Shown: one piece after another, positions 1 through 64,000 of the stretch
How the letters are laid out: each line of letters begins with the position of its first letter
Position numbering within the stretch: the stretch's first letter is position 1
Assembly (NCBI RefSeq): GCF_003002895.1
Contig: NZ_PVTI01000003.1
Coordinates: forward strand, 124,001-188,000
Reading direction: 5' to 3'
Source: Knoellia remsis
GTDB lineage: Bacteria > Actinomycetota > Actinomycetes > Actinomycetales > Dermatophilaceae
DNA length: 64,000 bases
Translations under genes and position numbers: made by a program
Notes under the pieces: generated by a model
What the model saw: only the letters and a program-made list of their open reading frames with translations
Told to the model about the DNA's origin: nothing
Databases searched by the model: none

Positions 1-419
1 CGAGAGGATGTCGCGCAGCTCGGCGTCGGCGGCGACGACCCGCTCGAAGCGGAAGAGCTCGTCCTCGACGTCGTCGATGCGCCCGGCCTTCTCCGCGCTC
101 GCGAGCAGCGCGCTGACCGCGAGGGCCTCGAGCGTGTCGCCGAGGTCGCCCTCCTCCGACCAGCGCTGGGCGACGACCTCACCGGTGAGGGTGCTCGCCG
201 CCTCGCTCACCTTGCCGCCGAAGAGACGGTCCGCGAGAGCGCGCTTGGCCTCTCCGTCGCGGGAGGGGTCGGCGAGTGCGCGACGCAGCGACACGTCGCT
301 GTCGATGGTGCGACCGATCGCGAAGAGCTGCTCGGCGAGCTCGGCCCGGTCGACGCCGTCGAGCGCGCGGCCGAGGGCCTCCTCGGCCGCGCGTCGTGCG
401 CCACGGGAGCTGCCACGCA

Positions 420-420
<1 letters not shown>
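1..420 (-). CDS. atpH: ATP synthase F1 delta subunit, partial (C-terminus off the window)
   Basis: Delta is the stator subunit that ties the peripheral b stalk to the top of the F1 head. The first 140 residues are visible and run off the left edge. They include a helical region reading GRALDGVDRAELGEQLFAIGRTI and LRRALADPSRDGEAKRAL, then KAGRIDDVEDELFRFERVV, all typical of the OSCP/delta N-terminal six-helix domain. The ATG at 420 shares one base with the TGA of atpF (TGATG), so the two are probably translationally coupled. The reading frame is open to base 1. The call is firm from both the sequence and its place right after atpF. Confidence 0.9.
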
Positions 421-1100
<680 letters not shown>

Positions 1101-1140
1101 CTAGTGCTTCGTGCCGGGTCGGAGGTGGTGATCCTCAGGA

Positions 1141-1341
1141 TCAGAGGAAGAAGAGCACCAGGCCGAAGATCGCGAGCGCCTCGGCGAGCGCGAAGCCGAG
1201 AATGGCGATCGGCTGCAGGAGGTTGCGGGCCTCGGGCTGACGGGCCACGCCGTTGATGTAGGCGGCGAAGATCAGGCCGACGGCGATGGCCGGGCCGATG
1301 GTCGCAAGGCCGTAGCCGACGAGCGAGAGGTTGCCTTCCAC
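1141..1341 (-). CDS. atpE: ATP synthase F0 subunit c
   Basis: This 66-residue proteolipid builds the proton-turning c-ring. Two hydrophobic helices (about 6-30 and 43-66) flank the polar RQPE loop at residues 34-37. The proton-carrying carboxylate is Glu54 in ALAEALA. The GTG start at 1341 is supported by an upstream AAGAGGA ribosome-binding site about 7 nt away. It lies between atpB and atpF on the same strand. The surroundings of Glu54 resemble proton-coupled rather than sodium-coupled rings. Confidence 0.95.
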
Positions 1342-1452
1342 GATGAATCCTCTTTCGTGTTTCTGTGGTCCCTCCGTGGCCGAGTGCCGCGGAGGAAGAA
1401 CGGGGGTGGAGCTATGCAGTTGTACGGGTGGAGCAGCGGGTGGGTCGACGGC

Positions 1453-2262
1453 TCAGTGGTCGTCGGCGAGGGCGCCGGCGATGTAGCTCGCCGACAGGAG
1501 GGTGAAGACGTAGGCCTGAAGGAACTGCACGAGCGCCTCGAAGACGACCATGACCGCGGCCATGAGGAAGGTCGGCACCGAGAGCAGCTTGAAGAGCACG
1601 TCTTGGGTGAGGAAGTAGGCGCCGGCGCTGACGAAGAGCACGATGAGCATGTGGCCAGCGAACATGTTGCCGAAGAGTCGCAGGGCGAGCGTGAGCGGCC
1701 GGGTGACGAAGTACGTGATGAGCTCGAGGACGAAGATGGCGGGGCGGATCCACCCGGGCAGACCGTCGGGCACCATGTGCGCGAAGTAGCCCTTGACGCC
1801 GTGCTTCTTGAAGCCGATCCAGTGGTAGACCACGTAGACGACGAGCGTCAGCGCGATGGGGAAGCCGATCTTGCCGAACGTCGGGTTCATGACCGGGGGG
1901 AGGATGCCGAACCAGTTGTTCAGCAGGATGAGCGAGAAGAGGCTGAAGAGCAGCGGCGCGAAGCGCAGGAAGTCCTTGGACCCGATCATGTCGCGGGCGA
2001 TGCCGTTGCGGGCGAGGTTGTAGAAGCCCTCCATCATCCACTGGCCCTTGGACGGGACGACGGCAGCGTTCTTCGACAGGGCGACCATGACGACGCTGAG
2101 GATGAGGACGGAGATGCCACCCCAGACCATCTGCTCGGTGATGAAGGTGCCTCCGACCGGCAGCCAGAAGATGTCCGGAGTCGGTGGCGAGAAACCACCC
2201 TCCCCGCCTTCGGCTCCGGGGACGGCGGTCGTGGTCCCTGCGGTGAGCGCAGTCAGGATCAC
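1453..2262 (-). CDS. atpB: ATP synthase F0 subunit a
   Basis: Subunit a forms the two proton half-channels next to the c-ring. The 269-residue protein has at least five hydrophobic segments. The essential channel arginine is visible as Arg195 in RPLTLALRLFGNM, and the C-terminal helix reads ALVQFLQAYVFTLLSASYIAGAL, both hallmarks of the family. The N-terminal 30 residues are Gly/Glu/Thr-rich and extracytoplasmic. It lies 111 nt before atpE, and a small AtpZ/AtpI-like gene precedes it. Confidence 0.95.
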   Translation of the reverse strand: MILTALTAGTTTAVPGAEGGEGGFSPPTPDIFWLPVGGTFITEQMVWGGISVLILSVVMVALSKNAAVVPSKGQWMMEGFYNLARNGIARDMIGSKDFLRFAPLLFSLFSLILLNNWFGILPPVMNPTFGKIGFPIALTLVVYVVYHWIGFKKHGVKGYFAHMVPDGLPGWIRPAIFVLELITYFVTRPLTLALRLFGNMFAGHMLIVLFVSAGAYFLTQDVLFKLLSVPTFLMAAVMVVFEALVQFLQAYVFTLLSASYIAGALADDH

Positions 2263-2347
2263 AGGTCGATCTCCTCGTTCATGGTGATGGGCGCACCCTG
2301 CGATGGCGGCTCGGTCACGAGTCGCGTGCGTCCGGCGGTCAGGGGCG

Positions 2348-2623
2348 TCACGACGTACCGTACCGGAGCCAGATGGTGTACAGCGACAGCCCCATCCCGA
2401 CGAGGATCCCCACGACGACGAGGAAGCCGGTGCCGAGCAGGCGGTCGAGTCCCCAGCCGATCGCCCCGAAGAGCGCCGGTCCGGTGATGAGGTAGGCGAT
2501 GACGGTCGCGCCGAGCGCGTCGGCCCGCGCGGTCGCGCTGGGCTTCTCGGGGTCGTCGTGCCAGGTCGAGAACGGCTCGTGCCCCTCGACGCCCTTGGGG
2601 ATGCGGCGCTCCTCGACCATCAC
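2348..2623 (-). CDS. AtpZ/AtpI-like small membrane protein of the ATP synthase operon
   Basis: A 91-residue protein with a charged N-terminal 35 residues and two hydrophobic segments (about 40-58 and 67-86). Its position just ahead of atpB and its glycine-rich two-helix layout (GPALFGAIGWGLDRLLGTGFLVVVGILVGMGLSLYTIWLRYG) match the AtpZ-type protein found at the head of many actinobacterial atp operons, where it is thought to help ion handling or F0 assembly. A GTG at 2623 overlaps the stop of the upstream gene (GTGA); an ATG at 2620 is an alternative start. Confidence 0.7.
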   Translation of the reverse strand: MMVEERRIPKGVEGHEPFSTWHDDPEKPSATARADALGATVIAYLITGPALFGAIGWGLDRLLGTGFLVVVGILVGMGLSLYTIWLRYGTS

Positions 2624-3051
2624 CGGGCTCCCCCGTCGAGCGCGCCGGGGTGGATCTCCTGGCGGGAGCGGATGTAGCCGGCGATCTGGCCGACCTGCAT
2701 CACGAGCGTCTGGACGATGGCCGCGAGCGCGAACGCCCGCCCGTCGAGCCAGTCGACGCGACGCAGCACGAGGACGACGGCGGCGATGAGGATGAGCTGG
2801 CCGAGGTAGACGACACCCGCCCCCGCCATGGACGTCGCAGTCGACCCCATGACGACTGCCGTGATGCCGAACAGCCCCGCGAGCAGCACGACGAAGACGG
2901 TCGCGGCACCCGCGAGAGCCGAGAGCGCGGCGTGCTCACCGGCATACGCCCAGAAGGCTCCGGCGAGGACGATCAGGGCGATCATCCCGGGGACGAGAGC
3001 GCCGCGCAGCATCATCCGGACCGGGGTCCGTGGCGCGCGGTTGGTGGTCAC
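2620..3051 (-). CDS. small membrane protein at the head of the atp operon
   Basis: About 143 residues with four hydrophobic segments (about 14-32, 38-62, 68-86 and 97-115) and a basic C-terminus. The GTG start at 3051 is chosen because a GGAG ribosome-binding site lies 8-9 nt upstream; the open frame extends further upstream but codes nothing plausible. It overlaps the AtpZ-like gene by 4 nt and is the first gene of the atp operon here. The position corresponds to the unassigned membrane protein between wecA and atpB in mycobacteria. An AtpI/UncI-like role is possible but unproved. Confidence 0.6.
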   Translation of the reverse strand: MTTNRAPRTPVRMMLRGALVPGMIALIVLAGAFWAYAGEHAALSALAGAATVFVVLLAGLFGITAVVMGSTATSMAGAGVVYLGQLILIAAVVLVLRRVDWLDGRAFALAAIVQTLVMQVGQIAGYIRSRQEIHPGALDGGAR

Positions 3052-3178
3052 TGGTGGCTCTCCGTCGAGGTCGTTCCGGGTGCTTGTGAAAACTATCACA
3101 AGCGCCCCCGGGCGGGCCAACTGGCCGTCGAACCGAGCGTCCGCGGGCGTTGCAGGGCAGCGCAATACACTCGCCTCC

Positions 3179-4597
3179 ATGAGACAGCGGATCCTCGTCG
3201 GCTTGGCCATGGCCGACGCGGTCCTGCTGCTCGTCGCCTTCGTGCTCGGTACCGCTCTGGTGTTCGACCGGCTGCCGGCGGCGACACCGGGCGAAGCCGT
3301 GCAGGTGCTCGCCCGGCTGTGCGCGATCTGGGTGCTGAGCTCCTTCATCGGGAGCTTCATGACCGGCTTGGTCGTCTCCCAGGGCCCGCCGCGGCCGACC
3401 TATGGACGCGGCGTGCTCACGACGATCTTCGCGTTCTTCGCCCTCGCCGGCCAGATCATCGTGCTGCGGCCCTACTTCTCGCGCCCGCTCGTGCTCGCCG
3501 TCGGAGTCATCTGGCTGCTCCTCGTCCTGCTGCTGCGCTACGTGCTGCGCCGACGTCCGTGGAGCGAGCGCATCGTCGTCATCTCGAAGTCCGACGAGCT
3601 CATCGGCGAGGTGCGCCGGGCGCGACACATCACGGTTCTCGACGTCATCGACCCCAACACCAGCGGGCCGATCCCCCCTCCGCCACCGGACGCCTCGATC
3701 GTCGTCGACCTCAGCGTGCCGTGGTCACGCGACGTCACCCGTTACGTCTCGGCGACCTCCGTCGCCGGCCGCGAGGTGCGCTCCCTCGGCGAGATGTACG
3801 AGGCGCACACGGGACGGGTGCCGCTCGACCACCTCAGCGAGGGGTGGGAGATCGAGAACTCCCTCACCCGCAAGCTGCCGTTCCTCCCTTTCAAGCACGC
3901 GATCGACCTGGTCCTCGTCGTCCTCACCGTGCCGCTGTGGCTCCCGATCGTCGCCGTGGTCGCACTCCTCGTGCGGGTCATCGACGGGTCACCGGTGATC
4001 TTCAAGCAGGTCCGGGTCGGACGGCGCGGCGAGCTCGTCGAGCTGTTCAAGTTCCGCACGATGCTCGTGGATGCCGAGGCAGAAGGTGCGAAGCAGGCCG
4101 TCGGTCACGACCCACGCATCACTCGTCTCGGGCGCATCCTGCGAAGCATCCGCCTCGACGAGCTCCCGCAGCTGTTCAACGTCCTGCGCGGGGACCTCTC
4201 GATCGTCGGCCCGCGCCCGGAGCAGGTGGCGTTCGTGCAGACCTACCGCGAGGCCATCCCGTTCTACGAGCAGCGCCACCTCGTGCGACCCGGCATCACC
4301 GGCTGGGCCCAGGTGTGCCACGGATACGTCGCCTCCGAGGAGGAGACGATCAAGAAGCTCTCCTACGACTTCTACTACCTCAAGCACATGTCGCCGCTGC
4401 TCGACCTCGAGGTGCTCGCGCGGAGCGTGAAGACGATCCTCACTGCCTCGGGCACGACGCCGCGTGACCTCGCGCAGGAGCAGGCAGAGATCGACGAGGA
4501 GGCCGTCGACCTCGCCGAGGACACGGCGACGCACCGTCCCATCAGTCCCGCGGATGGACCTCGGAAGCAAGAGCACCGCCCGAAGCGCGCCAGCTGA
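3179..4597 (+). CDS. polyprenyl-phosphate sugar-1-phosphate transferase (WbaP-type)
   Basis: Starts polysaccharide assembly by moving a sugar phosphate from a nucleotide sugar onto a lipid phosphate at the inner membrane. The 472-residue protein has four N-terminal membrane segments (about 5-29, 43-66, 80-97, 103-122), a soluble middle and one membrane segment at about 241-265. The C-terminal bacterial sugar transferase domain shows KFRTM (291-295), DELPQL (327-332), GDLSIVGPRPE (338-348) and RPGITGWAQ (370-378). The ATG at 3179 is chosen because membrane segment one follows at once. It is divergent from the atp operon and convergent with glyA. The sugar cannot be read from the sequence. Confidence 0.88.
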   Translation: MRQRILVGLAMADAVLLLVAFVLGTALVFDRLPAATPGEAVQVLARLCAIWVLSSFIGSFMTGLVVSQGPPRPTYGRGVLTTIFAFFALAGQIIVLRPYFSRPLVLAVGVIWLLLVLLLRYVLRRRPWSERIVVISKSDELIGEVRRARHITVLDVIDPNTSGPIPPPPPDASIVVDLSVPWSRDVTRYVSATSVAGREVRSLGEMYEAHTGRVPLDHLSEGWEIENSLTRKLPFLPFKHAIDLVLVVLTVPLWLPIVAVVALLVRVIDGSPVIFKQVRVGRRGELVELFKFRTMLVDAEAEGAKQAVGHDPRITRLGRILRSIRLDELPQLFNVLRGDLSIVGPRPEQVAFVQTYREAIPFYEQRHLVRPGITGWAQVCHGYVASEEETIKKLSYDFYYLKHMSPLLDLEVLARSVKTILTASGTTPRDLAQEQAEIDEEAVDLAEDTATHRPISPADGPRKQEHRPKRAS

Positions 4598-4670
4598 CCT
4601 CCCCGACTGACTGCCGGTTCTCGGCTGTGCTCTCCCGACCGTCAGCGGGTCTGCCGTCCCCGCCCGGGCA

Positions 4671-5945
4671 TCAGCGGGGGTATGCCGGGAAGCGCGTCAC
4701 GAGGTCGCTCACCTGTGCGCGCACTTCCTTGGAGACCGCGTGCTCGGGGTCGGCGTCGCCGTCGATGACGGCTCGGGCGATGAGGTCGGCGATGGTGCGC
4801 ATCTCGTCCTCGCCCATGCCCTGGGTCGTGACGCACGGCGTGCCGACGCGGATGCCGCTGGCGATGTTGGGCTTCTGCGGGTCGAAGGGGATGGCGTTCT
4901 TGTTGAGGGTGATGCCGGCGGCGTCGCAGCGCGCTTCAGCGTCGACTCCGGTGACGAGCACCGGCTGGAGGTCGTGGAGCGACAGGTGGGTGTCGGTGCC
5001 GCCGGTCGTGGGACGGATGCCCTTCTCCCCCAGCGCTTCCGCAAGCACCTTGGCGTTGGCGACGACCTGCTTGGCGTAGGCGGCATACTCCGGAGTCGCG
5101 CACTCCTTGAAGTTCGTCGCCTTCGCCGCGATGGTGTGCATCTGCGGTCCGCCCTGCATCATCGGGAAGACGGCCTTGTCGATCGCGGCGGCGTGCTCCT
5201 CGCGGCAGACGATGGCGCCGGAGCGGGGACCGCGCAGGACCTTGTGGGTCGTGAAGCTGACGACGTCGGCGTGCGGCACCGGGCTGGGGATGGCCTTGCC
5301 GGCGACGAGCCCGATGAAGTGGGCTGCGTCGACCCAGAAGATCGCGCCGACCTCGTCGGCGATGGCCCGGAACCGCTCGAAGTCGATGAGCCGCGGGATC
5401 GCCGAACCACCGGCGAGGATGACCTTGGGCCGGTGCTCCTTGGCGAGGCGCTCGACCTCGTCGTAGTCGATGTCCTCGGTGTCCTTGTCGACGCCGTAGT
5501 GGACCGCGTCGAACCACTTGCCCGAGAACGACACCTTGGTGCCGTGGGTGAGGTGGCCGCCGTGGGGCAGGCTCATCGCGAGGATGGTCTCGCCCGGCTT
5601 GAGGAAGGCGCCGTAGACCGCCTGGTTGGCACTCGCGCCCGAGTGCGGCTGGACGTTCGCGTGGTCGGCGTCGAAGAGCGCCTTGCACCGCTCGATGGCG
5701 AGCGACTCGGCCCGGTCAACGACCTCGCACCCGCCGTAGTAGCGGCGGCCGGGGTAGCCCTCGGCGTACTTGTTCGAGAGCGTCGAGCCGAGGCTGGTCA
5801 GCACCGCGGGCGAGGACATGTTCTCGCTGGCGATGAGCTGGAGACCGCCGCGCAGCCGGGCGAGCTCGTCGACGAGCACCGACGCGATGTCGGGGTCGAA
5901 GGACTCGAGGGCCCCGAAGTCGGAACCGTAGAACGTCTCACTCAT
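4671..5945 (-). CDS. glyA: serine hydroxymethyltransferase
   Basis: Converts serine and tetrahydrofolate to glycine and methylene-tetrahydrofolate using pyridoxal phosphate. The 424 residues are full length. The cofactor lysine is Lys235 in SFTTHKVLRGPRSG; Asp206 and His209 in WVDAAH contact the cofactor ring; YPGRRYYGG (64-72) is the family signature. The first codons overlap the end of the upstream gene by 8 nt (ATGAGTGA), so translation is probably coupled. It follows the Sua5-type gene, a common actinobacterial order. Confidence 0.97.
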   Translation of the reverse strand: MSETFYGSDFGALESFDPDIASVLVDELARLRGGLQLIASENMSSPAVLTSLGSTLSNKYAEGYPGRRYYGGCEVVDRAESLAIERCKALFDADHANVQPHSGASANQAVYGAFLKPGETILAMSLPHGGHLTHGTKVSFSGKWFDAVHYGVDKDTEDIDYDEVERLAKEHRPKVILAGGSAIPRLIDFERFRAIADEVGAIFWVDAAHFIGLVAGKAIPSPVPHADVVSFTTHKVLRGPRSGAIVCREEHAAAIDKAVFPMMQGGPQMHTIAAKATNFKECATPEYAAYAKQVVANAKVLAEALGEKGIRPTTGGTDTHLSLHDLQPVLVTGVDAEARCDAAGITLNKNAIPFDPQKPNIASGIRVGTPCVTTQGMGEDEMRTIADLIARAVIDGDADPEHAVSKEVRAQVSDLVTRFPAYPR

Positions 5946-6693
5946 CGCTGTTCTTCTCCTGGTGGGCGGGCTGTGCGTCGGTGGCGGCGGGCTCCTCGGC
6001 GGGCGGCTCCGACGACGCGGTGGCCGGCCCGTCCTCGACCTGCTCCGTCGGCAACTCTAGGTGCTCGGCGGCGACGGCCATGATCTCGTCCGCGTCGATG
6101 GCACCACGCCGGAGGACCACTGGCTCCGCGCCGGTGCAGTCGACGATCGTCGAGGGCAGGCCGCCGGCGACCGGCCCGCCGTCGAGGTAGAACTCGACGG
6201 ACGCACCGAGCTGGGTGGCCGCCTCGACGATGGTGCGCGACGCGGGGTGCCCGGTGCGGTTCGCGCTGCTCACGGCCATGGGCCCCACGCTGCTCAGCAG
6301 CTCGAGTGCGACCTCGTTGTCCGGCATCCGCAGGGCCACGGTGCCACCGGTCTCGCCGAGGTCCCACATCAGCGACGGCTGCGCCTTGAGGATGACGGTG
6401 AGCGGCCCGGGCCAATAGCGCTCGACGAGAGCGCGCGCGTACTGCGGCACGTCCGTGGCGAGACCGTCGAGGGTCCGGGTCTCCGCGACGAGCACGGGCG
6501 GAGGCATCTCGCGACCGCGACCCTTGGCATCGAGGAGGCGCTGCACGGCATCGGGCGAGAAGGCGTCGGCACCGATGCCGTAGAGCGTGTCGGTGGGGAG
6601 GACGACGAGGTCGCCCTGGCGCACCCCTGCCGTGGCCTTGGTGACACCGTCGAGGCGCCCTTCAGGGGTGGTGCAGTCGAAGACCGGACTCAT
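5938..6693 (-). CDS. threonylcarbamoyl-AMP synthase (Sua5/YrdC/TsaC family)
   Basis: Makes threonylcarbamoyl-adenylate for the t6A37 modification of ANN-reading tRNAs. The 251-residue protein carries the YrdC core in roughly the first 200 residues, with LPTDTLYGIGADA near the N-terminus, RYWPGPLTVILKA in the middle and SSANRTGHPAS further on. The last 45 residues are an acidic Pro/Glu/Ala tail of no clear function. The ATG at 6693 (MSPVFDC) was chosen because the open frame upstream reads as low-complexity shadow sequence. It follows prmC after 85 nt and overlaps glyA. Confidence 0.9.
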   Translation of the reverse strand: MSPVFDCTTPEGRLDGVTKATAGVRQGDLVVLPTDTLYGIGADAFSPDAVQRLLDAKGRGREMPPPVLVAETRTLDGLATDVPQYARALVERYWPGPLTVILKAQPSLMWDLGETGGTVALRMPDNEVALELLSSVGPMAVSSANRTGHPASRTIVEAATQLGASVEFYLDGGPVAGGLPSTIVDCTGAEPVVLRRGAIDADEIMAVAAEHLELPTEQVEDGPATASSEPPAEEPAATDAQPAHQEKNSDE

Positions 6694-6778
6694 GCGGACC
6701 AGCCTAGGACCGGGGCACCGCTCCCCAGACCTCGACCCGCGCTCGAAGCGCCGATCGGCAGGCTCCCGGTCGAGGGTC

Positions 6779-7648
6779 TCAGGCTCGGACGGCGACGACG
6801 GCGCGAGGGCGGCCGGTGAGGTCCGCACGGTCCTCGACGTGGGCCCACGACCCGGTGGCCCGCAACGCTGCCGGCAGGGACTCGCCTTGGACGTCGGCGT
6901 GCTCCATGACGAGGACGCCTCCGGGGCGCAGCAGGCTCGCCGACCGGGCCGCCACGAGGCGCGGGATCGCCAGGCCGTCCTCGCTCCCGCCGTAGAGCGC
7001 GACGTGCGGGTCGTGGTCGCGGACCTCGGGATCGACCGGCTCCGCGGTCGTGGGGATGTACGGCGGGTTGCTCACCACCACGTCCACGAGACCTTCGAGC
7101 TGCCCGTATGCCGTGATCGCATCGCCGTGGTCGAGCTCCACTCCCAGCCCGGTCGCCTCGACGTTGCGCCGGGCCCAGGCGACGGCCAGGTCGCTCACCT
7201 CGACGGCGTGCACCCGCGCGTCCGACACCTCGGCCTTGACGGCGAGCGCGATGGCGCCGGAGCCGGTACACAGGTCGACGACAACGGGCTCGACGACCCC
7301 CTTCTCCATCGCGGCCCGGGCAGCGTCGACGGCCCAGCCGGCGACGACCTCCGTCTCGGGCCGAGGGACGAAAACCCCTGGCCCGACGTGTAGTTCGAGC
7401 CCGCGGAACCAGGCCCGCCCGGTGAGGTGCTGCAGCGGCACCCGCGCCGAGCGCTCGGCGACGAGGCCGGCATACCGCTCGGAGAAGGCCGCGTCGACCG
7501 GCGAGCGGAGCACCATCCGACGACGCACCTCACCCGCGTCGACGCCGAGGACGAACGCCGCGAGCTCGACCGCGTCGGCCTCCGGCGAGCCGATTCCCGC
7601 TGAGGAGAACGCTTCTCGCGCCGCGACGACCTCGGCGTGCAGGGTCAC
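6779..7648 (-). CDS. prmC: release factor glutamine methyltransferase PrmC
   Basis: Methylates the glutamine of the GGQ motif of release factors, using S-adenosylmethionine. The 289 residues show LCTGSGAIA (126-134) for cofactor binding and the catalytic NPPY at 194-197. The N-terminal helical domain contains [11 protein letters not shown], and the core begins at FVPRPETE (93-100). The GTG at 7648 overlaps the prfA stop by 4 nt (GTGA), coupling it to its own substrate gene. Confidence 0.95.
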
Positions 7649-8727
7649 GAGCCCTCGCCGAGCGCCTCGAGCCGGGCCTCCTCGTCGGCGGTCATCGCGG
7701 ACTCGACGACGGGGTCGAGCTCGCCGCCGAGGACGACGTCGAGGTTGTAGGCCTTGAACCCGGTGCGGTGGTCGCTCACCCGGTTCTCGGGGAAGTTGTA
7801 GGTGCGCACCCGCTCGCTGCGGTCGACGGTGCGGACCTGGCTCGCCCGCAGGTCGGCGTTGGCCTCGGCTGCGGCATCGGCGGCCATCTGGTGCAGGCGC
7901 GAACGCAGCACCCGCATCGCCGCCTCGCGGTTCTGCAGCTGGGACTTCTCGTTCTGGCAGGTGACGACCGTGCCGGTCGGCAGGTGGGTGATGCGGACGG
8001 CCGAGTCGGTCGTGTTGACGCTCTGCCCGCCCGGACCGGAGGAGCGGAAGACGTCGATGCGCAGGTCGTTGGGGTGTAGCTCGACGTCCGGGGTGTCCTC
8101 GACCTCGGGCATGACCCAGACGCCGGCGGCGCTCGTGTGGATGCGGCCCTGGGTCTCGGTCACCGGCACACGTTGCACGCGGTGGACGCCGCCCTCGTAC
8201 TTGAGCCGGGCCCATGGCCCCTCCCCTGGTGCGGGGTTGCCGCGGGCACGGATCGCGACCTGGACGTCCTTGTAGCCACCGAGGTCGGTCTCGGTCTCAT
8301 CGAGCACCTCGGTGCGCCAGCCGCGGCGCTCGGCGTAGCGGAGGTACATGCGCAGCAGGTCACCCGCGAAGAGCGCCGACTCGTCGCCACCCTCGCCGGC
8401 CTTGACCTCGAGGATGACGTCGCGGTCGTCCTCGGGGTCGCGCGGGACGAGCAGGCGGCGGAGCGTGTCGGCACTGCTCTCCACGGTCGCCTCCAGGGCG
8501 GGCACCTCCGCGGCGAAGGTCGGGTCCTCGGCGGCCAGCTCGCGGGCCGCCTCGAGGTCGTCACTGGCGACCTGCCACGCGCGGTATGCCGTCACGGTCG
8601 GTCCCAGCGCGGCATACCGCTGGTTGACCTCGCGCAGGCGGTCCGGGTCGGAGGCGATCGCCGGGTCGGCCATGCTCGCCTCGAGCTCAGCGTGCTCCTG
8701 CACGAGGGCGGCAGCGGACTCGAACAT
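7645..8727 (-). CDS. prfA: peptide chain release factor 1
   Basis: Recognises UAA and UAG stop codons and triggers peptide release. The 360-residue protein carries the GGQ motif at 233-235 and the codon-reading PxT tripeptide as PVT at 188-190, which marks RF1 rather than RF2. The ATG at 8727 has an AGAGG ribosome-binding site 8 nt upstream. A strong hairpin separates it from rpmE; prmC follows with a 4-nt overlap. Confidence 0.97.
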
Positions 8728-8766
8728 CGGTGACCTCTTTGCGGGAAGGCGGGTGTGGAGACACGA

Positions 8767-8810
8767 ATGCGCCGACCCGGATCCGGTGTCGGATCGACGG
8801 GTCGGCGCAT
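8767..8810 (-). terminator. hairpin between rpmE and prfA
   Basis: Perfect 13-bp arms (8767-8779 and 8798-8810) enclose an 18-nt loop that has its own 5-bp stem. It starts 8 nt after the rpmE stop codon. There is no clear T-run after it on the minus strand, so it may be a partial terminator or an mRNA-stabilising element that sets the ratio of L31 to RF1. Confidence 0.6.
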
Positions 8811-8818
8811 CGAGCGGG

Positions 8819-9040
8819 CTACTTGCTGGCGTCCGCCTTCTTGCCGTAGCGGGCCTGGAAGCGGGCGACGCGACCACCGGTGTCGAGGATCTTCTGCTTG
8901 CCCGTGTAGAACGGGTGGCACTGGCTGCAGACCTCGACGTTGATGACGCCGTTCTCGGCCGTGCTGCGGGTGGTGAACGTCGAGCCACAGGTGCAGGTCA
9001 CCGTGGTCTCCGAGTAGCTCGGGTGGATGTCCTTCTTCAC
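8819..9040 (-). CDS. rpmE: 50S ribosomal protein L31, zinc-binding form
   Basis: A 73-residue large-subunit protein that helps bridge the ribosomal subunits. Four cysteines at 16, 18, 38 and 41 (CTC and CSQC) form the zinc site, so this is the C+ zinc form rather than the zinc-free paralogue. The GTG at 9040 has a GAGAAG-like ribosome-binding site. A sigma-R-type promoter lies about 160 nt upstream, matching the known control of rpmE by sigma-R in Streptomyces coelicolor. Confidence 0.96.
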
Positions 9041-9205
9041 GATTCTTCTCCTTGGATGTCTCCGGGTCGGCGGGCCCATCACCGTGATGCAAGCCCTGTG
9101 GCGCCCCGACTGCATCCGCTCGTGAGGGCGGTGCTCAGGAAACGCGTCTCGTGCCGTGAACCGGTCCAGCGTGCAAGTGTGCCAGAGCAGGCACACGAAT
9201 CCCTA

Positions 9206-9232
9206 AACGGCGGATGCCGCCCCGCCATTCCC
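9206..9232 (-). promoter_or_regulatory. sigma-R/SigH-type promoter for rpmE
   Basis: On the minus strand a GGGAAT -35 element (9232-9227) is followed after exactly 18 nt by GTT (9208-9206). This matches the GGAAT-N18/19-GTT consensus of thiol-stress sigma factors. It would start transcription near 9198, about 158 nt before the rpmE start. A sigR-rsrA pair is present at 41 kb in this window. Confidence 0.6.
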
Positions 9233-9261
9233 CTGCGCCTCCACCCGCCGTCACCACGAGC

Positions 9262-9301
9262 GTGCTGCAGAACGCGCGACATGCTGCGCCTTGTGCAGCA
9301 C
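9262..9301. repeat. 40-bp palindromic repeat, copy 1
   Basis: Begins GTGCTGCAG and ends TGCAGCAC, with a conserved centre GCGCGACATGCTGCGC. It matches copies at 10339 and 12219 at the same length. The bases just upstream (CACGAG) also match copy 2. It lies 60 nt before the DUF559 gene. Confidence 0.8.
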
Positions 9302-9361
9302 ACAACCCGCGCCTGTGGATGACGGCGGGGCCGCCACGGCGACCCGCGGCACGCTGGTGGC

Positions 9362-10303
9362 ATGACCCCGAGGCAGCGCCGGCGCCTGTCGCGTGACGAG
9401 CGAGCTCGTCGCGCGGCAGAGGTGGCGGTCGCCCACTGCGGGGTCGCGCACCGCCGGGACCTGAGGCAGGCCGGGGTGTCTCGGGACGACGTCCGCTCGG
9501 AGGTCACCGCCGGACGATGGACGCTCGCCGGGAGGCACACCGTCGTCATCAACGCCTCACTGCCCCTGACGGGCGAGGCCGCGCTGTGGCACGCCGTCTG
9601 GGAGAGCGGTTCCGGTGCCGTGCTCGACGGGGTCAGCGCCCTCGTGGCCGGCGGGCTGACCGGGTTCGCGCCAGACCACATCGACGTCGCCGTGCCGGCC
9701 AACCACCGGGTCAACCGGGTGGACGGAGTGCGGACCCACCGTCGACGCGAGCTGGGCCCGACGCGAGGGGCGGGGCTTCCCCGGGTCCACCCGGAGTGGG
9801 CGGTCATCAGGGCCGCCCGATGGGCGCGGACCGACCGCACCGCGGTGCTCCTGCTCTGCCTCGTGATCCAGCAGCGCCTCGTCAGCCCGGAGCGACTGCT
9901 CGCAACCTGGCGCGTCCTGCGGGCCGGGCCACGCCAGCGGTTGCTCGAAGCGGTGTTGCCGGACATCTGCGACGGCGCCCACTCCCTGGGTGAGCTCGAC
10001 TTCGGCGCACTGTGCGTGGCCCACGGCGTCCCTCGACCGAGCCGCCAGGTGGTGATGAAGGGGCACAACGGTCGTATCCATCTCGATGCGCTCTGGGAGG
10101 ACATCGGGCTCGTGGTCGAGGTCGACGGCGGCCACCACGCCCTCGCACTGGCCCCGGTCGACGACGCCCTGCGCCAGAACGAGGTCACCCTCTTGGACAA
10201 GGTCGTCCTGCGGGTCCCGGTGCTCGGGCTGAGGCTGACCCCGGAGGCGTTCATGGCGCAGGTGGCCCGGGCACACGCCCAGCTCACCCAAGCCGCGGCC
10301 TGA
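9362..10303 (+). CDS. DUF559-type putative endonuclease-fold protein
   Basis: A 313-residue protein with an N-terminal winged-helix-like part (about 15-60) of the kind seen in AbiEi-like regulators and many actinobacterial DUF559 proteins. The C-terminal part resembles the very-short-patch-repair/restriction endonuclease fold: Asp242 in HLDALW, then Glu253 and Asp255 in VVEVDGG, would form a D...ExD metal site. Known members are mostly uncharacterised and variable between strains. It is bracketed by two same-orientation copies of the 40-bp palindrome (9262 and 10339). Whether it cuts DNA is inference. Confidence 0.7.
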   Translation: MTPRQRRRLSRDERARRAAEVAVAHCGVAHRRDLRQAGVSRDDVRSEVTAGRWTLAGRHTVVINASLPLTGEAALWHAVWESGSGAVLDGVSALVAGGLTGFAPDHIDVAVPANHRVNRVDGVRTHRRRELGPTRGAGLPRVHPEWAVIRAARWARTDRTAVLLLCLVIQQRLVSPERLLATWRVLRAGPRQRLLEAVLPDICDGAHSLGELDFGALCVAHGVPRPSRQVVMKGHNGRIHLDALWEDIGLVVEVDGGHHALALAPVDDALRQNEVTLLDKVVLRVPVLGLRLTPEAFMAQVARAHAQLTQAAA

Positions 10304-10338
10304 CCGCCGCCGCCGCCACCCCGCCGTCACCCACGAGT

Positions 10339-10378
10339 GTGCTGCAGGACGCGCGACATGCTGCGCCTCCTGCAGCAC
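10339..10378. repeat. 40-bp palindromic repeat, copy 2
   Basis: The most symmetric copy, with perfect 11-bp arms GTGCTGCAGGA and TCCTGCAGCAC around an 18-nt centre. It lies between the stop codons of the DUF559 gene (plus) and the gamma-lyase-like gene (minus), so it could also act as a two-way terminator. Confidence 0.8.
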
Positions 10379-10407
10379 GGTTCCGCACGGCCGCAGCGGC
10401 TCACCGG

Positions 10408-11583
10408 TCAGGGGAGGTTGGCGAAGGCCTTCTCCAGATCGGCGATGACATCGCCTGCCGCCTCGAGCCCGCACGACAGCCGGACGAGGTCGGCGTCGGG
10501 CCGGGCATCGGCCGCGACGAACCGGTGGGTCAGGCTCGCCGGGTGCTGGGCCAGCGACTCCACCCCACCGAGGGAGACGGCATGGGTCACGAGGTCGAGC
10601 CGGTCCAACAGGGCCGACGCGGCGGCATACCCACCGCGCAGGCGGAAGGCGACGAGCGCACCCGGTCCGGCGAGCTGGCGACCGACGAGCCCGCGCGGGT
10701 CCCCGCCGGGCAGCCCCGGGTAGTGCACGACCGACACCTCGGGACGCTCCGCGAGCCAGGCCGCGACGACACCGGCGCTCTCCTGCTGCGCACGCACCCG
10801 CACGTGGATCGTCTGCAGCCCGCGGTGCAGCTCGTAGGCCGCGAGCGGGTGCAGCACGGCACCCGTGATCGCCCGCACCTGGCGCAGCCGCGCGACCCAG
10901 TCCGAGCTGCCCGCGACGACACCGCCCATGACGTCGCCGTGGCCGCCCATGAACTTCGTCGCGGAGTGCAGCGCGAGCGTCGCGCCGTGGCGGACCGGCT
11001 GCTGCAGCACCGGCGTCGCGAAGGTGTTGTCGACGACGAGCGGCACCTCGCCGACCTGCGCCGCGACCGCCTCGATGTCGACGAGGTCGAGCGAGGGGTT
11101 CGCCGGTGTCTCGAGCAGGACGAGCCCGGTGTCGGGACGCAGCGCATCGGCCACGGTGTCGGCGGTGGCCCAGGTGACCTGCGTGCCGAGCAGGCCGGTC
11201 GCGAGGAGGTGGTCCGATCCGCCGTAGAGCGGTCGCACCGCGACGACGTGCGGCGTACCGGCGGACACGGCGGCGAGCAGCGTCGCGGTGAGCGCCGCCA
11301 TCCCGCTCGCGAACGCCACGGCGCCGTCGGTCCCCTCGAGTGCCGCGACCGCGCGCTCGAACCGGTCGACGCCGGGGTTCCAGAGCCGCTGGTAGACGAG
11401 GGTCGCCTCGCCGTCCGGGCTTCCGCCCGCGGCGAGGGTGTCGTATGCCGTCCCGCCCGCCTCGATCGTCGGCATGGGGTAGGTCGTGGCCAGGTCGATG
11501 GTGGGGACGTGGAGGCCGAGCCCGGCGAGGTCCTCCCGGGCTACGTGCACGGCGGTCGTCGCCACGTCTGCGGAGCGAGTCAT
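10408..11583 (-). CDS. Cys/Met-metabolism PLP enzyme, methionine gamma-lyase-like
   Basis: A 391-residue fold-type I PLP enzyme of the cystathionine beta/gamma-lyase and methionine gamma-lyase family. Lys210 in LHSATKFMGGHGDVMGG binds the cofactor, Asp185 in VVDNTFATP contacts it, and TLVYQRLWNP (61-70) replaces the usual Y-x-R-x-x-NP region. It is divergent from an Lrp-type regulator across 110 nt, a pairing often seen for methionine gamma-lyase. Cystathionine gamma-lyase or O-acetylhomoserine sulfhydrylase activity cannot be excluded. The ATG at 11583 starts at MTRSADVATT. Confidence 0.8.
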   Translation of the reverse strand: MTRSADVATTAVHVAREDLAGLGLHVPTIDLATTYPMPTIEAGGTAYDTLAAGGSPDGEATLVYQRLWNPGVDRFERAVAALEGTDGAVAFASGMAALTATLLAAVSAGTPHVVAVRPLYGGSDHLLATGLLGTQVTWATADTVADALRPDTGLVLLETPANPSLDLVDIEAVAAQVGEVPLVVDNTFATPVLQQPVRHGATLALHSATKFMGGHGDVMGGVVAGSSDWVARLRQVRAITGAVLHPLAAYELHRGLQTIHVRVRAQQESAGVVAAWLAERPEVSVVHYPGLPGGDPRGLVGRQLAGPGALVAFRLRGGYAAASALLDRLDLVTHAVSLGGVESLAQHPASLTHRFVAADARPDADLVRLSCGLEAAGDVIADLEKAFANLP

Positions 11584-11693
11584 GTCCCGATCCTCCGCAG
11601 GATCCGCTGGAACGCGCCACAGTCCCGTGGAAACCGCGGTGAGCGGGCGGCATACGGCATGAATCCGCACTGCAGCGCGGCTAGCGTGGCGCC

Positions 11694-12197
11694 ATGCCGA
11701 AGAATCCGCACCCACTCACCCCGGGCCCGGCTCCGGTCACCCCTCCCCTGCTCGACGAGGTGGACCGGGCCATCCTCGCCGTGCTCGTCGAGGACGGGCG
11801 CATCTCCAACGCGGCCTTGGCGCGCAGTGTCGGGATCGCCGAGTCGACCTGTGTCGGGCGGGTCCGGTCGCTGCGCGAGCGGGGCGTCATCACCGGCTTC
11901 CACGCGAGCGTCGACCTCGCCCGCGTCGGCCGGCCGTTGCAGGCGGTCGTCGCGATCCGGCTCGCCGGGCACGACCGCGGCCAGGTCGAGGAGTTCGGCG
12001 AGCAGATGGCGGCCCTGCCCGGCGTCCTTTCCGCGGCGAACATCAGCGGGGCCGACGACTTCCTCGTCCACGTCAGCGCGGCTTCGCCCGAGGATCTGCG
12101 CGACTTCGTCCTCGACAACATCTCGAGCCGCCCGGGCGTGAACCACGTCCAGACCTCCCTCGTCTTCCGGGAGCATCCGGGGCGGCCCTTCGCCTGA
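11694..12197 (+). CDS. Lrp/AsnC family transcriptional regulator
   Basis: A 167-residue regulator. The N-terminal helix-turn-helix spans about 20-68 (LLDEVDRAILAVLVEDGRISNAALARSVGIAESTCVGRVRSLRERGVITGF), followed by an Lrp ligand-binding RAM domain (about 80-160). The first 18 residues are a Pro-rich extension. It is divergent from the PLP lyase gene and probably controls it in response to an amino acid such as methionine; that link is inferred from position. A copy of the 40-bp palindrome starts 22 nt after its stop. Confidence 0.88.
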   Translation: MPKNPHPLTPGPAPVTPPLLDEVDRAILAVLVEDGRISNAALARSVGIAESTCVGRVRSLRERGVITGFHASVDLARVGRPLQAVVAIRLAGHDRGQVEEFGEQMAALPGVLSAANISGADDFLVHVSAASPEDLRDFVLDNISSRPGVNHVQTSLVFREHPGRPFA

Positions 12198-12218
12198 CCC
12201 GCAGCGGCCCATCGGCGT

Positions 12219-12258
12219 GTGCTGCAGGAGGCGCGACATCCTGCGCTCCGTGCAGCAC
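12219..12258. repeat. 40-bp palindromic repeat, copy 3
   Basis: Same length as copies 1 and 2 and in the same orientation, but with more changes in the loop and right arm. It lies between the Lrp gene and the luciferase-like gene, both on the plus strand. Confidence 0.75.
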
Positions 12259-12314
12259 ACCACGCGGCGAAAAGCGCGCGACCACCGTCCGCCCACCCGC
12301 TAGCGTCCCGTGCC

Positions 12315-13169
12315 ATGAGATTCGGAGTCGTCGTCCCGTGGGCCAGCGAGCGCGAGTTCGCCGACCTCGCCGCCCGGGCCGAAGCCGCCGGCTGGGACAT
12401 GGTCTTCACGTGGGAAGCCGTGTGGGGCCAGGACGCGTGGGCGACCCTTGCGGCCGCCGCCATGACGACCGAACGCATCCGGCTCGGCACGCTGCTGACC
12501 CCGGCCGCGCGCTACCGGCCGTGGGACCTCGCGAGCCGGGTCGGCTCCGTCGACCGGCTCAGCGACGGGCGCGTCACGCTCGGCGTCGGCCTCGGCGCGC
12601 TGCACGGCAACTGGCTCGCCTTCGAGGCCGACGAGGGCCGACGCATCCGAGCGGAGAAGCTCGACGAGTGCCTCGCCATCTACGCGGGACTGTCTGCGGG
12701 ACAACCCTTTGCGTATGCCGGCCGGCACTGGTCCGCGTCGGAGGTCACCGAGCTCGTCCCACCACCTCCGGTGCAGCGGCCGCACCCTCCGGTGTGGTGC
12801 GTCGGCGCGTTCGTGCCCGGGCGGGACTCCCAGCCGTCGCTGGCCCGAGCGGCGCGCTGGCAGGGCATCCTCCCGGCGATGGCCGGCGGCTCCTTGGAGG
12901 ACCCAGGGTCCCGGCTCACCCACGACGGGCTGCGCGAGATCGTCGAGCGGGTGCGCGTGCTGCGGGACGAGGCGGGACTGCCGTGGGAGGACTACGACGT
13001 CGTCGTCGAGGGCGACAGCCACGGCGAGTTCGGAACGACGCGGCCGCCCGTGGACGCCTGGGCCGACGCCGGGGCCACGCGGTGGGTGGAGTCGTGGTGG
13101 GACCTGCCGGACTCGCCAGAGGGGCGCGCCGAGCTGGTGCGGCGCAACGACCTCGGGCCGCAGCGGTGA
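12315..13169 (+). CDS. luciferase-like (LLM class) flavin or F420-dependent oxidoreductase
   Basis: A 284-residue TIM-barrel protein of the bacterial luciferase-like family. Family features include MRFGVVVPW at the start, WDMVFTWEAVWGQDAW (about 29-44), the RIRLGTLLTP strand (about 55-64) and DRLSDGRVTLGVGLG (about 77-91). Many actinobacterial members use coenzyme F420, but cofactor and substrate cannot be read here. It overlaps the GNAT gene by 4 nt (GTGA), suggesting co-expression. The ATG at 12315 follows the palindromic repeat by 56 nt. Confidence 0.78.
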   Translation: MRFGVVVPWASEREFADLAARAEAAGWDMVFTWEAVWGQDAWATLAAAAMTTERIRLGTLLTPAARYRPWDLASRVGSVDRLSDGRVTLGVGLGALHGNWLAFEADEGRRIRAEKLDECLAIYAGLSAGQPFAYAGRHWSASEVTELVPPPPVQRPHPPVWCVGAFVPGRDSQPSLARAARWQGILPAMAGGSLEDPGSRLTHDGLREIVERVRVLRDEAGLPWEDYDVVVEGDSHGEFGTTRPPVDAWADAGATRWVESWWDLPDSPEGRAELVRRNDLGPQR

Positions 13170-13630
13170 CACGGCTCGCGACACCCGCCGACGTCGACGT
13201 GCTGCTCGACCTGCGGGTGCTCATGTTCACGTCGATGGGCACGCCGCTCGAGGCGCTCTCCGACCCCGCCTGGCGCGCCGAGGCCCGGGCCTGGCTGGCG
13301 GCCCACGTCGACCACCCGGCGACCCGCATCGTCGTCGTCGAGGACGGCGGAGAGGTCGTCGCGGGCGGGGTGGCCGAGGTGCTCGCCGGTATCCCGGCGC
13401 CCTCGATGCCGCGCGGACGTCTGGGCTTCATCTCCAACGTCGCGACGTTCGAGCATGCGCGAGGGCGGGGGCACGGCCGCGCGGTCATGACCGACCTCGT
13501 CGGCTGGCTCGAGGGTGACGGCGACGCCGACCGCATCGACCTCGCGGCGACCGAGGACGGTGCGCACATCTACCGGACGATGGGCTTCACCGACGCAGCC
13601 TTCCCGACGATGCGCCGCTTCCGCCCGTGA
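13166..13630 (+). CDS. GNAT family N-acetyltransferase
   Basis: A 154-residue acetyltransferase-fold protein. The family layout is visible: TRLATPADVDVLLDLR at the N-terminus, GFISNVATFEHARGRGHGRAVMTDLVGWL with the R-G-x-G-x-G/A acetyl-CoA loop (about 93-120), and a C-terminal GAHIYRTMGF strand-helix. The substrate is unknown. The GTG start overlaps the luciferase-like gene. The stop codon lies inside the first copy of the CAATTG-type repeat. Confidence 0.82.
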   Translation: MTRLATPADVDVLLDLRVLMFTSMGTPLEALSDPAWRAEARAWLAAHVDHPATRIVVVEDGGEVVAGGVAEVLAGIPAPSMPRGRLGFISNVATFEHARGRGHGRAVMTDLVGWLEGDGDADRIDLAATEDGAHIYRTMGFTDAAFPTMRRFRP

Positions 13631-13740
13631 AGAAGTCACCCAATTGAACGGCATACACCTGCTCTGCCCCACGTGAAAAAGTCACCAATTGAACGGACTC
13701 AGGCACCCGGAGCCCGCGTGAAAAACTCACCAAGTGAACG
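13627..13740 (+). repeat. three spaced copies of the CTCACCCAATTG-type repeat
   Basis: Three direct copies, 13627-13650, 13673-13695 and 13718-13740, each 23-24 bp and starting GTGAA and ending GAACG. They are separated by two unrelated 22-nt spacers (13651-13672 and 13696-13717), a period of 45-46 bp. The copies differ at a few bases. The array fills the gap between the stop of the GNAT gene and the rho terminator. Related copies lie at 23.2 and 63.3 kb. Confidence 0.8.
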
Positions 13741-13800
13741 AATGAGCGACTGTCTCCGCAGCGGCGCGCGGACGGCATACGAACTCGTTTGAAGAACGCC

Positions 13801-13832
13801 GATGGCGCGCACCCCGTTCGGTGCGCGCCATC
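13801..13832 (-). terminator. rho gene terminator hairpin
   Basis: Perfect 13-bp arms (13801-13813 and 13820-13832) around a 6-nt loop, 14 nt downstream of the rho stop codon on the minus strand, followed by GGCGTTCTTC. This is a good intrinsic-type terminator. Confidence 0.75.
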
Positions 13833-13845
13833 GGGACGCAGCGGG

Positions 13846-15813
13846 TCAGTCCTCGCCTTCGTCGTGCAGCTGCATCGACGACGTCTGCTGGACTTGGGTG
13901 AGGAACTCGTAGTTCGTCTTCGTCTTGCGCAACCGGTCGAGCAGGAGCTCGAGGCCCTGCTGGGTGTCGAGGGCAGCGAGGACGCGGCGGAGCTTCCACA
14001 TGATCTTGAGCTCCTCGGGCGCGAGCAGGATCTCCTCGCGCCGGGTGCCCGAGTTGTTGACGTCGACCGCCGGGAAGATGCGCCGGTTCGACAGGCCCCG
14101 GTCGAGCTTGAGCTCCATGTTGCCGGTGCCCTTGAACTCCTCGAAGATCACCTCGTCCATGCGCGAGCCGGTCTCGACGAGCGCCGTCGCGAGGATGGTG
14201 AGCGAGCCGCCGTTCTCGATGTTGCGCGCGGCCCCGAAGAACTTCTTCGGCGGGTAGAGCGCGGCCGAGTCGACACCACCGGAGAGGATGCGCCCGCTCG
14301 CGGGGGCCGCGAGGTTGTAGGCGCGACCGAGCTTGGTGATCGAATCGAGGAGGACGACGACGTCGTGCCCCATCTCGACGAGACGCTTCGCCCGCTCGAT
14401 GGAGAGCTCGGCGACCGTCGTGTGGTCCTCGGCCGGCCGGTCGAAGGTCGAGGCGATGACCTCACCCTTGACCGCGCGCTGCATGTCGGTGACCTCTTCG
14501 GGCCGCTCGTCGACGAGGACGACCATGAGGTGGACCTCGGGGTTGTTCGTCGTGATCGCGTTGGCGATGGACTGCATGACCATCGTCTTGCCGGCCTTCG
14601 CCGGGGCGACGATGAGGCCGCGCTGGCCCTTGCCGATCGGGGCGACGAGGTCGATGACCCGCGTCGTGAGCTGGGTCGGCTCGGTCTCGAGGCGCAGGCG
14701 GTCCTGCGGGTAGAGCGGCGTGAGCTTGCCGAACTCGGCGCGGCTGCGGGCCTCGTCGGGCGTCATGCCGTTGATGCTGTCGAGGCGTGCCAGCGGCGTG
14801 TACTTCTGCCGGTTGTTGCGCGAGCCGACGGTCTGCTGCTGTGGCTCCTCGCCCTCGCGGGGCGCTTTGGTCGCGCCGACGACGGCGTCACCCTTGCGCA
14901 GGCCGTTGCGCTTGACCATGCCGAGCGGCACGTAGACGTCGTTCGGGCCGGCGAGGTAGCCGGAGGTCCGGACGAAGGCGTAGTTGTCGAGGATGTCGAG
15001 GATGCCCGCGACGGGGACGAGCACGTCGTCCTCGGTGATCTGCGGCTCGTCCGCGAGCTGGTTCTCCTGACGACCTTGGCGACCCTTGTCACGGTTGCGG
15101 TTCCGGTTGCGGCGGCGACGGCCGCTGCGGCCACCGCCCTCCTCGTCGTCGCCCTGCTGGTCCTGCTGGGCGCGCGCGTCCTGCTGCTGGCCCTTGTCAC
15201 GGTCATTGCCCGCGTTGCGGTCGTTGCCGGCGTTGCGGTCCTCGCGGTCGTCCGCGCCCCCGCGGCCGCGGCCGCCCTGCTGGTCACGGTTGCCGCGCTG
15301 GTCACGCCCGCCCTGCTCGTCACGGCCGCGCTGGGAGCGACCGTTCTCGGCGCCCTCACCCGACTCGCGCTCGCGCAGCTCTCGGGCCAGCTCGGCCTTG
15401 CGCTCGGCGCGCTCGTCGGCGTCGGAGCGCTGGCCCCGGGTGTCGTCGGCCTGCTCACCGCCGCGTGGAGCGCCCGCACCGGAGGAGGCACGACGGGATC
15501 GGCCCTGCGCAGGCGCGTCGTCGCTCCGGGCGGCACCAGTCGTCGTGTCCGCGTTCTTCGACGCGTCGTCCTTGGCCGGGGTCTGCCTCCCCGCGTCGCC
15601 CTTGGCGGCGGCGTCGGCGGCCGGGCCGCTCTCACCGTTCTGGCGCGCCTTGATGGCGGCGACGAGGTCGCCCTTGCGCATCTTGGCCGTGCCGGTGATG
15701 CCCATGCTCGAGGCGAGCCCCTGGAGCTCCGCGAGGCGCATGGCCGTCAGCGAGCCGGAGCGGCGCGGGGCCTGCCCCGACGACGATGCCTCAGCGGTGG
15801 TGGTTTCTGTCAC
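13846..15813 (-). CDS. rho: transcription termination factor Rho with long N-terminal insertion
   Basis: Hexameric RNA helicase that ends transcription. The 655 residues comprise a Rho N-terminal domain at about 22-57, a roughly 200-residue hydrophilic insertion (58-254) rich in Arg, Asp, Gly, Gln and Asn with short repeats such as DRNAGN, the RNA-binding OSB fold (about 255-330) and the ATPase core. Walker A is APAKAGKT at 403-410 and Walker B is VVVLLD at about 485-490. Such insertions are typical of actinobacterial Rho, which are larger than the 420-residue E. coli form and bind structured GC-rich RNA. The GTG at 15813 has an AAGGA site upstream. Confidence 0.96.
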   Translation of the reverse strand: MTETTTAEASSSGQAPRRSGSLTAMRLAELQGLASSMGITGTAKMRKGDLVAAIKARQNGESGPAADAAAKGDAGRQTPAKDDASKNADTTTGAARSDDAPAQGRSRRASSGAGAPRGGEQADDTRGQRSDADERAERKAELARELRERESGEGAENGRSQRGRDEQGGRDQRGNRDQQGGRGRGGADDREDRNAGNDRNAGNDRDKGQQQDARAQQDQQGDDEEGGGRSGRRRRNRNRNRDKGRQGRQENQLADEPQITEDDVLVPVAGILDILDNYAFVRTSGYLAGPNDVYVPLGMVKRNGLRKGDAVVGATKAPREGEEPQQQTVGSRNNRQKYTPLARLDSINGMTPDEARSRAEFGKLTPLYPQDRLRLETEPTQLTTRVIDLVAPIGKGQRGLIVAPAKAGKTMVMQSIANAITTNNPEVHLMVVLVDERPEEVTDMQRAVKGEVIASTFDRPAEDHTTVAELSIERAKRLVEMGHDVVVLLDSITKLGRAYNLAAPASGRILSGGVDSAALYPPKKFFGAARNIENGGSLTILATALVETGSRMDEVIFEEFKGTGNMELKLDRGLSNRRIFPAVDVNNSGTRREEILLAPEELKIMWKLRRVLAALDTQQGLELLLDRLRKTKTNYEFLTQVQQTSSMQLHDEGED

Positions 15814-16056
15814 GAAGGATCCTTCCCCTCGTTCATGGCCCCGCGGGGAGGCGAGGCCGGAGGTGGGTGTCAGTGATCTGACCAGGTGATCCACGAAGAG
15901 CACGCGCGCGGCACGTGGCACGGCCATGGCGGGCCCGACTGTGGTGGATGCGGATCGCGGTGGGCTCGGACGAGAGACGCTCGTCCGGCAACAACTGCGA
16001 CCGCGGCTCCACAGTAACACCACGGAACTCCCGGACTGCTGGCGAGCGAGGGCCAG

Positions 16057-16980
16057 TCAGACGAGGCGCACCCCGTGTTCCGGTATGCCGGGCAGCAGCA
16101 CGCGCCACTGCTCACCGCCCGCGCTGCTGACCTTCTCGACCGAGTCACGGGTGGTCAGGGCGAGGACGGACGGGCCGGCGCCGGAGATCACGGCGGCATG
16201 CCCGGCGGCACGCAGGGTGTCGACGAGCGCCATCGACGCCGGATAGCTCGGCCGGCGCGGCTCCTGGTGCAGCCACTCCCGGGTTCCGTCGAGCAGGTGC
16301 TCCGGGGCCGTGGTGAGGGCATGGACGAGGAGCGCCGCCCGCGCCGAGTTGGCCGCCGCGTCAGCAAGCCGAACCTGTTGCGGCAGAACGGCTCTCGCTG
16401 TCGCCGTGGAGAGCTGGGACTCCGGAGTGAAGACGACCGGCACCACCTCGGGGTGCGGCTCGAGGCGCAGCGTCGTCGTCCTGACCCCCCGGTCGTCGGA
16501 CCACGAGAGCGTGACCCCGCCGTGGACGCTCGCCGACGAGTTGTCGGGGTGACCCTCGAGCCGGGCGGCAAGGTCACCGAGGGAGGTGAGGTCGAGCTGA
16601 GCTGGTCCACCGTCGCGCTGCGAGGCGAGAGCGTGGGCCAGCGCGACACCGGTGACGATTGCCGTCGCCGAGGAGCCGAGGCCACGACCGTGGGGGACCT
16701 CGTTGACGCACTCGAGACGCAGTCCGGGCGGCTCCTCGGCGCCCAGCTCGGAGAGGGCGTGGACGAGGGTGCGGTAGACGAGGTGCGACGCGTCGGTGGG
16801 CACCGCGCCAGCGCCCTCCCCCGAGACCGAAATCTCGAGAGCGTCGGACTCGAGAACCGTTGCGCGACAACGGTCCCAGAGCCCGAGTGCCATCCCGACC
16901 GAGTCGAACCCTGGTCCGAGGTTGGCGCTGCTGGCAGGCACTTCGACGGCGGCGCTCGTGCCGGGACGCCAGTGCGACAC
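16057..16980 (-). CDS. thrB: homoserine kinase
   Basis: GHMP-family kinase making O-phosphohomoserine for threonine. The 307 residues show the ATP-binding motif PHGRGLGSSATA in the first third and an N-terminal VPASSANLGPGFDSVGMALGL, both typical. The GTG start at 16980 is 1 nt from the thrC stop, so hom-thrC-thrB form one operon. A 243-nt gap to rho contains the rho leader and no clear gene. Confidence 0.95.
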   Translation of the reverse strand: MSHWRPGTSAAVEVPASSANLGPGFDSVGMALGLWDRCRATVLESDALEISVSGEGAGAVPTDASHLVYRTLVHALSELGAEEPPGLRLECVNEVPHGRGLGSSATAIVTGVALAHALASQRDGGPAQLDLTSLGDLAARLEGHPDNSSASVHGGVTLSWSDDRGVRTTTLRLEPHPEVVPVVFTPESQLSTATARAVLPQQVRLADAAANSARAALLVHALTTAPEHLLDGTREWLHQEPRRPSYPASMALVDTLRAAGHAAVISGAGPSVLALTTRDSVEKVSSAGGEQWRVLLPGIPEHGVRLV

Positions 16981-16981
16981 G

Positions 16982-18070
16982 TCAGCCCTCGAGTCCGAGG
17001 ACCTCGGCCACGGCGCGCGCTTCCGCGGCCACGCGGACCGGTTCGACCTCGGTGCCGTCGGCGAGCCGGAGCGCCCACTGCGGGTCCTTGAGCCCGTGAC
17101 CGGTGACGGTGCAGACGATGGTGGCGTCGACCGGCACCTCACCGCGCTCGCTCGCCTGGATGAGCCCGGCGATGCTCGCGGCTGAGCCGGGCTCGACGAA
17201 GATGCCCTCGGTCGATGACAGGAGCCGGTGCGCGGCGAGGATCTGCTCGTCGGTCACGGACTCGATGCGGCCGCCGGACTCGTCGCGCGCGGTCTCGGCC
17301 TGGCGCCAGGAGGCAGGGTTGCCGATCCGGATGGCGGTGGCGATGGTGTCGGGTTCGTCGACCGGGTGCCCGAGGACGATCGGTGCCGCGCCCGCCGCCT
17401 GGAAGCCCCACATCTGCGGCGTCCGGGTCGCGACCGCGGGCAGGTCGGGGGCGTCGGTGGCGTACTCGGTGTAGCCGCGCCAGTAGGCCGTGATGTTGCC
17501 GGCGTTGCCGACGGGCAGGATGTGGATGTCGGGGGCGTCGCCGAGGGCGTCCACGACCTCGAACGCCGCGGTCTTCTGGCCCTCGATGCGCGCCGGGTTG
17601 ACCGAGTTCACGAGCTCGACCGGGTGGGTCTCGGCGAGCTTGCGCGCGACGGTGAGGCAGGCGTCGAAGTTGCCGTCGACCTGGACGAGGGTGGCGCCGT
17701 GAGCGATGGCCTGGCTGAGCTTGCCCATGGCGATCTTGCCCTCGGGCACGAGGACGACACAGGACATCCCGGCCTTGGTGGCGTAGGCCGCCGCGGACGC
17801 GCTCGTGTTGCCGGTGCTCGCGCAGATGACGGCCTTGGCGCCACGCCCCTTGGCGTGCGAGATCGCGGTCGTCATGCCGCGGTCCTTGAAGGAGCCGGTG
17901 GGGTTGAGCCCCTCGTACTTCACGAGGACGTTGGCGCCAACCAGCTCGGAGAGGTTCTCGGCGGGGATGAGCGGGGTCCCACCCTCGTGGAGGGTCACGA
18001 CGGGCGAGCCGGCAAGCGTCGGCAGGCGGTCGGCATACTCGCGGATCACGCCGCGCCAGAGGTGGGCCAC
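16982..18070 (-). CDS. thrC: threonine synthase
   Basis: PLP enzyme converting O-phosphohomoserine to threonine. The 362-residue protein has the cofactor lysine at Lys62 in [11 protein letters not shown] and the phosphate-binding loop in [13 protein letters not shown]. It is the compact form without the long N-terminal extension. The GTG start lies 1 nt from the hom stop and the stop 1 nt from the thrB start. Confidence 0.96.
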
Positions 18071-18071
18071 G

Positions 18072-19382
18072 TCAGGCTCCTTCGACTCGCATCCAGGAGA
18101 CGACCTCGTCGACCGTCTCGAGTCCGGTGAGCGCGTCGACGGTCGCGCGCAGCGCGGCGTCGGGCGCGCGGTGGGTGACGACGACGAGCTCGGCTCGCGA
18201 GGCACCGTCCTCGAGCACGCGCTGGCGCACGGTCTCGATGGACACACCGTTGTCGGCGAACGCCCCCGCGACCTGCGCGAGGACACCCGGGCGGTCGGCC
18301 ACCGCGAGGCTGATGTGGTAGCGGGTCGCCGCGTCCCCCATCGAGACGACGGGGAGGTCGGCGTAGGCGGACTCGACCGGACCGTGCCCACCGGCCAGTC
18401 GGTGCCGGGCCACCGCGACGACGTCGCCGAGGACCGCGGAGGACGTCGGGTCGCCCCCGGCGCCCGGACCGTAGAACATGAGCTCGCCCGCGGCGGCCGC
18501 CTCGACGAAGACCGCGTTGTAGGCATCGCGCACCGACGCGAGCGGGTGGCTGCGCGGGATCATCGCCGGGTGCACCCGCACGCTGACGCCCGAGGGCGTG
18601 CCGGACTCGTCGCGCAGCAACTCGCAGATGGCGAGCAGCTTGACGACGCTGTCCATCTCACGCGCGGCCCGCACGTCGGCGGCACTGACCTCGGTGATTC
18701 CCTCACGATGCACCTGGTCACTCGCGACGCGCGTGTGGAAGGCGAGCGAGGCGAGGATAGCCGCCTTGGCCGCCGCGTCGAAACCCTCGACATCGGCCGT
18801 CGGGTCGGCCTCGGCGTACCCCAGCGCCTGGGCCTGCTCGACGGTCTCGGCGAAGCCGGCGCCCGTGGTGTCCATCTTGTCGAGGACGAAGTTCGTCGTG
18901 CCGTTGACGATGCCGAGCACCCGGTGCACGTCGTCACCGACGAGGGACTCTCGCATCGGCCGGACGATGGGGATCGCGCCCGCGACGGCCGCCTCGTAGT
19001 AGAGGTCGACACCGTGCTCGGCCGCGGCGGCGTAGAGCGTGGGACCGTCCTCGGCGAGGAGCGCCTTGTTGGCGGTGACGACGGAGGCTCCGTGCTTCAT
19101 GGCGGTGAGGATGAGCTCGCGCGCCGGGTCGATGCCGCCGATGACCTCGATGACGACATCGGCGGAACGCACGAGGGTGTCCGCGTCGCTGGTGAACAGA
19201 CCTGGGTCGACGGGCACGTCCGGACGCGGCCGGTCGGGGCGACGCACGGCGATGCCGATGAGCTCCAGCCGAGCGCCCACCCGGGCGGCGAGGTCGTCGC
19301 CGTTGTCGACGAGCGCCCGCGCGACGGACGAGCCGACCACGCCGCAGCCGAGCAGCGCGACCTTGAGAGGGGCAGACATCAT
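18072..19382 (-). CDS. hom: homoserine dehydrogenase with ACT domain
   Basis: Reduces aspartate semialdehyde to homoserine. The 436 residues comprise an NAD(P)-binding Rossmann part beginning [10 protein letters not shown] (9-18), the catalytic region with [11 protein letters not shown] and [19 protein letters not shown], and a C-terminal ACT domain (about 355-430, [21 protein letters not shown]) for feedback control by threonine. ATGATG at the start overlaps the lysA stop by 4 nt. Confidence 0.97.
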
Positions 19383-20818
19383 GACTCCGCGACGTCGAGA
19401 GCGAGCAGGTCGTCGATGGTCTCACGACGCACGATGACCCGTGCCTCGCCGTCTCGCACCGCGACCACGGGCGGGCGCGGAGTGTGGTTGTACTGGCTGG
19501 ACAGGGCCCGGCAGTACGCGCCGGTCCCCGGCACGGCGATGAGGTCCCCGGGTGCGAGGTCGGCCGGGAGCCATTCGTCGAGCACGACGATGTCGCCACT
19601 CTCGCAGTGCTTGCCGACGACCCGAGCGAGCATCGGCTCCGCCTCGGAGGAGCGGTCCGCGAGCGTGCAGGAGTAGTCCGCCTCGTACAGCGCGGGGCGG
19701 ACGTTGTCGCTCATGCCGCCGTCGACCGAGACGTAGGCGCGCGTGTGGCCGTCGCCGAGGTCGACCTGCTTGATCGTCCCGACCTCGTAGAGCGTGAATG
19801 TCGACGGGCCGACGATCGCGCGCCCCGGCTCGATCGAGACACGCGGAACCTGCCTGAGGTCGCCGTCGCCGACCACCTTGAGCTCGCGCCCGACGATGTC
19901 GGCCAGCTGCTCCCCCAGCTCACCCGGGCTGAGCGGGGTGTGCTGCGAGGTGTAGGCCATGCCGAACCCGCCGCCGAGGTCGATCTCGGGGCTGTGGTGG
20001 CCGAGCTCGTCGGCGATCCGAGCGTGCAGCCCGATGAGCCGGCGGGCGCTCATCTCGAAGCCGCCCGTGTCGAAGATCTGGCTGCCGATGTGCGAGTGCA
20101 GCCCGCGCAGGTCGAGGCTGTCGCGCTCGAGGACGTCGCGCGCCGCCTCGAACGCCTGCCCGCCCGACAGGCTGAAGCCGAACTTCTGGTCCTCGTGCCC
20201 GGTCGCGATGAACTCGTGGGTGTGCGCCTCGACGCCGACGGTCACGCGGAGCATGACGGGGGCGACCACCCCGAGCTCGGTCGCGACGTCGGCGACGCGC
20301 TGGATCTCGGTGAACGAGTCCAGCACGATCCGGCCCACACCGTAGTCGAGCGCGGCCCGGATCTCGTCGAGCGACTTGTTGTTGCCGTGGAAGCCGACTC
20401 GCTCCGCCGGGAAGCCGGCCCGACGCGCCACCGCGAGTTCTCCGCCACTGCACACGTCGAGCGAAAGCCCTTCTTCGGCAACCCATTTCGCGACAGCCGT
20501 GCACAGGAACGCCTTGCCGGCGTAGTAGACGTCGGCGCCACCGGTCACCGCATCGAAGGGCTTCGCGAAGTCGTCGCGGAACGCCCGCGCCCGCGCACGG
20601 AAGTCGTCCTCGTCGATGACGTATGCCGGCGTGCCCACCTCGTGCGCGAGCGTCACCACGTCGAGCCCGGCCACGGTGAGTCGACCTTCGTCGTCGCGGC
20701 GCACGGACTCCGGCCACAGCTGCGGCAGCAGGGCCATGACGTCCTGCGGGTAGGGCAGGTAGAGCGGCGGGCCGCCGTAGCCCTCGGCGTGGAGCGCACC
20801 GGCCTCGTGAGAACGCAT
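19379..20818 (-). CDS. lysA: diaminopimelate decarboxylase
   Basis: Last step of lysine synthesis, decarboxylating meso-diaminopimelate. Of 479 residues the PLP lysine is Lys102 in VYYAGKAFLC; HSHIGSQIFD and GGGFGMAY are family motifs, and KHCESGD carries the active-site Cys donated across the dimer. The order argS-lysA-hom-thrC-thrB-rho equals that of Mycobacterium tuberculosis. Confidence 0.97.
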   Translation of the reverse strand: MRSHEAGALHAEGYGGPPLYLPYPQDVMALLPQLWPESVRRDDEGRLTVAGLDVVTLAHEVGTPAYVIDEDDFRARARAFRDDFAKPFDAVTGGADVYYAGKAFLCTAVAKWVAEEGLSLDVCSGGELAVARRAGFPAERVGFHGNNKSLDEIRAALDYGVGRIVLDSFTEIQRVADVATELGVVAPVMLRVTVGVEAHTHEFIATGHEDQKFGFSLSGGQAFEAARDVLERDSLDLRGLHSHIGSQIFDTGGFEMSARRLIGLHARIADELGHHSPEIDLGGGFGMAYTSQHTPLSPGELGEQLADIVGRELKVVGDGDLRQVPRVSIEPGRAIVGPSTFTLYEVGTIKQVDLGDGHTRAYVSVDGGMSDNVRPALYEADYSCTLADRSSEAEPMLARVVGKHCESGDIVVLDEWLPADLAPGDLIAVPGTGAYCRALSSQYNHTPRPPVVAVRDGEARVIVRRETIDDLLALDVAES

Positions 20819-20829
20819 CGGTCAGGTCC

Positions 20830-22476
20830 TCACATGCGCTCGGGCGCGCTGACGCCGAGCAGGTCGAGTCCGTTGGCGAGCACCTGGCGGGTGGCGTCGT
20901 TGAGCCACAGCCGGGTGCGGTGCAGATCGGTGACCTCCTCGTCGGCGTTCATCGGCCGGACGCGGCAGGTGTCGTACCACTTGTGGTAGCGGCCGGCGAG
21001 GTCCTCGAGGTAGCGCGCCACCCGGTGCGGCTCGCGCAGCCGCGCTGCCTGGGCGACGACCCGGGGGAAGTCGCCGAGCGTCGCGAGCAGCGTCGCCTCG
21101 GTCGGGTCGGCGAGCAGCGAGGGGTCGAAGCCGTCCTCGCGGCGCACGCCGTCCTCGGCCGCCAAGCGGGCGACATTCGCCGTGCGGGCGTGGGCGTACT
21201 GGACGTAGAAGACCGGGTTGTCATTGGTCTGCTTGCGCAGCTCCTCGCCGTCGAGGGACAGCGGGCTGTCGGCCGGGTAGCGCGCGAGCGAGTAGCGGAT
21301 CGCGTCGGTGCCGATCCAGTCGATGAGGTCACGCAGCTCGATGATGTTGCCGGCGCGCTTGGACAGCTTGGCACCGTTGAGGTTGACCAACTGCCCGATG
21401 CGGACCTCGATGTTGTGCCCGGGGTCGTCGCCGGCTGCGGCCGCAATGGCCTTGAGCCGGTTGATGTAGCCGTGGTGGTCGGCGCCGAGCAGGTAGATCT
21501 TCTCGTCGAAGCCGCGGTCCTTCTTCGACAGGTAGTAGGCGGCGTCTGCGGCGAAGTACGTCGGCTCGCCGTCCTTGCGGATGAGGACGCGGTCCTTGTC
21601 GTCGGTGAAGTCGGTCGTGCGCAGCCACACCGCGCCGCCGTCGTCGAAGACGTGGCCCTGCTCGCGCAACCGCGCGACAGCCTGCTCGACGGCACCGGAG
21701 TCGTGCAGCGTCTTCTCGGAGAACCAGGTGTCGAAGGTGACCCCGAAGGCCTCGAGGGTGTCGCGGATGTCCTTCAGCTGCAACGGGTATGCCGCGTCGC
21801 GGGCCACCGCGAGCGCCTCGCCTTCGGGGAGCTCGAGCAGGTCGGGACGCTGCTCGAGGACTGCGGTCGCGAGGGTGTCGACGTACTCCCCCGGGTACCC
21901 GCCCTCGGGCGTCGGCTCGCCCTTGGCGCGAGCGAGGACGCTGCGCGCGAAGTTGTCCATCTGCGTGCCGGCGTCGTTGAGGTAGTACTCGGTCGTCAGC
22001 TCGGCACCCGAGGCGCGCAGGAGGCGGCCCATGGCATCGCCGAGCGCGGCCCACCGGGTGTGACCGATGTGCAGGGGTCCGGTCGGGTTGGCCGAGATGT
22101 ACTCGAGGTTGATGACGTGGCCGGCCTCGGCGTCGTTCGTGCCGTATGCCGTCCCGCTCTCGACGATCGTGCGTGCCAGCTCGCCGGCGCTCGCCGCGTC
22201 GAGGGTGATGTTGAGGAACCCGGGCCCGGCGACGTCGACCTTGGCGATGCCGTCGACGTCGGCGAGCCGGGAGGCGAGCGCGGTCGCGAGGTCTCGCGGC
22301 GGCATACCGGCACGCTTGGCCAGCTGGAGGGCGATGTTGGTCGACCAGTCGCCGTGGTCCCGGTTCTTCGGTCGCTCCACGCGCACGACATCCGGCAGGT
22401 CGGCGGTGAGGTCACCGGCGTCGACCGCTGCGACGAGGGCAGCCCGGATGGCGGAGGAGAGTTCTTCGGGTGTCAC
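20830..22476 (-). CDS. argS: arginyl-tRNA synthetase
   Basis: Charges tRNA-Arg. The 548 residues show an N-terminal additional domain, NPTGPLHIGH (130-139) with the class I HIGH motif, a KMSK-like AKLSKRAGN and a C-terminal DALR anticodon-binding domain. The GTG at 22476 is chosen because the upstream open frame is opposite-strand shadow of the receiver gene. A tRNA-Arg gene lies about 500 nt upstream, a known actinobacterial association. Confidence 0.97.
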   Translation of the reverse strand: MTPEELSSAIRAALVAAVDAGDLTADLPDVVRVERPKNRDHGDWSTNIALQLAKRAGMPPRDLATALASRLADVDGIAKVDVAGPGFLNITLDAASAGELARTIVESGTAYGTNDAEAGHVINLEYISANPTGPLHIGHTRWAALGDAMGRLLRASGAELTTEYYLNDAGTQMDNFARSVLARAKGEPTPEGGYPGEYVDTLATAVLEQRPDLLELPEGEALAVARDAAYPLQLKDIRDTLEAFGVTFDTWFSEKTLHDSGAVEQAVARLREQGHVFDDGGAVWLRTTDFTDDKDRVLIRKDGEPTYFAADAAYYLSKKDRGFDEKIYLLGADHHGYINRLKAIAAAAGDDPGHNIEVRIGQLVNLNGAKLSKRAGNIIELRDLIDWIGTDAIRYSLARYPADSPLSLDGEELRKQTNDNPVFYVQYAHARTANVARLAAEDGVRREDGFDPSLLADPTEATLLATLGDFPRVVAQAARLREPHRVARYLEDLAGRYHKWYDTCRVRPMNADEEVTDLHRTRLWLNDATRQVLANGLDLLGVSAPERM

Positions 22477-22486
22477 CCGCGCGAGT

Positions 22487-22918
22487 CTATTGGCCGCGCC
22501 GGCGGGGCCTGCCCTGGGCCGCGAGTCGTGAGACGACCTCGACGAGCTCGAAGGGGTCAAACGGTTTGGCGACGAACGCGTCGAACCCGGCGAGGTCGGC
22601 CTCGCTGCGGTCATGGGCGGTCGTCGAGGCCGTGACGAGGATCGTCGGCACGTCGGCGAGGCGAGGGTGGGACCGGATCGCGGCGATGGCCCACCAGCCG
22701 TCACGCCGGGGCGTCTGGGCGTCGAGGACGATGACGGCCGGGACCGGAGCCGCGGGGTTGATGAGCTGGCTCATCGCCTCGTGCCCGTCGGCGGCCTCGA
22801 CGACGTCGAACCCCTCGAGCTCGAGGTTGATCCGGATGACCTCCCGGATCGAGGGGATGTCATCGCACACCAAGACGAGGGGCCGGGTGGCGGTCGCCGT
22901 GCCCGGTCCGGATTCCAT
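22487..22918 (-). CDS. stand-alone response-regulator receiver domain protein
   Basis: A 143-residue CheY-like domain without an output domain. The acidic pair is Asp19-Asp20, the phospho-acceptor Asp66 (VLDAQTPRRDG), the switch Thr97 and the conserved Lys118 (AKPF). The C-terminus is short and basic (GRPRRRGQ). No histidine kinase is nearby. It ends 10 nt before the argS start on the same strand, so it may be co-transcribed with argS. The partner is unknown. Confidence 0.85.
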   Translation of the reverse strand: MESGPGTATATRPLVLVCDDIPSIREVIRINLELEGFDVVEAADGHEAMSQLINPAAPVPAVIVLDAQTPRRDGWWAIAAIRSHPRLADVPTILVTASTTAHDRSEADLAGFDAFVAKPFDPFELVEVVSRLAAQGRPRRRGQ

Positions 22919-22994
22919 GAACTCAACTCTAGGCTGCTACCCTCCGTGGGCAGCCCAGAACGGTGGATTCGGCGCCCCGACGTCCATCAGTTGA

Positions 22995-23066
22995 GCCCCC
23001 GTAGCTCAGGGGATAGAGCACCGCCCTCCGGAGGCGGGAGCGCAGGTTCGAATCCTGCCGGGGGCA
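22995..23066 (+). tRNA. tRNA-Arg (anticodon CCG)
   Basis: A complete cloverleaf of 72 nt without encoded CCA: 7-bp acceptor stem (GCCCCCG with CGGGGGC, discriminator A), D-arm, anticodon stem CCGCC/GGCGG with loop CTCCGGA (anticodon 23028-23030) and TTCGAAT T-loop. It reads CGG codons. A hairpin terminator follows at once. Confidence 0.97.
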
Positions 23067-23071
23067 CAGTT

Positions 23072-23120
23072 GCGACGCAGGGCCTGATCGGCGCGAAGCG
23101 CCTTTCAGACCCTGCGTCGC
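23072..23120 (+). terminator. tRNA-Arg terminator
   Basis: Two 16-nt arms (23072-23087 and 23105-23120) pair at 15 of 16 positions around a 17-nt loop, then TTTG. It begins 6 nt after the tRNA. Confidence 0.75.
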
Positions 23121-23123
23121 TTT

Positions 23124-23233
23124 GTGCCCCGGCAGAAGCAACAGGTGCTCGAACGAAGTGAGAGCGCCGACGGGAGTCTGGTCGAGGCAGTGAGGGACGA
23201 GCTGGCTCGACCAGCGGCTCCTGCCGGGGGCAC
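23124..23233. repeat. nested inverted-repeat element echoing the tRNA-Arg 3' end
   Basis: Outer arms GTGCCCCGGCAG (23124-23135) and CTGCCGGGGGCAC (23221-23233) pair with one bulge, and inner arms CTGGTCGAG (23178-23186) and CTCGACCAG (23206-23214) pair perfectly. The right outer arm repeats the last 13 bases around the tRNA 3' end. The CTCGACCAGCGG stretch resembles intergenic repeats seen in other actinobacteria, which is recollection rather than a search result. Confidence 0.5.
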
Positions 23234-23236
23234 CAG

Positions 23237-23302
23237 GTGAAAAACTCACCCAATTGGACGCCCCACGGTCGGCAGGGCCGTTCAATTGGGTGAGTTTTTC
23301 AC
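23237..23302. repeat. head-to-head pair of CTCACCCAATTG-type repeats
   Basis: Two 24-bp copies in opposite orientation (23237-23260 and 23279-23302), identical but for one base when reversed, around an 18-nt centre. They would fold into a 24-bp hairpin. The pair lies between tRNA-Arg and the 3' end of the minus-strand CNNM gene. Confidence 0.82.
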
Positions 23303-23345
23303 CACTCCCACGACTCGGGTGGGTCGGGTGACCACCGCGAGGAGG

Positions 23346-24395
23346 TCAGCGCGGCTGGCGGCGGACGTGCGCGGCGTCGGTCACCTCACCGACGAGCTCC
23401 TCGATGACGTCCTCGAGGAAGACGACCCCGAGCACCCGCCCGTCGTCGGCGACGACCCGCGCGAGGTGCGACCCGGTGCGCTGCATCGTCGTCAGGACCG
23501 ACTCGACCTCGTCGTCGCGGCGCACGTTGGCCATGCGCCGGATCCGCTTGGCCGGGATCGGCTGGAGCCGCTCCTCCTCGTCGGCGAAGAGGACGTCCTT
23601 GAGGTGGAGGTAGCCGGTGAGCGTTCCGTCGGCGTCGGCCACGGGGTAGCGCGAGAAGCCGTGCTTGGCGACGAGCCGCTCGATGTCGTCGGGGGTGGTG
23701 TCGCGAGAGACGGTGACGAGCCGGTCGACGGGCACGCCGACGTCTGCGGCGTCCTTGTCGCTGAACTCGAGTGCGGCGTCGAGCAGGCCGTACTGCTCCG
23801 CCTCGACGAGCCCCTCCTTGTGCGACTCGGAGACGATCTGCGCGACCTCCTCGGCGGTGAAGGCGGAGGCGACCTCGTCCTTGGGGTCGACGCCGAGCAT
23901 CCGGACGAGCAGCTTGGAGATCCAGTCCATCGCACCGATGATCGGCTTGACGACGCGCGAGACCTTGACGAGCGCGGGCACGAGCGCGACGGCAGCCCGC
24001 TCCGGTGTCGCGATGGAGATGTTCTTGGGGATCATCTCGCCGACGACGACGTGCAGGAAGACGACGATGAGCAGGGCGAGGACGAGGGCGAGGACGTCCG
24101 CCGCGGCTTCCGGAGCACCGAGCGCCTCGACCGGCCCGACGAGCGCGTGGTGGAGCGCGACCTCGGAGACCGCGCCGAGCAGGACGGAGCACACCGTGAT
24201 GCCGAGCTGTGCGGTCGCGAGCAGGATCCCGGTGCGCGACAGCGCCTCGAGCGCCTGCTGGGCGCGCTTGCTCCCCTGCTCGGCGATCGGCTCGAGCTGG
24301 CTGCGACGCGCCGACATCGCGGCGAACTCGGCTCCGACGAAGAACGCGTTGGCGAGCAGCAGCACGACGGTGATGGCAATGATGCCGGGGCTCAT
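23346..24395 (-). CDS. CNNM/HlyC-type transmembrane protein with CBS domains
   Basis: A 349-residue member of the hemolysin-C/CorC/CNNM family, associated with divalent cation (Mg or Co) handling. Four membrane segments fall in the first 150 residues, with the family motif GEMIPKNISIATPE, followed by a paired CBS module (about 205-335) with SRYPVADADGTLTGYLHLKD and GVVFLEDVIEELVGEV. It lacks the C-terminal CorC_HlyC domain that its neighbour has. It overlaps the upstream paralogue by 4 nt. Confidence 0.85.
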   Translation of the reverse strand: MSPGIIAITVVLLLANAFFVGAEFAAMSARRSQLEPIAEQGSKRAQQALEALSRTGILLATAQLGITVCSVLLGAVSEVALHHALVGPVEALGAPEAAADVLALVLALLIVVFLHVVVGEMIPKNISIATPERAAVALVPALVKVSRVVKPIIGAMDWISKLLVRMLGVDPKDEVASAFTAEEVAQIVSESHKEGLVEAEQYGLLDAALEFSDKDAADVGVPVDRLVTVSRDTTPDDIERLVAKHGFSRYPVADADGTLTGYLHLKDVLFADEEERLQPIPAKRIRRMANVRRDDEVESVLTTMQRTGSHLARVVADDGRVLGVVFLEDVIEELVGEVTDAAHVRRQPR

Positions 24396-25738
24396 GCGGG
24401 TGCCCCCTCGTCCTCGTCACGGTGGTCGGGGTCGGCATCCGACTCCCCCGCTGGGACGAACCGCAGCCGGTCGACGCGCCGCGCCTCCATGTCGACGACG
24501 CTGATCCGCCAGCCGGGGATCTCGATGACGTCGCCGACCTCGGGGACGCGGCCCAGCTCGGCCATGACGAAGCCGGCGACGGTCTCGTATGCCGGCCCTT
24601 CCGGGATCTCGATCGCGGTCCGGCGGGCGACCTCGTCCGGTCGCCAGAGGCCGGGCACCGTCCAGGACCCGTCGTTCATCCGCCGTCCCGTGGTCTGGCT
24701 CCGGTCGTGCTCGTCGGAGACCTCGCCGACGATCTCCTCGACGAGGTCCTCGAGCGTGACGACCCCCGACGTGCCGCCGTACTCGTCGACGACGATGGCG
24801 AACTGCTGGCCGCTGTCGCGCAGCTCGATGAGGAGCGGGTCGAGGCGGATCGTCTCGGGGACGACGAGCGGCGGGGTCATGAGCGCCGACACCGGCACGT
24901 CGGCCCGGCGGTCGTGCGGGACGGCGATGGCCTTCTTGACGTGGACGACGCCGTCGACGTCGTCCCAGTCGTCGTCGATGACCGGGAACCGGGAGTGCCC
25001 GGTGCGCCGGGCCAGCTCGACGCAGTCACGCGCCGACGCGCCCCGGTCGATGGCCGTGGCGCGCGAGCGCGGCGTCATGACGTCGGCCGCGGTCTGGGCA
25101 CCGAAGCCGAGTGAGGCGGTGACGAGCCGAGCCGTCCCGATGTCGAGCGTGCCGGCCTCGGCCGACGTCCGCACGAGCGAGGCGAGCTCGGCGGGGCTGC
25201 GGGCGGCGGACAGCTCCTCCTGCGGCTCGACCCCCATCCCCCGCAGGGCCGCGTTGGCCGCGCCGTTGAGGACGGCGATGAGCGGCTTGAAGACGATGCC
25301 GAAGACCCGGACCGGGAGGGCAGTGAGCTTCGCCGTCGCGAGCGGTGCCGAGACGGCGAGGGTCTTGGGCACCATCTCGCCCACGATCATCGAGAAGCCG
25401 GTGGCGATCACCATCGCGAGCGTGGACGCGGTCCGCGACGCCGCCGAGGGCGAGAGGCCGGCCGACTCGAGCGGTCCGCTGAGCAGGGCGCCGATCGAGG
25501 GGTTGGCGAGGTAGCCGAGGACCAGGGTGGTGACGGTGATGCCGACCTGGCACGCGGACAGCTGGGTCGACAATGAGCGCAGCGAGGTGAGCACCGAACC
25601 GGCCCGGCCCTCCCCGCGCTCGACGGCCTTCTCGACGGTCGGGCGGTCGAGGGCGACGAGGGAGAACTCGGCCGCGACGAACAGCGCGGTCCCCAGCGTC
25701 AGCACGATGCCGGCGAGGACGAGTAACCACTCGGTCAT
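24392..25738 (-). CDS. CNNM/HlyC-type transmembrane protein with CBS and CorC domains
   Basis: A 448-residue paralogue of the downstream gene. It has an N-terminal CNNM membrane domain with GEMVPKTLAVSAPLATAK, two CBS motifs (SRFPVIDDDWDDVDGVVHVKKAIA and FAIVVDEYGGTSGVVTLEDLVEEIVGEV), and a C-terminal CorC_HlyC domain (about 345-430, ETVAGFVMAELGRVPEVGD). Paired paralogues are usual in actinobacteria. Start at ATG 25738; a divergent 158-nt gap separates it from the ABC exporter. Confidence 0.86.
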   Translation of the reverse strand: MTEWLLVLAGIVLTLGTALFVAAEFSLVALDRPTVEKAVERGEGRAGSVLTSLRSLSTQLSACQVGITVTTLVLGYLANPSIGALLSGPLESAGLSPSAASRTASTLAMVIATGFSMIVGEMVPKTLAVSAPLATAKLTALPVRVFGIVFKPLIAVLNGAANAALRGMGVEPQEELSAARSPAELASLVRTSAEAGTLDIGTARLVTASLGFGAQTAADVMTPRSRATAIDRGASARDCVELARRTGHSRFPVIDDDWDDVDGVVHVKKAIAVPHDRRADVPVSALMTPPLVVPETIRLDPLLIELRDSGQQFAIVVDEYGGTSGVVTLEDLVEEIVGEVSDEHDRSQTTGRRMNDGSWTVPGLWRPDEVARRTAIEIPEGPAYETVAGFVMAELGRVPEVGDVIEIPGWRISVVDMEARRVDRLRFVPAGESDADPDHRDEDEGAPA

Positions 25739-25896
25739 AGTGCGGCCATCCTACGGTCGCCCGCACAGACGCCCCACAGGTCATCCTTGCGGCGGATGCG
25801 CACGCGGCCAGGTTCAGCCGCGAGGTTGACCCTCACGCGGCGTCGGGCTGGAAGACTGCCGCGCATGGCCAGACTTCAGCCCGCAGGGGGCCACCG

Positions 25897-26952
25897 ATGA
25901 CAGCCGCCACGACGACGACATCGACGCAGGGGACGCCCGGGGGCGCCCACATCGAGATCCGCGACCTCACCAAGTCGTTCGGCTCGTTCACCGCCGTCGA
26001 CAACCTCTCCTTCGAGGTGCAGCCGGGCCGGATCACCGGCTTCCTCGGGCCGAACGGCGCGGGCAAGACGACGACGCTGCGCATGCTGCTCGGCCTCGTC
26101 CACCCGACATCCGGCACGGCCCGCATCGACGGCCGCGACTACCGCGACCTCGATCGCCCGCTCTCGGTCGTCGGCTCGGCGCTCGAGGCGACGAACTTCC
26201 ACCCGGGCCGCAGCGGTCGTGACCACCTCCGCGTCATCGCCGCCGCCGGTGGCCTCCCCGACAGCCGCGTCGACGAGCTGCTCGAGCTGACCGGCATACC
26301 GGCTGCCGCGCGCAAGCGCGCGGGTGAGTACTCGATGGGTATGCGGCAGCGGCTCGGCCTCGCGGCCGCCCTCCTCGGCGACCCGCGCGTGCTCATCCTC
26401 GACGAGCCCGCGAACGGTCTCGACCCCGAGGGCATCCGGTGGCTGCGCGGCTTCCTGCGCCACCTCGCCGGTGAGGGCAAGACGATCCTCGTCTCGAGCC
26501 ACCTGCTGCAGGAGGTCGAGCAGACCGTCGACGACGTCGTCATCATCGCCAACGGCCGGCTCGTGCGCTCCGGCACGATGGCCGAGCTGCACGGTGCGCC
26601 GACGACGATCGTGCGCACCTCCGACAACGACCGCCTCGTCGGCGCCCTGCGGGTCGCCGACGTCATGGCCGCCCCGGGCGCCGACGGCGAGCTCGTCGTC
26701 GAGACCGGCGACAAGCGCCTCGTCGGCGACGTCGCCCTCCAGGCCGGGGTGCCGGTCTGGGAACTGCGCGACCGCCGGACCGACCTCGAGGCGCTGTTCT
26801 TCCAGCTCACCGAGGGCACGAACCGCAACCTCGGCGACGGCGCCACCAGCCTGCCCGGCGCCACCCAGCCCGGCGCCACCCAGCCCGGCGCCACGGCCGA
26901 CGCGCCGACCGAGACCGATGCCATCTCCGGCAGGGAAGGGGCGAACGAGTGA
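25897..26952 (+). CDS. ABC exporter ATP-binding protein
   Basis: A 351-residue ATPase of the DrrA-like exporter class. Walker A is GPNGAGKTT (51-59), the signature is YSMGMRQRLGLA and Walker B is VLILDEPANGLDP. After the nucleotide-binding domain come about 100 residues including Gly-Ala-Thr-Gln-Pro units encoded by 15-bp tandem repeats (26854-26895). It overlaps the permease gene by 4 nt. The cargo is unknown; relatives export drugs, lipids or lantibiotics. Confidence 0.88.
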   Translation: MTAATTTTSTQGTPGGAHIEIRDLTKSFGSFTAVDNLSFEVQPGRITGFLGPNGAGKTTTLRMLLGLVHPTSGTARIDGRDYRDLDRPLSVVGSALEATNFHPGRSGRDHLRVIAAAGGLPDSRVDELLELTGIPAAARKRAGEYSMGMRQRLGLAAALLGDPRVLILDEPANGLDPEGIRWLRGFLRHLAGEGKTILVSSHLLQEVEQTVDDVVIIANGRLVRSGTMAELHGAPTTIVRTSDNDRLVGALRVADVMAAPGADGELVVETGDKRLVGDVALQAGVPVWELRDRRTDLEALFFQLTEGTNRNLGDGATSLPGATQPGATQPGATADAPTETDAISGREGANE

Positions 26953-27743
26953 TGGGCGCCGCGATCAAGAGCGAGTTCCGCAAGTTCTTCACGACCCGCC
27001 TCTGGTGGGGTATGGCCATCGGCATCTTCCTCGCGGCGGCTCTCTTCTCCGCGTTCTTCGCGTACTTCACGACGAGCGCAACCGCCACGGAGGAGGGCGC
27101 GCCCACCGGAGACCCGGTCCAGATCGTCAACAGCGTGTACACGGCCGGCCTCGGCGTGGGCTACCTGCTGATGCTCACCGTGGGCATCCTGCAGATCGGC
27201 TCGGAGTACCGGCACAAGACGATCACGTCGACGCTGCTGTCCACCCCGAACCGGGTGCGGGCGATGCTCGCGAAGATCGTCGCCCTCCTCGGCATCGGTG
27301 CGCTCTACGGGCTCGTCAGCCTGCTCGGCTCGGTGACCGTCGGCGCCATCACCCTCATGGTGCGCGACGTGGACCCCTTCCCATCCATCGAGGTCCTGCG
27401 CACGCTCGCCCTGAGCCTGCTCGCCCTCGGTCTGTGGTCGCTCATCGGACTCGGGCTCGGCATCCTCATCCCCAACATGGTCGCCGCGATCCTCGTCGGC
27501 GTCGGCGTCGCCTGGATCGTCGAGCCGCTGCTCTCCTTCGGGCTCAGCAACCTCGACTGGGGCGCGAAGATCGTGCCGTACTTCCCGAGCAACGCGACGA
27601 ACGCGATGGTCAATGGCGTCACGGCGCAGGGCACCGACGTCACCTTCCTGTCCTGGTGGGCGGGCGCCCTGGTCCTGGCCGCGTATGCCGCTGCGCTGAG
27701 TGCGTTCGGCACGTGGCGGACGGTGCGCCAGGACGTCTCGTAA
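26949..27743 (+). CDS. ABC-2 type exporter permease
   Basis: A 264-residue membrane protein with six hydrophobic segments (about 20-42, 66-84, 106-132, 147-175, 177-197, 236-255), the partner of the preceding ATPase. [17 protein letters not shown] after the second segment is typical of ABC-2 permeases. GTG at 26949 overlaps the ATPase stop; ATG at 26952 is an equally good start. A strong terminator follows at 27813. Confidence 0.85.
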
Positions 27744-27812
27744 CAAGCCACCTCGCGCGGTGGTCGCCGGAGGTCAGGGGCCGGCGACGCACACGACGCG
27801 AGGTCACGGAGG

Positions 27813-27855
27813 CGGGCCGGTATGCCGGGTGGTGACCACGCGGCATACCGGCCCG
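27813..27855 (+). terminator. terminator built from two inverted GTATGCCG octamers
   Basis: Perfect 15-bp arms (27813-27827 and 27841-27855) around a 13-nt loop; each arm contains one copy of the window-wide octamer in opposite orientation. TCTCTCG follows. It lies 70 nt after the permease stop and 127 nt before kgd. Confidence 0.78.
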
Positions 27856-27981
27856 TCTCTCGCATGCGCCTTCGGCGCCGCGAGCGGCGCCATACCGCAC
27901 GCACGGCGTACGCACGAGGGAGATACGCTTGACGGCACACGTGAACGTCGATGTCGACACGCAGAAAGAGGCGTATCCGCC

Positions 27982-30900
27982 GTGCCTGACCAGCCCGCTT
28001 CGAGCGACCCCCTGACAGCCTTCGGACCCAACGAATGGCTCGTCGACGAGCTCTACGAGCAGTACAAGGTGGACAAGAACTCGGTCGACAAGGCGTGGTG
28101 GAGCTTCTTCGAGGACTACGACCCGACGACCGGCCACGCCGGGTCGGGCAACGGCGTGACCCAGGACGGCTCGGACCGCGCGCCGGCGCCACAGCAGAAG
28201 GCGGCCCAGCAGGCGCAGTCGGCGAAGCAGCAGGACGCCTCGCCGAAGACCGAGGCGTCGACGCAGGCGACCTCCGCGCAGCAACCGGCCAAGACCGAGG
28301 CGCCGAAGACCGAGGCGTCGACGCAGCAGGCCCAGCCCGCACAGCAGTCGGAGACGACGAAGGCCGAGTCCAAGAAGGCCGAGCCCAAGAAGGCCGAGCC
28401 CGCGAAGGCGGAGCCGAAGAAGGATGAGCCCAAGGCCGACGTGCCCAAGCCGCGCGACGCCGCCCCGAGCAAGGGCGAGAGTGAGCTGAGCGGCCCGGTG
28501 CAGACTCCGATCCGTGGCGCCGGCGCTCGCGTCGTCGCCAACATGGAGACCTCGCTCGAGGTCCCAACCGCGACGAGCGTGCGCGCCGTCCCGGCGAAGC
28601 TGCTCGTCGACAACCGCATCGTCATCAACAACCACCTCGCCCGCTCGCGCGGTGGCAAGGTGAGCTTCACCCACATCATCGGCTTCGCGATCGTGCGCGC
28701 CCTCGGCCTCATGCCCGCGATGAACGCCGGGTTCGCCACCGACGAGAAGGGCAAGCCCGCCCTCGTCACGCCCTCCCACGTGAACTTCGGCCTCGCCATC
28801 GACCTCGAGAAGTCCGACGGCACCCGCCAGCTCCTCGTCCCGTCCATCAAGGCGGCGGAGACGATGGACTTCGCGCGGTTCTGGACGGCCTACGAGGACA
28901 TGGTCAAGAAGGCCCGCGGCGGCAAGCTCACCGTCGAGGACTTCCAGGGCACGACGATCTCGCTGACCAACCCCGGCACCATCGGCACCGTCCACTCGGT
29001 GCCGCGGCTCATGGCCGGCCAGGGCGCGATCATCGGCGTCGGCGCCATGGACTACCCCGCCGAGTGGCAGGGCGCGAGCGAGGAGACCCTCAACCGCAAC
29101 GCCGTCTCCAAGATCCTCACCCTCACGAGCACCTACGACCACCGCATCATCCAGGGTGCCCAGTCCGGTGAGTTCCTGCGCATCGTCCACCAGCTGCTCC
29201 TCGGCGAGGACGGCTTCTACGACGACATCTTCGAAAGCCTGCGCATCCCCTACGAGCCGGTGCGCTGGGTCCAGGACATCTCCGCCTCCCACGACGACGA
29301 CATCAACAAGGTCGCGCGGGTCCAGGAGCTCATCCACGCCTACCGCGTCCGCGGCCACCTCATGGCCGACACCGACCCGCTCGAGTACAAGCAGCGTCGC
29401 CACCCCGACCTCGACGTCACGAGCCACGGCCTGACGCTGTGGGACCTCGACCGGCACTTCGCCACCGGCGGCTTCGGCGGCCAGCCGTTCCTCAAGCTCC
29501 GCAAGATCCTCGGCATCCTGCGGGACAGCTACTGCCGCACCATCGGTGTCGAGTACATGCACATCCAGGACCCCGAGCAGCGCAAGTGGATCCAGGACAA
29601 GATCGAGGTCGGCTACGCCAAGACGACGCGCGAGGAGCAGCTGCGGATCCTGCGCCGGCTCAACGCCGCCGAGGCCTTCGAGACATTCCTCCAGACGAAG
29701 TTCGTCGGGCAGAAGCGCTTCTCACTCGAGGGTGGCGAGTCGGTCATCGCCCTTCTCGACCGGGTCCTCTCGCGTGCCGCGGAGGACGACCTCGACGAGG
29801 TCTGCATCGGTATGCCGCACCGCGGTCGCCTCAACGTGCTGGCGAACATCGCCGGCAAGTCGTACGGCCAGATCTTCCGCGAGTTCGAGGGCAAGCAGGA
29901 CCCGCGTTCGGTCCAGGGCTCCGGTGACGTGAAGTACCACCTCGGCACCGAGGGCGAGTTCACCGCCGAGAACGGCGCGAAGACCAAGGTCTACCTCGCC
30001 GCGAACCCGTCGCACCTCGAGGCGGTCAACCCCGTCCTCGAGGGCATCGTGCGGGCCAAGCAGGACCGCCTCAACCTCGCCGGCGAGGACTTCACCGTCC
30101 TGCCCGTCCTCCTCCACGGTGACGCAGCGTTCGCGGGCCAGGGCGTCGTCGCCGAGACCCTCAACCTCTCGCAGCTGCGCGGCTACCGCACCGGCGGCAC
30201 CGTGCACGTCGTCATCAACAACCAGGTCGGCTTCACCACCTCGCCGAGCTCATCCCGTTCTTCGACCTACTCGACCGACGTCGCCCGGATGATCCAGGCG
30301 CCGATCTTCCACGTCAACGGCGACGACCCGGAGGCGTGCGTGCGCGTCGCCGAGCTGGCCTACGAGTTCCGCAAGGAGTTCGCCAAGGACGTCGTCATCG
30401 ACATGGTCTGCTACCGCCGTCGCGGCCACAACGAGGGCGACGACCCGTCGATGACGCAGCCGCTCATGTACAACCTCATCGAGGCCAAGCGCAGCGTCCG
30501 CAAGCTCTACACCGAGTCCCTCATCGGGCGCGGCGACATCACCGTCGAGGACGCCGAGGCCGCCCTGCGCGACTACCAGCAGCAGCTCGAGCGGGTGTTC
30601 GTCGAGACCAAGGAGGCGCTCAAGGCCAACGAGCGTGACGCCGCGAAGGCCGCCGACGACAGCTACACCGGCACCGACGTCGAGGGCCACACGGGCCTCG
30701 AGCCGCCGACCGCGCAGACGTCCGACCAGACCGACCGGTCGGCCACCGAGACGGCCATCACGCCCGAGGAGCTCAAGGCGATCGGCGAGGTCTTCGCCAA
30801 CCCGCCGCAGGGCTTCACCGTCCACCCCAAGCTCCAGCAGATGCTCGACAAGCGCGTCGCGTCGGTGAGCCAGGGCGGCATCGACTGGGCCACCGGCGAG

Positions 30901-31914
30901 CTCCTCGCCTTCGGCTCCCTGCTCAAGGAGGGCACCCCGGTGCGCCTCGCCGGGCAGGACAGCCGCCGCGGCACCTTCGTGCAGCGCCACGCCGTCCTCA
31001 TCGACAAGGAGACGGCGCTCGAGTGGACGCCACTGCTCTACCTCGGCGAGGGCCAGGCCCGGTTCTGGGTCTACGACTCACTGCTGTCGGAGTTCGCGGC
31101 GATGGGCTTCGAGTACGGCTACTCCGTCGAGCGTCCTGACGCGCTCGTGCTGTGGGAGGCGCAGTTCGGCGACTTCTTCAACGGCGCGCAGACGATCATC
31201 GACGAGTTCATCTCCAGCTCGGAGCAGAAGTGGGGCCAGCGCAGCTCGGTCGTGCTGCTCCTCCCCCACGGCTACGAGGGCCAGGGCCCGGACCACTCCT
31301 CCTCGCGCATCGAGCGGTTCCTCCAGATGTGCGCCGAGGACAACATGACGGTCGCCTACCCGTCGACGCCGGCGTCGTACTTCCACCTCCTGCGTCGACA
31401 GGCGTACGCCCGTCCGCGCCGCCCGCTCATCGTCTTCACGCCGAAGTCGATGCTGCGCCTCAAGGCTGCGTCGAGCATGCCGGAGGACTTCACCACGGGC
31501 ACCTTCCGACCGGTCCTCCCCGACCGTCCGGACTCGACCGAGGGCACGGTCGACCGCGTCCTCATCGCGGCCGGCAAGGCGGTCTACGAGCTCGAGGCCG
31601 AGCGTCAGAAGCGCGGCGACAAGAACACCGCGATCCTGCGCCTCGAGCAGTACTACCCGCTGCCGGGAGCCGAGCTCGCGGCCGAGCTGGCGAAGTACCC
31701 CGACGCCGAGGTCGTCGTCGTCCAGGACGAGCCGATGAACCAGGGCGCGTGGCCGTTCCTCGCGCTCAACCTGCCGGCTGCCCTCGCCGAGAACGGCGAG
31801 ACGCGGCCGCTGCGGGTCATCGCCCGACCGGCGTCGGCATCTCCTGCCACCGGCTCGACGAAGAAGCACCAGGCCGAGCAGGCCGAGCTCGTCAAGGCGG
31901 CGTTCGACCGCTGA
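27982..31914 (+). CDS. kgd: multifunctional 2-oxoglutarate decarboxylase/dehydrogenase E1-E2 protein
   Basis: Links the TCA cycle at 2-oxoglutarate. The 1310 residues comprise an N-terminal segment ([16 protein letters not shown], about 14-29), a disordered linker at 58-170 rich in Ala, Lys, Glu, Gln and Pro, an E2-type acyltransferase core (about 180-400) with the catalytic His387 in [10 protein letters not shown], and a thiamine-diphosphate E1o part with [17 protein letters not shown] and NNQVGFTT. This is the KGD/OdhA architecture of actinobacteria. GTG at 27982 has AAAGAGG upstream. Related proteins are held in check by an FHA protein (GarA/OdhI) not seen here. A terminator follows. Confidence 0.96.
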
Positions 31915-31923
31915 CGGCACCTC

Positions 31924-31960
31924 GAACGGGCCCGGACGCAATACGCGTCCGGGCCCGTTC
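31924..31960. terminator. two-way terminator between kgd and the SDR gene
   Basis: Perfect 16-bp arms (31924-31939 and 31945-31960) with a 5-nt loop, between two convergent stop codons. Rich in G+C at the core with TTC/GAA ends. Confidence 0.82.
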
Positions 31961-31970
31961 GCGTCGGTCG

Positions 31971-32741
31971 TCAGAAGACGCTGTAGCCGCCGTCGATCGT
32001 CACGACCGACCCGGTCATGAAGCTCGACGCGTCGGAGGCGAGGAACACGACGGCCGGTGCGATCTCCTCGGGCATCGCGAAGCGCTGCATCGGCGCATCG
32101 TCGATCCAGCGCGCCCGGAACGCCGGGTCGTCGACGGGCGCCATCTCGGTCTTGACGTAGCCGGGCGCGACGGCGTTGACGCGGATCCCGAGGGGTGCCC
32201 ACTCCGCGGCGAGCGACTTCGTGAGGTGGTGCACGGCCGCCTTCGAGGCGTTGTATGCCGGTTGCCACTGCGGGCGGTTGACGATGCCTCCCGACATGGA
32301 GCCGATGTTGACGATCGTGCCGCTGCCCGCCTCGGCGAAGTGGGTGCCGGCAGCGCGGCTCATCTTCCAGAGCCCGCCGACGTTGACGTCCATGACGGCG
32401 TCCCAGTCCTCGTCGGTGACCTCGAGGGCCGGGGCGTGGATGCACGCGCCGGCATTGTTGACGAGGATGTCGAAGCGGCCGGTGCGCCCGAGTGCGACCT
32501 CGACGGCGGCGACGCACGACTGCGCGTCGGTGACGTCGAGCCGGGTCCCGACGACGGTGCGTCCGGTCTCCTCCGCGATCTGCCGCGCCACCTCCTCACT
32601 GGCCTCGCCGTCCCGAGCCCCGATGACGACGTCGGCGCCGGCCTCCGCGAGTCCCCGCGCGAGGGCGAGGCCGATGCCCTTGTAGCCGCCGGTGACGAGG
32701 GCGGTGCGACCGGAGAGGGAGAAGGTGTCGAGGATGCTCAT
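31971..32741 (-). CDS. short-chain dehydrogenase/reductase
   Basis: A 256-residue classical SDR: cofactor motif TGGYKGIG (17-24), NNAG (95-98), catalytic Ser148, Tyr163 and Lys167 (YNASK), and PGYVKTEM near the C-terminal third. The Asp69 region (RLDV) and the Arg after the second strand (GARDG) suggest NADP use. Substrate unknown. It is convergent with kgd and divergent from the small DUF6104 gene. Confidence 0.88.
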   Translation of the reverse strand: MSILDTFSLSGRTALVTGGYKGIGLALARGLAEAGADVVIGARDGEASEEVARQIAEETGRTVVGTRLDVTDAQSCVAAVEVALGRTGRFDILVNNAGACIHAPALEVTDEDWDAVMDVNVGGLWKMSRAAGTHFAEAGSGTIVNIGSMSGGIVNRPQWQPAYNASKAAVHHLTKSLAAEWAPLGIRVNAVAPGYVKTEMAPVDDPAFRARWIDDAPMQRFAMPEEIAPAVVFLASDASSFMTGSVVTIDGGYSVF

Positions 32742-32823
32742 GGCCGTCAGGCTAGACCTCCACGACCGCCCGGGCGCCGCGTCGGTCCGCTGGGGGGCCT
32801 CACCTGCGCGTTAGGCTCGCGAG

Positions 32824-33000
32824 GTGTACTTCACCGACCGCGGGATCGAGGAGCTCGAGGCGCGCCGTGGTGACGAAGAGGTCACCTTGGCCTGGGTCGC
32901 CGAGCAGCTGCGGACCTTCGTCGACCTCAACCCCGACTTCGAGACACCCGTCGAGCGGCTCGCCACCTGGCTGGCCCGGCTCGACGACGAGGATGACTGA
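32824..33000 (+). CDS. small DUF6104-type protein
   Basis: A 58-residue protein starting at GTG 32824. It opens MYFTDRGIEELEARRG and contains TLAWVAEQLRTFVDLNPDFETPVERLATWLARLDDEDD, closely matching the small conserved protein I know as DUF6104 from Streptomyces and other actinobacteria. Function unknown; all-helical and acidic at the end. It lies 3 nt before the SGNH hydrolase gene, so the two are probably co-transcribed. Confidence 0.82.
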   Translation: MYFTDRGIEELEARRGDEEVTLAWVAEQLRTFVDLNPDFETPVERLATWLARLDDEDD

Positions 33001-33003
33001 CCG

Positions 33004-33699
33004 ATGACTGACCTTCCCCAGACAGCGCACACCGAGGCCGGCCCCGGCGACGACGGCGCGGCCGACATCGAGTTCCGTCCGAGCGCCGAGTTCAGCGTCC
33101 CCACCGAGGGCCCCCGCGACGTGGCGGTCGTCTTCATGGGCGCGTCGATGGTTGCCGGCGTCGGGGACCCCAAGGGTCAGGGCTGGGTGACCCGGGTCGT
33201 GGGCCGCACGCAGCACCCGGATCTCGAGCTCACGGCATACAACCTCGGCGTCCGCGGCCAGACGAGCGGTGACGTGCTCACCCGTTGGCACACCGAATGC
33301 CCGCCGCGCTGGAAGGACCGGGGCGAGCGCCGTCTCGTCGTGTCCGTCGGCGCCAACGACATCGCCGCGGGGGTCACCCTCGCGCGCCACCGCCTCAACC
33401 TCGCGAACATTCTCGACGACGCCGCGAGCACGGGGGTCTCGACGTTCGTCGTGAGCCCTCCCCCGACGAGCGACCAGGCGTTCAACGACAAGCTCGCCGT
33501 CCTCGTCGACGCCCAGGCGGACGTGTGCTCGCGCCGCGGTGTCCCGTTCGTCGACTGCTTCCGGCCGCTGCTCGGACACGACCAGTGGCGTTCCGAGCTC
33601 GCCGCGAGTCGCGACGGCCACCACCCCGGTCAGGCCGGCTACGGCCTCATCGCCTGGCTCGTCCTGCACAACGGCTGGAACGAGTGGCTCCAGATCTGA
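33004..33699 (+). CDS. SGNH/GDSL-type esterase or lipase-like hydrolase
   Basis: A 231-residue SGNH hydrolase. The four blocks are visible: Ser48 in VFMGASMVAG (GDS-like), Gly82 in NLGVRGQTS, Asn118 in VSVGANDIA, and the Asp/His pair in SRDGHHPGQAGY near the C-terminus. No signal peptide is seen, so it is probably cytoplasmic. The N-terminal 38 residues are an acidic extension. Substrate unknown. Confidence 0.85.
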   Translation: MTDLPQTAHTEAGPGDDGAADIEFRPSAEFSVPTEGPRDVAVVFMGASMVAGVGDPKGQGWVTRVVGRTQHPDLELTAYNLGVRGQTSGDVLTRWHTECPPRWKDRGERRLVVSVGANDIAAGVTLARHRLNLANILDDAASTGVSTFVVSPPPTSDQAFNDKLAVLVDAQADVCSRRGVPFVDCFRPLLGHDQWRSELAASRDGHHPGQAGYGLIAWLVLHNGWNEWLQI

Positions 33700-33720
33700 A
33701 GGAGCTCACGGCGTCCCGGC

Positions 33721-34692
33721 TCATGCGGTCGTGAAGACGACCTTGCCGGTGACGTTGCCGTCAGCCATCTTGGCGAAGCCGTCGCGGGCGTCCGCCAGCG
33801 GCATGACCGAGTCGATGAGCGGCTCGATCCCCTGTCCGGCAACGTAGTTCGCGAGACGCTCCAGCTCCTCGCGACTGCCCATGGTCGACCCGACGACCCG
33901 CAGCTGCTTGAAGAAAATCTTCGTCAGCTCGGCCTTCTCGGGCGCGTCGCCCGACGTCGCGCCGGAGATGACGATGGTGCCGCCGGGACGCAGCGAGTTC
34001 ACCGAGTGTGACCACGTCGCCGCACCGACCGTCTCCATGACGGCGTCGACCCGGTCGGGCAGCCGCTCCCCCGAGCCGAAGGCCCGGTCGGCGCCGAGGG
34101 CGACGGCCTGCTCACCCTTGGCCTCGTCGCGGCTCGTGACCCACATGCGGATCCCGGCCGCGCTGCCGAGCTGGACGAGCGCGGTCGCCACGCCGCCGGC
34201 CGCCCCCTGCACGAGAACGGTCCCGCCCGGCTTCACCCCCGAGTTGGAGAAAAGCATCCGGTATGCCGTGAGCCAAGCCGTGGGGAGGCATGCCGCCTGC
34301 TCCCAGGACAGGGACTGGGGCTTGGGCACGAGGTTGGCCCTGGGCACCGCCACCTTGGTGGCGAGGGTGCCGTCGTGGAGCTCGGAGAGCAGCGTGCGCC
34401 GCGGGTCGAGGGTTTCCTCGCCGGTCCAGCCGTCGGAGGGGATGACGGCGTGCACGAGGACCTCGTTGCCGTCGGGGTCGACGCCGGCCCCGTCACACCC
34501 CAGGACCATCGGCAGCCGGTCCGCCGGCAGGCCGACCCCGCGGAGCGACCAGACGTCGTGGTGGTTCAGGGCTGACGCCTTGAGGTCAACGACCACCCAG
34601 CCGTCGCGCGCCTCGGGGTCGGGACGCTCCCCGACCTCGAGCCCGGACAACGGGTCGTCGGCGGACTGGGACACGGCATACGCGGCGAGCAT
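33721..34692 (-). CDS. zinc-free MDR-family alcohol dehydrogenase/quinone oxidoreductase-like protein
   Basis: A 323-residue medium-chain dehydrogenase. The N-terminal GroES-like fold includes ALNHHDVWSLRGVGLP, and the Rossmann part carries VLVQGAAGGVATALVQLGSAAG. The structural zinc cysteines of classical alcohol dehydrogenases are absent, and the expected catalytic Cys appears replaced, which suggests a quinone-oxidoreductase-like NADPH enzyme. It is convergent with the SGNH gene and divergent from the homocysteine methyltransferase gene. Confidence 0.82.
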   Translation of the reverse strand: MLAAYAVSQSADDPLSGLEVGERPDPEARDGWVVVDLKASALNHHDVWSLRGVGLPADRLPMVLGCDGAGVDPDGNEVLVHAVIPSDGWTGEETLDPRRTLLSELHDGTLATKVAVPRANLVPKPQSLSWEQAACLPTAWLTAYRMLFSNSGVKPGGTVLVQGAAGGVATALVQLGSAAGIRMWVTSRDEAKGEQAVALGADRAFGSGERLPDRVDAVMETVGAATWSHSVNSLRPGGTIVISGATSGDAPEKAELTKIFFKQLRVVGSTMGSREELERLANYVAGQGIEPLIDSVMPLADARDGFAKMADGNVTGKVVFTTA

Positions 34693-34739
34693 GTTTCGAC
34701 CCTATCGAGACGTCAGGCGACCGGTGAGACGATGTGGCG

Positions 34740-35624
34740 ATGACCATTGCCGAGCAGCTCGCCGACGGGCCTGTCGTCCTGGACGGCGGCCTCTCCACCG
34801 CGCTCGAGGCTCGTGGCCACGACCTCTCCGGACTGCTCTGGTCGGCCCGGCTGCTGCGTGAGGCGCCCGGCGAGCTCGTCGCCGCGCACCGCAGCTTCGT
34901 CGACGCCGGGGCACAGGTGGTCATCACCGCGTCCTACCAGGCGAGCCACGCGGGCTACCGGGCCGCCGGGCTCACCGACGAGCAGTGCGACGCCGACCTC
35001 GATGCCTCGGTGCTGCTGGCCCGGGAGGCGGCTGGCGACCGCGCTCTCGTCGCGGCGTCAGTCGGGCCGTATGGCGCCCATCTCGCCGACGGCTCGGAGT
35101 ACACCGGCTACCCCGACGTGAACCGGGCACGCCTGCGGGACTTCCACGCCCGCCGGCTCGAGCGCCTCGTTGCCGCTGAGCCCGACGTCGTCGCCGTCGA
35201 GACCCTCCCGGAGGTCCTCGAGGCCGAGGTCGTCGTCGCCCTCCTCGAGGAGCTGGCGCCCGAGCTGGCCTACTGGGTCTCGTTCTCGGCCACCGAGGGC
35301 GCCCGCGTCACCGGTGGCGCGTCGTTCGCCGAGGCGGCCACCGTCGCCGGACCGGGCGCCGTCGCAGTGGGCGTGAACTGCACGGCGCCACAGCACGTCG
35401 ACGCCCTGCTCGAGTCGGCGACGGCGAGCGTGCCCTTCGTCGTCTACCCGAACGCGGGCGCGACCTACGACGCCAGCACCAAGACGTGGACCGCAGACGG
35501 CACCACGACCTTCCCGGCGCAGACGGTGCAGGGCTGGCGCGACCGCGGTGCGTTGCTCATAGGCGGATGCTGCGGCATCGACGTCGACGGCGTCCGCAGC
35601 ATCGCGGACGCCGTCGACGGCTGA
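34740..35624 (+). CDS. mmuM: homocysteine S-methyltransferase
   Basis: Transfers a methyl group from S-methylmethionine or S-adenosylmethionine to homocysteine, giving methionine. The 294-residue protein opens VVLDGGLSTALEARGHDL and has the three zinc cysteines: one in GVNCTAPQH and the pair in IGGCCG near the C-terminus. ATG at 34740 is preferred; a GTG two codons upstream (34734) is also possible. The end of the coding region contains a 15-bp hairpin. Convergent with the malic enzyme gene. Confidence 0.9.
   Translation: MTIAEQLADGPVVLDGGLSTALEARGHDLSGLLWSARLLREAPGELVAAHRSFVDAGAQVVITASYQASHAGYRAAGLTDEQCDADLDASVLLAREAAGDRALVAASVGPYGAHLADGSEYTGYPDVNRARLRDFHARRLERLVAAEPDVVAVETLPEVLEAEVVVALLEELAPELAYWVSFSATEGARVTGGASFAEAATVAGPGAVAVGVNCTAPQHVDALLESATASVPFVVYPNAGATYDASTKTWTADGTTTFPAQTVQGWRDRGALLIGGCCGIDVDGVRSIADAVDG
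35583..35618. terminator. hairpin inside the 3' end of mmuM
   Basis: Perfect 15-bp arms (35583-35597 and 35604-35618) with a 6-nt loop, wholly inside the last 14 codons of mmuM and coding VDGVRSIADAVDG. It probably works as a terminator for one or both convergent genes. No T-run follows on the plus strand. Confidence 0.5.
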
Positions 35625-35630
35625 GCGGCA

Positions 35631-35668
35631 GCTGACGCGGCCTCAGCCGGCTGACCCGGCCTCAGCCG
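35631..35668. repeat. 19-bp tandem repeat, two units
   Basis: Units 35631-35649 and 35650-35668 differ at one base. The second overlaps the stop codon of the malic enzyme gene (35662). It is probably a local slippage duplication. Confidence 0.65.
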
Positions 35669-36843
35669 CGGGCCAGACGAGCCACGGCAGCGGCGACCGT
35701 GTCGGCGACTCCGGGAGCGAAGACGCTCGGCACGATCTCGTCCGCCGTCGGCTCGGGCACCATGGCAGCGATGGCCTCGGCAGCCGCCAGCTTCATCGCC
35801 TCGGTGATCTGCGCAGCGCCCGAGTCGAGGGCACCGCGGAAGATGCCCGGGAAGGCCAGCACGTTGTTGATCTGGTTCGGGAAGTCCGACCGGCCCGTCG
35901 CGACGACGGCCGCGTGCCGGTGTGCCACGTCCGGGTGCACCTCCGGGTCCGGGTTGGCGAGCGCGAAGATGATCGAGCTCGGCGCCATCCGGGCGACGTC
36001 CTCCTCCGGGACCGTCCCGCCCGACACACCGACATAGACGTCCGCGTCCTCGAGCGCCGTGGCGAGGGTGCCACTGAGGCCCCGCGGGTTGGTCGAGGCG
36101 GCGATGCGGTGCTTGTGACCCGTGAGGTCGGCCCGGGTCGGCGAGATGATGCCGCGCGAGTCGCACACGACGATGTCGCGCACACCCGCCCGCTGCAGCA
36201 GCGCCGTCACGGCGACCCCGGCGGCACCGGCGCCCGCCACGACGACGCGAAGGTCGGCCAGCTCGCGCCCCACGACCTTGGCGGCGTTGATGAGCCCAGC
36301 GAGGACGACGATGGCGGTGCCGTGCTGGTCGTCGTGGAAGACCGGGATGTCGAGCCGCTCCTTGAGCCTGGCCTCGATCTCGAAGCACCGGGGCGCCGAG
36401 ATGTCCTCGAGGTTGATGCCGCCCCACGACGGCGCGAGCCGCGCGATCGTCTCGACGAGCTCGTCGACCGTGCCGGTCTCGAGGCACACGGGCACGGCGT
36501 CGATGTCGCCGAAGTGCTTGAAGAGGATGGCCTTGCCCTCCATCACGGGCATGGCCGCGAGCGGTCCGATGTCACCGAGGCCGAGAACGGCCGTCCCATC
36601 GCTGACGACGGCCACGGTGTTGCCCCGGGCGGTGTAGCGGCTCGCGAGCTCCGGCTCGACCGCGATGGCCCGACAGACGTCGGCGACCCCGGGTGTGTAG
36701 AGAAGCGAGAGGTCCTCACGACCCCTGAGCGGCTGCGTCGCGTGTACCCCGAGCTTGCCGCCCTCGTGGGCCCGGAACACCGGACCGTCGAAGTCGACGT
36801 TCGCGCGCACGGCCTCCGGCCGCTGCTGCGGGGACACGGACAT
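35662..36843 (-). CDS. NAD(P)-dependent malic enzyme
   Basis: Oxidatively decarboxylates malate to pyruvate. The 393 residues show the malic N-terminal domain with [13 protein letters not shown] and [14 protein letters not shown], the metal site in [16 protein letters not shown], and the Rossmann motif [13 protein letters not shown]. This is the short bacterial form without a phosphotransacetylase tail. ATG at 36843 is chosen because GGGAG lies 10 nt upstream. The Ala-rich C-terminus ends at a tandem repeat. NAD versus NADP preference cannot be read. Confidence 0.92.
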
Positions 36844-37012
36844 GACAGGGACTCCCAACGTGGTGGTGGCCGCCCGCACCGGAAACGATGGGGCGCAGGC
36901 CGGACCGAGGTGCCGGTCGGCAAGGGGCGGGAGGTGTGCCGCGCGCCCATCCTCGCACGAGGGTCACGGCCACGTCAGCGCCTCGCCGCGTGCGCAATGC
37001 CACAATCGCCCC

Positions 37013-37399
37013 GTGCTGCCGCTACCCCATGCCTCCTTCCGCTGGGGCCGCTCGCTGCCGAGGCCGTGGCTGGTGCGCGTGCGCGGACGCTCGATGGAGC
37101 CGACCCTGCACGAGGGTGACGTGCTCCTCGCACTCCGCGGGGCCGGCATACGACCGCGGGACGTCGTCGTCGTGCGACTGCCACCCGACCCCGCCGGCCT
37201 CCCTCGACCGGTGGCCGTCAAGCGGATCGCCGGCCGCGATCCCGACGCCCCCGAGCGCTGGTGGGTCGACTCGGACAACCCCCGCGAGGGAGTCACGTCG
37301 TTCGATGTCGGCTCACTCGAGCAGTCCGCCGTTGAGGCCCGAGTCATCGCCCGGATCTGGCCGCGCCCCGGGCTGCTGGGTCGACGCGAGCGCCCCTGA
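37013..37399 (+). CDS. sodX: nickel-type superoxide dismutase maturation protease
   Basis: Signal-peptidase-like (S24/S26 fold) enzyme that trims the SodN propeptide so that its His becomes the N-terminus. The 128 residues show the catalytic Ser27 in RGRSMEPTL and Lys70 in AVKRIAGRD. No membrane anchor is evident, consistent with SodX. It stands 63 nt before sodN, the usual pair. GTG at 37013 is the likely start. Confidence 0.88.
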   Translation: MLPLPHASFRWGRSLPRPWLVRVRGRSMEPTLHEGDVLLALRGAGIRPRDVVVVRLPPDPAGLPRPVAVKRIAGRDPDAPERWWVDSDNPREGVTSFDVGSLEQSAVEARVIARIWPRPGLLGRRERP

Positions 37400-37462
37400 C
37401 CAAGAGCGCCGCTGCAGGGTAGGTTGGACGACGGCAGACACCCCATCAAGGAAGGGACGTTC

Positions 37463-37864
37463 ATGCGCCTCCCCGCTCTGTTCCGCATCACCGACGTCAG
37501 CGCTCACTGCGACCTGCCGTGCGGCGTCTACGACCCCGCCCAGGCCCGCATCGAGGCCGAGTCGATCAAGGCGATCATCGCCAAGGTCGCCGACAACGAC
37601 GACCCGGACTTCCGCACCCGCGCCATCCTCATCAAGGAGCAGCGCTCCCAGCTCGTCAAGGAGCACCTCTGGGTCCTGTGGACGGACTACTTCAAGCCGC
37701 CGCACTTCGAGAAGTACCCCGAGCTGCACACCCTCATCAACGAGGCGACGAAGCTTGCGGGCGCCTCCGGCACCAAGGGTGAGTTCGACGCCGCCAAGGC
37801 CGACGAGCTCCTCGCGAAGATCGACGAGATCGACAAGATCTTCAAGGAGACCAAGAAGGCCTGA
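37463..37864 (+). CDS. sodN: nickel superoxide dismutase
   Basis: Removes superoxide using a nickel hook. The 133-residue precursor has a 14-residue leader followed by HCDLPCGVYDP; after cleavage His1, Cys2, Cys6 and Tyr9 form the nickel site and gate. The rest is the four-helix bundle, with the typical LWVLWTDYFKPPHFEKYPELH. The ATG at 37463 has AAGGAAGGGA upstream. A terminator follows after 16 nt. Confidence 0.96.
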   Translation: MRLPALFRITDVSAHCDLPCGVYDPAQARIEAESIKAIIAKVADNDDPDFRTRAILIKEQRSQLVKEHLWVLWTDYFKPPHFEKYPELHTLINEATKLAGASGTKGEFDAAKADELLAKIDEIDKIFKETKKA

Positions 37865-37880
37865 CCCGCCTCACGCCGAG

Positions 37881-37907
37881 GGCCCCGGACGTATGCCGTC
37901 CGGGGCC
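37881..37907 (+). terminator. sodN terminator with the GTATGCCG octamer in its loop
   Basis: Perfect 10-bp arms (37881-37890 and 37898-37907) with the 7-nt loop GTATGCC, followed by TTT. The octamer covers the loop and the first base of the right arm. Confidence 0.82.
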
Positions 37908-37931
37908 TTTCGCGTTCCTCCTCGCCGGGCG

Positions 37932-39212
37932 CTACGGCTGAGCGGGGATCGACCGGATGAGGGCGTCGACGACCTCGGGGTCGTACTCGTAGCCGAGTCC
38001 GAGGTTGATGCGCTCGAGCGCCGCGGCCACGGCGTCGGGGTCGGTGCTGCCGTGCGAGAAGTCGTCGAAGGCGTTGGCCACCTTGATGATCCGGCTCGGG
38101 ACGGGAATCTCCTCGCCCCACTCGCGCACGTGCCGGAACGGCATGGTCTGCCGCTCCATGAGGTCGGCGACCCGGTCGAGCACCTCGGTCCGCCGAACGA
38201 TCGTCGCCCCCTCAGAGGCGATGCGCCGCTGGTCGTCGGGGGCGGCGAGGACCGTCGCTCCTTCGGGGATCGGCGAGCGCAGTCCGACCTGCCCGAGGTC
38301 ATGCAGCAGCGCCGCGTACTCGAGGTCCTCGACCTCTGCCGAGGGCAGGTCCATGGCCCGGCCGATGCCGACGGAGAGCGATGCCACCCGTGCCGCGTGC
38401 CCTGTCGGGGTGTACCCCGCGACCTCCGTGAGACGCGACAACGTCGCGATGGTCTGGCGGTAGGTCTCGCGGTTGGTGACGAACCGACGCACGGCGATGT
38501 GTGTGAGCACGACGGGTAGCAGCCCGAGAGGCAGGCCAGCCAAACCCACGATGGGCGCGAGCAGGGCGACCAGCGGTCCAGCCGCCAGCAGCCCCAGGGT
38601 GAGGCTCTGGGCCTCGCCGAGTTCCTCGGCGAGAGCGCGACGCATCGGCATCGAGCGTCGCTGCGCCCGGACGAGACCGGTGAGGACGAGGTCGACGTAC
38701 AGTCCGGCAGCCGCGACTCCGAGCATGATGACCGCGATGAGCCAGCGCGGCTTGTCCGGGTTGAGCTGCCAAGCCCACGGGCCGCCGTCGGCGAGCGGCA
38801 GGTTGCGCATGAGGGCCGCGGTGATGCCGACGCCGATCGTACGGACAGCGCCCGCTGTCCAGTCGACAGGTCGGCCGAACAGCCGACAGAGCCCGAGACC
38901 CACGCCGGACGCGGCGGCGACGATGATGAGGACGACGCCCGCAGGCACGTCGAAAGGCGCCTCCCCCTCGACCGGGCCGAGCACGGCGAGGCCGATGGCC
39001 GAGGATGTGGCCACCGGGGTCATGACCCTGCCGGACGGCATCTGCACCCGGAAGACGTCCCCGATGGCGATGGCCGCGACGAACGCCGCGATGACGAGCC
39101 AGTGCTCGGTCAGCGCTTCCTCCAGGCTGCCCAAGGCGGTGAGGAACGCGCCAAGGATGCTTGCGATGGCAAGGCCGAGGATGAGCGGCTCGACGCGACG
39201 TCCTGGAGTCAT
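37932..39212 (-). CDS. membrane protein with degenerate HD-GYP-like domain (second of pair)
   Basis: A 426-residue protein. About 240 residues at the N-terminus hold several hydrophobic segments. The C-terminal part resembles HD-GYP domains: TGHAARV, then His304-Asp305 in ALLHDLGQVGL, and EEIPVPSRIIKVANAFDDFSHG. The HHE..GYP loop is missing, replaced by MERQTMPFRHVREWG, so c-di-GMP hydrolysis is doubtful. The start overlaps the upstream HD gene by 4 nt (ATGA). Confidence 0.75.
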   Translation of the reverse strand: MTPGRRVEPLILGLAIASILGAFLTALGSLEEALTEHWLVIAAFVAAIAIGDVFRVQMPSGRVMTPVATSSAIGLAVLGPVEGEAPFDVPAGVVLIIVAAASGVGLGLCRLFGRPVDWTAGAVRTIGVGITAALMRNLPLADGGPWAWQLNPDKPRWLIAVIMLGVAAAGLYVDLVLTGLVRAQRRSMPMRRALAEELGEAQSLTLGLLAAGPLVALLAPIVGLAGLPLGLLPVVLTHIAVRRFVTNRETYRQTIATLSRLTEVAGYTPTGHAARVASLSVGIGRAMDLPSAEVEDLEYAALLHDLGQVGLRSPIPEGATVLAAPDDQRRIASEGATIVRRTEVLDRVADLMERQTMPFRHVREWGEEIPVPSRIIKVANAFDDFSHGSTDPDAVAAALERINLGLGYEYDPEVVDALIRSIPAQP

Positions 39213-40438
39213 CGGGCACCGACCGATGTGGTTGGGTCACGGACCGCCGCCTCGAGGACGGAGAGAATTCGCTCGTCGCGAAAGCGACCAGTCACTCGCA
39301 GCGAGGCGAGCGCCTGCGTTGACGGCACAGCAGTCTCGCCATGGGTCAACAGGTCGTAGGCGTCGGCCGCGAGGACGATCTCGGCCCCCAGGGAGCGAGG
39401 CGTCGTCGCAGAATCCCCGAGGGCGACCTCCTGCATGACCAAAGTGGCCCCGGAGAGGAAGGGCAGCTCACGCAACATCTCGGCCTCACGCCGTGCCGCA
39501 CTTGTCGCTCCGTCCGCATCGTCGTAGCCCGGCGCCACCACCACACGGCCCAGATCATGAAGGAGTCCCGCCGTACGCACGTCCGCGACCTGTTGCGGTC
39601 CGAGACCAAGGGCTTGGGCCATTCGGGCGCCCAACTCCGACACGCGCCCACCGTGACCCGTCAGGCTGGGGGCGCGAGTCTCTATGGCCGACACGAGAGC
39701 GCCCAGTGCACGCTCCCGCGCGTTGCGTTCCTCGCCGTACTGAACAAGCGCCCATCGGGCACCTGCGAGTGGGGCCAAACCGACGAGGAGAGCCACTGGG
39801 CCGAGTCGTCCCGGCTGCCACATCAGGACGACGAGAATCGCAATCACGCCGTAGGCGAACTGCGCGATCCCGCTGCTCGTCAGCATGTCCACCACCTGGA
39901 GACGCAGGGGGACTCCCGCAGTGATCCTGATGACGCCTGCCACGAGAACGGCGTTGACCAGGAGATAGACGGCATCGGCAACGAGCATGGGAAGTGCAAC
40001 GCTGAACAACGCCGCGCGCGCCCCGCGAAGCTCCGAGAGGTCGAATGACCCACCGACCAGGTCGTAGGCGAGGCCAGCCACCATGCAGGTCGTCGCCAGC
40101 ACGGCCACGTTGAACACCCGGCGTCGGGGGTCACTGCGCCGCCGCATTCCGCCCATGAAGGCACCGACCAGCCCGGCACCCAGCGGGTTCGCCAACGTGA
40201 TGGCCGTGAGGCCCACGACGTGCCCTGCGGAGAACGCACTTCGGCCATCGCTCGTGGTCGCCGGAAGCCGCCACGTGAGCGCACCGAGCAACGAGAGCAG
40301 CACGACGGCGACCATGTCCTCAGGCCATCCGTAGATCAGCCAACAGAGGACCAGCAGCCCACAGGCGAGGACCGTCGTGAGCCCGATGTACCCGGGCGCA
40401 CCGAGTCGTAGAAGACGAGGGGACGTCGCTGACTGCAT
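39209..40438 (-). CDS. membrane protein with degenerate HD-GYP-like domain (first of pair)
   Basis: A 409-residue paralogue. Membrane segments fall at about 18-36, 42-56, 73-96, 108-126, 142-170 and 190-230. The HD domain has His262 (TGHGGRV) and His294-Asp295 (GLLHDLGRVV), with IVLAADAYDLLTHG further on, but no GYP loop. ATG at 40438 is preferred; an upstream GTG at 40444 is possible. It begins 19 nt after the secreted-peptide gene and overlaps the next HD gene, so the three look like one operon. Confidence 0.75.
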   Translation of the reverse strand: MQSATSPRLLRLGAPGYIGLTTVLACGLLVLCWLIYGWPEDMVAVVLLSLLGALTWRLPATTSDGRSAFSAGHVVGLTAITLANPLGAGLVGAFMGGMRRRSDPRRRVFNVAVLATTCMVAGLAYDLVGGSFDLSELRGARAALFSVALPMLVADAVYLLVNAVLVAGVIRITAGVPLRLQVVDMLTSSGIAQFAYGVIAILVVLMWQPGRLGPVALLVGLAPLAGARWALVQYGEERNARERALGALVSAIETRAPSLTGHGGRVSELGARMAQALGLGPQQVADVRTAGLLHDLGRVVVAPGYDDADGATSAARREAEMLRELPFLSGATLVMQEVALGDSATTPRSLGAEIVLAADAYDLLTHGETAVPSTQALASLRVTGRFRDERILSVLEAAVRDPTTSVGAR

Positions 40439-40457
40439 CAACACCGTCCGGACATGA

Positions 40458-40586
40458 TCACCACGTCCAGTCGTCGGCCTTGAACACGATCTGCTGCGAG
40501 GACGGGGCGGCCTGGGCGGAGCCGGCGCCGATGACGGAGACGGCGGCGAGCGTGACGGCAGCGGCGATGAGACGGAGGGCGCGCAT
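40458..40586 (-). CDS. 42-residue secreted peptide of unknown function
   Basis: The frame codes a typical Sec signal peptide (MRALR, hydrophobic core 6-22, AQA cleavage site at 24-26), leaving a mature peptide of about 16 residues: APSSQQIVFKADDWTW. AAAGG lies 8-9 nt before the ATG. The next gene, a membrane HD protein, starts 19 nt later on the same strand. The two tryptophans at the very end and the short length are notable. I do not recognise the family. A signal peptide plus ribosome-binding site makes a real gene likely. Confidence 0.65.
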   Translation of the reverse strand: MRALRLIAAAVTLAAVSVIGAGSAQAAPSSQQIVFKADDWTW

Positions 40587-40761
40587 GGAGGAACCTTTCG
40601 GAAGAGCCCGGCAGGGGGAGCCGGGCGGGGGTGGCTGCATCATCCCACGAGCGAACCTGTGCAACAATGAGTCGGACGAACTTGGGTTCGCCGCCGATGG
40701 ATCGTGTACCGACGGCCGGCCGCAGGACCCGCGTCCGACCCCGACGACGAGGAGATCTGTC

Positions 40762-40836
40762 ATGAGCAAGCGCGCCCGCAAGCGTCGCTCGCGCAAGGGC
40801 AACAAGGCCAACCACGGCCGCAAGCCCAACGCCTGA
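40762..40836 (+). CDS. large-subunit ribosomal protein bL37
   Basis: A 24-codon gene starting ATG at 40762 with GGAG 8 nt upstream. The product is very basic (MSKRARKRRSRK, then NKANHGRKPNA). It matches in length and in the KANHG-(K/R)-(R/K)-PN ending my recollection of bL37, the small actinobacterial 50S protein found in the Mycobacterium smegmatis ribosome structure. A perfect 19-bp terminator follows. Such genes are often missed because of their size. Confidence 0.8.
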   Translation: MSKRARKRRSRKGNKANHGRKPNA

Positions 40837-40861
40837 GCGTCAGCACGGCATACGCCGCAAC

Positions 40862-40904
40862 GACGAAGGGGCGGTCACCCACCACGGGTGACCGCCCCTT
40901 CGTC
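40862..40904. terminator. two-way terminator between bL37 and rsrA
   Basis: Perfect 19-bp arms (40862-40880 and 40886-40904) around a 5-nt loop, between two convergent genes. Confidence 0.88.
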
Positions 40905-40937
40905 ATGTCCGGCCTGCGACGCAGACCGAACGCGACC

Positions 40938-41243
40938 TCAGCGGTCGAGTTCGAAGCGCACCATCGTGATCCGCTGCACGATCTGCAGCCGCAGCGCGTC
41001 GGGGCACGCCGCCGGGTCACCCTCGCTGGAGCGCCGGACCGCAGCCTTCACGGCACGGTCGAGGTCGTGCTCCTCGAGACAGGGTCCGCACGCCTCGAGG
41101 TGCTGGGCCACGCGGGCCACGTCGCCGGGAGCCATCTCGCCGTCGAGGTACTCGTAGATCCGGTGCAGGACCTCCGAGCACTCGGCGTGCGAGTGGGCGT
41201 GCGAGGCGCCGTCGCCCGGCGTGCTGTTCTGGCTGTCGTTCAC
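40938..41243 (-). CDS. rsrA: redox-sensing anti-sigma factor RsrA
   Basis: Binds sigma-R under reducing conditions and releases it on disulfide stress. The 101 residues show the zinc anti-sigma motif His48-x3-Cys52-x2-Cys55 (HLEACGPC) and an upstream Cys22 that completes the redox site. The His-rich N-terminus (HAHSHAEC) is notable. The GTG start overlaps the sigR stop by 4 nt. Confidence 0.92.
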
Positions 41244-41875
41244 GACGAGGCCTCCTTGCCGAAGCCGCGCTCGGCGGCATACTCGGTCAACATCTCGCGG
41301 AGCTGACGGCGCCCGCGGTGGAGCCGGGACATCACGGTGCCGATCGGCGTGCCCATGATCTCGGCGATCTCCTTGTAGGCGAACCCCTCCACGTCGGCGA
41401 GGTAGACCGCCATCCGGAAGTCCTCGGGCAGCTCCTGGAGCGCCCGCTTGATCTCGGTGTCCGGCAGGCGGTCGAGCGCCTGGGCCTCGGCCGACTTCAG
41501 CCCCGTGCTCGTGTGCGACTCGGCGCGGGCCAGCTGGTAGTCCTCGACCTCGGCGGCGTCGGACTGCTGGGGCTCGCGCTGCTTCTTGCGGTAGCTGTTG
41601 ATGTAGGTGTTGGTGAGGATGCGGTACATCCACGCCTTGAGGTTCGTCCCCGGCTTGAACTGGTGGAACGCCGCGAACGCCTTCGCGTAGGTCTCCTGCA
41701 GCAGGTCCTCGGCGTCCGCGGGGTTGCGGGTCGTGCGCATCGCGGCGGCGTAGAGCTGGTCGAGCAGCGGCAGCGCCTCGGCCTCGAAGCGGGCCTGCCG
41801 CTCCTCCGGAGTCTCGCTCGCGACGTCGACCGTGGGCTCATCGCTCGTGGCGGGCGTGGTCTGTGGTGTCGTCAT
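41240..41875 (-). CDS. sigR: RNA polymerase sigma factor SigR (ECF, thiol stress)
   Basis: A 211-residue group IV sigma factor. Region 2 covers [65 protein letters not shown] and region 4 covers [50 protein letters not shown]. The pairing with RsrA makes it the sigma-R/SigH orthologue controlling thioredoxin and related genes. A sigma-R-type promoter lies about 115 nt upstream, as expected for positive autoregulation. Confidence 0.94.
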
Positions 41876-41998
41876 CGCACTCCAGCCTAGCCCGGTCTGC
41901 TCGGGGGACGTCGTGTGCAGCACCAACACCGAAGCACCTCTCCTCAGGACGTGTGCACCTCGGCCGCGGGCCGCGGCGGGTGCGTGGACGGCCGGTCC

Positions 41999-42026
41999 AA
42001 CGCCCTTCGGGAGCACCCGCATTCCC
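41999..42026 (-). promoter_or_regulatory. sigma-R-type autoregulatory promoter of sigR
   Basis: On the minus strand GGGAAT (42026-42021) is followed after 19 nt by GTT (42001-41999), or after 18 nt by CGTT. It points at sigR and would give a leader of about 115 nt. The same arrangement lies before rpmE at 9.2 kb. Confidence 0.62.
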
Positions 42027-42055
42027 CTGCGGAGGGCGCGTGTAGTTTTGGCGCC

Positions 42056-42595
42056 ATGGCCAAGCAGTCGCCGCAGTCGTTCGTCACTCTCCTCGGCGAG
42101 CAGGTCCGTCACGAGTTCACCGCGAGCCAGCAGTACATCGCCATCGCGGCCTGGTTCGACGACTCCGACCTGCCTCGCCTCGCCGAGCGCTTCTATGCGC
42201 AGAGCGTCGAGGAGCGCAACCACGCCATGATGATGGTGCGCTACATGCTCGACCGTGACTGGGAGGTCGAGATCCCCGGCGTCGACGCGGTCCGCAACGA
42301 CTTCGTCAAGCCGGCCGAGCCGATCGCGCTCGCCCTCGCGCAGGAGAAGAAGGTCACCGAGCAGTGCGAGGCGCTGTTCCGCGCGGCGCGTTCCGAGGGT
42401 GACGTCCTCAGTGAGCAGTTCATGCTGTGGTTCCTCAAGGAGCAGGTCGAGGAGGTCGCCTCGATGAACTCGCTCCTCACGATCACCGAGCGTGCCGGCG
42501 ACGACTGGTTCCAGGTCGAGGAGCACCTCGCCCGCGAGAACCAGGCCGAGCCCACCGACAGCTCCGCCCCCGAGGCCGCCGGCGGCGCGCTCTAG
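42056..42595 (+). CDS. ferritin-like iron-storage protein
   Basis: A 179-residue four-helix non-heme ferritin. Helix A carries [22 protein letters not shown] with the ferroxidase Glu, helix B carries [13 protein letters not shown] with the E-x2-H pair, and [20 protein letters not shown] forms helix D. The Ala/Pro/Ser tail is disordered. It is divergent from sigR and may share its control region. Its stop overlaps the stop of the next, convergent gene in the palindrome CTAG. Confidence 0.9.
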
Positions 42596-43230
42596 TCGAG
42601 CGTCTCGACGAACGACCGGGCCGCGTCGACGAGCGGTCCGGTCACCCGGATCGTGTGCTCTCCCACGACCGCGGTGACGTATGCCGTCCGCTCCGGTCCC
42701 AGCGCCGTGCGCACCTCCGCGGGGGTGCCGAAGGGGTCCCGCTCCCCCTGCACGACGTGCAGCGGGATGCCCGCCTCGACCGGTTGAAGGAGCTCGTCCG
42801 CCCGGGAGGTCTCCGGCTTGCCGGGCGGGTGCAGCGGGAACGACAGGCAGAGCACCCCGTCGGCGTCGAGCGTCGCCGCGGTCCGGCACGCGACCCGGGC
42901 GCCGTTGCTCTTGCCGGACAACACGAGCGGACCGGGCAGCCGGCCGCGACCAGTGCGCAGTGACTCGACCACAGGGAGCCAGGCGGCGTCCTGCGGCACC
43001 GGACGCGGCGGCATACGGCGACCGGCGACACCCCACGCCTGCTGCACGAAGGCGACCGCCCACCCCGCGTCGACGAGACCGTCACGGACGGCGAGCAGGT
43101 CCCCGCCCGTGAGGCGACCACTCGCGCCGTGGGTGAGCACGACGGTCCCGCGAGCGCGCACGGGACGGCTGACGTGGGCGTGCGCGACCCCGAGCGGGGT
43201 GTCGATCTCGACGAGCCGCGTCGTCGTCAT
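42592..43230 (-). CDS. alpha/beta hydrolase, dienelactone-hydrolase-like
   Basis: A 212-residue alpha/beta hydrolase of the type seen in KANL3/Tex30-like proteins. VVLTHGASG carries the oxyanion loop, [14 protein letters not shown] the nucleophile elbow with Ser in [18 protein letters not shown] the acid and [11 protein letters not shown] the late histidine. Substrate unknown. The ATG overlaps the stop of the upstream SRAP gene by 4 nt (ATGA). Confidence 0.78.
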
Positions 43231-44069
43231 GAGGGGCTGCCGATGATCTCGCCGGTCGTGGGGTCGACCACGCCGTGCAGCTCGGATGCCGGCAGCGGGT
43301 CGAGGAGCTGCGGCCCGTTCGAGCGGTTGCTGCTCACCGCGCGCGAGACCGGGTATGCCGTGAAGCGTCCCGGCCGCCGCGGCTCGAGGAGCGCGGCGAC
43401 AGCTCCGGTGTCGGTGAGCGTCGGGTCGAGCCACTGCTCCCAGTCGGCGCGGTCGAGGACGAGGGGCTGGCGGTCGTGGATGCGGTCCAAGCCCGGCTCG
43501 GCGGCGCTCGTGATGATGGTGAACGTCGTCAGCCAGGCGGCCGGGTCGTCGTTGTCAGCGACCGACGGGTCACGCCAGAACTCGTAGAGCCCGGCGAACG
43601 CGCAGCTCTCGCCGTCGGCCCGGTGGGTGAAGAACGGCTGCTTGAGCGGCTTGCCCTTGGCGTCCGTCGCGGTCGGGGAGACCTGCCACTCGTACCACCC
43701 CTGGGCCGGGACGAGGCAACGGCGGCGTGCGGCCGCCGTGGCGTAGGCCGGCTTCTCGAGGACGGTCTCGGCGCGGGCGTTGATCATCCTCACCCCGCCC
43801 TTGGAGTCCTTGGCCCACGCGGGGACGAGGCCCCAGGTGAGGAGCCGGAGCTGGCGGGTCGGCGCGGCACCTTCCTCACCACGGGGGACGCGCGTCAGGA
43901 CGACCGGCGCCTGCTTCGTCGGCGCCATGTTGTGGTCCGGCGTCCCGGCTGGCGGCGACTGCGGATTGGCCAGGATGCTGCGGGTCGGGTCGCTCGTCCG
44001 ATCGTCGTCGACCTCGAACTCGAGCGTGAGCTCGTCGGGGTTGGCCGTCGCCGCGTATCGCCCGCACAT
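43227..44069 (-). CDS. SRAP (HMCES/YedK) abasic-site protein
   Basis: Forms a stable covalent bond with abasic sites in single-stranded DNA and shields them from cleavage. The 280 residues start MCGRY; Cys2 becomes the N-terminal catalytic residue. Other active-site groups visible are INARAET (Asn), GWYEW (Glu) and [18 protein letters not shown] (His). An upstream in-frame ATG is rejected because Cys2 must follow Met1. Divergent from the DoxX gene. Confidence 0.93.
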
Positions 44070-44172
44070 GGGACCCATCCTTCCACCGGACGGGGACAAG
44101 GGACGCGGGCCCGGCGTGCGGCGACTACGGTAGGAGAAGGTCCAGGAACCGAACCAGAAGTGAGGAGGACGC

Positions 44173-44712
44173 ATGTCCCTCGTGCGTCGCATCGCCCGCC
44201 CCATGCTCGCCGCCATGTTCGTCGCCGGTGGGCTCGACCAGCTCAAGCACCCCGGCGCCAAGGCCAAGGCAGCCAAGCCGGTCGTCGACCAGGCGGCCAA
44301 GGTGGGCCTGCCGGACGACCCCGAGCTCCTCGTGCGCGCCAACGGTGTCGCCATGCTGGGCGGCGGTGCGCTGCTCGGGACCGGCACGCTGCCCCGACTG
44401 GGCTCGGCCGTGCTCGCCGGGTCCTTGGTGCCGACAACCCTTGCGGCACATGCGTTCTGGAACGAGACCGACCCGCAGGCCCGCGCCCAGCAGAAGATCC
44501 AGTTCCTCAAGAACCTCGGCCTGCTCGGTGGCGTGCTCCTCGCCGCGGTCGACACGGACGGCAAGCCGAGTCTGGCGTGGCGAGCCCGCCGCGCGAGCCA
44601 CGACGCGCAGCGCTCGGTCAGCACCACCAAGCGTGAGGCCAGGATGGCGGCCCGCGCCGCGAAGCGTGAGGCCAAGCTCAAGGCGGCCCAGGCCAAGAAT
44701 GCCCTCACCTGA
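44173..44712 (+). CDS. DoxX family membrane protein
   Basis: A 179-residue DoxX-type protein. The N-terminus ([23 protein letters not shown]) and three or four hydrophobic segments up to residue 125 fit the family. The C-terminal 45 residues are a very basic Arg/Lys/Ala tail. Some DoxX relatives work in oxidative-stress complexes at the membrane. Its end overlaps aroA by 14 nt. Confidence 0.82.
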
Positions 44713-46015
44713 CCCATTCGACTGGTCTGCCCCTGCTGCCTCGGGCCCCGTCGACGCGACCGTCACTCTCCCGGGCAGCAAGTCGCTCACGAACCGGTTC
44801 CTCGTCCTCGCGGCCAGGGCGAGCGGGGTCTCACGCCTGCGCGATCCACTACGCTCCCGCGACACCCTGCTCATGGCGCAGGCGATGCGCTCGCTCGGCG
44901 CCGCCGTCGAGGACGTCGAGGACGGGGACTGGCTCGTCACCCCCGGCGGCTCGACCGGGGATGCCACCGTGGACTGCGGACTGGCCGGGACGGTCATGCG
45001 GTTCGTCCCGCCGCTGGCTGCCCTGTCGTCGGGCGTCGTGCACTTCGACGGCGACCCCCAAGCCCGCACGAGGCCGATGGGACCGGCCCTCGACGCGCTG
45101 CGCGCGCTCGGGGTCGGCGTCGACGACGGCGGCCGTGGTGCCCTGCCGTTCGACGTCCTCGGCTCCGGTTCGGTGAAGGGCGGTTCGGTCACCCTCGACG
45201 CGTCGGCGTCGTCCCAGTTCATCTCGGCACTCCTGCTGTCCGGCGCCCACTACGACGACGGTGTGACCGTCCACCACGACGGCAAACCCGTGCCGAGCCA
45301 GCCACACCTCGACATGACCGTCGAGGCCCTGCGCGACGCCGGAGCCGACGTCGACGACAGCGAGCCGAACACGTGGCGGGTCGAGCCCGGCCCCCTCAAC
45401 CCGCTCGACGTCCAGATCGAACCGGACCTCTCGAACGCCGCACCGTTCCTCGCCGCCGCCCTCGTCACCGGAGGTCGCGTGCACGTGCCCGGCTGGCCGC
45501 AGCACACGACCCAGGCCGGCGACGACATCCGCGACATCCTCGACCAGATGGGCGCGGAGGTCACGCTCGGCCGTGACGGGCTCACCGTCAGCGCTCCGGA
45601 CGGGTTCGGAGGCGTCGACCTCGACCTCCATGACGCGAGCGAGCTCACGCCGGTGGTCGCCGCCCTCGCGGCCCTCGCCCAGGGACCGAGCATCATCCGC
45701 GGCGTCGCACACATCCGCGGGCACGAGACCGACCGGCTCGCTGCCCTGGCCCACGAGTTGACCGCTCTCGGGGCGACGGTGGACGAGACCGAGGACGGGT
45801 TGCGGATCAACCCGCGTCCCCTCTCCCCCGGCACGTTCCACACCTACGCCGACCACCGGATGGTCATGGCGGCCGCGGTGTTGGGGCTCGCGGTGCCAGG
45901 GCTCGTGGTCGAGGACGTCGGCACGGTCGCCAAGACGCTGCCCACCTTCACGGACCTGTGGGACCGCATGCTGCTTCGCGAGCAGGCCTCCGCCGCAACG
46001 GATTCCGTGCGCTGA
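44699..46015 (+). CDS. aroA: 3-phosphoshikimate 1-carboxyvinyltransferase (EPSP synthase)
   Basis: Shikimate pathway enzyme joining phosphoenolpyruvate and shikimate-3-phosphate. The 438 residues contain [23 protein letters not shown] (the phosphoenolpyruvate loop, with Phe where E. coli has the Pro after MR), SASSQFIS and [10 protein letters not shown]. The loop form is as I recall it for mycobacterial enzymes. ATG at 44699 overlaps the DoxX gene; the stop overlaps rsgA by one base (TGATG). Confidence 0.95.
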
Positions 46016-47055
46016 TGGCACGGTCGGCGCGGGACTACGACGAGTCCGACGTCCGGGTCCGCCCGAACAAGCGCGGCAGCCGTCCGCGCTCGAAGGACCG
46101 TCCGGCCCATCTCGACGCCGTCCCGGGCATGGTCATCGCCGTCGACCGTGGCCGCTACACCGTCCTCGTCGCCGGGGGCGCCGAGGACGAGCGCGTCGTC
46201 ACCGCCATGCGCGCCCGCGAGCTGGGCCGCAAGGGCATCGTCGTCGGTGACGACGTCGCCCTTGTCGGGGACGTCACGGGTGACGACGGATCGCTCGCCC
46301 GGATCGTCCGGATCGAGGACCGCCGCACCCTGCTGCGCCGAACCGCCGACGACACCGACCCCGTTGAGCGCGTCATCGTCGCCAACGCCGACCAGCTCGT
46401 CGTCGTCTCGGCCCTGGCCAACCCCGAGCCGAGGCCGCGGCTCATCGACCGGTGCCTCGTCGCCGCCTACGACGCCGGTATGGACCCCCTGCTCGTGCTC
46501 ACCAAGGCCGACCTCGCCGACCCCGAGCCGTTCCTGCGCGACTACGCCCCGCTCGAGGTCCGGGCCGTCGTGACAGCGACCCCCAGCGGTGACAGCGACG
46601 GCGGTACCGATGGGCTCGACGCCGTCCGGGACGCCCTGCGGGGCCGGGTGAGCGTCCTCGTCGGCCACTCCGGAGTCGGCAAGTCGACCCTCGTCAACGC
46701 CCTCGTCCCCGACGCTGCCCGAGCGACGGGTGACGTCAACGACGTCACCGGGCGCGGACGGCATACGTCAACGTCCGCCGTGGCACTGCGGCTGCCCGAT
46801 GACGACGGGTGGGTCATCGACACCCCGGGGATCCGGTCGTTCGGGCTCGCGCACGTCGACCCCGAGCGGATCATCACCCACTTCCCCGACCTCGAGGCCG
46901 GCACCGAGGGCTGTCCTCGGGGGTGCACGCACGACGAGCCGGAGTGCGCCCTGGACGACTGGGTCGCGCAGGGGCACGCCGGCCCGGCCGGTGCGTCACG
47001 GCTGGAGTCGCTGCGGCGGTTGCTGCGGACCCGCAAGCCCCAGACCGGCGACTGA
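46015..47055 (+). CDS. rsgA: ribosome small-subunit-dependent GTPase A
   Basis: Circularly permuted GTPase that checks late 30S assembly. The 346 residues run from an OB-fold to LTKAD (G4), then GHSGVGKST (G1) and DTPGIRSFGL (G3), ending with the zinc motif CPRGCTHDEPEC. The permuted order G4-G1-G3 is diagnostic. The TGATG junction couples it to aroA. An inverted repeat lies across its stop codon. Confidence 0.95.
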   Translation: MARSARDYDESDVRVRPNKRGSRPRSKDRPAHLDAVPGMVIAVDRGRYTVLVAGGAEDERVVTAMRARELGRKGIVVGDDVALVGDVTGDDGSLARIVRIEDRRTLLRRTADDTDPVERVIVANADQLVVVSALANPEPRPRLIDRCLVAAYDAGMDPLLVLTKADLADPEPFLRDYAPLEVRAVVTATPSGDSDGGTDGLDAVRDALRGRVSVLVGHSGVGKSTLVNALVPDAARATGDVNDVTGRGRHTSTSAVALRLPDDDGWVIDTPGIRSFGLAHVDPERIITHFPDLEAGTEGCPRGCTHDEPECALDDWVAQGHAGPAGASRLESLRRLLRTRKPQTGD

Positions 47056-47099
47056 TTGCGCAGGATTCGCGGGTCGCCTGCGAACTCTGCGCAATCAGT
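47051..47099. terminator. inverted repeat across the rsgA stop codon
   Basis: Perfect 12-bp outer arms (47051-47062 and 47088-47099, ACTGATTGCGCA and its complement) and an inner 5-bp pair (TTCGC/GCGAA) between convergent rsgA and oppF. The arms are unusually AT-containing for this genome. It probably acts as a two-way terminator and may belong to another repeat family. Confidence 0.62.
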
Positions 47100-47105
47100 C
47101 GTGGC

Positions 47106-48321
<1,216 letters not shown>

Positions 48322-48329
<8 letters not shown>

Positions 48330-49353
48330 TGAGGACCTCCTCGGCGAAGTGGCAGCGGGACTCCTGGTTCCCGACGCGGCGCAGCTCCGGCTCCTGCTCG
48401 CGGCAGATCTCCTGGGCCATGCGGCAGCGCGGGTTGAACGCGCAGCCCGGCGGGATGCGCATGAGGTTCGGCGGCAGGCCACCGATGGCCGCGAGGGTCT
48501 GGCCCTTCTGGTCCAGGCGCGGGATCGACTCGAGCAGGCCCCGGGTGTAGGGGTGCGCGGGCCGGGCGTACAGGTCGTCGATGTCGGCCTTGGCGACGAT
48601 GCGCCCGGCGTACATGACGGCGGCCCGGTCGGCGACGTCGGCGACGACACCCAGGTCGTGGGTGATGAGGATGAGCCCCATCTGCCGCTCCTCCTGGAGC
48701 TCGGCGAGGAGGGCCATGATCTGCGCCTGCACGGTGACGTCGAGCGCCGTCGTCGGCTCGTCGGCGATGAGCACCGCCGGGTCGAGCGCGATCGCCATGG
48801 CGATCATGATGCGCTGGCGCATGCCGCCGGAGAACTGGTGCGGGTACTGCTTGACCCGCTCCTTGGCCGCCGGGATGGCGACCCGCTCCATGAGACGCAC
48901 CGCCTGGGCGTAGGCGTCGGACTTGTTCATGCCCCGGTGCTGCCGGAACATCTCGCCGATCTGCCAGCCGACGGGGAACGTCGGGTTCAGCGAGCTCAGC
49001 GCGTCCTGGAAGATCATCGAGATCTCCGGACCGCGGACCTTGCGGCGCTGCTCCTCGGGCATCGTCAGCAGGTCGTGCCCGGCGTAGCGGATCGCGCCCT
49101 CCGGGATGACGGCCGGCGGCATGTCGAGGATGCCCATGATGGCCTGGGCCGTCACGGACTTGCCCGAACCGGACTCGCCGAGGATCGCCAGGGTCTCGCC
49201 CTGGTGCAGGTCGAACGACGCGCCGTTGATCGCGCGGGCGATGCCGTCCGGGGTGTGGAACTCGACGTGGAGGTTCTCGACCTCGAGCAGCCGACCGTTT
49301 GCGTCGGGCTGGTACTGCGACTGCGGCGCAGCGGACTTCGTTGTGGTGCTCAC
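48322..49353 (-). CDS. oligopeptide/dipeptide ABC importer ATPase (OppD-type)
   Basis: A 343-residue ATPase paired with the OppF-type protein. Walker A is GESGSGKS, the signature [12 protein letters not shown], Walker [13 protein letters not shown], and the C-terminal cysteine group is [14 protein letters not shown]...C. The GTG at 49353 starts MSTTTKS. It lies 16 nt after the OppC-type gene. Confidence 0.9.
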
Positions 49354-49369
49354 GTGTGACTCCTCGCGC

Positions 49370-50290
49370 TCATCGAGACTTCGGGTCGAAGGCGTCACGC
49401 ACGGCGTCGCCGAGCATGATGAACGCCAGCACCGCGAGGCTGAGGAACAGGCTGGGGAAGAGAAGGATGTGCGGGTAGGTGCGGATCGCGACGAGCGCGT
49501 CGGAGATCGCGACACCCCAGGAGATCGCCGGCGGGGTGAGCCCGATGCCGAGGAACGACAGGGTCGCCTCCGCGACGATGTAGGCACCGAGGTTGATCGT
49601 CGCGACGACGATGGCCGGGGCCAGCGCGTTCGGCAGGATGTGCGAGCGGATGATCCGCCACGGGCTCGCGCCGAGGGCGCGGGCCGCGAGGACGTACTCG
49701 TTCGGCTTCACCTGGAGCACGCTCGAGCGCATGAGCCGGGCGATCGACGGCCAGCCGAAGATCGTCAGGGTGAGCACGACCTTGCCGACGATGACGAAGT
49801 ACGGCGTGTTCGCGTCGTTGGGGAAGCTCGCCATGAAGAGGATGCCGCCGAGGAGCAGCGGGATGGCGAAGAAGATGTCCGTGATGCGCGAGACGACCGC
49901 GTCGACCCAGCCGCCGTAGAAGCCGGCGATGATGCCGATGACACCACCGACGAGAAGCGTCGCGATCGACGTGCAGATGCCGACGATGATCGAGGCGCGG
50001 GCGCCGTAGATCGTCCGGGAGTAGATGTCGTAGCCCTGGCCGTCCGTTCCGAACCAGTGCTCCGCACTCGGCCGCTGCCGCACCCGGCTGATGTCGCCGT
50101 AGGTCGGGTCCTGGTTGGTGAAGAGCGAGGGCCAGATGGCCATGAGGACGAACAGGACGATGAGGACCACGGAGGCCCAGAAGAGCTTGTTCTTCTTGAG
50201 GGCCCGCCACGCGTCCTGACCCAGCGACCGCGCCTCGCCGACCTCGTCGGGGGCGGTGGGCTGCACTCCGGCAGCGATGGTGTCAGTCAT
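49370..50290 (-). CDS. oligopeptide/dipeptide ABC importer permease (OppC-type)
   Basis: A 306-residue inner-membrane permease with a cytoplasmic N-terminus, one leading membrane segment (about 37-55) and a five-segment core. The ATPase-contact EAA loop is visible as EYVLAARALGASPWRIIRSHILPNALAP. HWFGTDGQGYDIYSRTIYGARASI is typical of OppC/DppC. The start overlaps the OppB-type gene by 8 nt. Confidence 0.91.
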   Translation of the reverse strand: MTDTIAAGVQPTAPDEVGEARSLGQDAWRALKKNKLFWASVVLIVLFVLMAIWPSLFTNQDPTYGDISRVRQRPSAEHWFGTDGQGYDIYSRTIYGARASIIVGICTSIATLLVGGVIGIIAGFYGGWVDAVVSRITDIFFAIPLLLGGILFMASFPNDANTPYFVIVGKVVLTLTIFGWPSIARLMRSSVLQVKPNEYVLAARALGASPWRIIRSHILPNALAPAIVVATINLGAYIVAEATLSFLGIGLTPPAISWGVAISDALVAIRTYPHILLFPSLFLSLAVLAFIMLGDAVRDAFDPKSR

Positions 50291-51212
50291 GGCTGATCCT
50301 CGGGTCGAGCACGCCGTAGAGCAGGTCGACGAGCAGGTTGACGAGCAGGTAGACGATGACGAGCACGGTCACCGCGGAGACGACGGCGACGCCGTCACGC
50401 GAGTTGATGCTCCGGAAGATGTAGCCACCAACGCCCTGGATGTTGAAGATGCGCTCGGTCACGATCGCGCCACCCAGCAGGGCACCGAAGTCGGCACCGA
50501 TGAAGGTGATGACCGGGATGAGCGAGTTGCGCAGGGTGTGCACGCCGACGGTGCGCTGCTTGGACAGGCCCTTGGCCGCGGCCGTCCGGACGTAGTCCGC
50601 ACGCAGGTTCTCGACGAGGTTCGTGCGCGTCAGCCGGGCGACATACGCGATCGACAGCGCGCCAAGCACGAACGCCGGGAGGACGAGCGACCACGTCGAG
50701 GCATCGAGGCTCGGGACGGTGGCCGGGAAGATCCCCCACTTGATGCCGAGGGTGTACTGCATGAACACACCGATGACGAAGACGGGGATGGAGATGACGA
50801 AGAGGGTGCTCACCGTGACGAGGTTGTCGATGAACCTGCCCTTGCGTACTCCGGCGAGCACACCGGCGAGGATGCCGATGATCGCCTCGAACGCGATCGC
50901 CATCACGGCCAGCCGGCCGGTGATGGTGTAGCGCTTGGCGAGGTCCTCCTTGACGGGGATGCCGTAGTAGTTCGTCCCGAGGTCTCCCTGGACGAGCTTG
51001 CCGAGGTACTTGCCGTACTGCACGGGCAGCGGGTCGTTGAGGTTGTGCTCCTCGCGGAACTTCGCGACGTACTCCGGCGAGCAGGGGCGCTCACCACACT
51101 TGCCGGCCGTCGGGTCTCCGGGCAGGGCGAAGACCATGGCGAAAATGATGAAGGTTGCTCCCAGGACCACCGGGATCATCTGGAGCAGTCGCCTGACGAT
51201 GTACTTGCCCAT
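50283..51212 (-). CDS. oligopeptide/dipeptide ABC importer permease (OppB-type)
   Basis: A 309-residue permease with six membrane segments. The N-terminus MGKYIVRRLLQMIPVVLGATFIIFAMVFALPGDP and the EAA loop DYVRTAAAKGLSKQRTVGVHTLRNSLIPVI are typical. A strong AGGAGGTGAC ribosome-binding site precedes the ATG at 51212. A 300-nt gap with a strong hairpin separates it from the binding-protein gene. Confidence 0.91.
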   Translation of the reverse strand: MGKYIVRRLLQMIPVVLGATFIIFAMVFALPGDPTAGKCGERPCSPEYVAKFREEHNLNDPLPVQYGKYLGKLVQGDLGTNYYGIPVKEDLAKRYTITGRLAVMAIAFEAIIGILAGVLAGVRKGRFIDNLVTVSTLFVISIPVFVIGVFMQYTLGIKWGIFPATVPSLDASTWSLVLPAFVLGALSIAYVARLTRTNLVENLRADYVRTAAAKGLSKQRTVGVHTLRNSLIPVITFIGADFGALLGGAIVTERIFNIQGVGGYIFRSINSRDGVAVVSAVTVLVIVYLLVNLLVDLLYGVLDPRISHD

Positions 51213-51511
51213 GTCACCTCCTGTGGTCAGGTTCGGCCTCGACCCGGGGTGACGGGCGGGCACGGTCGATGCGTCGGCGCATCTCGTGGGGGTCTGTCAT
51301 GGCCTCGTGGGCCGACCAGAGAAGCAACATACCTGACGCGTTCGTGACGCTGAGGCAGGTCGCACTTCTGGTGGAGGGGCCGGCTGGAGCAGGCCCCGGG
51401 AGGGGGCCCCGCGCTCGGCCGGGCCCCGGCATGCTGTCGGCCTGCCGGCGAGTGCCGGCAGGCCGACAGCCTGCTCTGTATCGGGTCAGGTGCTCACCCG
51501 ACACCGTGCGA
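51213..51511. other. intergenic region between oppA- and oppB-type genes
   Basis: About 300 bases without a convincing gene. It holds the 17-bp hairpin at 51433-51470, a G/C-rich tract around 51375-51430 with further self-complementary stretches, and the strong ribosome-binding site for the permease. Confidence 0.6.
51433..51470 (-). terminator. hairpin after the peptide-binding-protein gene
   Basis: Perfect 17-bp arms (51433-51449 and 51454-51470) with a 4-nt loop, 41 nt after the stop codon. No T-run follows, so partial termination or 3'-end protection is more likely than full stop. That would leave more binding protein than permease. Confidence 0.65.
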
Positions 51512-53167
51512 TCACTTCAGCGAGATGCTCGCGTAGTCCGGGACACCGAACGGCGTGATCTTGACGTTGGTGACCCTCTCGGACCAACCAGCCGTCGTGG
51601 TGGAGTACCACAGCGGGATGCTCGCCATGTCGTTGGCCAGCATCTGCTCAGCCTCCTGGTAGAGCTTGTTCGACTCAGCGGTGTCGGTCGCCGCAGCGGC
51701 CTCCTTGAGCTTGGCGTCGAACGCCGGGTTGGCGTAGTCACCGTCGTTGGACGAGGCACCCGTGGCGTAGATCGGGGTGAGGAAGTTCTCGATCGACGGG
51801 TAGTCCATCTGCCAGCCGGTGCGGAACATGCCCTTCATCTTCCGGTCGCGGATCTGCGTGCGGAAGGTCGAGAAGTCGACGACCGGGGTCGCGACGCACT
51901 CGACGCCGAGGGCGTTCTTGATGCTGTTGCAGGTGGCCTCGGTCCACTCCTTGTGCGACGCGTCAGCGTTGTAGGAGAGGGTGATCTTGCCGCCCTTGAA
52001 GCCGCCGGCCTTCGCCAGCTGCTCCTTCGCCTTGGCCGCGTCGAAGGTGCAGAACTCGCCGCAGACGTCCTTCTTGTAGCCGTCGACGACCGGGGAGACC
52101 CAGCCGGTGGCGGGCTCACGCGTGCCGTTGAAGACGGCGTCGATGATGCCCTGGCGGTCGATGGCCATGGAGATGGCCTTGCGGATCTCCGGGCCGTAGT
52201 TCGGGTCGACCTTGGTCGGCGCCGTGGTGATCGTCTGGATGACACCGACAGGCTTCTGGATGTTGCGGTCCGGAAGGTCCTGCTTGTACTTCTCGTCGAC
52301 CTGGGCGCTCGCCGGGATCTCGTCCGTGAGGTCGAGCTGGCCCGCGAGGACGTCGGCGTAGGCCGCGTTGGCGTCCTGGTAGATCTTGAAGGTGATGGTG
52401 TCGGCCACGCCCTTCTTCTCGCCGCTGTAGTCGGCGAACTTGGAGAGCTTGATCTCGGCGTTCTTCGTCCAGTTGTCGACCTTGTACGGGCCGGCGGCGA
52501 TCGGCTTGTCACCGAACGTCTTGGGGTCGGCGAAGAAGGCGTCGGGCTGCGGCGCGAAGGCCGTGTAGCCGAGGCGGATCGGGAGGTTGGCGACCTTCTC
52601 GGCCGTCTTGATCGTGAACGAGTAGTCGTCGACGACCTTGAGACCGGTCATCTCCTTGGCCTTGGGCTCGGGCGCCTTCTGCGGGCCCTCCTCGCCGTCC
52701 GGGTCCTCGGACTGGAGGTCCGCGTAGCCCTCGATCGGCTCGAAGAAGTAGGAGCTGACCTGCGCGTTCGGACCGTATGCCGTGTAGTTCCAGGCGTCGA
52801 CGAAGTTCTTGGCCTTGACCTCGGTGCCGTCGTGGAACTTGTAGCCCTTCTTGAGGGTCACGGTGAAGTTCTGGTTGTCCGTGGTCTCGATCTTCTCGGC
52901 GATGTCCATCTCGGGCTGCGCCGTGTCGACGTTGTACTTGACCAGCTTGGCCGTGATGACGTCGAGGACGTTGCCACCACAGGTCTCCGACGTGTTGCCC
53001 GCGACGAGCGGGTTCTCCGGGTTGCAGCCGCGGACGGTGATGTCGCCGCCCGTCTTCGCGGCGGCGTCCGTGTTTTCGCCGTCGTTGCCGCCGCCACCAC
53101 AGCCGGCGAGCACCAGGGCTGCCGCCGAGATACCGGCAACGGCCACCTTGCGAGTGGTTCCTCGCAT
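51512..53167 (-). CDS. peptide ABC importer substrate-binding lipoprotein (family SBP_bac_5)
   Basis: A 551-residue lipoprotein with signal peptide and lipobox LAGC (Cys23), then a Gly/Asn/Asp linker. KKGYKFHDGTEVKAKNFVDAWNY is the family signature; TWSLV-like and PNYGPEIRKAISMAIDRQGIIDAVFNG are conserved parts of domain III. It captures oligopeptides outside the membrane for the OppBCDF-type proteins. AGGAGG lies 8 nt before the ATG. It is divergent from the hisN-like gene across 217 nt. Confidence 0.93.
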   Translation of the reverse strand: MRGTTRKVAVAGISAAALVLAGCGGGGNDGENTDAAAKTGGDITVRGCNPENPLVAGNTSETCGGNVLDVITAKLVKYNVDTAQPEMDIAEKIETTDNQNFTVTLKKGYKFHDGTEVKAKNFVDAWNYTAYGPNAQVSSYFFEPIEGYADLQSEDPDGEEGPQKAPEPKAKEMTGLKVVDDYSFTIKTAEKVANLPIRLGYTAFAPQPDAFFADPKTFGDKPIAAGPYKVDNWTKNAEIKLSKFADYSGEKKGVADTITFKIYQDANAAYADVLAGQLDLTDEIPASAQVDEKYKQDLPDRNIQKPVGVIQTITTAPTKVDPNYGPEIRKAISMAIDRQGIIDAVFNGTREPATGWVSPVVDGYKKDVCGEFCTFDAAKAKEQLAKAGGFKGGKITLSYNADASHKEWTEATCNSIKNALGVECVATPVVDFSTFRTQIRDRKMKGMFRTGWQMDYPSIENFLTPIYATGASSNDGDYANPAFDAKLKEAAAATDTAESNKLYQEAEQMLANDMASIPLWYSTTTAGWSERVTNVKITPFGVPDYASISLK

Positions 53168-53384
53168 GGATGTCCTCCTACGTGTCAATCCGCCCCAGGG
53201 AAGCGACGGACGTTTCAAAGAGAGCCGGGCCCGGTCGGGCGGCTCCGCGCCCTCGTGTGCGACGGCGCGGTCCCATGTAAGACCAGATCGGGGGCATCTG
53301 GGGACGGTGTGACCGAGCCGAGACCCGATTGTGACCCTCGTGACGTCCGCCGGTCTCCGTCGTCCGACCGATACGGTGACGCAC

Positions 53385-54167
53385 GTGCCGAGCTACGACG
53401 ACGACCTGCGCCTCGCCCATGTCCTCGCGGACGCCGTGGAGCGCGTGACGCTCTCGCGCTTCCGCGCCGAGGACCTCCAGGTCGAGTCCAAGCCCGACCT
53501 CACCCTCGTCAGCGACGCCGACCGCAGCGCCGAGGAGCTCGTGCGATCCCAGCTGAAGCGGACGCGTCCGCGCGACGCCGTCGTCGGCGAGGAGATGGAG
53601 CCCACGGGTCACGGGCCGCGCCAGTGGGTCATCGACCCGATCGACGGCACCCACAACTTCGTCCGCGGCGTGCCCGTCTGGGCGACGCTCATCGGCTTGG
53701 TCGACGCGGGACGCGCCGTGCTCGGTCTCGTCGCAGCGCCGGCCCTGGGCCGCCGGTGGTGGGCGGCCCAGGGTAGCGGCGCCTGGGCCGGGCGCAGCCT
53801 CACGTCGGCCAAGCGCCTCCAGGTGTCCGGAGTGAGCCGGTTGTCCGACGCCTCGCTCTCCTACAGCTCGGTCACCTCGTGGGAGGCGGTCGGTCGGGAG
53901 GAGGCGATGCTCAACCTCGCCCGCGACTGTTGGCGCGAGCGCGCGTTCGGCGACTTCTGGTCCTACATGCTCCTCGCCGAGGGCGCTGTCGACATCGCTG
54001 CGGAGCCCGAACTGGGACTGCACGACATGGTTGCGCTGGCCCCGATCGTCACCGAGGCGGGCGGCCGGTTCACGTCGCTGCGTGGCGAGGACGGTCCCTT
54101 CGGCGGCAATGCCGTCGCGACCAACGGGCTGCTGCACGACGAGGTCCTCGGCCGGATCGGCTTGTGA
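53385..54167 (+). CDS. hisN: inositol-monophosphatase-family phosphatase, histidinol-phosphatase HisN-like
   Basis: A 260-residue metal-dependent phosphatase. Metal ligands are visible as Glu69-Glu70 (VVGEEME) and Asp84/Asp87 in WVIDPIDGTHNFVRG; the FVRG form and WATLIGLVDAGRAV resemble actinobacterial HisN. A second metal-site Asp lies in LGLHDMVALAPIVTEAGG. GTG at 53385 gives the length of the mycobacterial enzyme. Other inositol-phosphatase-family activities are possible. Confidence 0.8.
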   Translation: MPSYDDDLRLAHVLADAVERVTLSRFRAEDLQVESKPDLTLVSDADRSAEELVRSQLKRTRPRDAVVGEEMEPTGHGPRQWVIDPIDGTHNFVRGVPVWATLIGLVDAGRAVLGLVAAPALGRRWWAAQGSGAWAGRSLTSAKRLQVSGVSRLSDASLSYSSVTSWEAVGREEAMLNLARDCWRERAFGDFWSYMLLAEGAVDIAAEPELGLHDMVALAPIVTEAGGRFTSLRGEDGPFGGNAVATNGLLHDEVLGRIGL

Positions 54168-54173
54168 GACAGG

Positions 54174-55529
54174 TCAGTTCGGGACGACGGTGACCGGTCC
54201 GAGGCCGAGCCCCTCGATGCCGTCGCGAAGGCTCGCCGCGTCGCCGACGACGACGATGACCCACTCGCCCGTCACGACGCTGTCGTATGCCGTCCGCAGG
54301 CGGTCTGCGTCCAGCTCGCCCATCGCTGCCAGCGTCGTGGTCTGGAAGTCCAGCGGGAGGCCTTCGATCGCGAGGGCCGAGGCCTCGTCCGCGACGGTGT
54401 CCGCGGTGGCATAGCGCCCCGGAGCGGTCTGCACGACGAAGTCGACGCCTGCTCGGATCTCCTTGTCGGAGAAGCCTTCCCGCGCATCGTCGAGGATGCC
54501 CACCAAGAGACGCAGGGCATCGACGGTGGAGTCGGCCCGTACGGAGCCGGCCGTGACGAACGAGCCTCCCCTCGCCCGCGGCCGGAAGCTGGACCGGATG
54601 CCATAGGTGTAGCCCTTCTCCTCGCGCAGGACGGCGTCGATCCGCGCGTTCGGGGCACCGCCCACCATGAAGGACAGGACGGGGTAGGGAGCCCAGCCGT
54701 CCGGGGTCGACCGGTCGGGGCCGGGGACGGCGACACCGAGCTCGCTCTGCACCGAGCCGGGTCGGTCGACGAGCACGACCCGGGTGCGGCCGCCGGCGGG
54801 CACCGGCGCCCGCGGCGGTGTGGCCGGGACCTGGTCCGGGTTGACCCACTCCCCCAACCCCTCGGTCACGAGACCGTCGACGTCGACACCGGCGAGGTCG
54901 CCGGCCACGACGAGCGTCGCCTCGCGCGGTCCGACGTGGGTGCGGTGGAAGGTGACGATGTCGTCCCGGGTGATGGCCGAGACGGTGTCATGGGTGCCGG
55001 CTGCCGGACGGGATGCGCGGTCGTCGCTGGACCACAGTCTCGCGCTGAGCTCGCGCGCCGCCCGGTGCGGGGCGGACGCGCGCTCCTGCTCGATCTCCGC
55101 GAGGCGGCTGCGCAGGATCCGACGCACCTCGGCCTCCGGGAAGGCCGGCTCGGCCAGGGCCTGCCGGAGCAGGTCGAGTGCCTGGGGCAGGAAGCGCTGC
55201 GGCACGTCGACGTCGACACTCAGTGCGCCGTCCGAGGCGGAGGCGCCGAGCGCCATGCCGGTGCGCTCCATCAGCTCGGCGAACTCGTCGCTCGTGTGCC
55301 TCGCCGTGCCCTCATCGAGGAGGCGCGCCATCATCACGGCGACACCTTCACGATCACGAGGCTCGTCCGTGAGCGAGAGGGGCACGACGAGGCGCAGCGA
55401 GATGACGTACTGGCCGGGGACGGCATACGAAAGAACGCGAATCCCGTTGTCGCTCAGCGACTCCCGCGGCATCGGGAAGGCCCACGGGCGCGGCGGCGCG
55501 ACTTCGGGACGGGGAACGTCGACGGTCAT
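54174..55529 (-). CDS. M16 family peptidase-like protein, probably non-catalytic partner
   Basis: A 451-residue M16-fold protein. The zinc motif HxxEH is absent where expected (VAVMMARLLDEGTARHTSDEF), while the late region GYTYGIRSSFRPRARGGSF, typical of the partner half, is present. It overlaps the catalytic gene by 4 nt, so the two probably form a heterodimer resembling the two-subunit processing peptidases. Confidence 0.85.
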   Translation of the reverse strand: MTVDVPRPEVAPPRPWAFPMPRESLSDNGIRVLSYAVPGQYVISLRLVVPLSLTDEPRDREGVAVMMARLLDEGTARHTSDEFAELMERTGMALGASASDGALSVDVDVPQRFLPQALDLLRQALAEPAFPEAEVRRILRSRLAEIEQERASAPHRAARELSARLWSSDDRASRPAAGTHDTVSAITRDDIVTFHRTHVGPREATLVVAGDLAGVDVDGLVTEGLGEWVNPDQVPATPPRAPVPAGGRTRVVLVDRPGSVQSELGVAVPGPDRSTPDGWAPYPVLSFMVGGAPNARIDAVLREEKGYTYGIRSSFRPRARGGSFVTAGSVRADSTVDALRLLVGILDDAREGFSDKEIRAGVDFVVQTAPGRYATADTVADEASALAIEGLPLDFQTTTLAAMGELDADRLRTAYDSVVTGEWVIVVVGDAASLRDGIEGLGLGPVTVVPN

Positions 55530-56812
55530 GCGACCTCCTCCTTCTCGCCGGCAGCGAGGTAGGCGACGACCGCTCTACTGTCCGGCCGGAGCCAGGTCGC
55601 CGCGGCGTCGCGGACCTGCTCGGGGGTCACGGCACGCAGCCGGTCGAGGTGGGTGTTGACGCGACCGGGGTCGCCGTGGAGCAAGGCGTAGCTCGACAGG
55701 GCGTCGGCTCGCTCCTCCTGGCTGGCGAGCATGGAGAGCCACGAGCGCTCGGCCTGCGCCAGGGCGGCGTCGAGCTCGGCTTCCGTCGGCCCGTCCACCG
55801 CGAACCGCTCGAGCTCTTCGAGCACCGCTGCCTCGACCGCCGCGGTGTCGGCCTCGGGTACGACGTCGAGGACGACGAACCCCAGCGAGACCCCGTCGAC
55901 GAACCCCCACGCGGTCGCGTGGACGCCGAGCGCGATCTGCTCACGGCGCACGAGCCGGCGCACGAGTCGGGACGAGGCGAGGCCACCGAGCGCGTCGAGG
56001 GCGAGCGAGGCCGCGTCGAACTCCGGCGTCTCGTCGACGGGCAGCCGGAACGCGAGGTGCAGCCGGTCGTTCGGCACGTCCTCGGTGCGCTCGAGCCGCA
56101 CCGGAGCAGCGAGCGGACCGAGCGCGTCCACCGGCCCGCGCCGGTCACGCGGGTTCGCGGCGATGTGGCCGAAGTAGCGCTCGACGAGCGCGAACCCGTC
56201 CTCCACCTCGATGTCGCCACAGAGCGTGACGACGGTGTTGTCCGGCGCATAGTGCTCGGTGAAGAACGCGTGGACGTCCTCGACACTCGCCGCGTCGAGG
56301 TCCTCCATCGACCCGATCGTCGGGTGGTGGTAGGGGTGCCCCTCGGGGAAGACCGTGGCGTAGACGTCGGTGAGCGCGTTGCCGTAGGGCTGGTTGTCGT
56401 ACCGCTGGCGCTTCTCCTCCTTGACCACGTCGCGCTGGTTGTCGAGGTTGGCCTGGTTCACCGCGTCGAGGAGGTGGCCGTGCCGGTCCGCCTCGAGCCA
56501 GAGCGCCAGCTCGAGGGCCCCCTTGGGCACGGTCTCGAAGTAGTTCGTCCGGTCGAACCACGTCGTGGCGTTGAGTCGCCCGCCCTGCGCCATGAGCGCC
56601 TCGAAGTGCTCACCGCTCGCGACACTGCGCGAGCCCTGGAACATCAGGTGCTCGAAGAGGTGGGCGAAGCCGGTCCGGCCCGGCGTCTCGTGCCGGGAGC
56701 CGACGCCGACCCAGATGTTGAGGGTGACGTTCGGGACGCTGGGGTCCGGCGAGACGACGACACGCAACCCGTTGGGCAGCGTGCGCTCGTGGACCGGGTA
56801 GTCGAGCGGCAT
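55526..56812 (-). CDS. M16 family zinc peptidase, catalytic
   Basis: A 428-residue metallopeptidase with the inverted zinc motif His51-x2-Glu54-His55 (FAHLFEHLMF) and a downstream Glu ligand region VVKEEKRQRYDNQPYG. Such enzymes degrade peptides or process secreted proteins. No signal peptide is evident. It precedes the non-catalytic partner gene with a 4-nt overlap. Confidence 0.92.
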   Translation of the reverse strand: MPLDYPVHERTLPNGLRVVVSPDPSVPNVTLNIWVGVGSRHETPGRTGFAHLFEHLMFQGSRSVASGEHFEALMAQGGRLNATTWFDRTNYFETVPKGALELALWLEADRHGHLLDAVNQANLDNQRDVVKEEKRQRYDNQPYGNALTDVYATVFPEGHPYHHPTIGSMEDLDAASVEDVHAFFTEHYAPDNTVVTLCGDIEVEDGFALVERYFGHIAANPRDRRGPVDALGPLAAPVRLERTEDVPNDRLHLAFRLPVDETPEFDAASLALDALGGLASSRLVRRLVRREQIALGVHATAWGFVDGVSLGFVVLDVVPEADTAAVEAAVLEELERFAVDGPTEAELDAALAQAERSWLSMLASQEERADALSSYALLHGDPGRVNTHLDRLRAVTPEQVRDAAATWLRPDSRAVVAYLAAGEKEEVA

Positions 56813-56821
56813 GCCGCCACC

Positions 56822-58237
56822 CTACGTGGCGCTGCGCACGTCCTTCTCGAGCCCGGCGGCCGGCGGCTCGTGGTCCGAGGCGACGACCGGGAGCTTCGGC
56901 AGCTCGTCGGGCGACATCTTGCGGATGATGTTGCGGGCAAGGATCTGCTGCGCCGTCACGGTGCGCTCCGAGCGGCCGCGGCCGATGAAGCTGACCACCC
57001 AGTGCAGCAGGGTCGTGATGCGGTGCTTGAAGCCGATGATGTAGACGAGGTGCACCGCGAGCCACAGCACCCACGCGACGAACCCGGAGAAGCGCGCCTT
57101 GCCGATGCTCGCCACCGCACTGAAGCGCGAGATCGTCGCCATCGACCCCTTGTCGAAGTAGCGGAACGGCTCCGGCGCGGGCTTGCCGTCGAGCCGCGCA
57201 CGCAGGTGCTTCGCGGCATACCGGGCACCCTGGATGGCCACCTGTGCAACACCGGGAAGGTTGTCCAGGGCGATCATGTCGCCGACGACGTAGACCTCGG
57301 GACGGCCCGGGAGGGTGAGGTCGGGGTTGACCTTGACGCGGCCGGCGCGGTCGAGCTCGGCATCGGACTGCTCGGCGAGCATCGCGCCGAGCTCGGAGCC
57401 TTGGACACCGGCGGCCCACACCTTGGTGGCGGCCTCGATGCGGTGGTGCGCCCCGTCCTGGGTCTCGTACTCGATGCCGGTCGAGTTGATGTCGACGACC
57501 TTCGCGCCGAGCTCGACGTCGACGCCCATCTTCTCCAGACGAGCCTTGGCCGCTCCCCCGAGCCGGTCACCGAAGCTCGGCAGCACCTGCGGCGCGGCGT
57601 CGAGCAGGACGATGCGCGCCTCGCGGGTGTCGATCGACCTGAAGTCCCGCTTGAGGGTGCGGTGCGCGAGCTCGGCGATCTGGCCGGCCATCTCGACGCC
57701 GGTGGGACCTGCGCCGACGACGACGAAGGTGAGGTAGCGGTCGCGCTCGGCCGGGCTCGTCGCGAGCTCGGCGAACTCGAACGCCCCGAAGATCCGGCCG
57801 CGCAGCTCGAGCGCGTCGTCGATGCTCTTCATGCCGGGGGCGTACTCCGCGAACCCGTCGTTGCCGAAGTAGGACTGACCGGCGCCGGCCGCGACGAGCA
57901 GGGTGTCGTAGGGCGTGACCGTGGTGCGCCCGAGGACCTCGCTCGTGACCGTCTTCGCGTCGAGGTCGATGTCGACGACGGTGCCGAGGATGACCCGGGC
58001 GTTCTTCTGCTTCGCGAGGATCTCGCGGGTGCTCGGCGCGATCTCGCCCTCGGAGAGGATGCCGGTCGCGACCTGGTAGAGCAGTGGCTGGAAGAGGTGG
58101 TGCGTCGTCTTGGCGATGAGGGTGACCTCGACGTCGTCGCGGCGCTTGAGTGCCTGCGTGCCGAAGAGCCCACCGAAGCCGGAGCCGATGACGACGACGC
58201 GATGTTTCGTATGCCGTGCAGCCGGTGGGGTGCCCAT
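56822..58237 (-). CDS. ndh: type II NADH dehydrogenase
   Basis: Non-proton-pumping NADH:quinone oxidoreductase. The 471 residues show the FAD motif VVVIGSGFGGL (14-24), the NADH motif FVVVGAGPTGVEMAG in the middle, VWAAGVQGS and VYVVGDM near the FAD ribityl site, and a C-terminal membrane anchor (about 375-400, FVAWVLWLAVHLVYIIGF). The ATG at 58237 has GAGGAGG upstream. Confidence 0.94.
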   Translation of the reverse strand: MGTPPAARHTKHRVVVIGSGFGGLFGTQALKRRDDVEVTLIAKTTHHLFQPLLYQVATGILSEGEIAPSTREILAKQKNARVILGTVVDIDLDAKTVTSEVLGRTTVTPYDTLLVAAGAGQSYFGNDGFAEYAPGMKSIDDALELRGRIFGAFEFAELATSPAERDRYLTFVVVGAGPTGVEMAGQIAELAHRTLKRDFRSIDTREARIVLLDAAPQVLPSFGDRLGGAAKARLEKMGVDVELGAKVVDINSTGIEYETQDGAHHRIEAATKVWAAGVQGSELGAMLAEQSDAELDRAGRVKVNPDLTLPGRPEVYVVGDMIALDNLPGVAQVAIQGARYAAKHLRARLDGKPAPEPFRYFDKGSMATISRFSAVASIGKARFSGFVAWVLWLAVHLVYIIGFKHRITTLLHWVVSFIGRGRSERTVTAQQILARNIIRKMSPDELPKLPVVASDHEPPAAGLEKDVRSAT

Positions 58238-58268
58238 CTGACCTCCTCGAACCTGTGTGTTCATTGTG

Positions 58269-59063
58269 TCAGGAGGTGTCCGCCCTCGGGAGCCCGGGGA
58301 TGGCGTCGACGAGTGCCGCCGCGGCCCGCTGCAGGTGGGGCATCCGACTCGCCACGACGTCACGCCGGATCTCGAGCATGACCGCGGTGACGTCGGTGTT
58401 GCGCCCGAACTGGTCCAGCGGCACGTAGCAGCCAGCGAAGGGCGAGTCGAGGCCCACCTCGCCGGTCGGTCCCGCCGAGGACATCGCCGAGACGGCCGCG
58501 TCGACGAGCGCCGGCGGGGTGTGGAAGTCGTCGGTGCCGACGCACACCTCCGGCCGGGGCCCGTCGCCGTGGCGCTCGTACAACAGGGCCTCGACGGGAT
58601 ACGAGTGGACGTCAACGATCGTCACGGCACCCACGGCCTCGAGCCGCTCACGGACGAGTGCAGCGAAGGCGGCCGAGTAGGGCGCGAAGTAGCGCTCGAC
58701 GAGCCCCTCACGCTCGCCCTCCGTCGGGGACCGCAGGACGCGCAGGTCGCTCGTCCCCTCGTAGACCGCCCCCATCCCGACCTCGTTCATCTCCTCACGC
58801 TCGTCGGGGAACCGCTCCGGGTCGACGACGAGTCGCGACAGCCGGTTGACGAAGATCCACGGACGGATCGCCGCGAGGTCGGCGGCGCCCGCGGCGACGA
58901 CATCGGTGTCCGCGTCGGTCATGGCCGCGAGCTCGGCGGTGAGCTCGTCGTCGGAGAGCACGATGCCCGCCCGCACCTCGTCCGGGATCGCGGTCGACGA
59001 GTGCGGCACGTGCAGGACGACCGAGGAAGTGGGGTCCCCCGGGATGATCTCGAACGACGCCAC
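58269..59063 (-). CDS. N-formylglutamate amidohydrolase-like protein
   Basis: A 264-residue protein of the N-formylglutamate amidohydrolase family (PF05013 type). Zinc ligands fall in VVLHVPHSSTAIP and VTIVDVHSYPVEAL, with RPWIFVNRLSRLVVDPERFPDE between them. No histidine-degradation genes are nearby, so the substrate is uncertain. It ends 32 nt upstream of ndh. Confidence 0.85.
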   Translation of the reverse strand: MASFEIIPGDPTSSVVLHVPHSSTAIPDEVRAGIVLSDDELTAELAAMTDADTDVVAAGAADLAAIRPWIFVNRLSRLVVDPERFPDEREEMNEVGMGAVYEGTSDLRVLRSPTEGEREGLVERYFAPYSAAFAALVRERLEAVGAVTIVDVHSYPVEALLYERHGDGPRPEVCVGTDDFHTPPALVDAAVSAMSSAGPTGEVGLDSPFAGCYVPLDQFGRNTDVTAVMLEIRRDVVASRMPHLQRAAAALVDAIPGLPRADTS

Positions 59064-59221
59064 GACGACTCCCCCTGCTCTCGACTGTCCAGTGCCCCCT
59101 CATCCAAACGCGGGTGACCGACACCGGAGGCGAGCTGCCCGGCATACGAGAACAGCCCCTGCCCGGCCCGACCGCACACGCCGCCCCCCACCCCCCACCG
59201 CACACACCCCCGGGAACGGCG

Positions 59222-59258
59222 ACGACCCCCTGACCAAGTGTCCCGGTCAGGGGGTCGT
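59222..59258 (-). terminator. tRNA-fMet terminator
   Basis: Perfect 14-bp arms (59222-59235 and 59245-59258) with a 9-nt loop, beginning 5 nt after the tRNA on the minus strand. Confidence 0.8.
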
Positions 59259-59263
59259 ACTCG

Positions 59264-59337
59264 TAGCGGGGGCAGGATTTGAACCTGCGACCTCCGGGTT
59301 ATGAGCCCGGCGAGCTACCGAGCTGCTCCACCCCGCG
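59264..59337 (-). tRNA. initiator tRNA-fMet (anticodon CAU)
   Basis: A complete 74-nt cloverleaf without encoded CCA. It has the initiator marks: C1 opposite U72 (no Watson-Crick pair), and three G:C pairs in the anticodon stem (CCGGG/CCCGG) around the loop CTCATAA (anticodon at 59303-59301). The T-loop reads TTCAAAT. Closely resembles Streptomyces initiator tRNA. Confidence 0.95.
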
Positions 59338-59416
59338 TCGGATGAGGATCGTTGCGATCGCTCGGTCCCACTAGGTTACGCGACGGTGACCCGTGGGCCA
59401 AATCCGGTCGCCGGCG

Positions 59417-62400
59417 TCACGGGGAGCTGCTCGGGCTCGGGCTGGGGCTCGCCCCCGATGTCGCGGTCGGCGCCGGCGTGGCACCGGATGCCCCGAGCTG
59501 GGGCGCGAGCGCCCCGGCGCGGTTGATCGCGTCCTGGAGGTCCTTCTGGGCCTGCCCGTATGCCGCGAAGTCGCCCTTCTTGAGCGCCGCCTGCCCGGCC
59601 GCGTTGGCGGCCTCGATGTCGCGGATGACCTCGGCCAGCTGAGCACTCGGCGACTGCGTCGAGGGAGGCTCGCCACCCGGCGGCGGGGAACCACCGCCGG
59701 TGTCGGTGCCGCTGTCCCCGGCGCTCGCCCCGGAGTTGCCGCCGAAGACGCCGTCGAGCGCCTGGTCGAGCGTCTCGCCCCACGCGATGCGCTTGCCGAA
59801 GACGGCGACGGTCGCCTTGTTCTGCGGGAACGACCCGCCCTCGCGGGAGGCCTGGACGTACATCGGCTGCACGTAGAGCAGCCCCTCGCCGACGGGCAGG
59901 GTCAGCAGGTTGCCGTACGTCAGGGTCTTGCCCGACTGTCGGTTCTGCGCGATGAACTGGCTGAGGTTGAGCGGCTCGCTCGGGCTCTGCGATCGCGCCG
60001 TCGAGACCTCGATCTGGTTCTGCACCTGGCCAGGACCGTCGACAGCGGTGTTGCGGGGCAGCTCCAGCAGCCGCATCGTCCCGTAGCTCTCGGACGGCTT
60101 GCCCGCGGTCGAGCCCGCGTCGGAGTCGACGGCGAGGAAGCCGCGCAGGATCTCGCGGCTGCCACCCGACGGGATGAACGTCGTCGTCAACGAGAACGCC
60201 GGCGCCTTCTGGTCTGGCATCGCGAGCGACTGGTAGTAGACCGGCTGGTCCTGGGTGGCGTGCGTCGGGTCCTTGGGGACGCGCCAGAAGTCGCCACCGC
60301 CGTAGAACGAGTTGGCGTCCGTGACGTGGTAGCTCGACAGCAGCTGCCGCTGCACCTTGAGCAGGTCCTGCGGGTAGCGCACATGCGACATCAGCTGGGC
60401 CGACATCTCCGACATGGGCGAGACCGCCTCGGGGAACGCCTTGCTCCACGCCTTGAGGATCGGGTCCTCGGTGTCCCAGCCGTAGAGCTTGACCGAGCCG
60501 TCGAACGCGTCGACCGTCGCCTTGACCGAGTTGCGGATGTAGTTGATCTTGCCGCGGCCCGCGACGACGACGCTGTTGGCCCGCTGGCTCACCGAGTCCG
60601 ACGTCGCCTGCTCGAGGTCCTCGAGCTTGCTGTTGGGGTACTGCGCCGTCGTCGTGTAGGCGTCGACGATCCACTTGATGCGGCCGTCGACCAAGGCGGG
60701 GTAGGCGTTGCCGTCCAGGGTCAGCCATGGCGCGACCCGCTGGACCCGCTCGCGCGGCGTGCGGTAGTCGAGCAGCCGGGACTCCGGGTTGACCGCGTCC
60801 GACAGGAGGAACTTCGGCTCGCGGTACTTCACGGCATACGCGAGCTTGCGACCGAAGGACCCGATCGCGACCCCACCCTTGCCCTCGTAGGTGTTGTTGG
60901 CCTGACCGCCCTCGCCCTGGTCGTCCGGGTAGTCGAACTCGCGCGGCTTGGCGCCCTCCGGAGCACCCACGATCGAGTACTGCGTCGACTCCTCGCCGAA
61001 GTAGATTCGCGGCTCGTACTCGACGCCACCCGGACCCTTGGTGGAGAACCCGCTCGTGAAGAACTGCGGGTCTCCCTCGCTCGTGCGGCGGTTGCCGTAG
61101 GCGCCGATGAAGCCGAACCCGTGGGTGTAGACCGTGTGGTCGTTGAGCCAGTTGCGCTGTCCGTCCGGAACCCCGTCGAGGCGCAGCTCGCGGACGGCGA
61201 CGACGGAGTCGCTCTTCTGGCCATCGATCGTGTAGCGGTCGACGTCGAGGATGTCGGGGAACGCGTAGTACTGTCGCAGGCCCTCGAACTGTCGGAAGGT
61301 GGGCGAGACGACGTTGGGGTCGACGAGGCGGATCCCGGGGATCGTCTCGGCGTCCGCGCGCAGCTGACCCGGGGCCGCGTCGGTCGTCGCGGCGTAGGGC
61401 GTCTTCTTGATCCCGTCGAGGCCGTATGCCGTGCGCGTCGCGTCGATGTTGCGCTGGATGTACTGCGCCTCGAGGGACTTCTCCGAAGGCCGGACCTTGA
61501 GCGACTGCACGGCTGCGGGGTAGAGACCGCCGGCGACGACGGAGAGCACGGTGAGCAGCCCGACGCCGACGAGCGGCAGCCGCCAGCTGCGGGTCCAGAT
61601 CGCCGCGATGAAGAAGCCGGCGCACATCAGGGTTGCGACGGCGAGGATGGCCTTGATCGGCAGCACCGCGTTGGCGTCGGTGTAGGTGATGCCGGTGATG
61701 AGCCGCGACTCGCTCGTCGTGAGGCTGTAGCGGTCGAGCCAGGAGGACGCGGCCCGCACGAGCGCGAGCAGCGAGGCCAGCGTGGCGATCTGGACGAACG
61801 CGGCACGCGTCGTCCGGCCACGACCGGGGAGCTGCAACCCGCCATAGACGTAGTGGGTGAAGGCGGCCGCGATGAGCGCGAGGACGAGGACGATGGTGAG
61901 GAAGCCGACGAGGAAACGCAGCCACGGCAGGGTGAAGACGAAGAAGCCGACGTCGAGGCCGAACTGCGGGTCTTTCGTGCCGAAGGGGACGCCATTGCGC
62001 CACAGCAGGAACGTGCGCCACGCACCCATCGCGGCGGCCCCGGCGAGGAGGCCGAGCACGCCCGGGACGACGAAGGTGGCCAGCCGGCGCAGGGGGTCCA
62101 GCGCCTCGCGGTACTGCGCCAGCACCTGCGCCGACGGCGTCTGCGGGAACGTCAGCGGCCGCGTGCGGTAGGCGATGACGAGGCTGGCCGCGACGGCGCC
62201 GGCCGTGATGACGAAGGCCCCGACGAAGAGGATGACCCGGGTCCAGAGCTGGGTGAGGAAGACGTCCCGGAAGCCCACCGACTCGAACCACCAGAGGTCC
62301 GTGAGCAGGCCGGCTCCCATGAGCAGGAGCAGCCCCAGGCCGGCGAGGATGCCGACGGTGATGCCGAGCGGACTGCGCCGACGCGGGCCGGAGCCGCCGG

Positions 62401-62569
62401 GCGAGCCGGGGCGGCCACCGAAGCCCGGGACGCGGGGACCTGCGGGTCCGCCGGGTCCCCCGGCGCCTGCGGGACGTCGCCCGGGGCCCTCACCGCGACG
62501 TTCACCCGCGCCGGATCCATTGTCGGCGTCGTCGGGGTCGATTCCGTCGAACCACTCTGACCGGCTCAC
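59417..62569 (-). CDS. UPF0182 family large membrane protein
   Basis: A 1050-residue protein, close to family length. The N-terminal 65 residues are a Gly/Pro/Arg-rich cytoplasmic tail, seven hydrophobic segments follow up to about residue 330 (first LGITVGILAGLGLLLLMGAGLL), then a large outer domain with conserved stretches such as YTHGFGFIGAYGNRRTSEGDPQFFTSGF, and a Ser/Pro/Gly-rich C-terminal tail. It is a widespread actinobacterial and cyanobacterial protein of unknown function. GTG at 62569 (SRSEWFDG) is the likely start; the ribosome-binding site is weak. Confidence 0.88.
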   Translation of the reverse strand: MSRSEWFDGIDPDDADNGSGAGERRGEGPGRRPAGAGGPGGPAGPRVPGFGGRPGSPGGSGPRRRSPLGITVGILAGLGLLLLMGAGLLTDLWWFESVGFRDVFLTQLWTRVILFVGAFVITAGAVAASLVIAYRTRPLTFPQTPSAQVLAQYREALDPLRRLATFVVPGVLGLLAGAAAMGAWRTFLLWRNGVPFGTKDPQFGLDVGFFVFTLPWLRFLVGFLTIVLVLALIAAAFTHYVYGGLQLPGRGRTTRAAFVQIATLASLLALVRAASSWLDRYSLTTSESRLITGITYTDANAVLPIKAILAVATLMCAGFFIAAIWTRSWRLPLVGVGLLTVLSVVAGGLYPAAVQSLKVRPSEKSLEAQYIQRNIDATRTAYGLDGIKKTPYAATTDAAPGQLRADAETIPGIRLVDPNVVSPTFRQFEGLRQYYAFPDILDVDRYTIDGQKSDSVVAVRELRLDGVPDGQRNWLNDHTVYTHGFGFIGAYGNRRTSEGDPQFFTSGFSTKGPGGVEYEPRIYFGEESTQYSIVGAPEGAKPREFDYPDDQGEGGQANNTYEGKGGVAIGSFGRKLAYAVKYREPKFLLSDAVNPESRLLDYRTPRERVQRVAPWLTLDGNAYPALVDGRIKWIVDAYTTTAQYPNSKLEDLEQATSDSVSQRANSVVVAGRGKINYIRNSVKATVDAFDGSVKLYGWDTEDPILKAWSKAFPEAVSPMSEMSAQLMSHVRYPQDLLKVQRQLLSSYHVTDANSFYGGGDFWRVPKDPTHATQDQPVYYQSLAMPDQKAPAFSLTTTFIPSGGSREILRGFLAVDSDAGSTAGKPSESYGTMRLLELPRNTAVDGPGQVQNQIEVSTARSQSPSEPLNLSQFIAQNRQSGKTLTYGNLLTLPVGEGLLYVQPMYVQASREGGSFPQNKATVAVFGKRIAWGETLDQALDGVFGGNSGASAGDSGTDTGGGSPPPGGEPPSTQSPSAQLAEVIRDIEAANAAGQAALKKGDFAAYGQAQKDLQDAINRAGALAPQLGASGATPAPTATSGASPSPSPSSSP

Positions 62570-62663
62570 GTCACAGGCTCCAGATCGGTGTTGCGGCCCG
62601 GCCGTGCCGGGCCCTTGAGGGGCACAGCCTAGGTGGCGAAGTTGAGTGCGGCACGATGGGTCC

Positions 62664-63200
62664 GTGACTTCGCCCACCCAGCCCGTGACCGATCCGCTCG
62701 CGATCGCCGCCCTCGACACCGAGCGTCACGTCGCGGCCGCCGGCTGGGACCAGCCGCCCCGGCTCTTCGCCCTCGTGGACACCGCCGACCTCGTGGCGCG
62801 CGAACCGCAGCTCGCTGCCGGTCTCGGCGCGGCCGACCGCGCCGAGGGTGCGCTCACCGCGATCGAGCAGGAGGAGCTGCCGGAGGCCGACAGCATCGAG
62901 GCCCTCCTCGGTCAGATCGCCTGGCCGGACACGGTCACCGGGTGCGCCTTCGTCCTCGAGCGGCTCGTCGTGCCCCCGGACGCCGAGCGCGACCTGCCCG
63001 AGGACCAGGACGCCGCCGTCGAGGCGCTCGCGGCACACCCGGACCGCCGCGACGTGCGCCTCCTCGCTGCGGTGACGCGGGACGGGCGCAGCATCTGCCT
63101 GCTCCGTCAGCGTGACCACGACAGCGACGACAAGGTGGCCACCGGTCCGGACATCGCACCCGGCCTCGTCGCCGCGCTGCAGGCGACATTCGCCGACTGA
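62664..63200 (+). CDS. PPA1357-like protein of unknown function
   Basis: A 178-residue acidic protein. The pattern GWDQPPRLFALVDTADL, LTAIEQEELP, LLGQIAWPDTVTGCAFVLERLVVPP and RDVRLLAAVTRDGRSICLLRQRDHD is a conserved actinobacterial family usually next to UPF0182, as here (divergent). Function unknown. GTG at 62664 is preferred over an ATG six codons upstream. Confidence 0.78.
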   Translation: MTSPTQPVTDPLAIAALDTERHVAAAGWDQPPRLFALVDTADLVAREPQLAAGLGAADRAEGALTAIEQEELPEADSIEALLGQIAWPDTVTGCAFVLERLVVPPDAERDLPEDQDAAVEALAAHPDRRDVRLLAAVTRDGRSICLLRQRDHDSDDKVATGPDIAPGLVAALQATFAD

Positions 63201-63249
63201 GACTTCGCGGTGCGCGGTGGGCGGACGGCATACGGCGTGATCGTGTCCC

Positions 63250-63335
63250 CATCCCTCCACTTGGGTGAGTTCGGGACACACCCGTCCAATTGGGTGAGAT
63301 CGGGACACACCCGTCCAATTGGGTGAGATCGGGAC
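63250..63335 (-). repeat. three tandem 29-bp units of the CTCACCCAATTG-type repeat
   Basis: TTGGGTGAG recurs at 63261, 63290 and 63319, exactly 29 bp apart, each followed by (T/A)TCGGGAC. The core matches the repeats at 13.6 and 23.2 kb, but the TTTTTCAC flank is replaced by ATCGGGACACAC. It lies between a plus-strand stop and a minus-strand stop. Confidence 0.82.
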
Positions 63336-63343
63336 GGCGAAGG

Positions 63344-64000
63344 TCAGGGGGAGCTCGCGCAGGACGGGAGGTCGTTGCCCTTGCCCGCGGCAATGGCCTC
63401 GACGGCGTCGAGTGCCTCGGTGAACGTGCCGACGCGCACCACCCGCAGCCCGTCGGGGACGTGGCCGACGACCTCGCCGCAGTTGTCCTCAGGCGCGAGG
63501 AACCACTCGGCTCCCCCGTCCTTGGCGCCGGAGAGCTTCTGCCGGATGCCGCCGATCGGACCGACCGTCTCGTCGGGGCTCATCGTGCCGGTGCCGGCGA
63601 TCTGCTTGCCGCCGGTGAGGTCTCCCGGGGTGAGCACGTCGTAGACCGCGAGGCTGAACATCGTTCCGGCGGAAGGGCCCCCGACTCCCCCGGCGGTGAT
63701 CGTCACGTCGACCGGCAGCTCGTAGTCGCGGCCGAGGAGGACGCCGATGATCGTCGTCCCGTCGTTGTCGCGGGTGGGGACCGAGAGGGTCTGCTCCTTG
63801 CCGTCCCGGCGCACGACGACGCTCACCGGGGTGCCGGCCTTCGTGGCGCGCACGGCCCCCTGGACGGCGCTCGCGTCGTCGGCGGGCTTGCCCGCGACAC
63901 TGACGAACTGGTCCCCCGCCTTGAGGACGCCCGTGGCGGGCGAGCCCTCGGGCACCTGCGAGACGACGACCTTCTCGGGCACGGTGCGGCCGGTCTCGCG
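63344..64000 (-). CDS. PDZ and Lon-like protease domain protein, partial (N-terminus off the window)
   Basis: The last 219 residues of a YlbL-type protein. A PDZ domain (EGSPATGVLKAGDQFVSVAGKPADDASAVQGAV) is followed by an S16 Lon-like protease domain with the catalytic Ser in GGVGGPSAGTMFSLAVYD and Lys in GGIRQKLSGAKDGGAEWFLAP. Relatives are membrane-anchored, but the anchor would lie outside the window. Adjacent to the PPA1357-like/UPF0182 genes, an order I recall in other actinobacteria. Confidence 0.9.
   Translation of the reverse strand, partial: RETGRTVPEKVVVSQVPEGSPATGVLKAGDQFVSVAGKPADDASAVQGAVRATKAGTPVSVVVRRDGKEQTLSVPTRDNDGTTIIGVLLGRDYELPVDVTITAGGVGGPSAGTMFSLAVYDVLTPGDLTGGKQIAGTGTMSPDETVGPIGGIRQKLSGAKDGGAEWFLAPEDNCGEVVGHVPDGLRVVRVGTFTEALDAVEAIAAGKGNDLPSCASSP

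Follow-up and report, generated by a model that had tools for sequence, protein, structure and literature searches.

Results

The window, the whole 64 kb stretch of Knoellia remsis DNA analysed here, contains 47 exact matches to the octamer GTATGCCG (23 on the plus strand and 24 on the minus strand), the same number and positions as were given in the first-pass annotation of this DNA. Copies occur within called genes in both orientations and between genes, and one inverted pair lies in a terminator-like hairpin. The copy at 18031 is in a PALP-family (thrC-like) gene, that at 41275 in a sigma-70-family gene, that at 27683 in an ABC-2 permease-like gene (with two Pfam matches, one just over the curated cut-off and the other just under it) and that at 26292 in an ABC ATPase gene. 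Each line below is a copy of GTATGCCG found by exact matching, except for the hairpin; contexts are taken from called genes and Knoellia figures refer to aligned sites.

2940..2947, minus: coding, frame GCG TAT GCC GGT
4680..4687, plus: antisense in gene, CCG GCA TAC; exact in 5/5 aligned Knoellia
5081..5088, minus: coding
7106..7113, plus: antisense in gene
7468..7475, minus: coding; exact in 5/5 aligned Knoellia
8584..8591, plus: antisense in gene; close inverted pair with 8610
8610..8617, minus: coding; close inverted pair with 8584
10623..10630, minus: coding
11443..11450, plus: antisense in gene
11648..11655, minus: intergenic
12713..12720, plus: coding
13649..13656, minus: intergenic
13773..13780, minus: intergenic
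16083..16090, plus: antisense in gene, GGC ATA
18031..18038, minus: PALP-family (thrC-like) gene, GAG TAT GCC GAC
20621..20628, plus: antisense in gene
21787..21794, plus: antisense in gene
22144..22151, plus: antisense in gene; exact in 7/7 aligned Knoellia
22300..22307, minus: coding
24587..24594, plus: antisense in gene
26292..26299, minus: antisense in ABC ATPase gene, GGC ATA
27683..27690, plus: ABC-2 permease-like gene, GCG TAT GCC GCT
27820..27827, plus: left arm of intergenic hairpin; exact in 7/7 Knoellia
27841..27848, minus: right arm of intergenic hairpin; exact in 7/7 Knoellia
27814..27862, plus: terminator-like hairpin with the inverted pair 27820/27841; -40.9 kcal/mol, z -6.5
29810..29817, plus: coding
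32253..32260, plus: antisense in gene
33233..33240, minus: antisense in gene
34261..34268, plus: antisense in gene; exact in 7/7 Knoellia
34674..34681, minus: coding
37144..37151, minus: antisense in short called gene
37891..37898, plus: intergenic
40846..40853, minus: intergenic
41275..41282, minus: sigma-70-family (sigR-like) gene, GAG TAT GCC GCC
42679..42686, plus: antisense in gene; exact in 7/7 Knoellia
43009..43016, minus: coding; exact in 7/7 Knoellia
43353..43360, plus: antisense in gene
46759..46766, minus: antisense in gene at 46015-47055
52775..52782, plus: antisense in gene
54285..54292, plus: antisense in gene; exact in 7/7 Knoellia
55421..55428, minus: coding; exact in 7/7 Knoellia
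57214..57221, minus: coding
58209..58216, plus: antisense in gene
59140..59147, minus: intergenic
59558..59565, plus: antisense in gene
60832..60839, minus: coding
61424..61431, plus: antisense in gene
63226..63233, minus: intergenic

Dinucleotide shuffles of the window contained a mean of 0.92 copies and at most four. A third-order Markov model predicts 2.45 copies in the window (a 19-fold excess), and in a 464 kb sample 409 copies were found against 22.4 expected at order 3 (approximately 18-fold) or 112.7 at order 4, in good agreement with the roughly 20-fold over-representation first proposed. The order 5 expectation for the window is 31.7, which is inflated because such higher orders absorb GTATGCCG itself. 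Across the whole 3.57 Mb genome there are 3277 copies (1622 and 1655 on the two strands), or about one per kb, compared with 276 of the octamer read backwards. Equal frequency of related octamers such as GTATGCGG had been named as an argument against a special status for GTATGCCG; GTATGCGG occurs only 59 times in the genome. The octamer is non-palindromic, and both strands are used evenly, with 99 plus and 97 minus copies in one contiguous 200 kb stretch and 36/34, 44/52, 23/24 and 9/11 in other contiguous pieces, so that none of the five shows an orientation bias. This supports the earlier remark that the motif is unlike FtsK-orienting sequences.

Genes were called with our own codon model, trained on Knoellia. 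A 484 kb sample contains 429 copies, 290 of them within genes, both sense and antisense, and the density in K. remsis is 3.8-fold higher between called genes (2.58 per kb) than inside them (0.67 per kb). The motif is therefore present in coding and intergenic DNA, as first described, but is not evenly spread over the two. Plus-minus inverted pairs spaced 8-40 bp apart are also in excess (11 observed, about 3.1 expected). Nine of these pairs fall in called gaps, five tandem, four convergent and none divergent, and all nine follow the 3' end of at least one gene; the four pairs that were folded gave terminator-like hairpins of -27 to -41 kcal/mol.

The rare codons previously pointed out are present, TAT at 18031, 41275 and 27683 and ATA at 26292, and GTATGCCG accounts for 121 of the 336 TAT codons in the 484 kb sample and for 19 of its 37 ATA codons. 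In alignments with seven other Knoellia, which are mutually non-independent comparisons, 151 of 244 orthologous sites keep the octamer without change, whereas control octamers of equal composition do so at proportions of 0.28-0.36. Copies in coding DNA share in this conservation across species. Among same-or-synonymous cells across Knoellia species, TAT was retained in 41/68 inside the motif and 11/71 outside it, and GCA in 71/102 and 89/433, respectively. Rare codons within the motif outlast the same codons outside it, and in K. remsis the highest density is reached in non-coding DNA; these data support the suggestion of the first-pass annotation that selection acts on the DNA rather than on the protein.

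We examined 36 Dermatophilaceae genomes, of which 21 carry at least 900 copies of GTATGCCG. In three more a one-letter variant replaces it, namely GGATGCCG in G024 (3816 copies) and G033 (3949), and GTATGCGG in G027 (1204), while the remaining 12 have neither GTATGCCG nor any strong dialect among the motifs counted. Of 394 sampled genomes from the class, 386 lie outside this family, and none of those exceeded 386 copies. One GTATGCCG-rich genome, G020, is mixed, with 97 copies of GAATGCCG (6.4 expected) and 34 of GTATGCCG (2.9 expected) in 140 kb. Counts were low in small samples of some genomes counted as rich (G034, 0 in 23.8 kb; G025, 4 in 20 kb; G032, 3 in 23.8 kb), and in G023 GTATGCCG is just 2.5 times as frequent as the reversed control. 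The intergenic excess/gene-end hairpin pattern is seen in the dialect genome G033. The excess is weak in G024 (0.98 per kb intergenic, 0.72 coding), G027 (0.55 and 0.31) and G020, where the respective densities are 0.88 and 0.63 for GAATGCCG and 0.17 and 0.27 for GTATGCCG. In 40 kb of G055, from another family of the same order, a related motif, GGATGCCTC, occurs 19 times (0.6 expected), with one hairpin pair.

A search for competence genes, as the first-pass annotation had advised, found ComEA and ComEC domains and both tad-1-like and tad-2-like clusters in the K. remsis genome. ComEC is present in all 36 Dermatophilaceae genomes, and PilM_2, a type IVa marker, in two (G027 and G032). The tad-1 tadA (ATPase) gene of K. 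remsis is interrupted by an inserted element. Among motif-bearing genomes, tadA is interrupted in G000, G005 and G015 (tad-1) and in G012 and G360 (tad-2), and is truncated in G008; the tad-1 ATPase was not found in the draft genome G003, nor in the 20 kb region surrounding TadF in Nostocoides F2B08 (G027). TadF was not found in G033, despite its strong dialect and two tad ATPases. The DNA inserted in the tadA genes of five motif-rich genomes contains two copies of GTATGCCG in 80.4 kb, compared with 33 in the adjoining 49.6 kb. Competence machinery alone fails to predict the motif, because all 12 motif-lacking relatives have ComEC and eight of them have two tad-type ATPases (G009, G010, G016, G017, G018, G026, G030 and G031). 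In alignments of six tad-1 proteins, no single column distinguished relatives that bear the motif from those that lack it, and the analysis yielded no receptor.

Discussion

GTATGCCG probably serves natural transformation as a DNA uptake (self-recognition) sequence, a putative assignment that we hold with good confidence. It is non-palindromic, occurs about once per kb on both strands, forms hairpins at gene ends, is conserved, has dialects and is rare in mobile DNA; judged from sequence, its strand evenness, intergenic density in K. remsis, hairpin pairs, conservation, dialects and scarcity in inserts are hallmarks of the DUS of Neisseriaceae and the USS of Pasteurellaceae. The DUS are likewise short, asymmetric and very numerous (PMC3630211, PMC2397512), and inverted-pair terminators, exact conservation, dialects and even two dialects within one genome have been described for Neisseria (PMC2397512, PMC3630211). 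They belong to another phylum, with a different cell envelope and a different motif, GCCGTCTGAA (PMC6370729); the commonest extended form in Knoellia, GTATGCCGTCCG, shares GCCGTC with it but lacks the essential CTG core. The USS are also non-palindromic, with a core of approximately 9 bp and copy numbers from the hundreds into the thousands (PMC2346458, PMC1626085, PMC7811141), and differ in motif, phylum and pilus type. The receptor in Neisseria is ComP, a type IV minor pilin (PMC6370729). A gene set similar to that of Knoellia, with comEA/comEC, tad-1 (TadE/F-type minor pilins) and tad-2 (Flp pilin), has been described for Flp/Tad transformation in Micrococcus luteus, which requires both tad clusters and ComEC (PMC4322843); the main text of that study never uses the phrase "uptake sequence". 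HIP1 of cyanobacteria is a very abundant octamer too (PMC4390886), but it is a palindrome tied to orphan methyltransferases, whereas GTATGCCG is asymmetric, with dialects and hairpin pairs.

Under such a mechanism, a surface receptor, probably ComEA or a component of the Flp/Tad competence pilus, would bind octamer-bearing fragments in either orientation. The DNA would be passed to ComEA/ComEC, a single strand would enter the cell, and recombination at the homologous locus would spread and restore copies of GTATGCCG. Spread by recombination would account for a core-genome frequency near one copy per kb, mostly in permissive intergenic DNA, and for orthologous sites that are kept despite rare codons. 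Inverted pairs would have been co-opted as hairpin terminators, shifts in receptor specificity could generate one-letter dialects in other genera, and the motif would vanish when the preference was lost. Foreign elements would lack GTATGCCG because they were acquired by a route other than uptake. M. luteus belongs to the same order as Knoellia in GTDB.

Several other explanations could be considered. The octamer could be kept by a methyltransferase or other modification system, as proposed for HIP1, with dialects reflecting enzyme specificities. There are indeed abundant motifs associated with orphan methyltransferases (PMC4390886), and adenines on both strands make methylation of GTATGCCG possible. 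We nonetheless regard this as unlikely, given that the motif is not palindromic, that modification predicts neither paired hairpins nor scarcity in mobile DNA, and that the one family used for this comparison, N6_N4_Mtase (PF01555; E up to 0.001), is absent from 12 of the 24 motif or dialect genomes (G002, G003, G004, G006, G011, G012, G013, G015, G024, G028, G029 and G033). The first-pass annotation had likened the motif to HIP1 or to uptake sequences; the former comparison is not supported, as the motif is no palindrome and PF01555, the one methyltransferase family compared, does not track it, and the latter is supported by the hairpin pairs, the dialects and the near absence from inserts.

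A Chi-like recombination signal, or a replication or segregation signal such as KOPS, for a DNA-translocating enzyme is less plausible still. Chi of E. coli is an abundant octamer, and GTATGCCG resembles it in length and copy number. Signals of the Chi/KOPS type are oriented along replication, whereas the strands are even in all five contiguous pieces (99/97 to 9/11), and neither the 3.8-fold intergenic density nor the hairpins would be expected. The position of all nine in-gap hairpins, and the strength of the four that were folded, fit the spread of a terminator or regulator site unconnected with uptake, but the many copies within genes in both orientations and the conservation of coding copies across species make this very improbable. 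We give almost no credence to ordinary codon-context or mutational bias. In-gene copies mostly read Tyr-Ala or Ala-Tyr, as such bias might produce, but they use the elsewhere-rare TAT, GCA and ATA; moreover, density in K. remsis peaks outside genes, genera with similar GC content lack the motif, and the retention of TAT and GCA inside versus outside the motif contradicts such bias.

The motif-lacking relatives that nonetheless have ComEC and Tad genes speak against the uptake sequence that we favour. The link to the Tad pilus is also weakened by the interrupted, truncated or undetected tad ATPase genes in motif-bearing genomes, and our confidence was lowered slightly because tad-1 genes are broken. 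Since the tad-1 ATPase gene is interrupted in K. remsis, the uptake system may currently be off in this strain and the copies a recent fossil. It is conceivable, and we propose it tentatively with slightly more doubt than belief, that actinobacteria beyond the Dermatophilaceae own dialected uptake sequences read by Flp/Tad competence systems, and that mobile elements have repeatedly hit Walker A codons in the ATPase genes of the competence pilus.

Conclusion

In the literature cited here, such uptake sequences have been described for two Gram-negative families, and their purpose is an old question, with sex, repair, nutrition and molecular drive as the candidate answers. If our reading is correct, the uptake of self-labelled DNA would extend to a very different bacterial group, actinobacteria with a Tad pilus, and this independent case would allow common causes of uptake sequences to be tested. 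It would also predict which strains exchange DNA and provide a practical handle for the transformation of Knoellia, Terrabacter, Serinicoccus and similar genera, while a missing motif would reveal foreign DNA in motif-bearing genomes.

Results

Forty-seven exact copies of the octamer GTATGCCG (hereafter the motif) lie in the window, 23 on the plus and 24 on the minus strand, just as the first-pass annotation had counted, and dinucleotide-preserving shuffles of the window held a mean of 0.92 copies and a maximum of 4. The strong over-representation claimed there also stood against a third-order Markov model, with 409 copies observed and 22.4 expected in a 464 kb sample made up of the window and, from three contigs, 20 further pieces of 20 kb each. 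Genome-wide (3,573,222 bases, 62 contigs), we counted 1622 + 1655 copies, compared with 114 + 162 of the octamer read backwards ("reversed"). One-letter neighbours were far scarcer, the most frequent being GGATGCCG with 16 copies in the window and 90 in the 464 kb. The base 3' of the motif is preferentially T (0.47), and the most common following tetramer is TCCG (73/429). A second dispersed repeat, around CACCCAATTGGACG, occurs at 23247, 63283 and 63312 of the window and in about 23 copies in the 464 kb, partly as tandem units of 64-68 bp that each also contain one GTATGCCG.

Using our own codon-model gene calls for 484 kb of the window genome, we found 429 copies of the motif, of which 290 are coding (0.67/kb over 430 kb) and 139 intergenic (2.58/kb over 54 kb). 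Pairs spaced by 8-40 bp are most often inverted, plus then minus ("+- pairs"; 11, with 8 --, 4 -+ and 4 ++, about 3.1 being expected per type). Nine of the 11 +- pairs lie inside called gaps (five tandem, four convergent and no divergent), and all four that were folded gave strong hairpins.

Table. Features of the window genome
Position; feature
Window 27814-27862; hairpin from a +- pair, -40.9 kcal/mol, z -6.5, both arms exact in 7/7 other Knoellia
Window 46758-52774; gap considered as a foreign island and rejected, since by our reading of the translations its genes form an operon for an ABC transporter of the peptide type
Window 46767-46863; tRNA-Val call by ARAGORN within called gene 46015-47055, with no Rfam confirmation, probably spurious
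Contig C2, 55864-65213; motif-free gap of 9.3 kb, glycosyltransferase-like genes amid housekeeping genes
Contig C3, 3294-13837; motif-free gap of 10.5 kb, several genes without assignment

The motif is conserved among Knoellia. Depending on the species, 9 to 21 of the 47 window sites could not be aligned and were excluded; over seven species with 79.7-83.3% identity it was exact at 151 of the 244 aligned sites (25/38, 26/37, 22/38, 20/37, 17/30, 25/38 and 16/26), compared with 28-36% for control octamers of equal composition in the same species.

Among 36 genomes of the Dermatophilaceae, that of the window (G000) included, 21 carry at least 900 copies, namely all nine Knoellia and 12 others (G011, G012, G013, G015, G019, G020, G023, G025, G028, G029, G032 and G034). 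Some of the 21 are less convincing than the rest: G023 has 1142 copies vs 453 reversed, and small samples of three others were sparse (G034, 0 in 23.8 kb; G025, 4 in 20 kb; G032, 3 in 23.8 kb). Motif-rich taxa include Knoellia, Pedococcus bigeumensis, Tetrasphaera australiensis, Phycicoccus elongatus, Humibacillus, Serinicoccus, Ornithinimicrobium sediminis, Terrabacter and Metallococcus, and motif-poor taxa include Janibacter, Austwickia, a clade of other Phycicoccus and Intrasporangium flavum. Phycicoccus elongatus and P. sonneratiae, and likewise Intrasporangium chromatireducens and I. flavum, are close pairs of which the first has the motif and the second lacks it. Other families of the same order reach at most 167 copies (22 genomes). 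In an even, class-wide sample of 394 genomes, five of the eight family members are rich and the other 386 genomes all have 386 copies or fewer; a genome of family f45 (G351) shows a mild excess, 170 vs 27 reversed. On a PrfB tree of 48 prfB-holding loci, the label "no motif" requires 8 changes vs 16.3 with shuffled labels, and the motif state is therefore clustered, yet has changed repeatedly.

Of the 15 family genomes with fewer copies, three carry a one-letter variant, or dialect, in place of the motif: GGATGCCG in G024 (3816 copies) and G033 (3949), and GTATGCGG in G027 (1204), identified as Nostocoides sp. F2B08 through an identical protein of 153 residues. Two words coexist in 140 kb of G020, GAATGCCG (97 vs 6.4 expected) and GTATGCCG (34 vs 2.9), and the same pair is found in 20 kb of the metagenome-assembled genome MS_R1 (7 vs 0.6 and 13 vs 0.5). 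The variant of G033 is denser in intergenic than in coding DNA (3.31 vs 0.78/kb in 60 kb; 2.12 vs 0.70 in 110 kb) and also forms hairpin pairs. The intergenic excess is weak or absent for the dialects of G024, G027 and G020, though G027 still has three +- pairs. The remaining 12 poorer genomes have no strong motif among the words counted; this group includes G026, with 293 GTATGCCG copies, and G009, in which GGATGCCG is mildly over-represented (1336 copies; 37 vs 9.8 expected in 100 kb), though not between genes. A candidate dialect of G030, GTACGCCG (27 vs 4.8 expected), was rejected as a codon effect because GTACGTCG (17 vs 4.0) and GTACGGCG (18 vs 4.6) are raised as well; GTACGCCG counts in two other candidates were 10 vs 2.5 (G026) and 19 vs 6.1 (G031).

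In another family of the order, G055 has a raised GGATGCCG count (1548), and the word truly enriched there is GGATGCCTC, with 19 copies vs 0.6 expected in 40 kb (loci L306 and L307) and one +- hairpin pair. Copies of CGGATGCCT in this genome are coding in 15 of 16 cases, with no intergenic excess and strands at 5 to 11. These two stretches of one genome suggest that such motifs may be more widespread in Actinobacteria. A further genome (G053:C1:28082-31265) holds about 53 copies of GTATGCGG on one strand with a 61-62 bp period, resembling a CRISPR array.

Transformation of Micrococcus luteus needs ComEC and both of its Flp/Tad pilus (tad) clusters, and tad together with ComEA/ComEC is described as frequent among actinobacteria (PMC4322843). 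ComEC was found in 36/36 family genomes, and being universal was rejected as the determinant of the motif. In the window genome it adjoins ComEA (SLBB and HhH domains). A PilM-type type IV pilus was rejected as carrier, PilM_2 (type IVa pilus) occurring in only 2/36 genomes (G027 and G032). The window genome has two tad clusters: a tad-1-like cluster with TadE- and Tad-family minor pilins (one TadE match lying under the curated cut-off), and a tad-2-like cluster with a DUF4244 protein, which we take to be the Flp pilin. Two tad-type ATPases are present in eight motif-poor genomes (G009, G010, G016, G017, G018, G026, G030 and G031), one each in G021 and G022, and none in G014. The tad-1 ATPase was not found in the draft of motif-rich G003 or in 20 kb around TadF of Nostocoides F2B08, nor TadF in G033. 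Presence of tad genes is therefore no predictor of the motif, nor do the two strictly go together. Column-by-column comparison of six tad-1 proteins gave no residue separating motif-rich from motif-poor relatives, and tad-1 residues were rejected as receptor markers.

The pilus ATPase gene tadA is interrupted in several relatives, in one or other of the two tad clusters (loci L060 9254-17273 on contig C3 of the window genome, L155, L298+L299, L156/L157, L158+L302, L154, L300+L301 and L252). In the window strain, tad-1 tadA is broken by an element with phage-integrase-family genes; other DNA breaks tad-1 tadA in G005, G015 and G035 and tad-2 tadA in G012 and G360, and in G008 the remainder of tad-1 is lost. 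The Walker A codons are the site of the break in tad-1 of G015, G035 and Terrabacter tumescens (L252), in tad-2 of G012 and in the truncated gene of G008; in G000, G005 and G360 it lies elsewhere. Recombinase genes within the inserts are of the serine type in G015 and the tyrosine type in G000. It looks as if tadA has repeatedly served as a target of integration. Among the loci L178, L211, L246 and L182, tad-1 tadA is seen only by its C-terminal part in Pedococcus 5OH_020, an uncultured Phycicoccus and Terrabacter MAHUQ-38, and in Phycicoccus HDW14 the gene is present as two overlapping pieces 3.9 kb apart.

The inserts of five motif-rich genomes hold 2 copies of the motif in 80.4 kb, compared with 33 in the adjacent fetched 49.6 kb; of the outer ends of the two G012 insert pieces, one is a boundary chosen by us and the other the end of the fetched stretch. 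This count excludes G035, whose genome lacks the motif, and G008, where the break is followed by ordinary chromosomal DNA with 15 copies in 29.5 kb. In Neisseriaceae, integrative and conjugative elements have been located through atypical content of DNA uptake sequences (PMC7371117).

Discussion

The motif shares with the DNA uptake sequences of Neisseriaceae (DUS) and Pasteurellaceae (USS) its density, strand symmetry, association with terminators, conservation, dialects and near absence from mobile DNA (PMC2397512, PMC3630211). Given this match in sequence traits, we think that GTATGCCG is an uptake sequence, which would be recognized either by ComEA or by a putative receptor carried on a competence pilus of the Tad type. 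The extended form found here, GTATGCCGTCCG, has GCCGTC in common with the Neisseria DUS GCCGTCTGAA, which we take to be a coincidence; the CTG core described as essential in the Neisseria DUS is absent from GTATGCCGTCCG. Our search of open-licence PMC papers, mostly at the level of titles and the starts of abstracts, turned up no description of uptake sequences in Actinobacteria.

Other explanations fit less well than an uptake sequence. Codon bias is one of them; in 484 kb, 121/336 TAT and 19/37 ATA codons, both rare here, lie within the motif. The first-pass annotation had argued from such codons for selection on DNA rather than protein, and this is borne out by the aligned Knoellia: TAT is kept as TAT in 41/68 cells inside the motif and 11/71 outside, and GCA as GCA in 71/102 and 89/433, counting same-or-synonymous cells and excluding those with a different amino acid (TAT, 1 inside and 10 outside; GCA, 1 and 115), although the cells are not independent because the seven species share history. 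A purely regulatory role likewise fits less well; within genes, 121 copies are read in sense as xxG TAT GCC Gxx and 115 in antisense as xCG GCA TAC. The same applies to a Chi/KOPS role, and the equal strand use noted at first pass recurs in each contiguous piece (plus/minus 99/97, 36/34, 44/52, 23/24 and 9/11). Maintenance of the motif through methylation is also a poorer fit, and the one methyltransferase family searched, N6_N4 (PF01555, E up to 0.001), was rejected as its keeper, being absent from 12 of 24 motif or dialect genomes.

With GTATGCCG read as an uptake sequence, we think that many present strains, that of the window included, keep the motif while having a damaged pilus locus.
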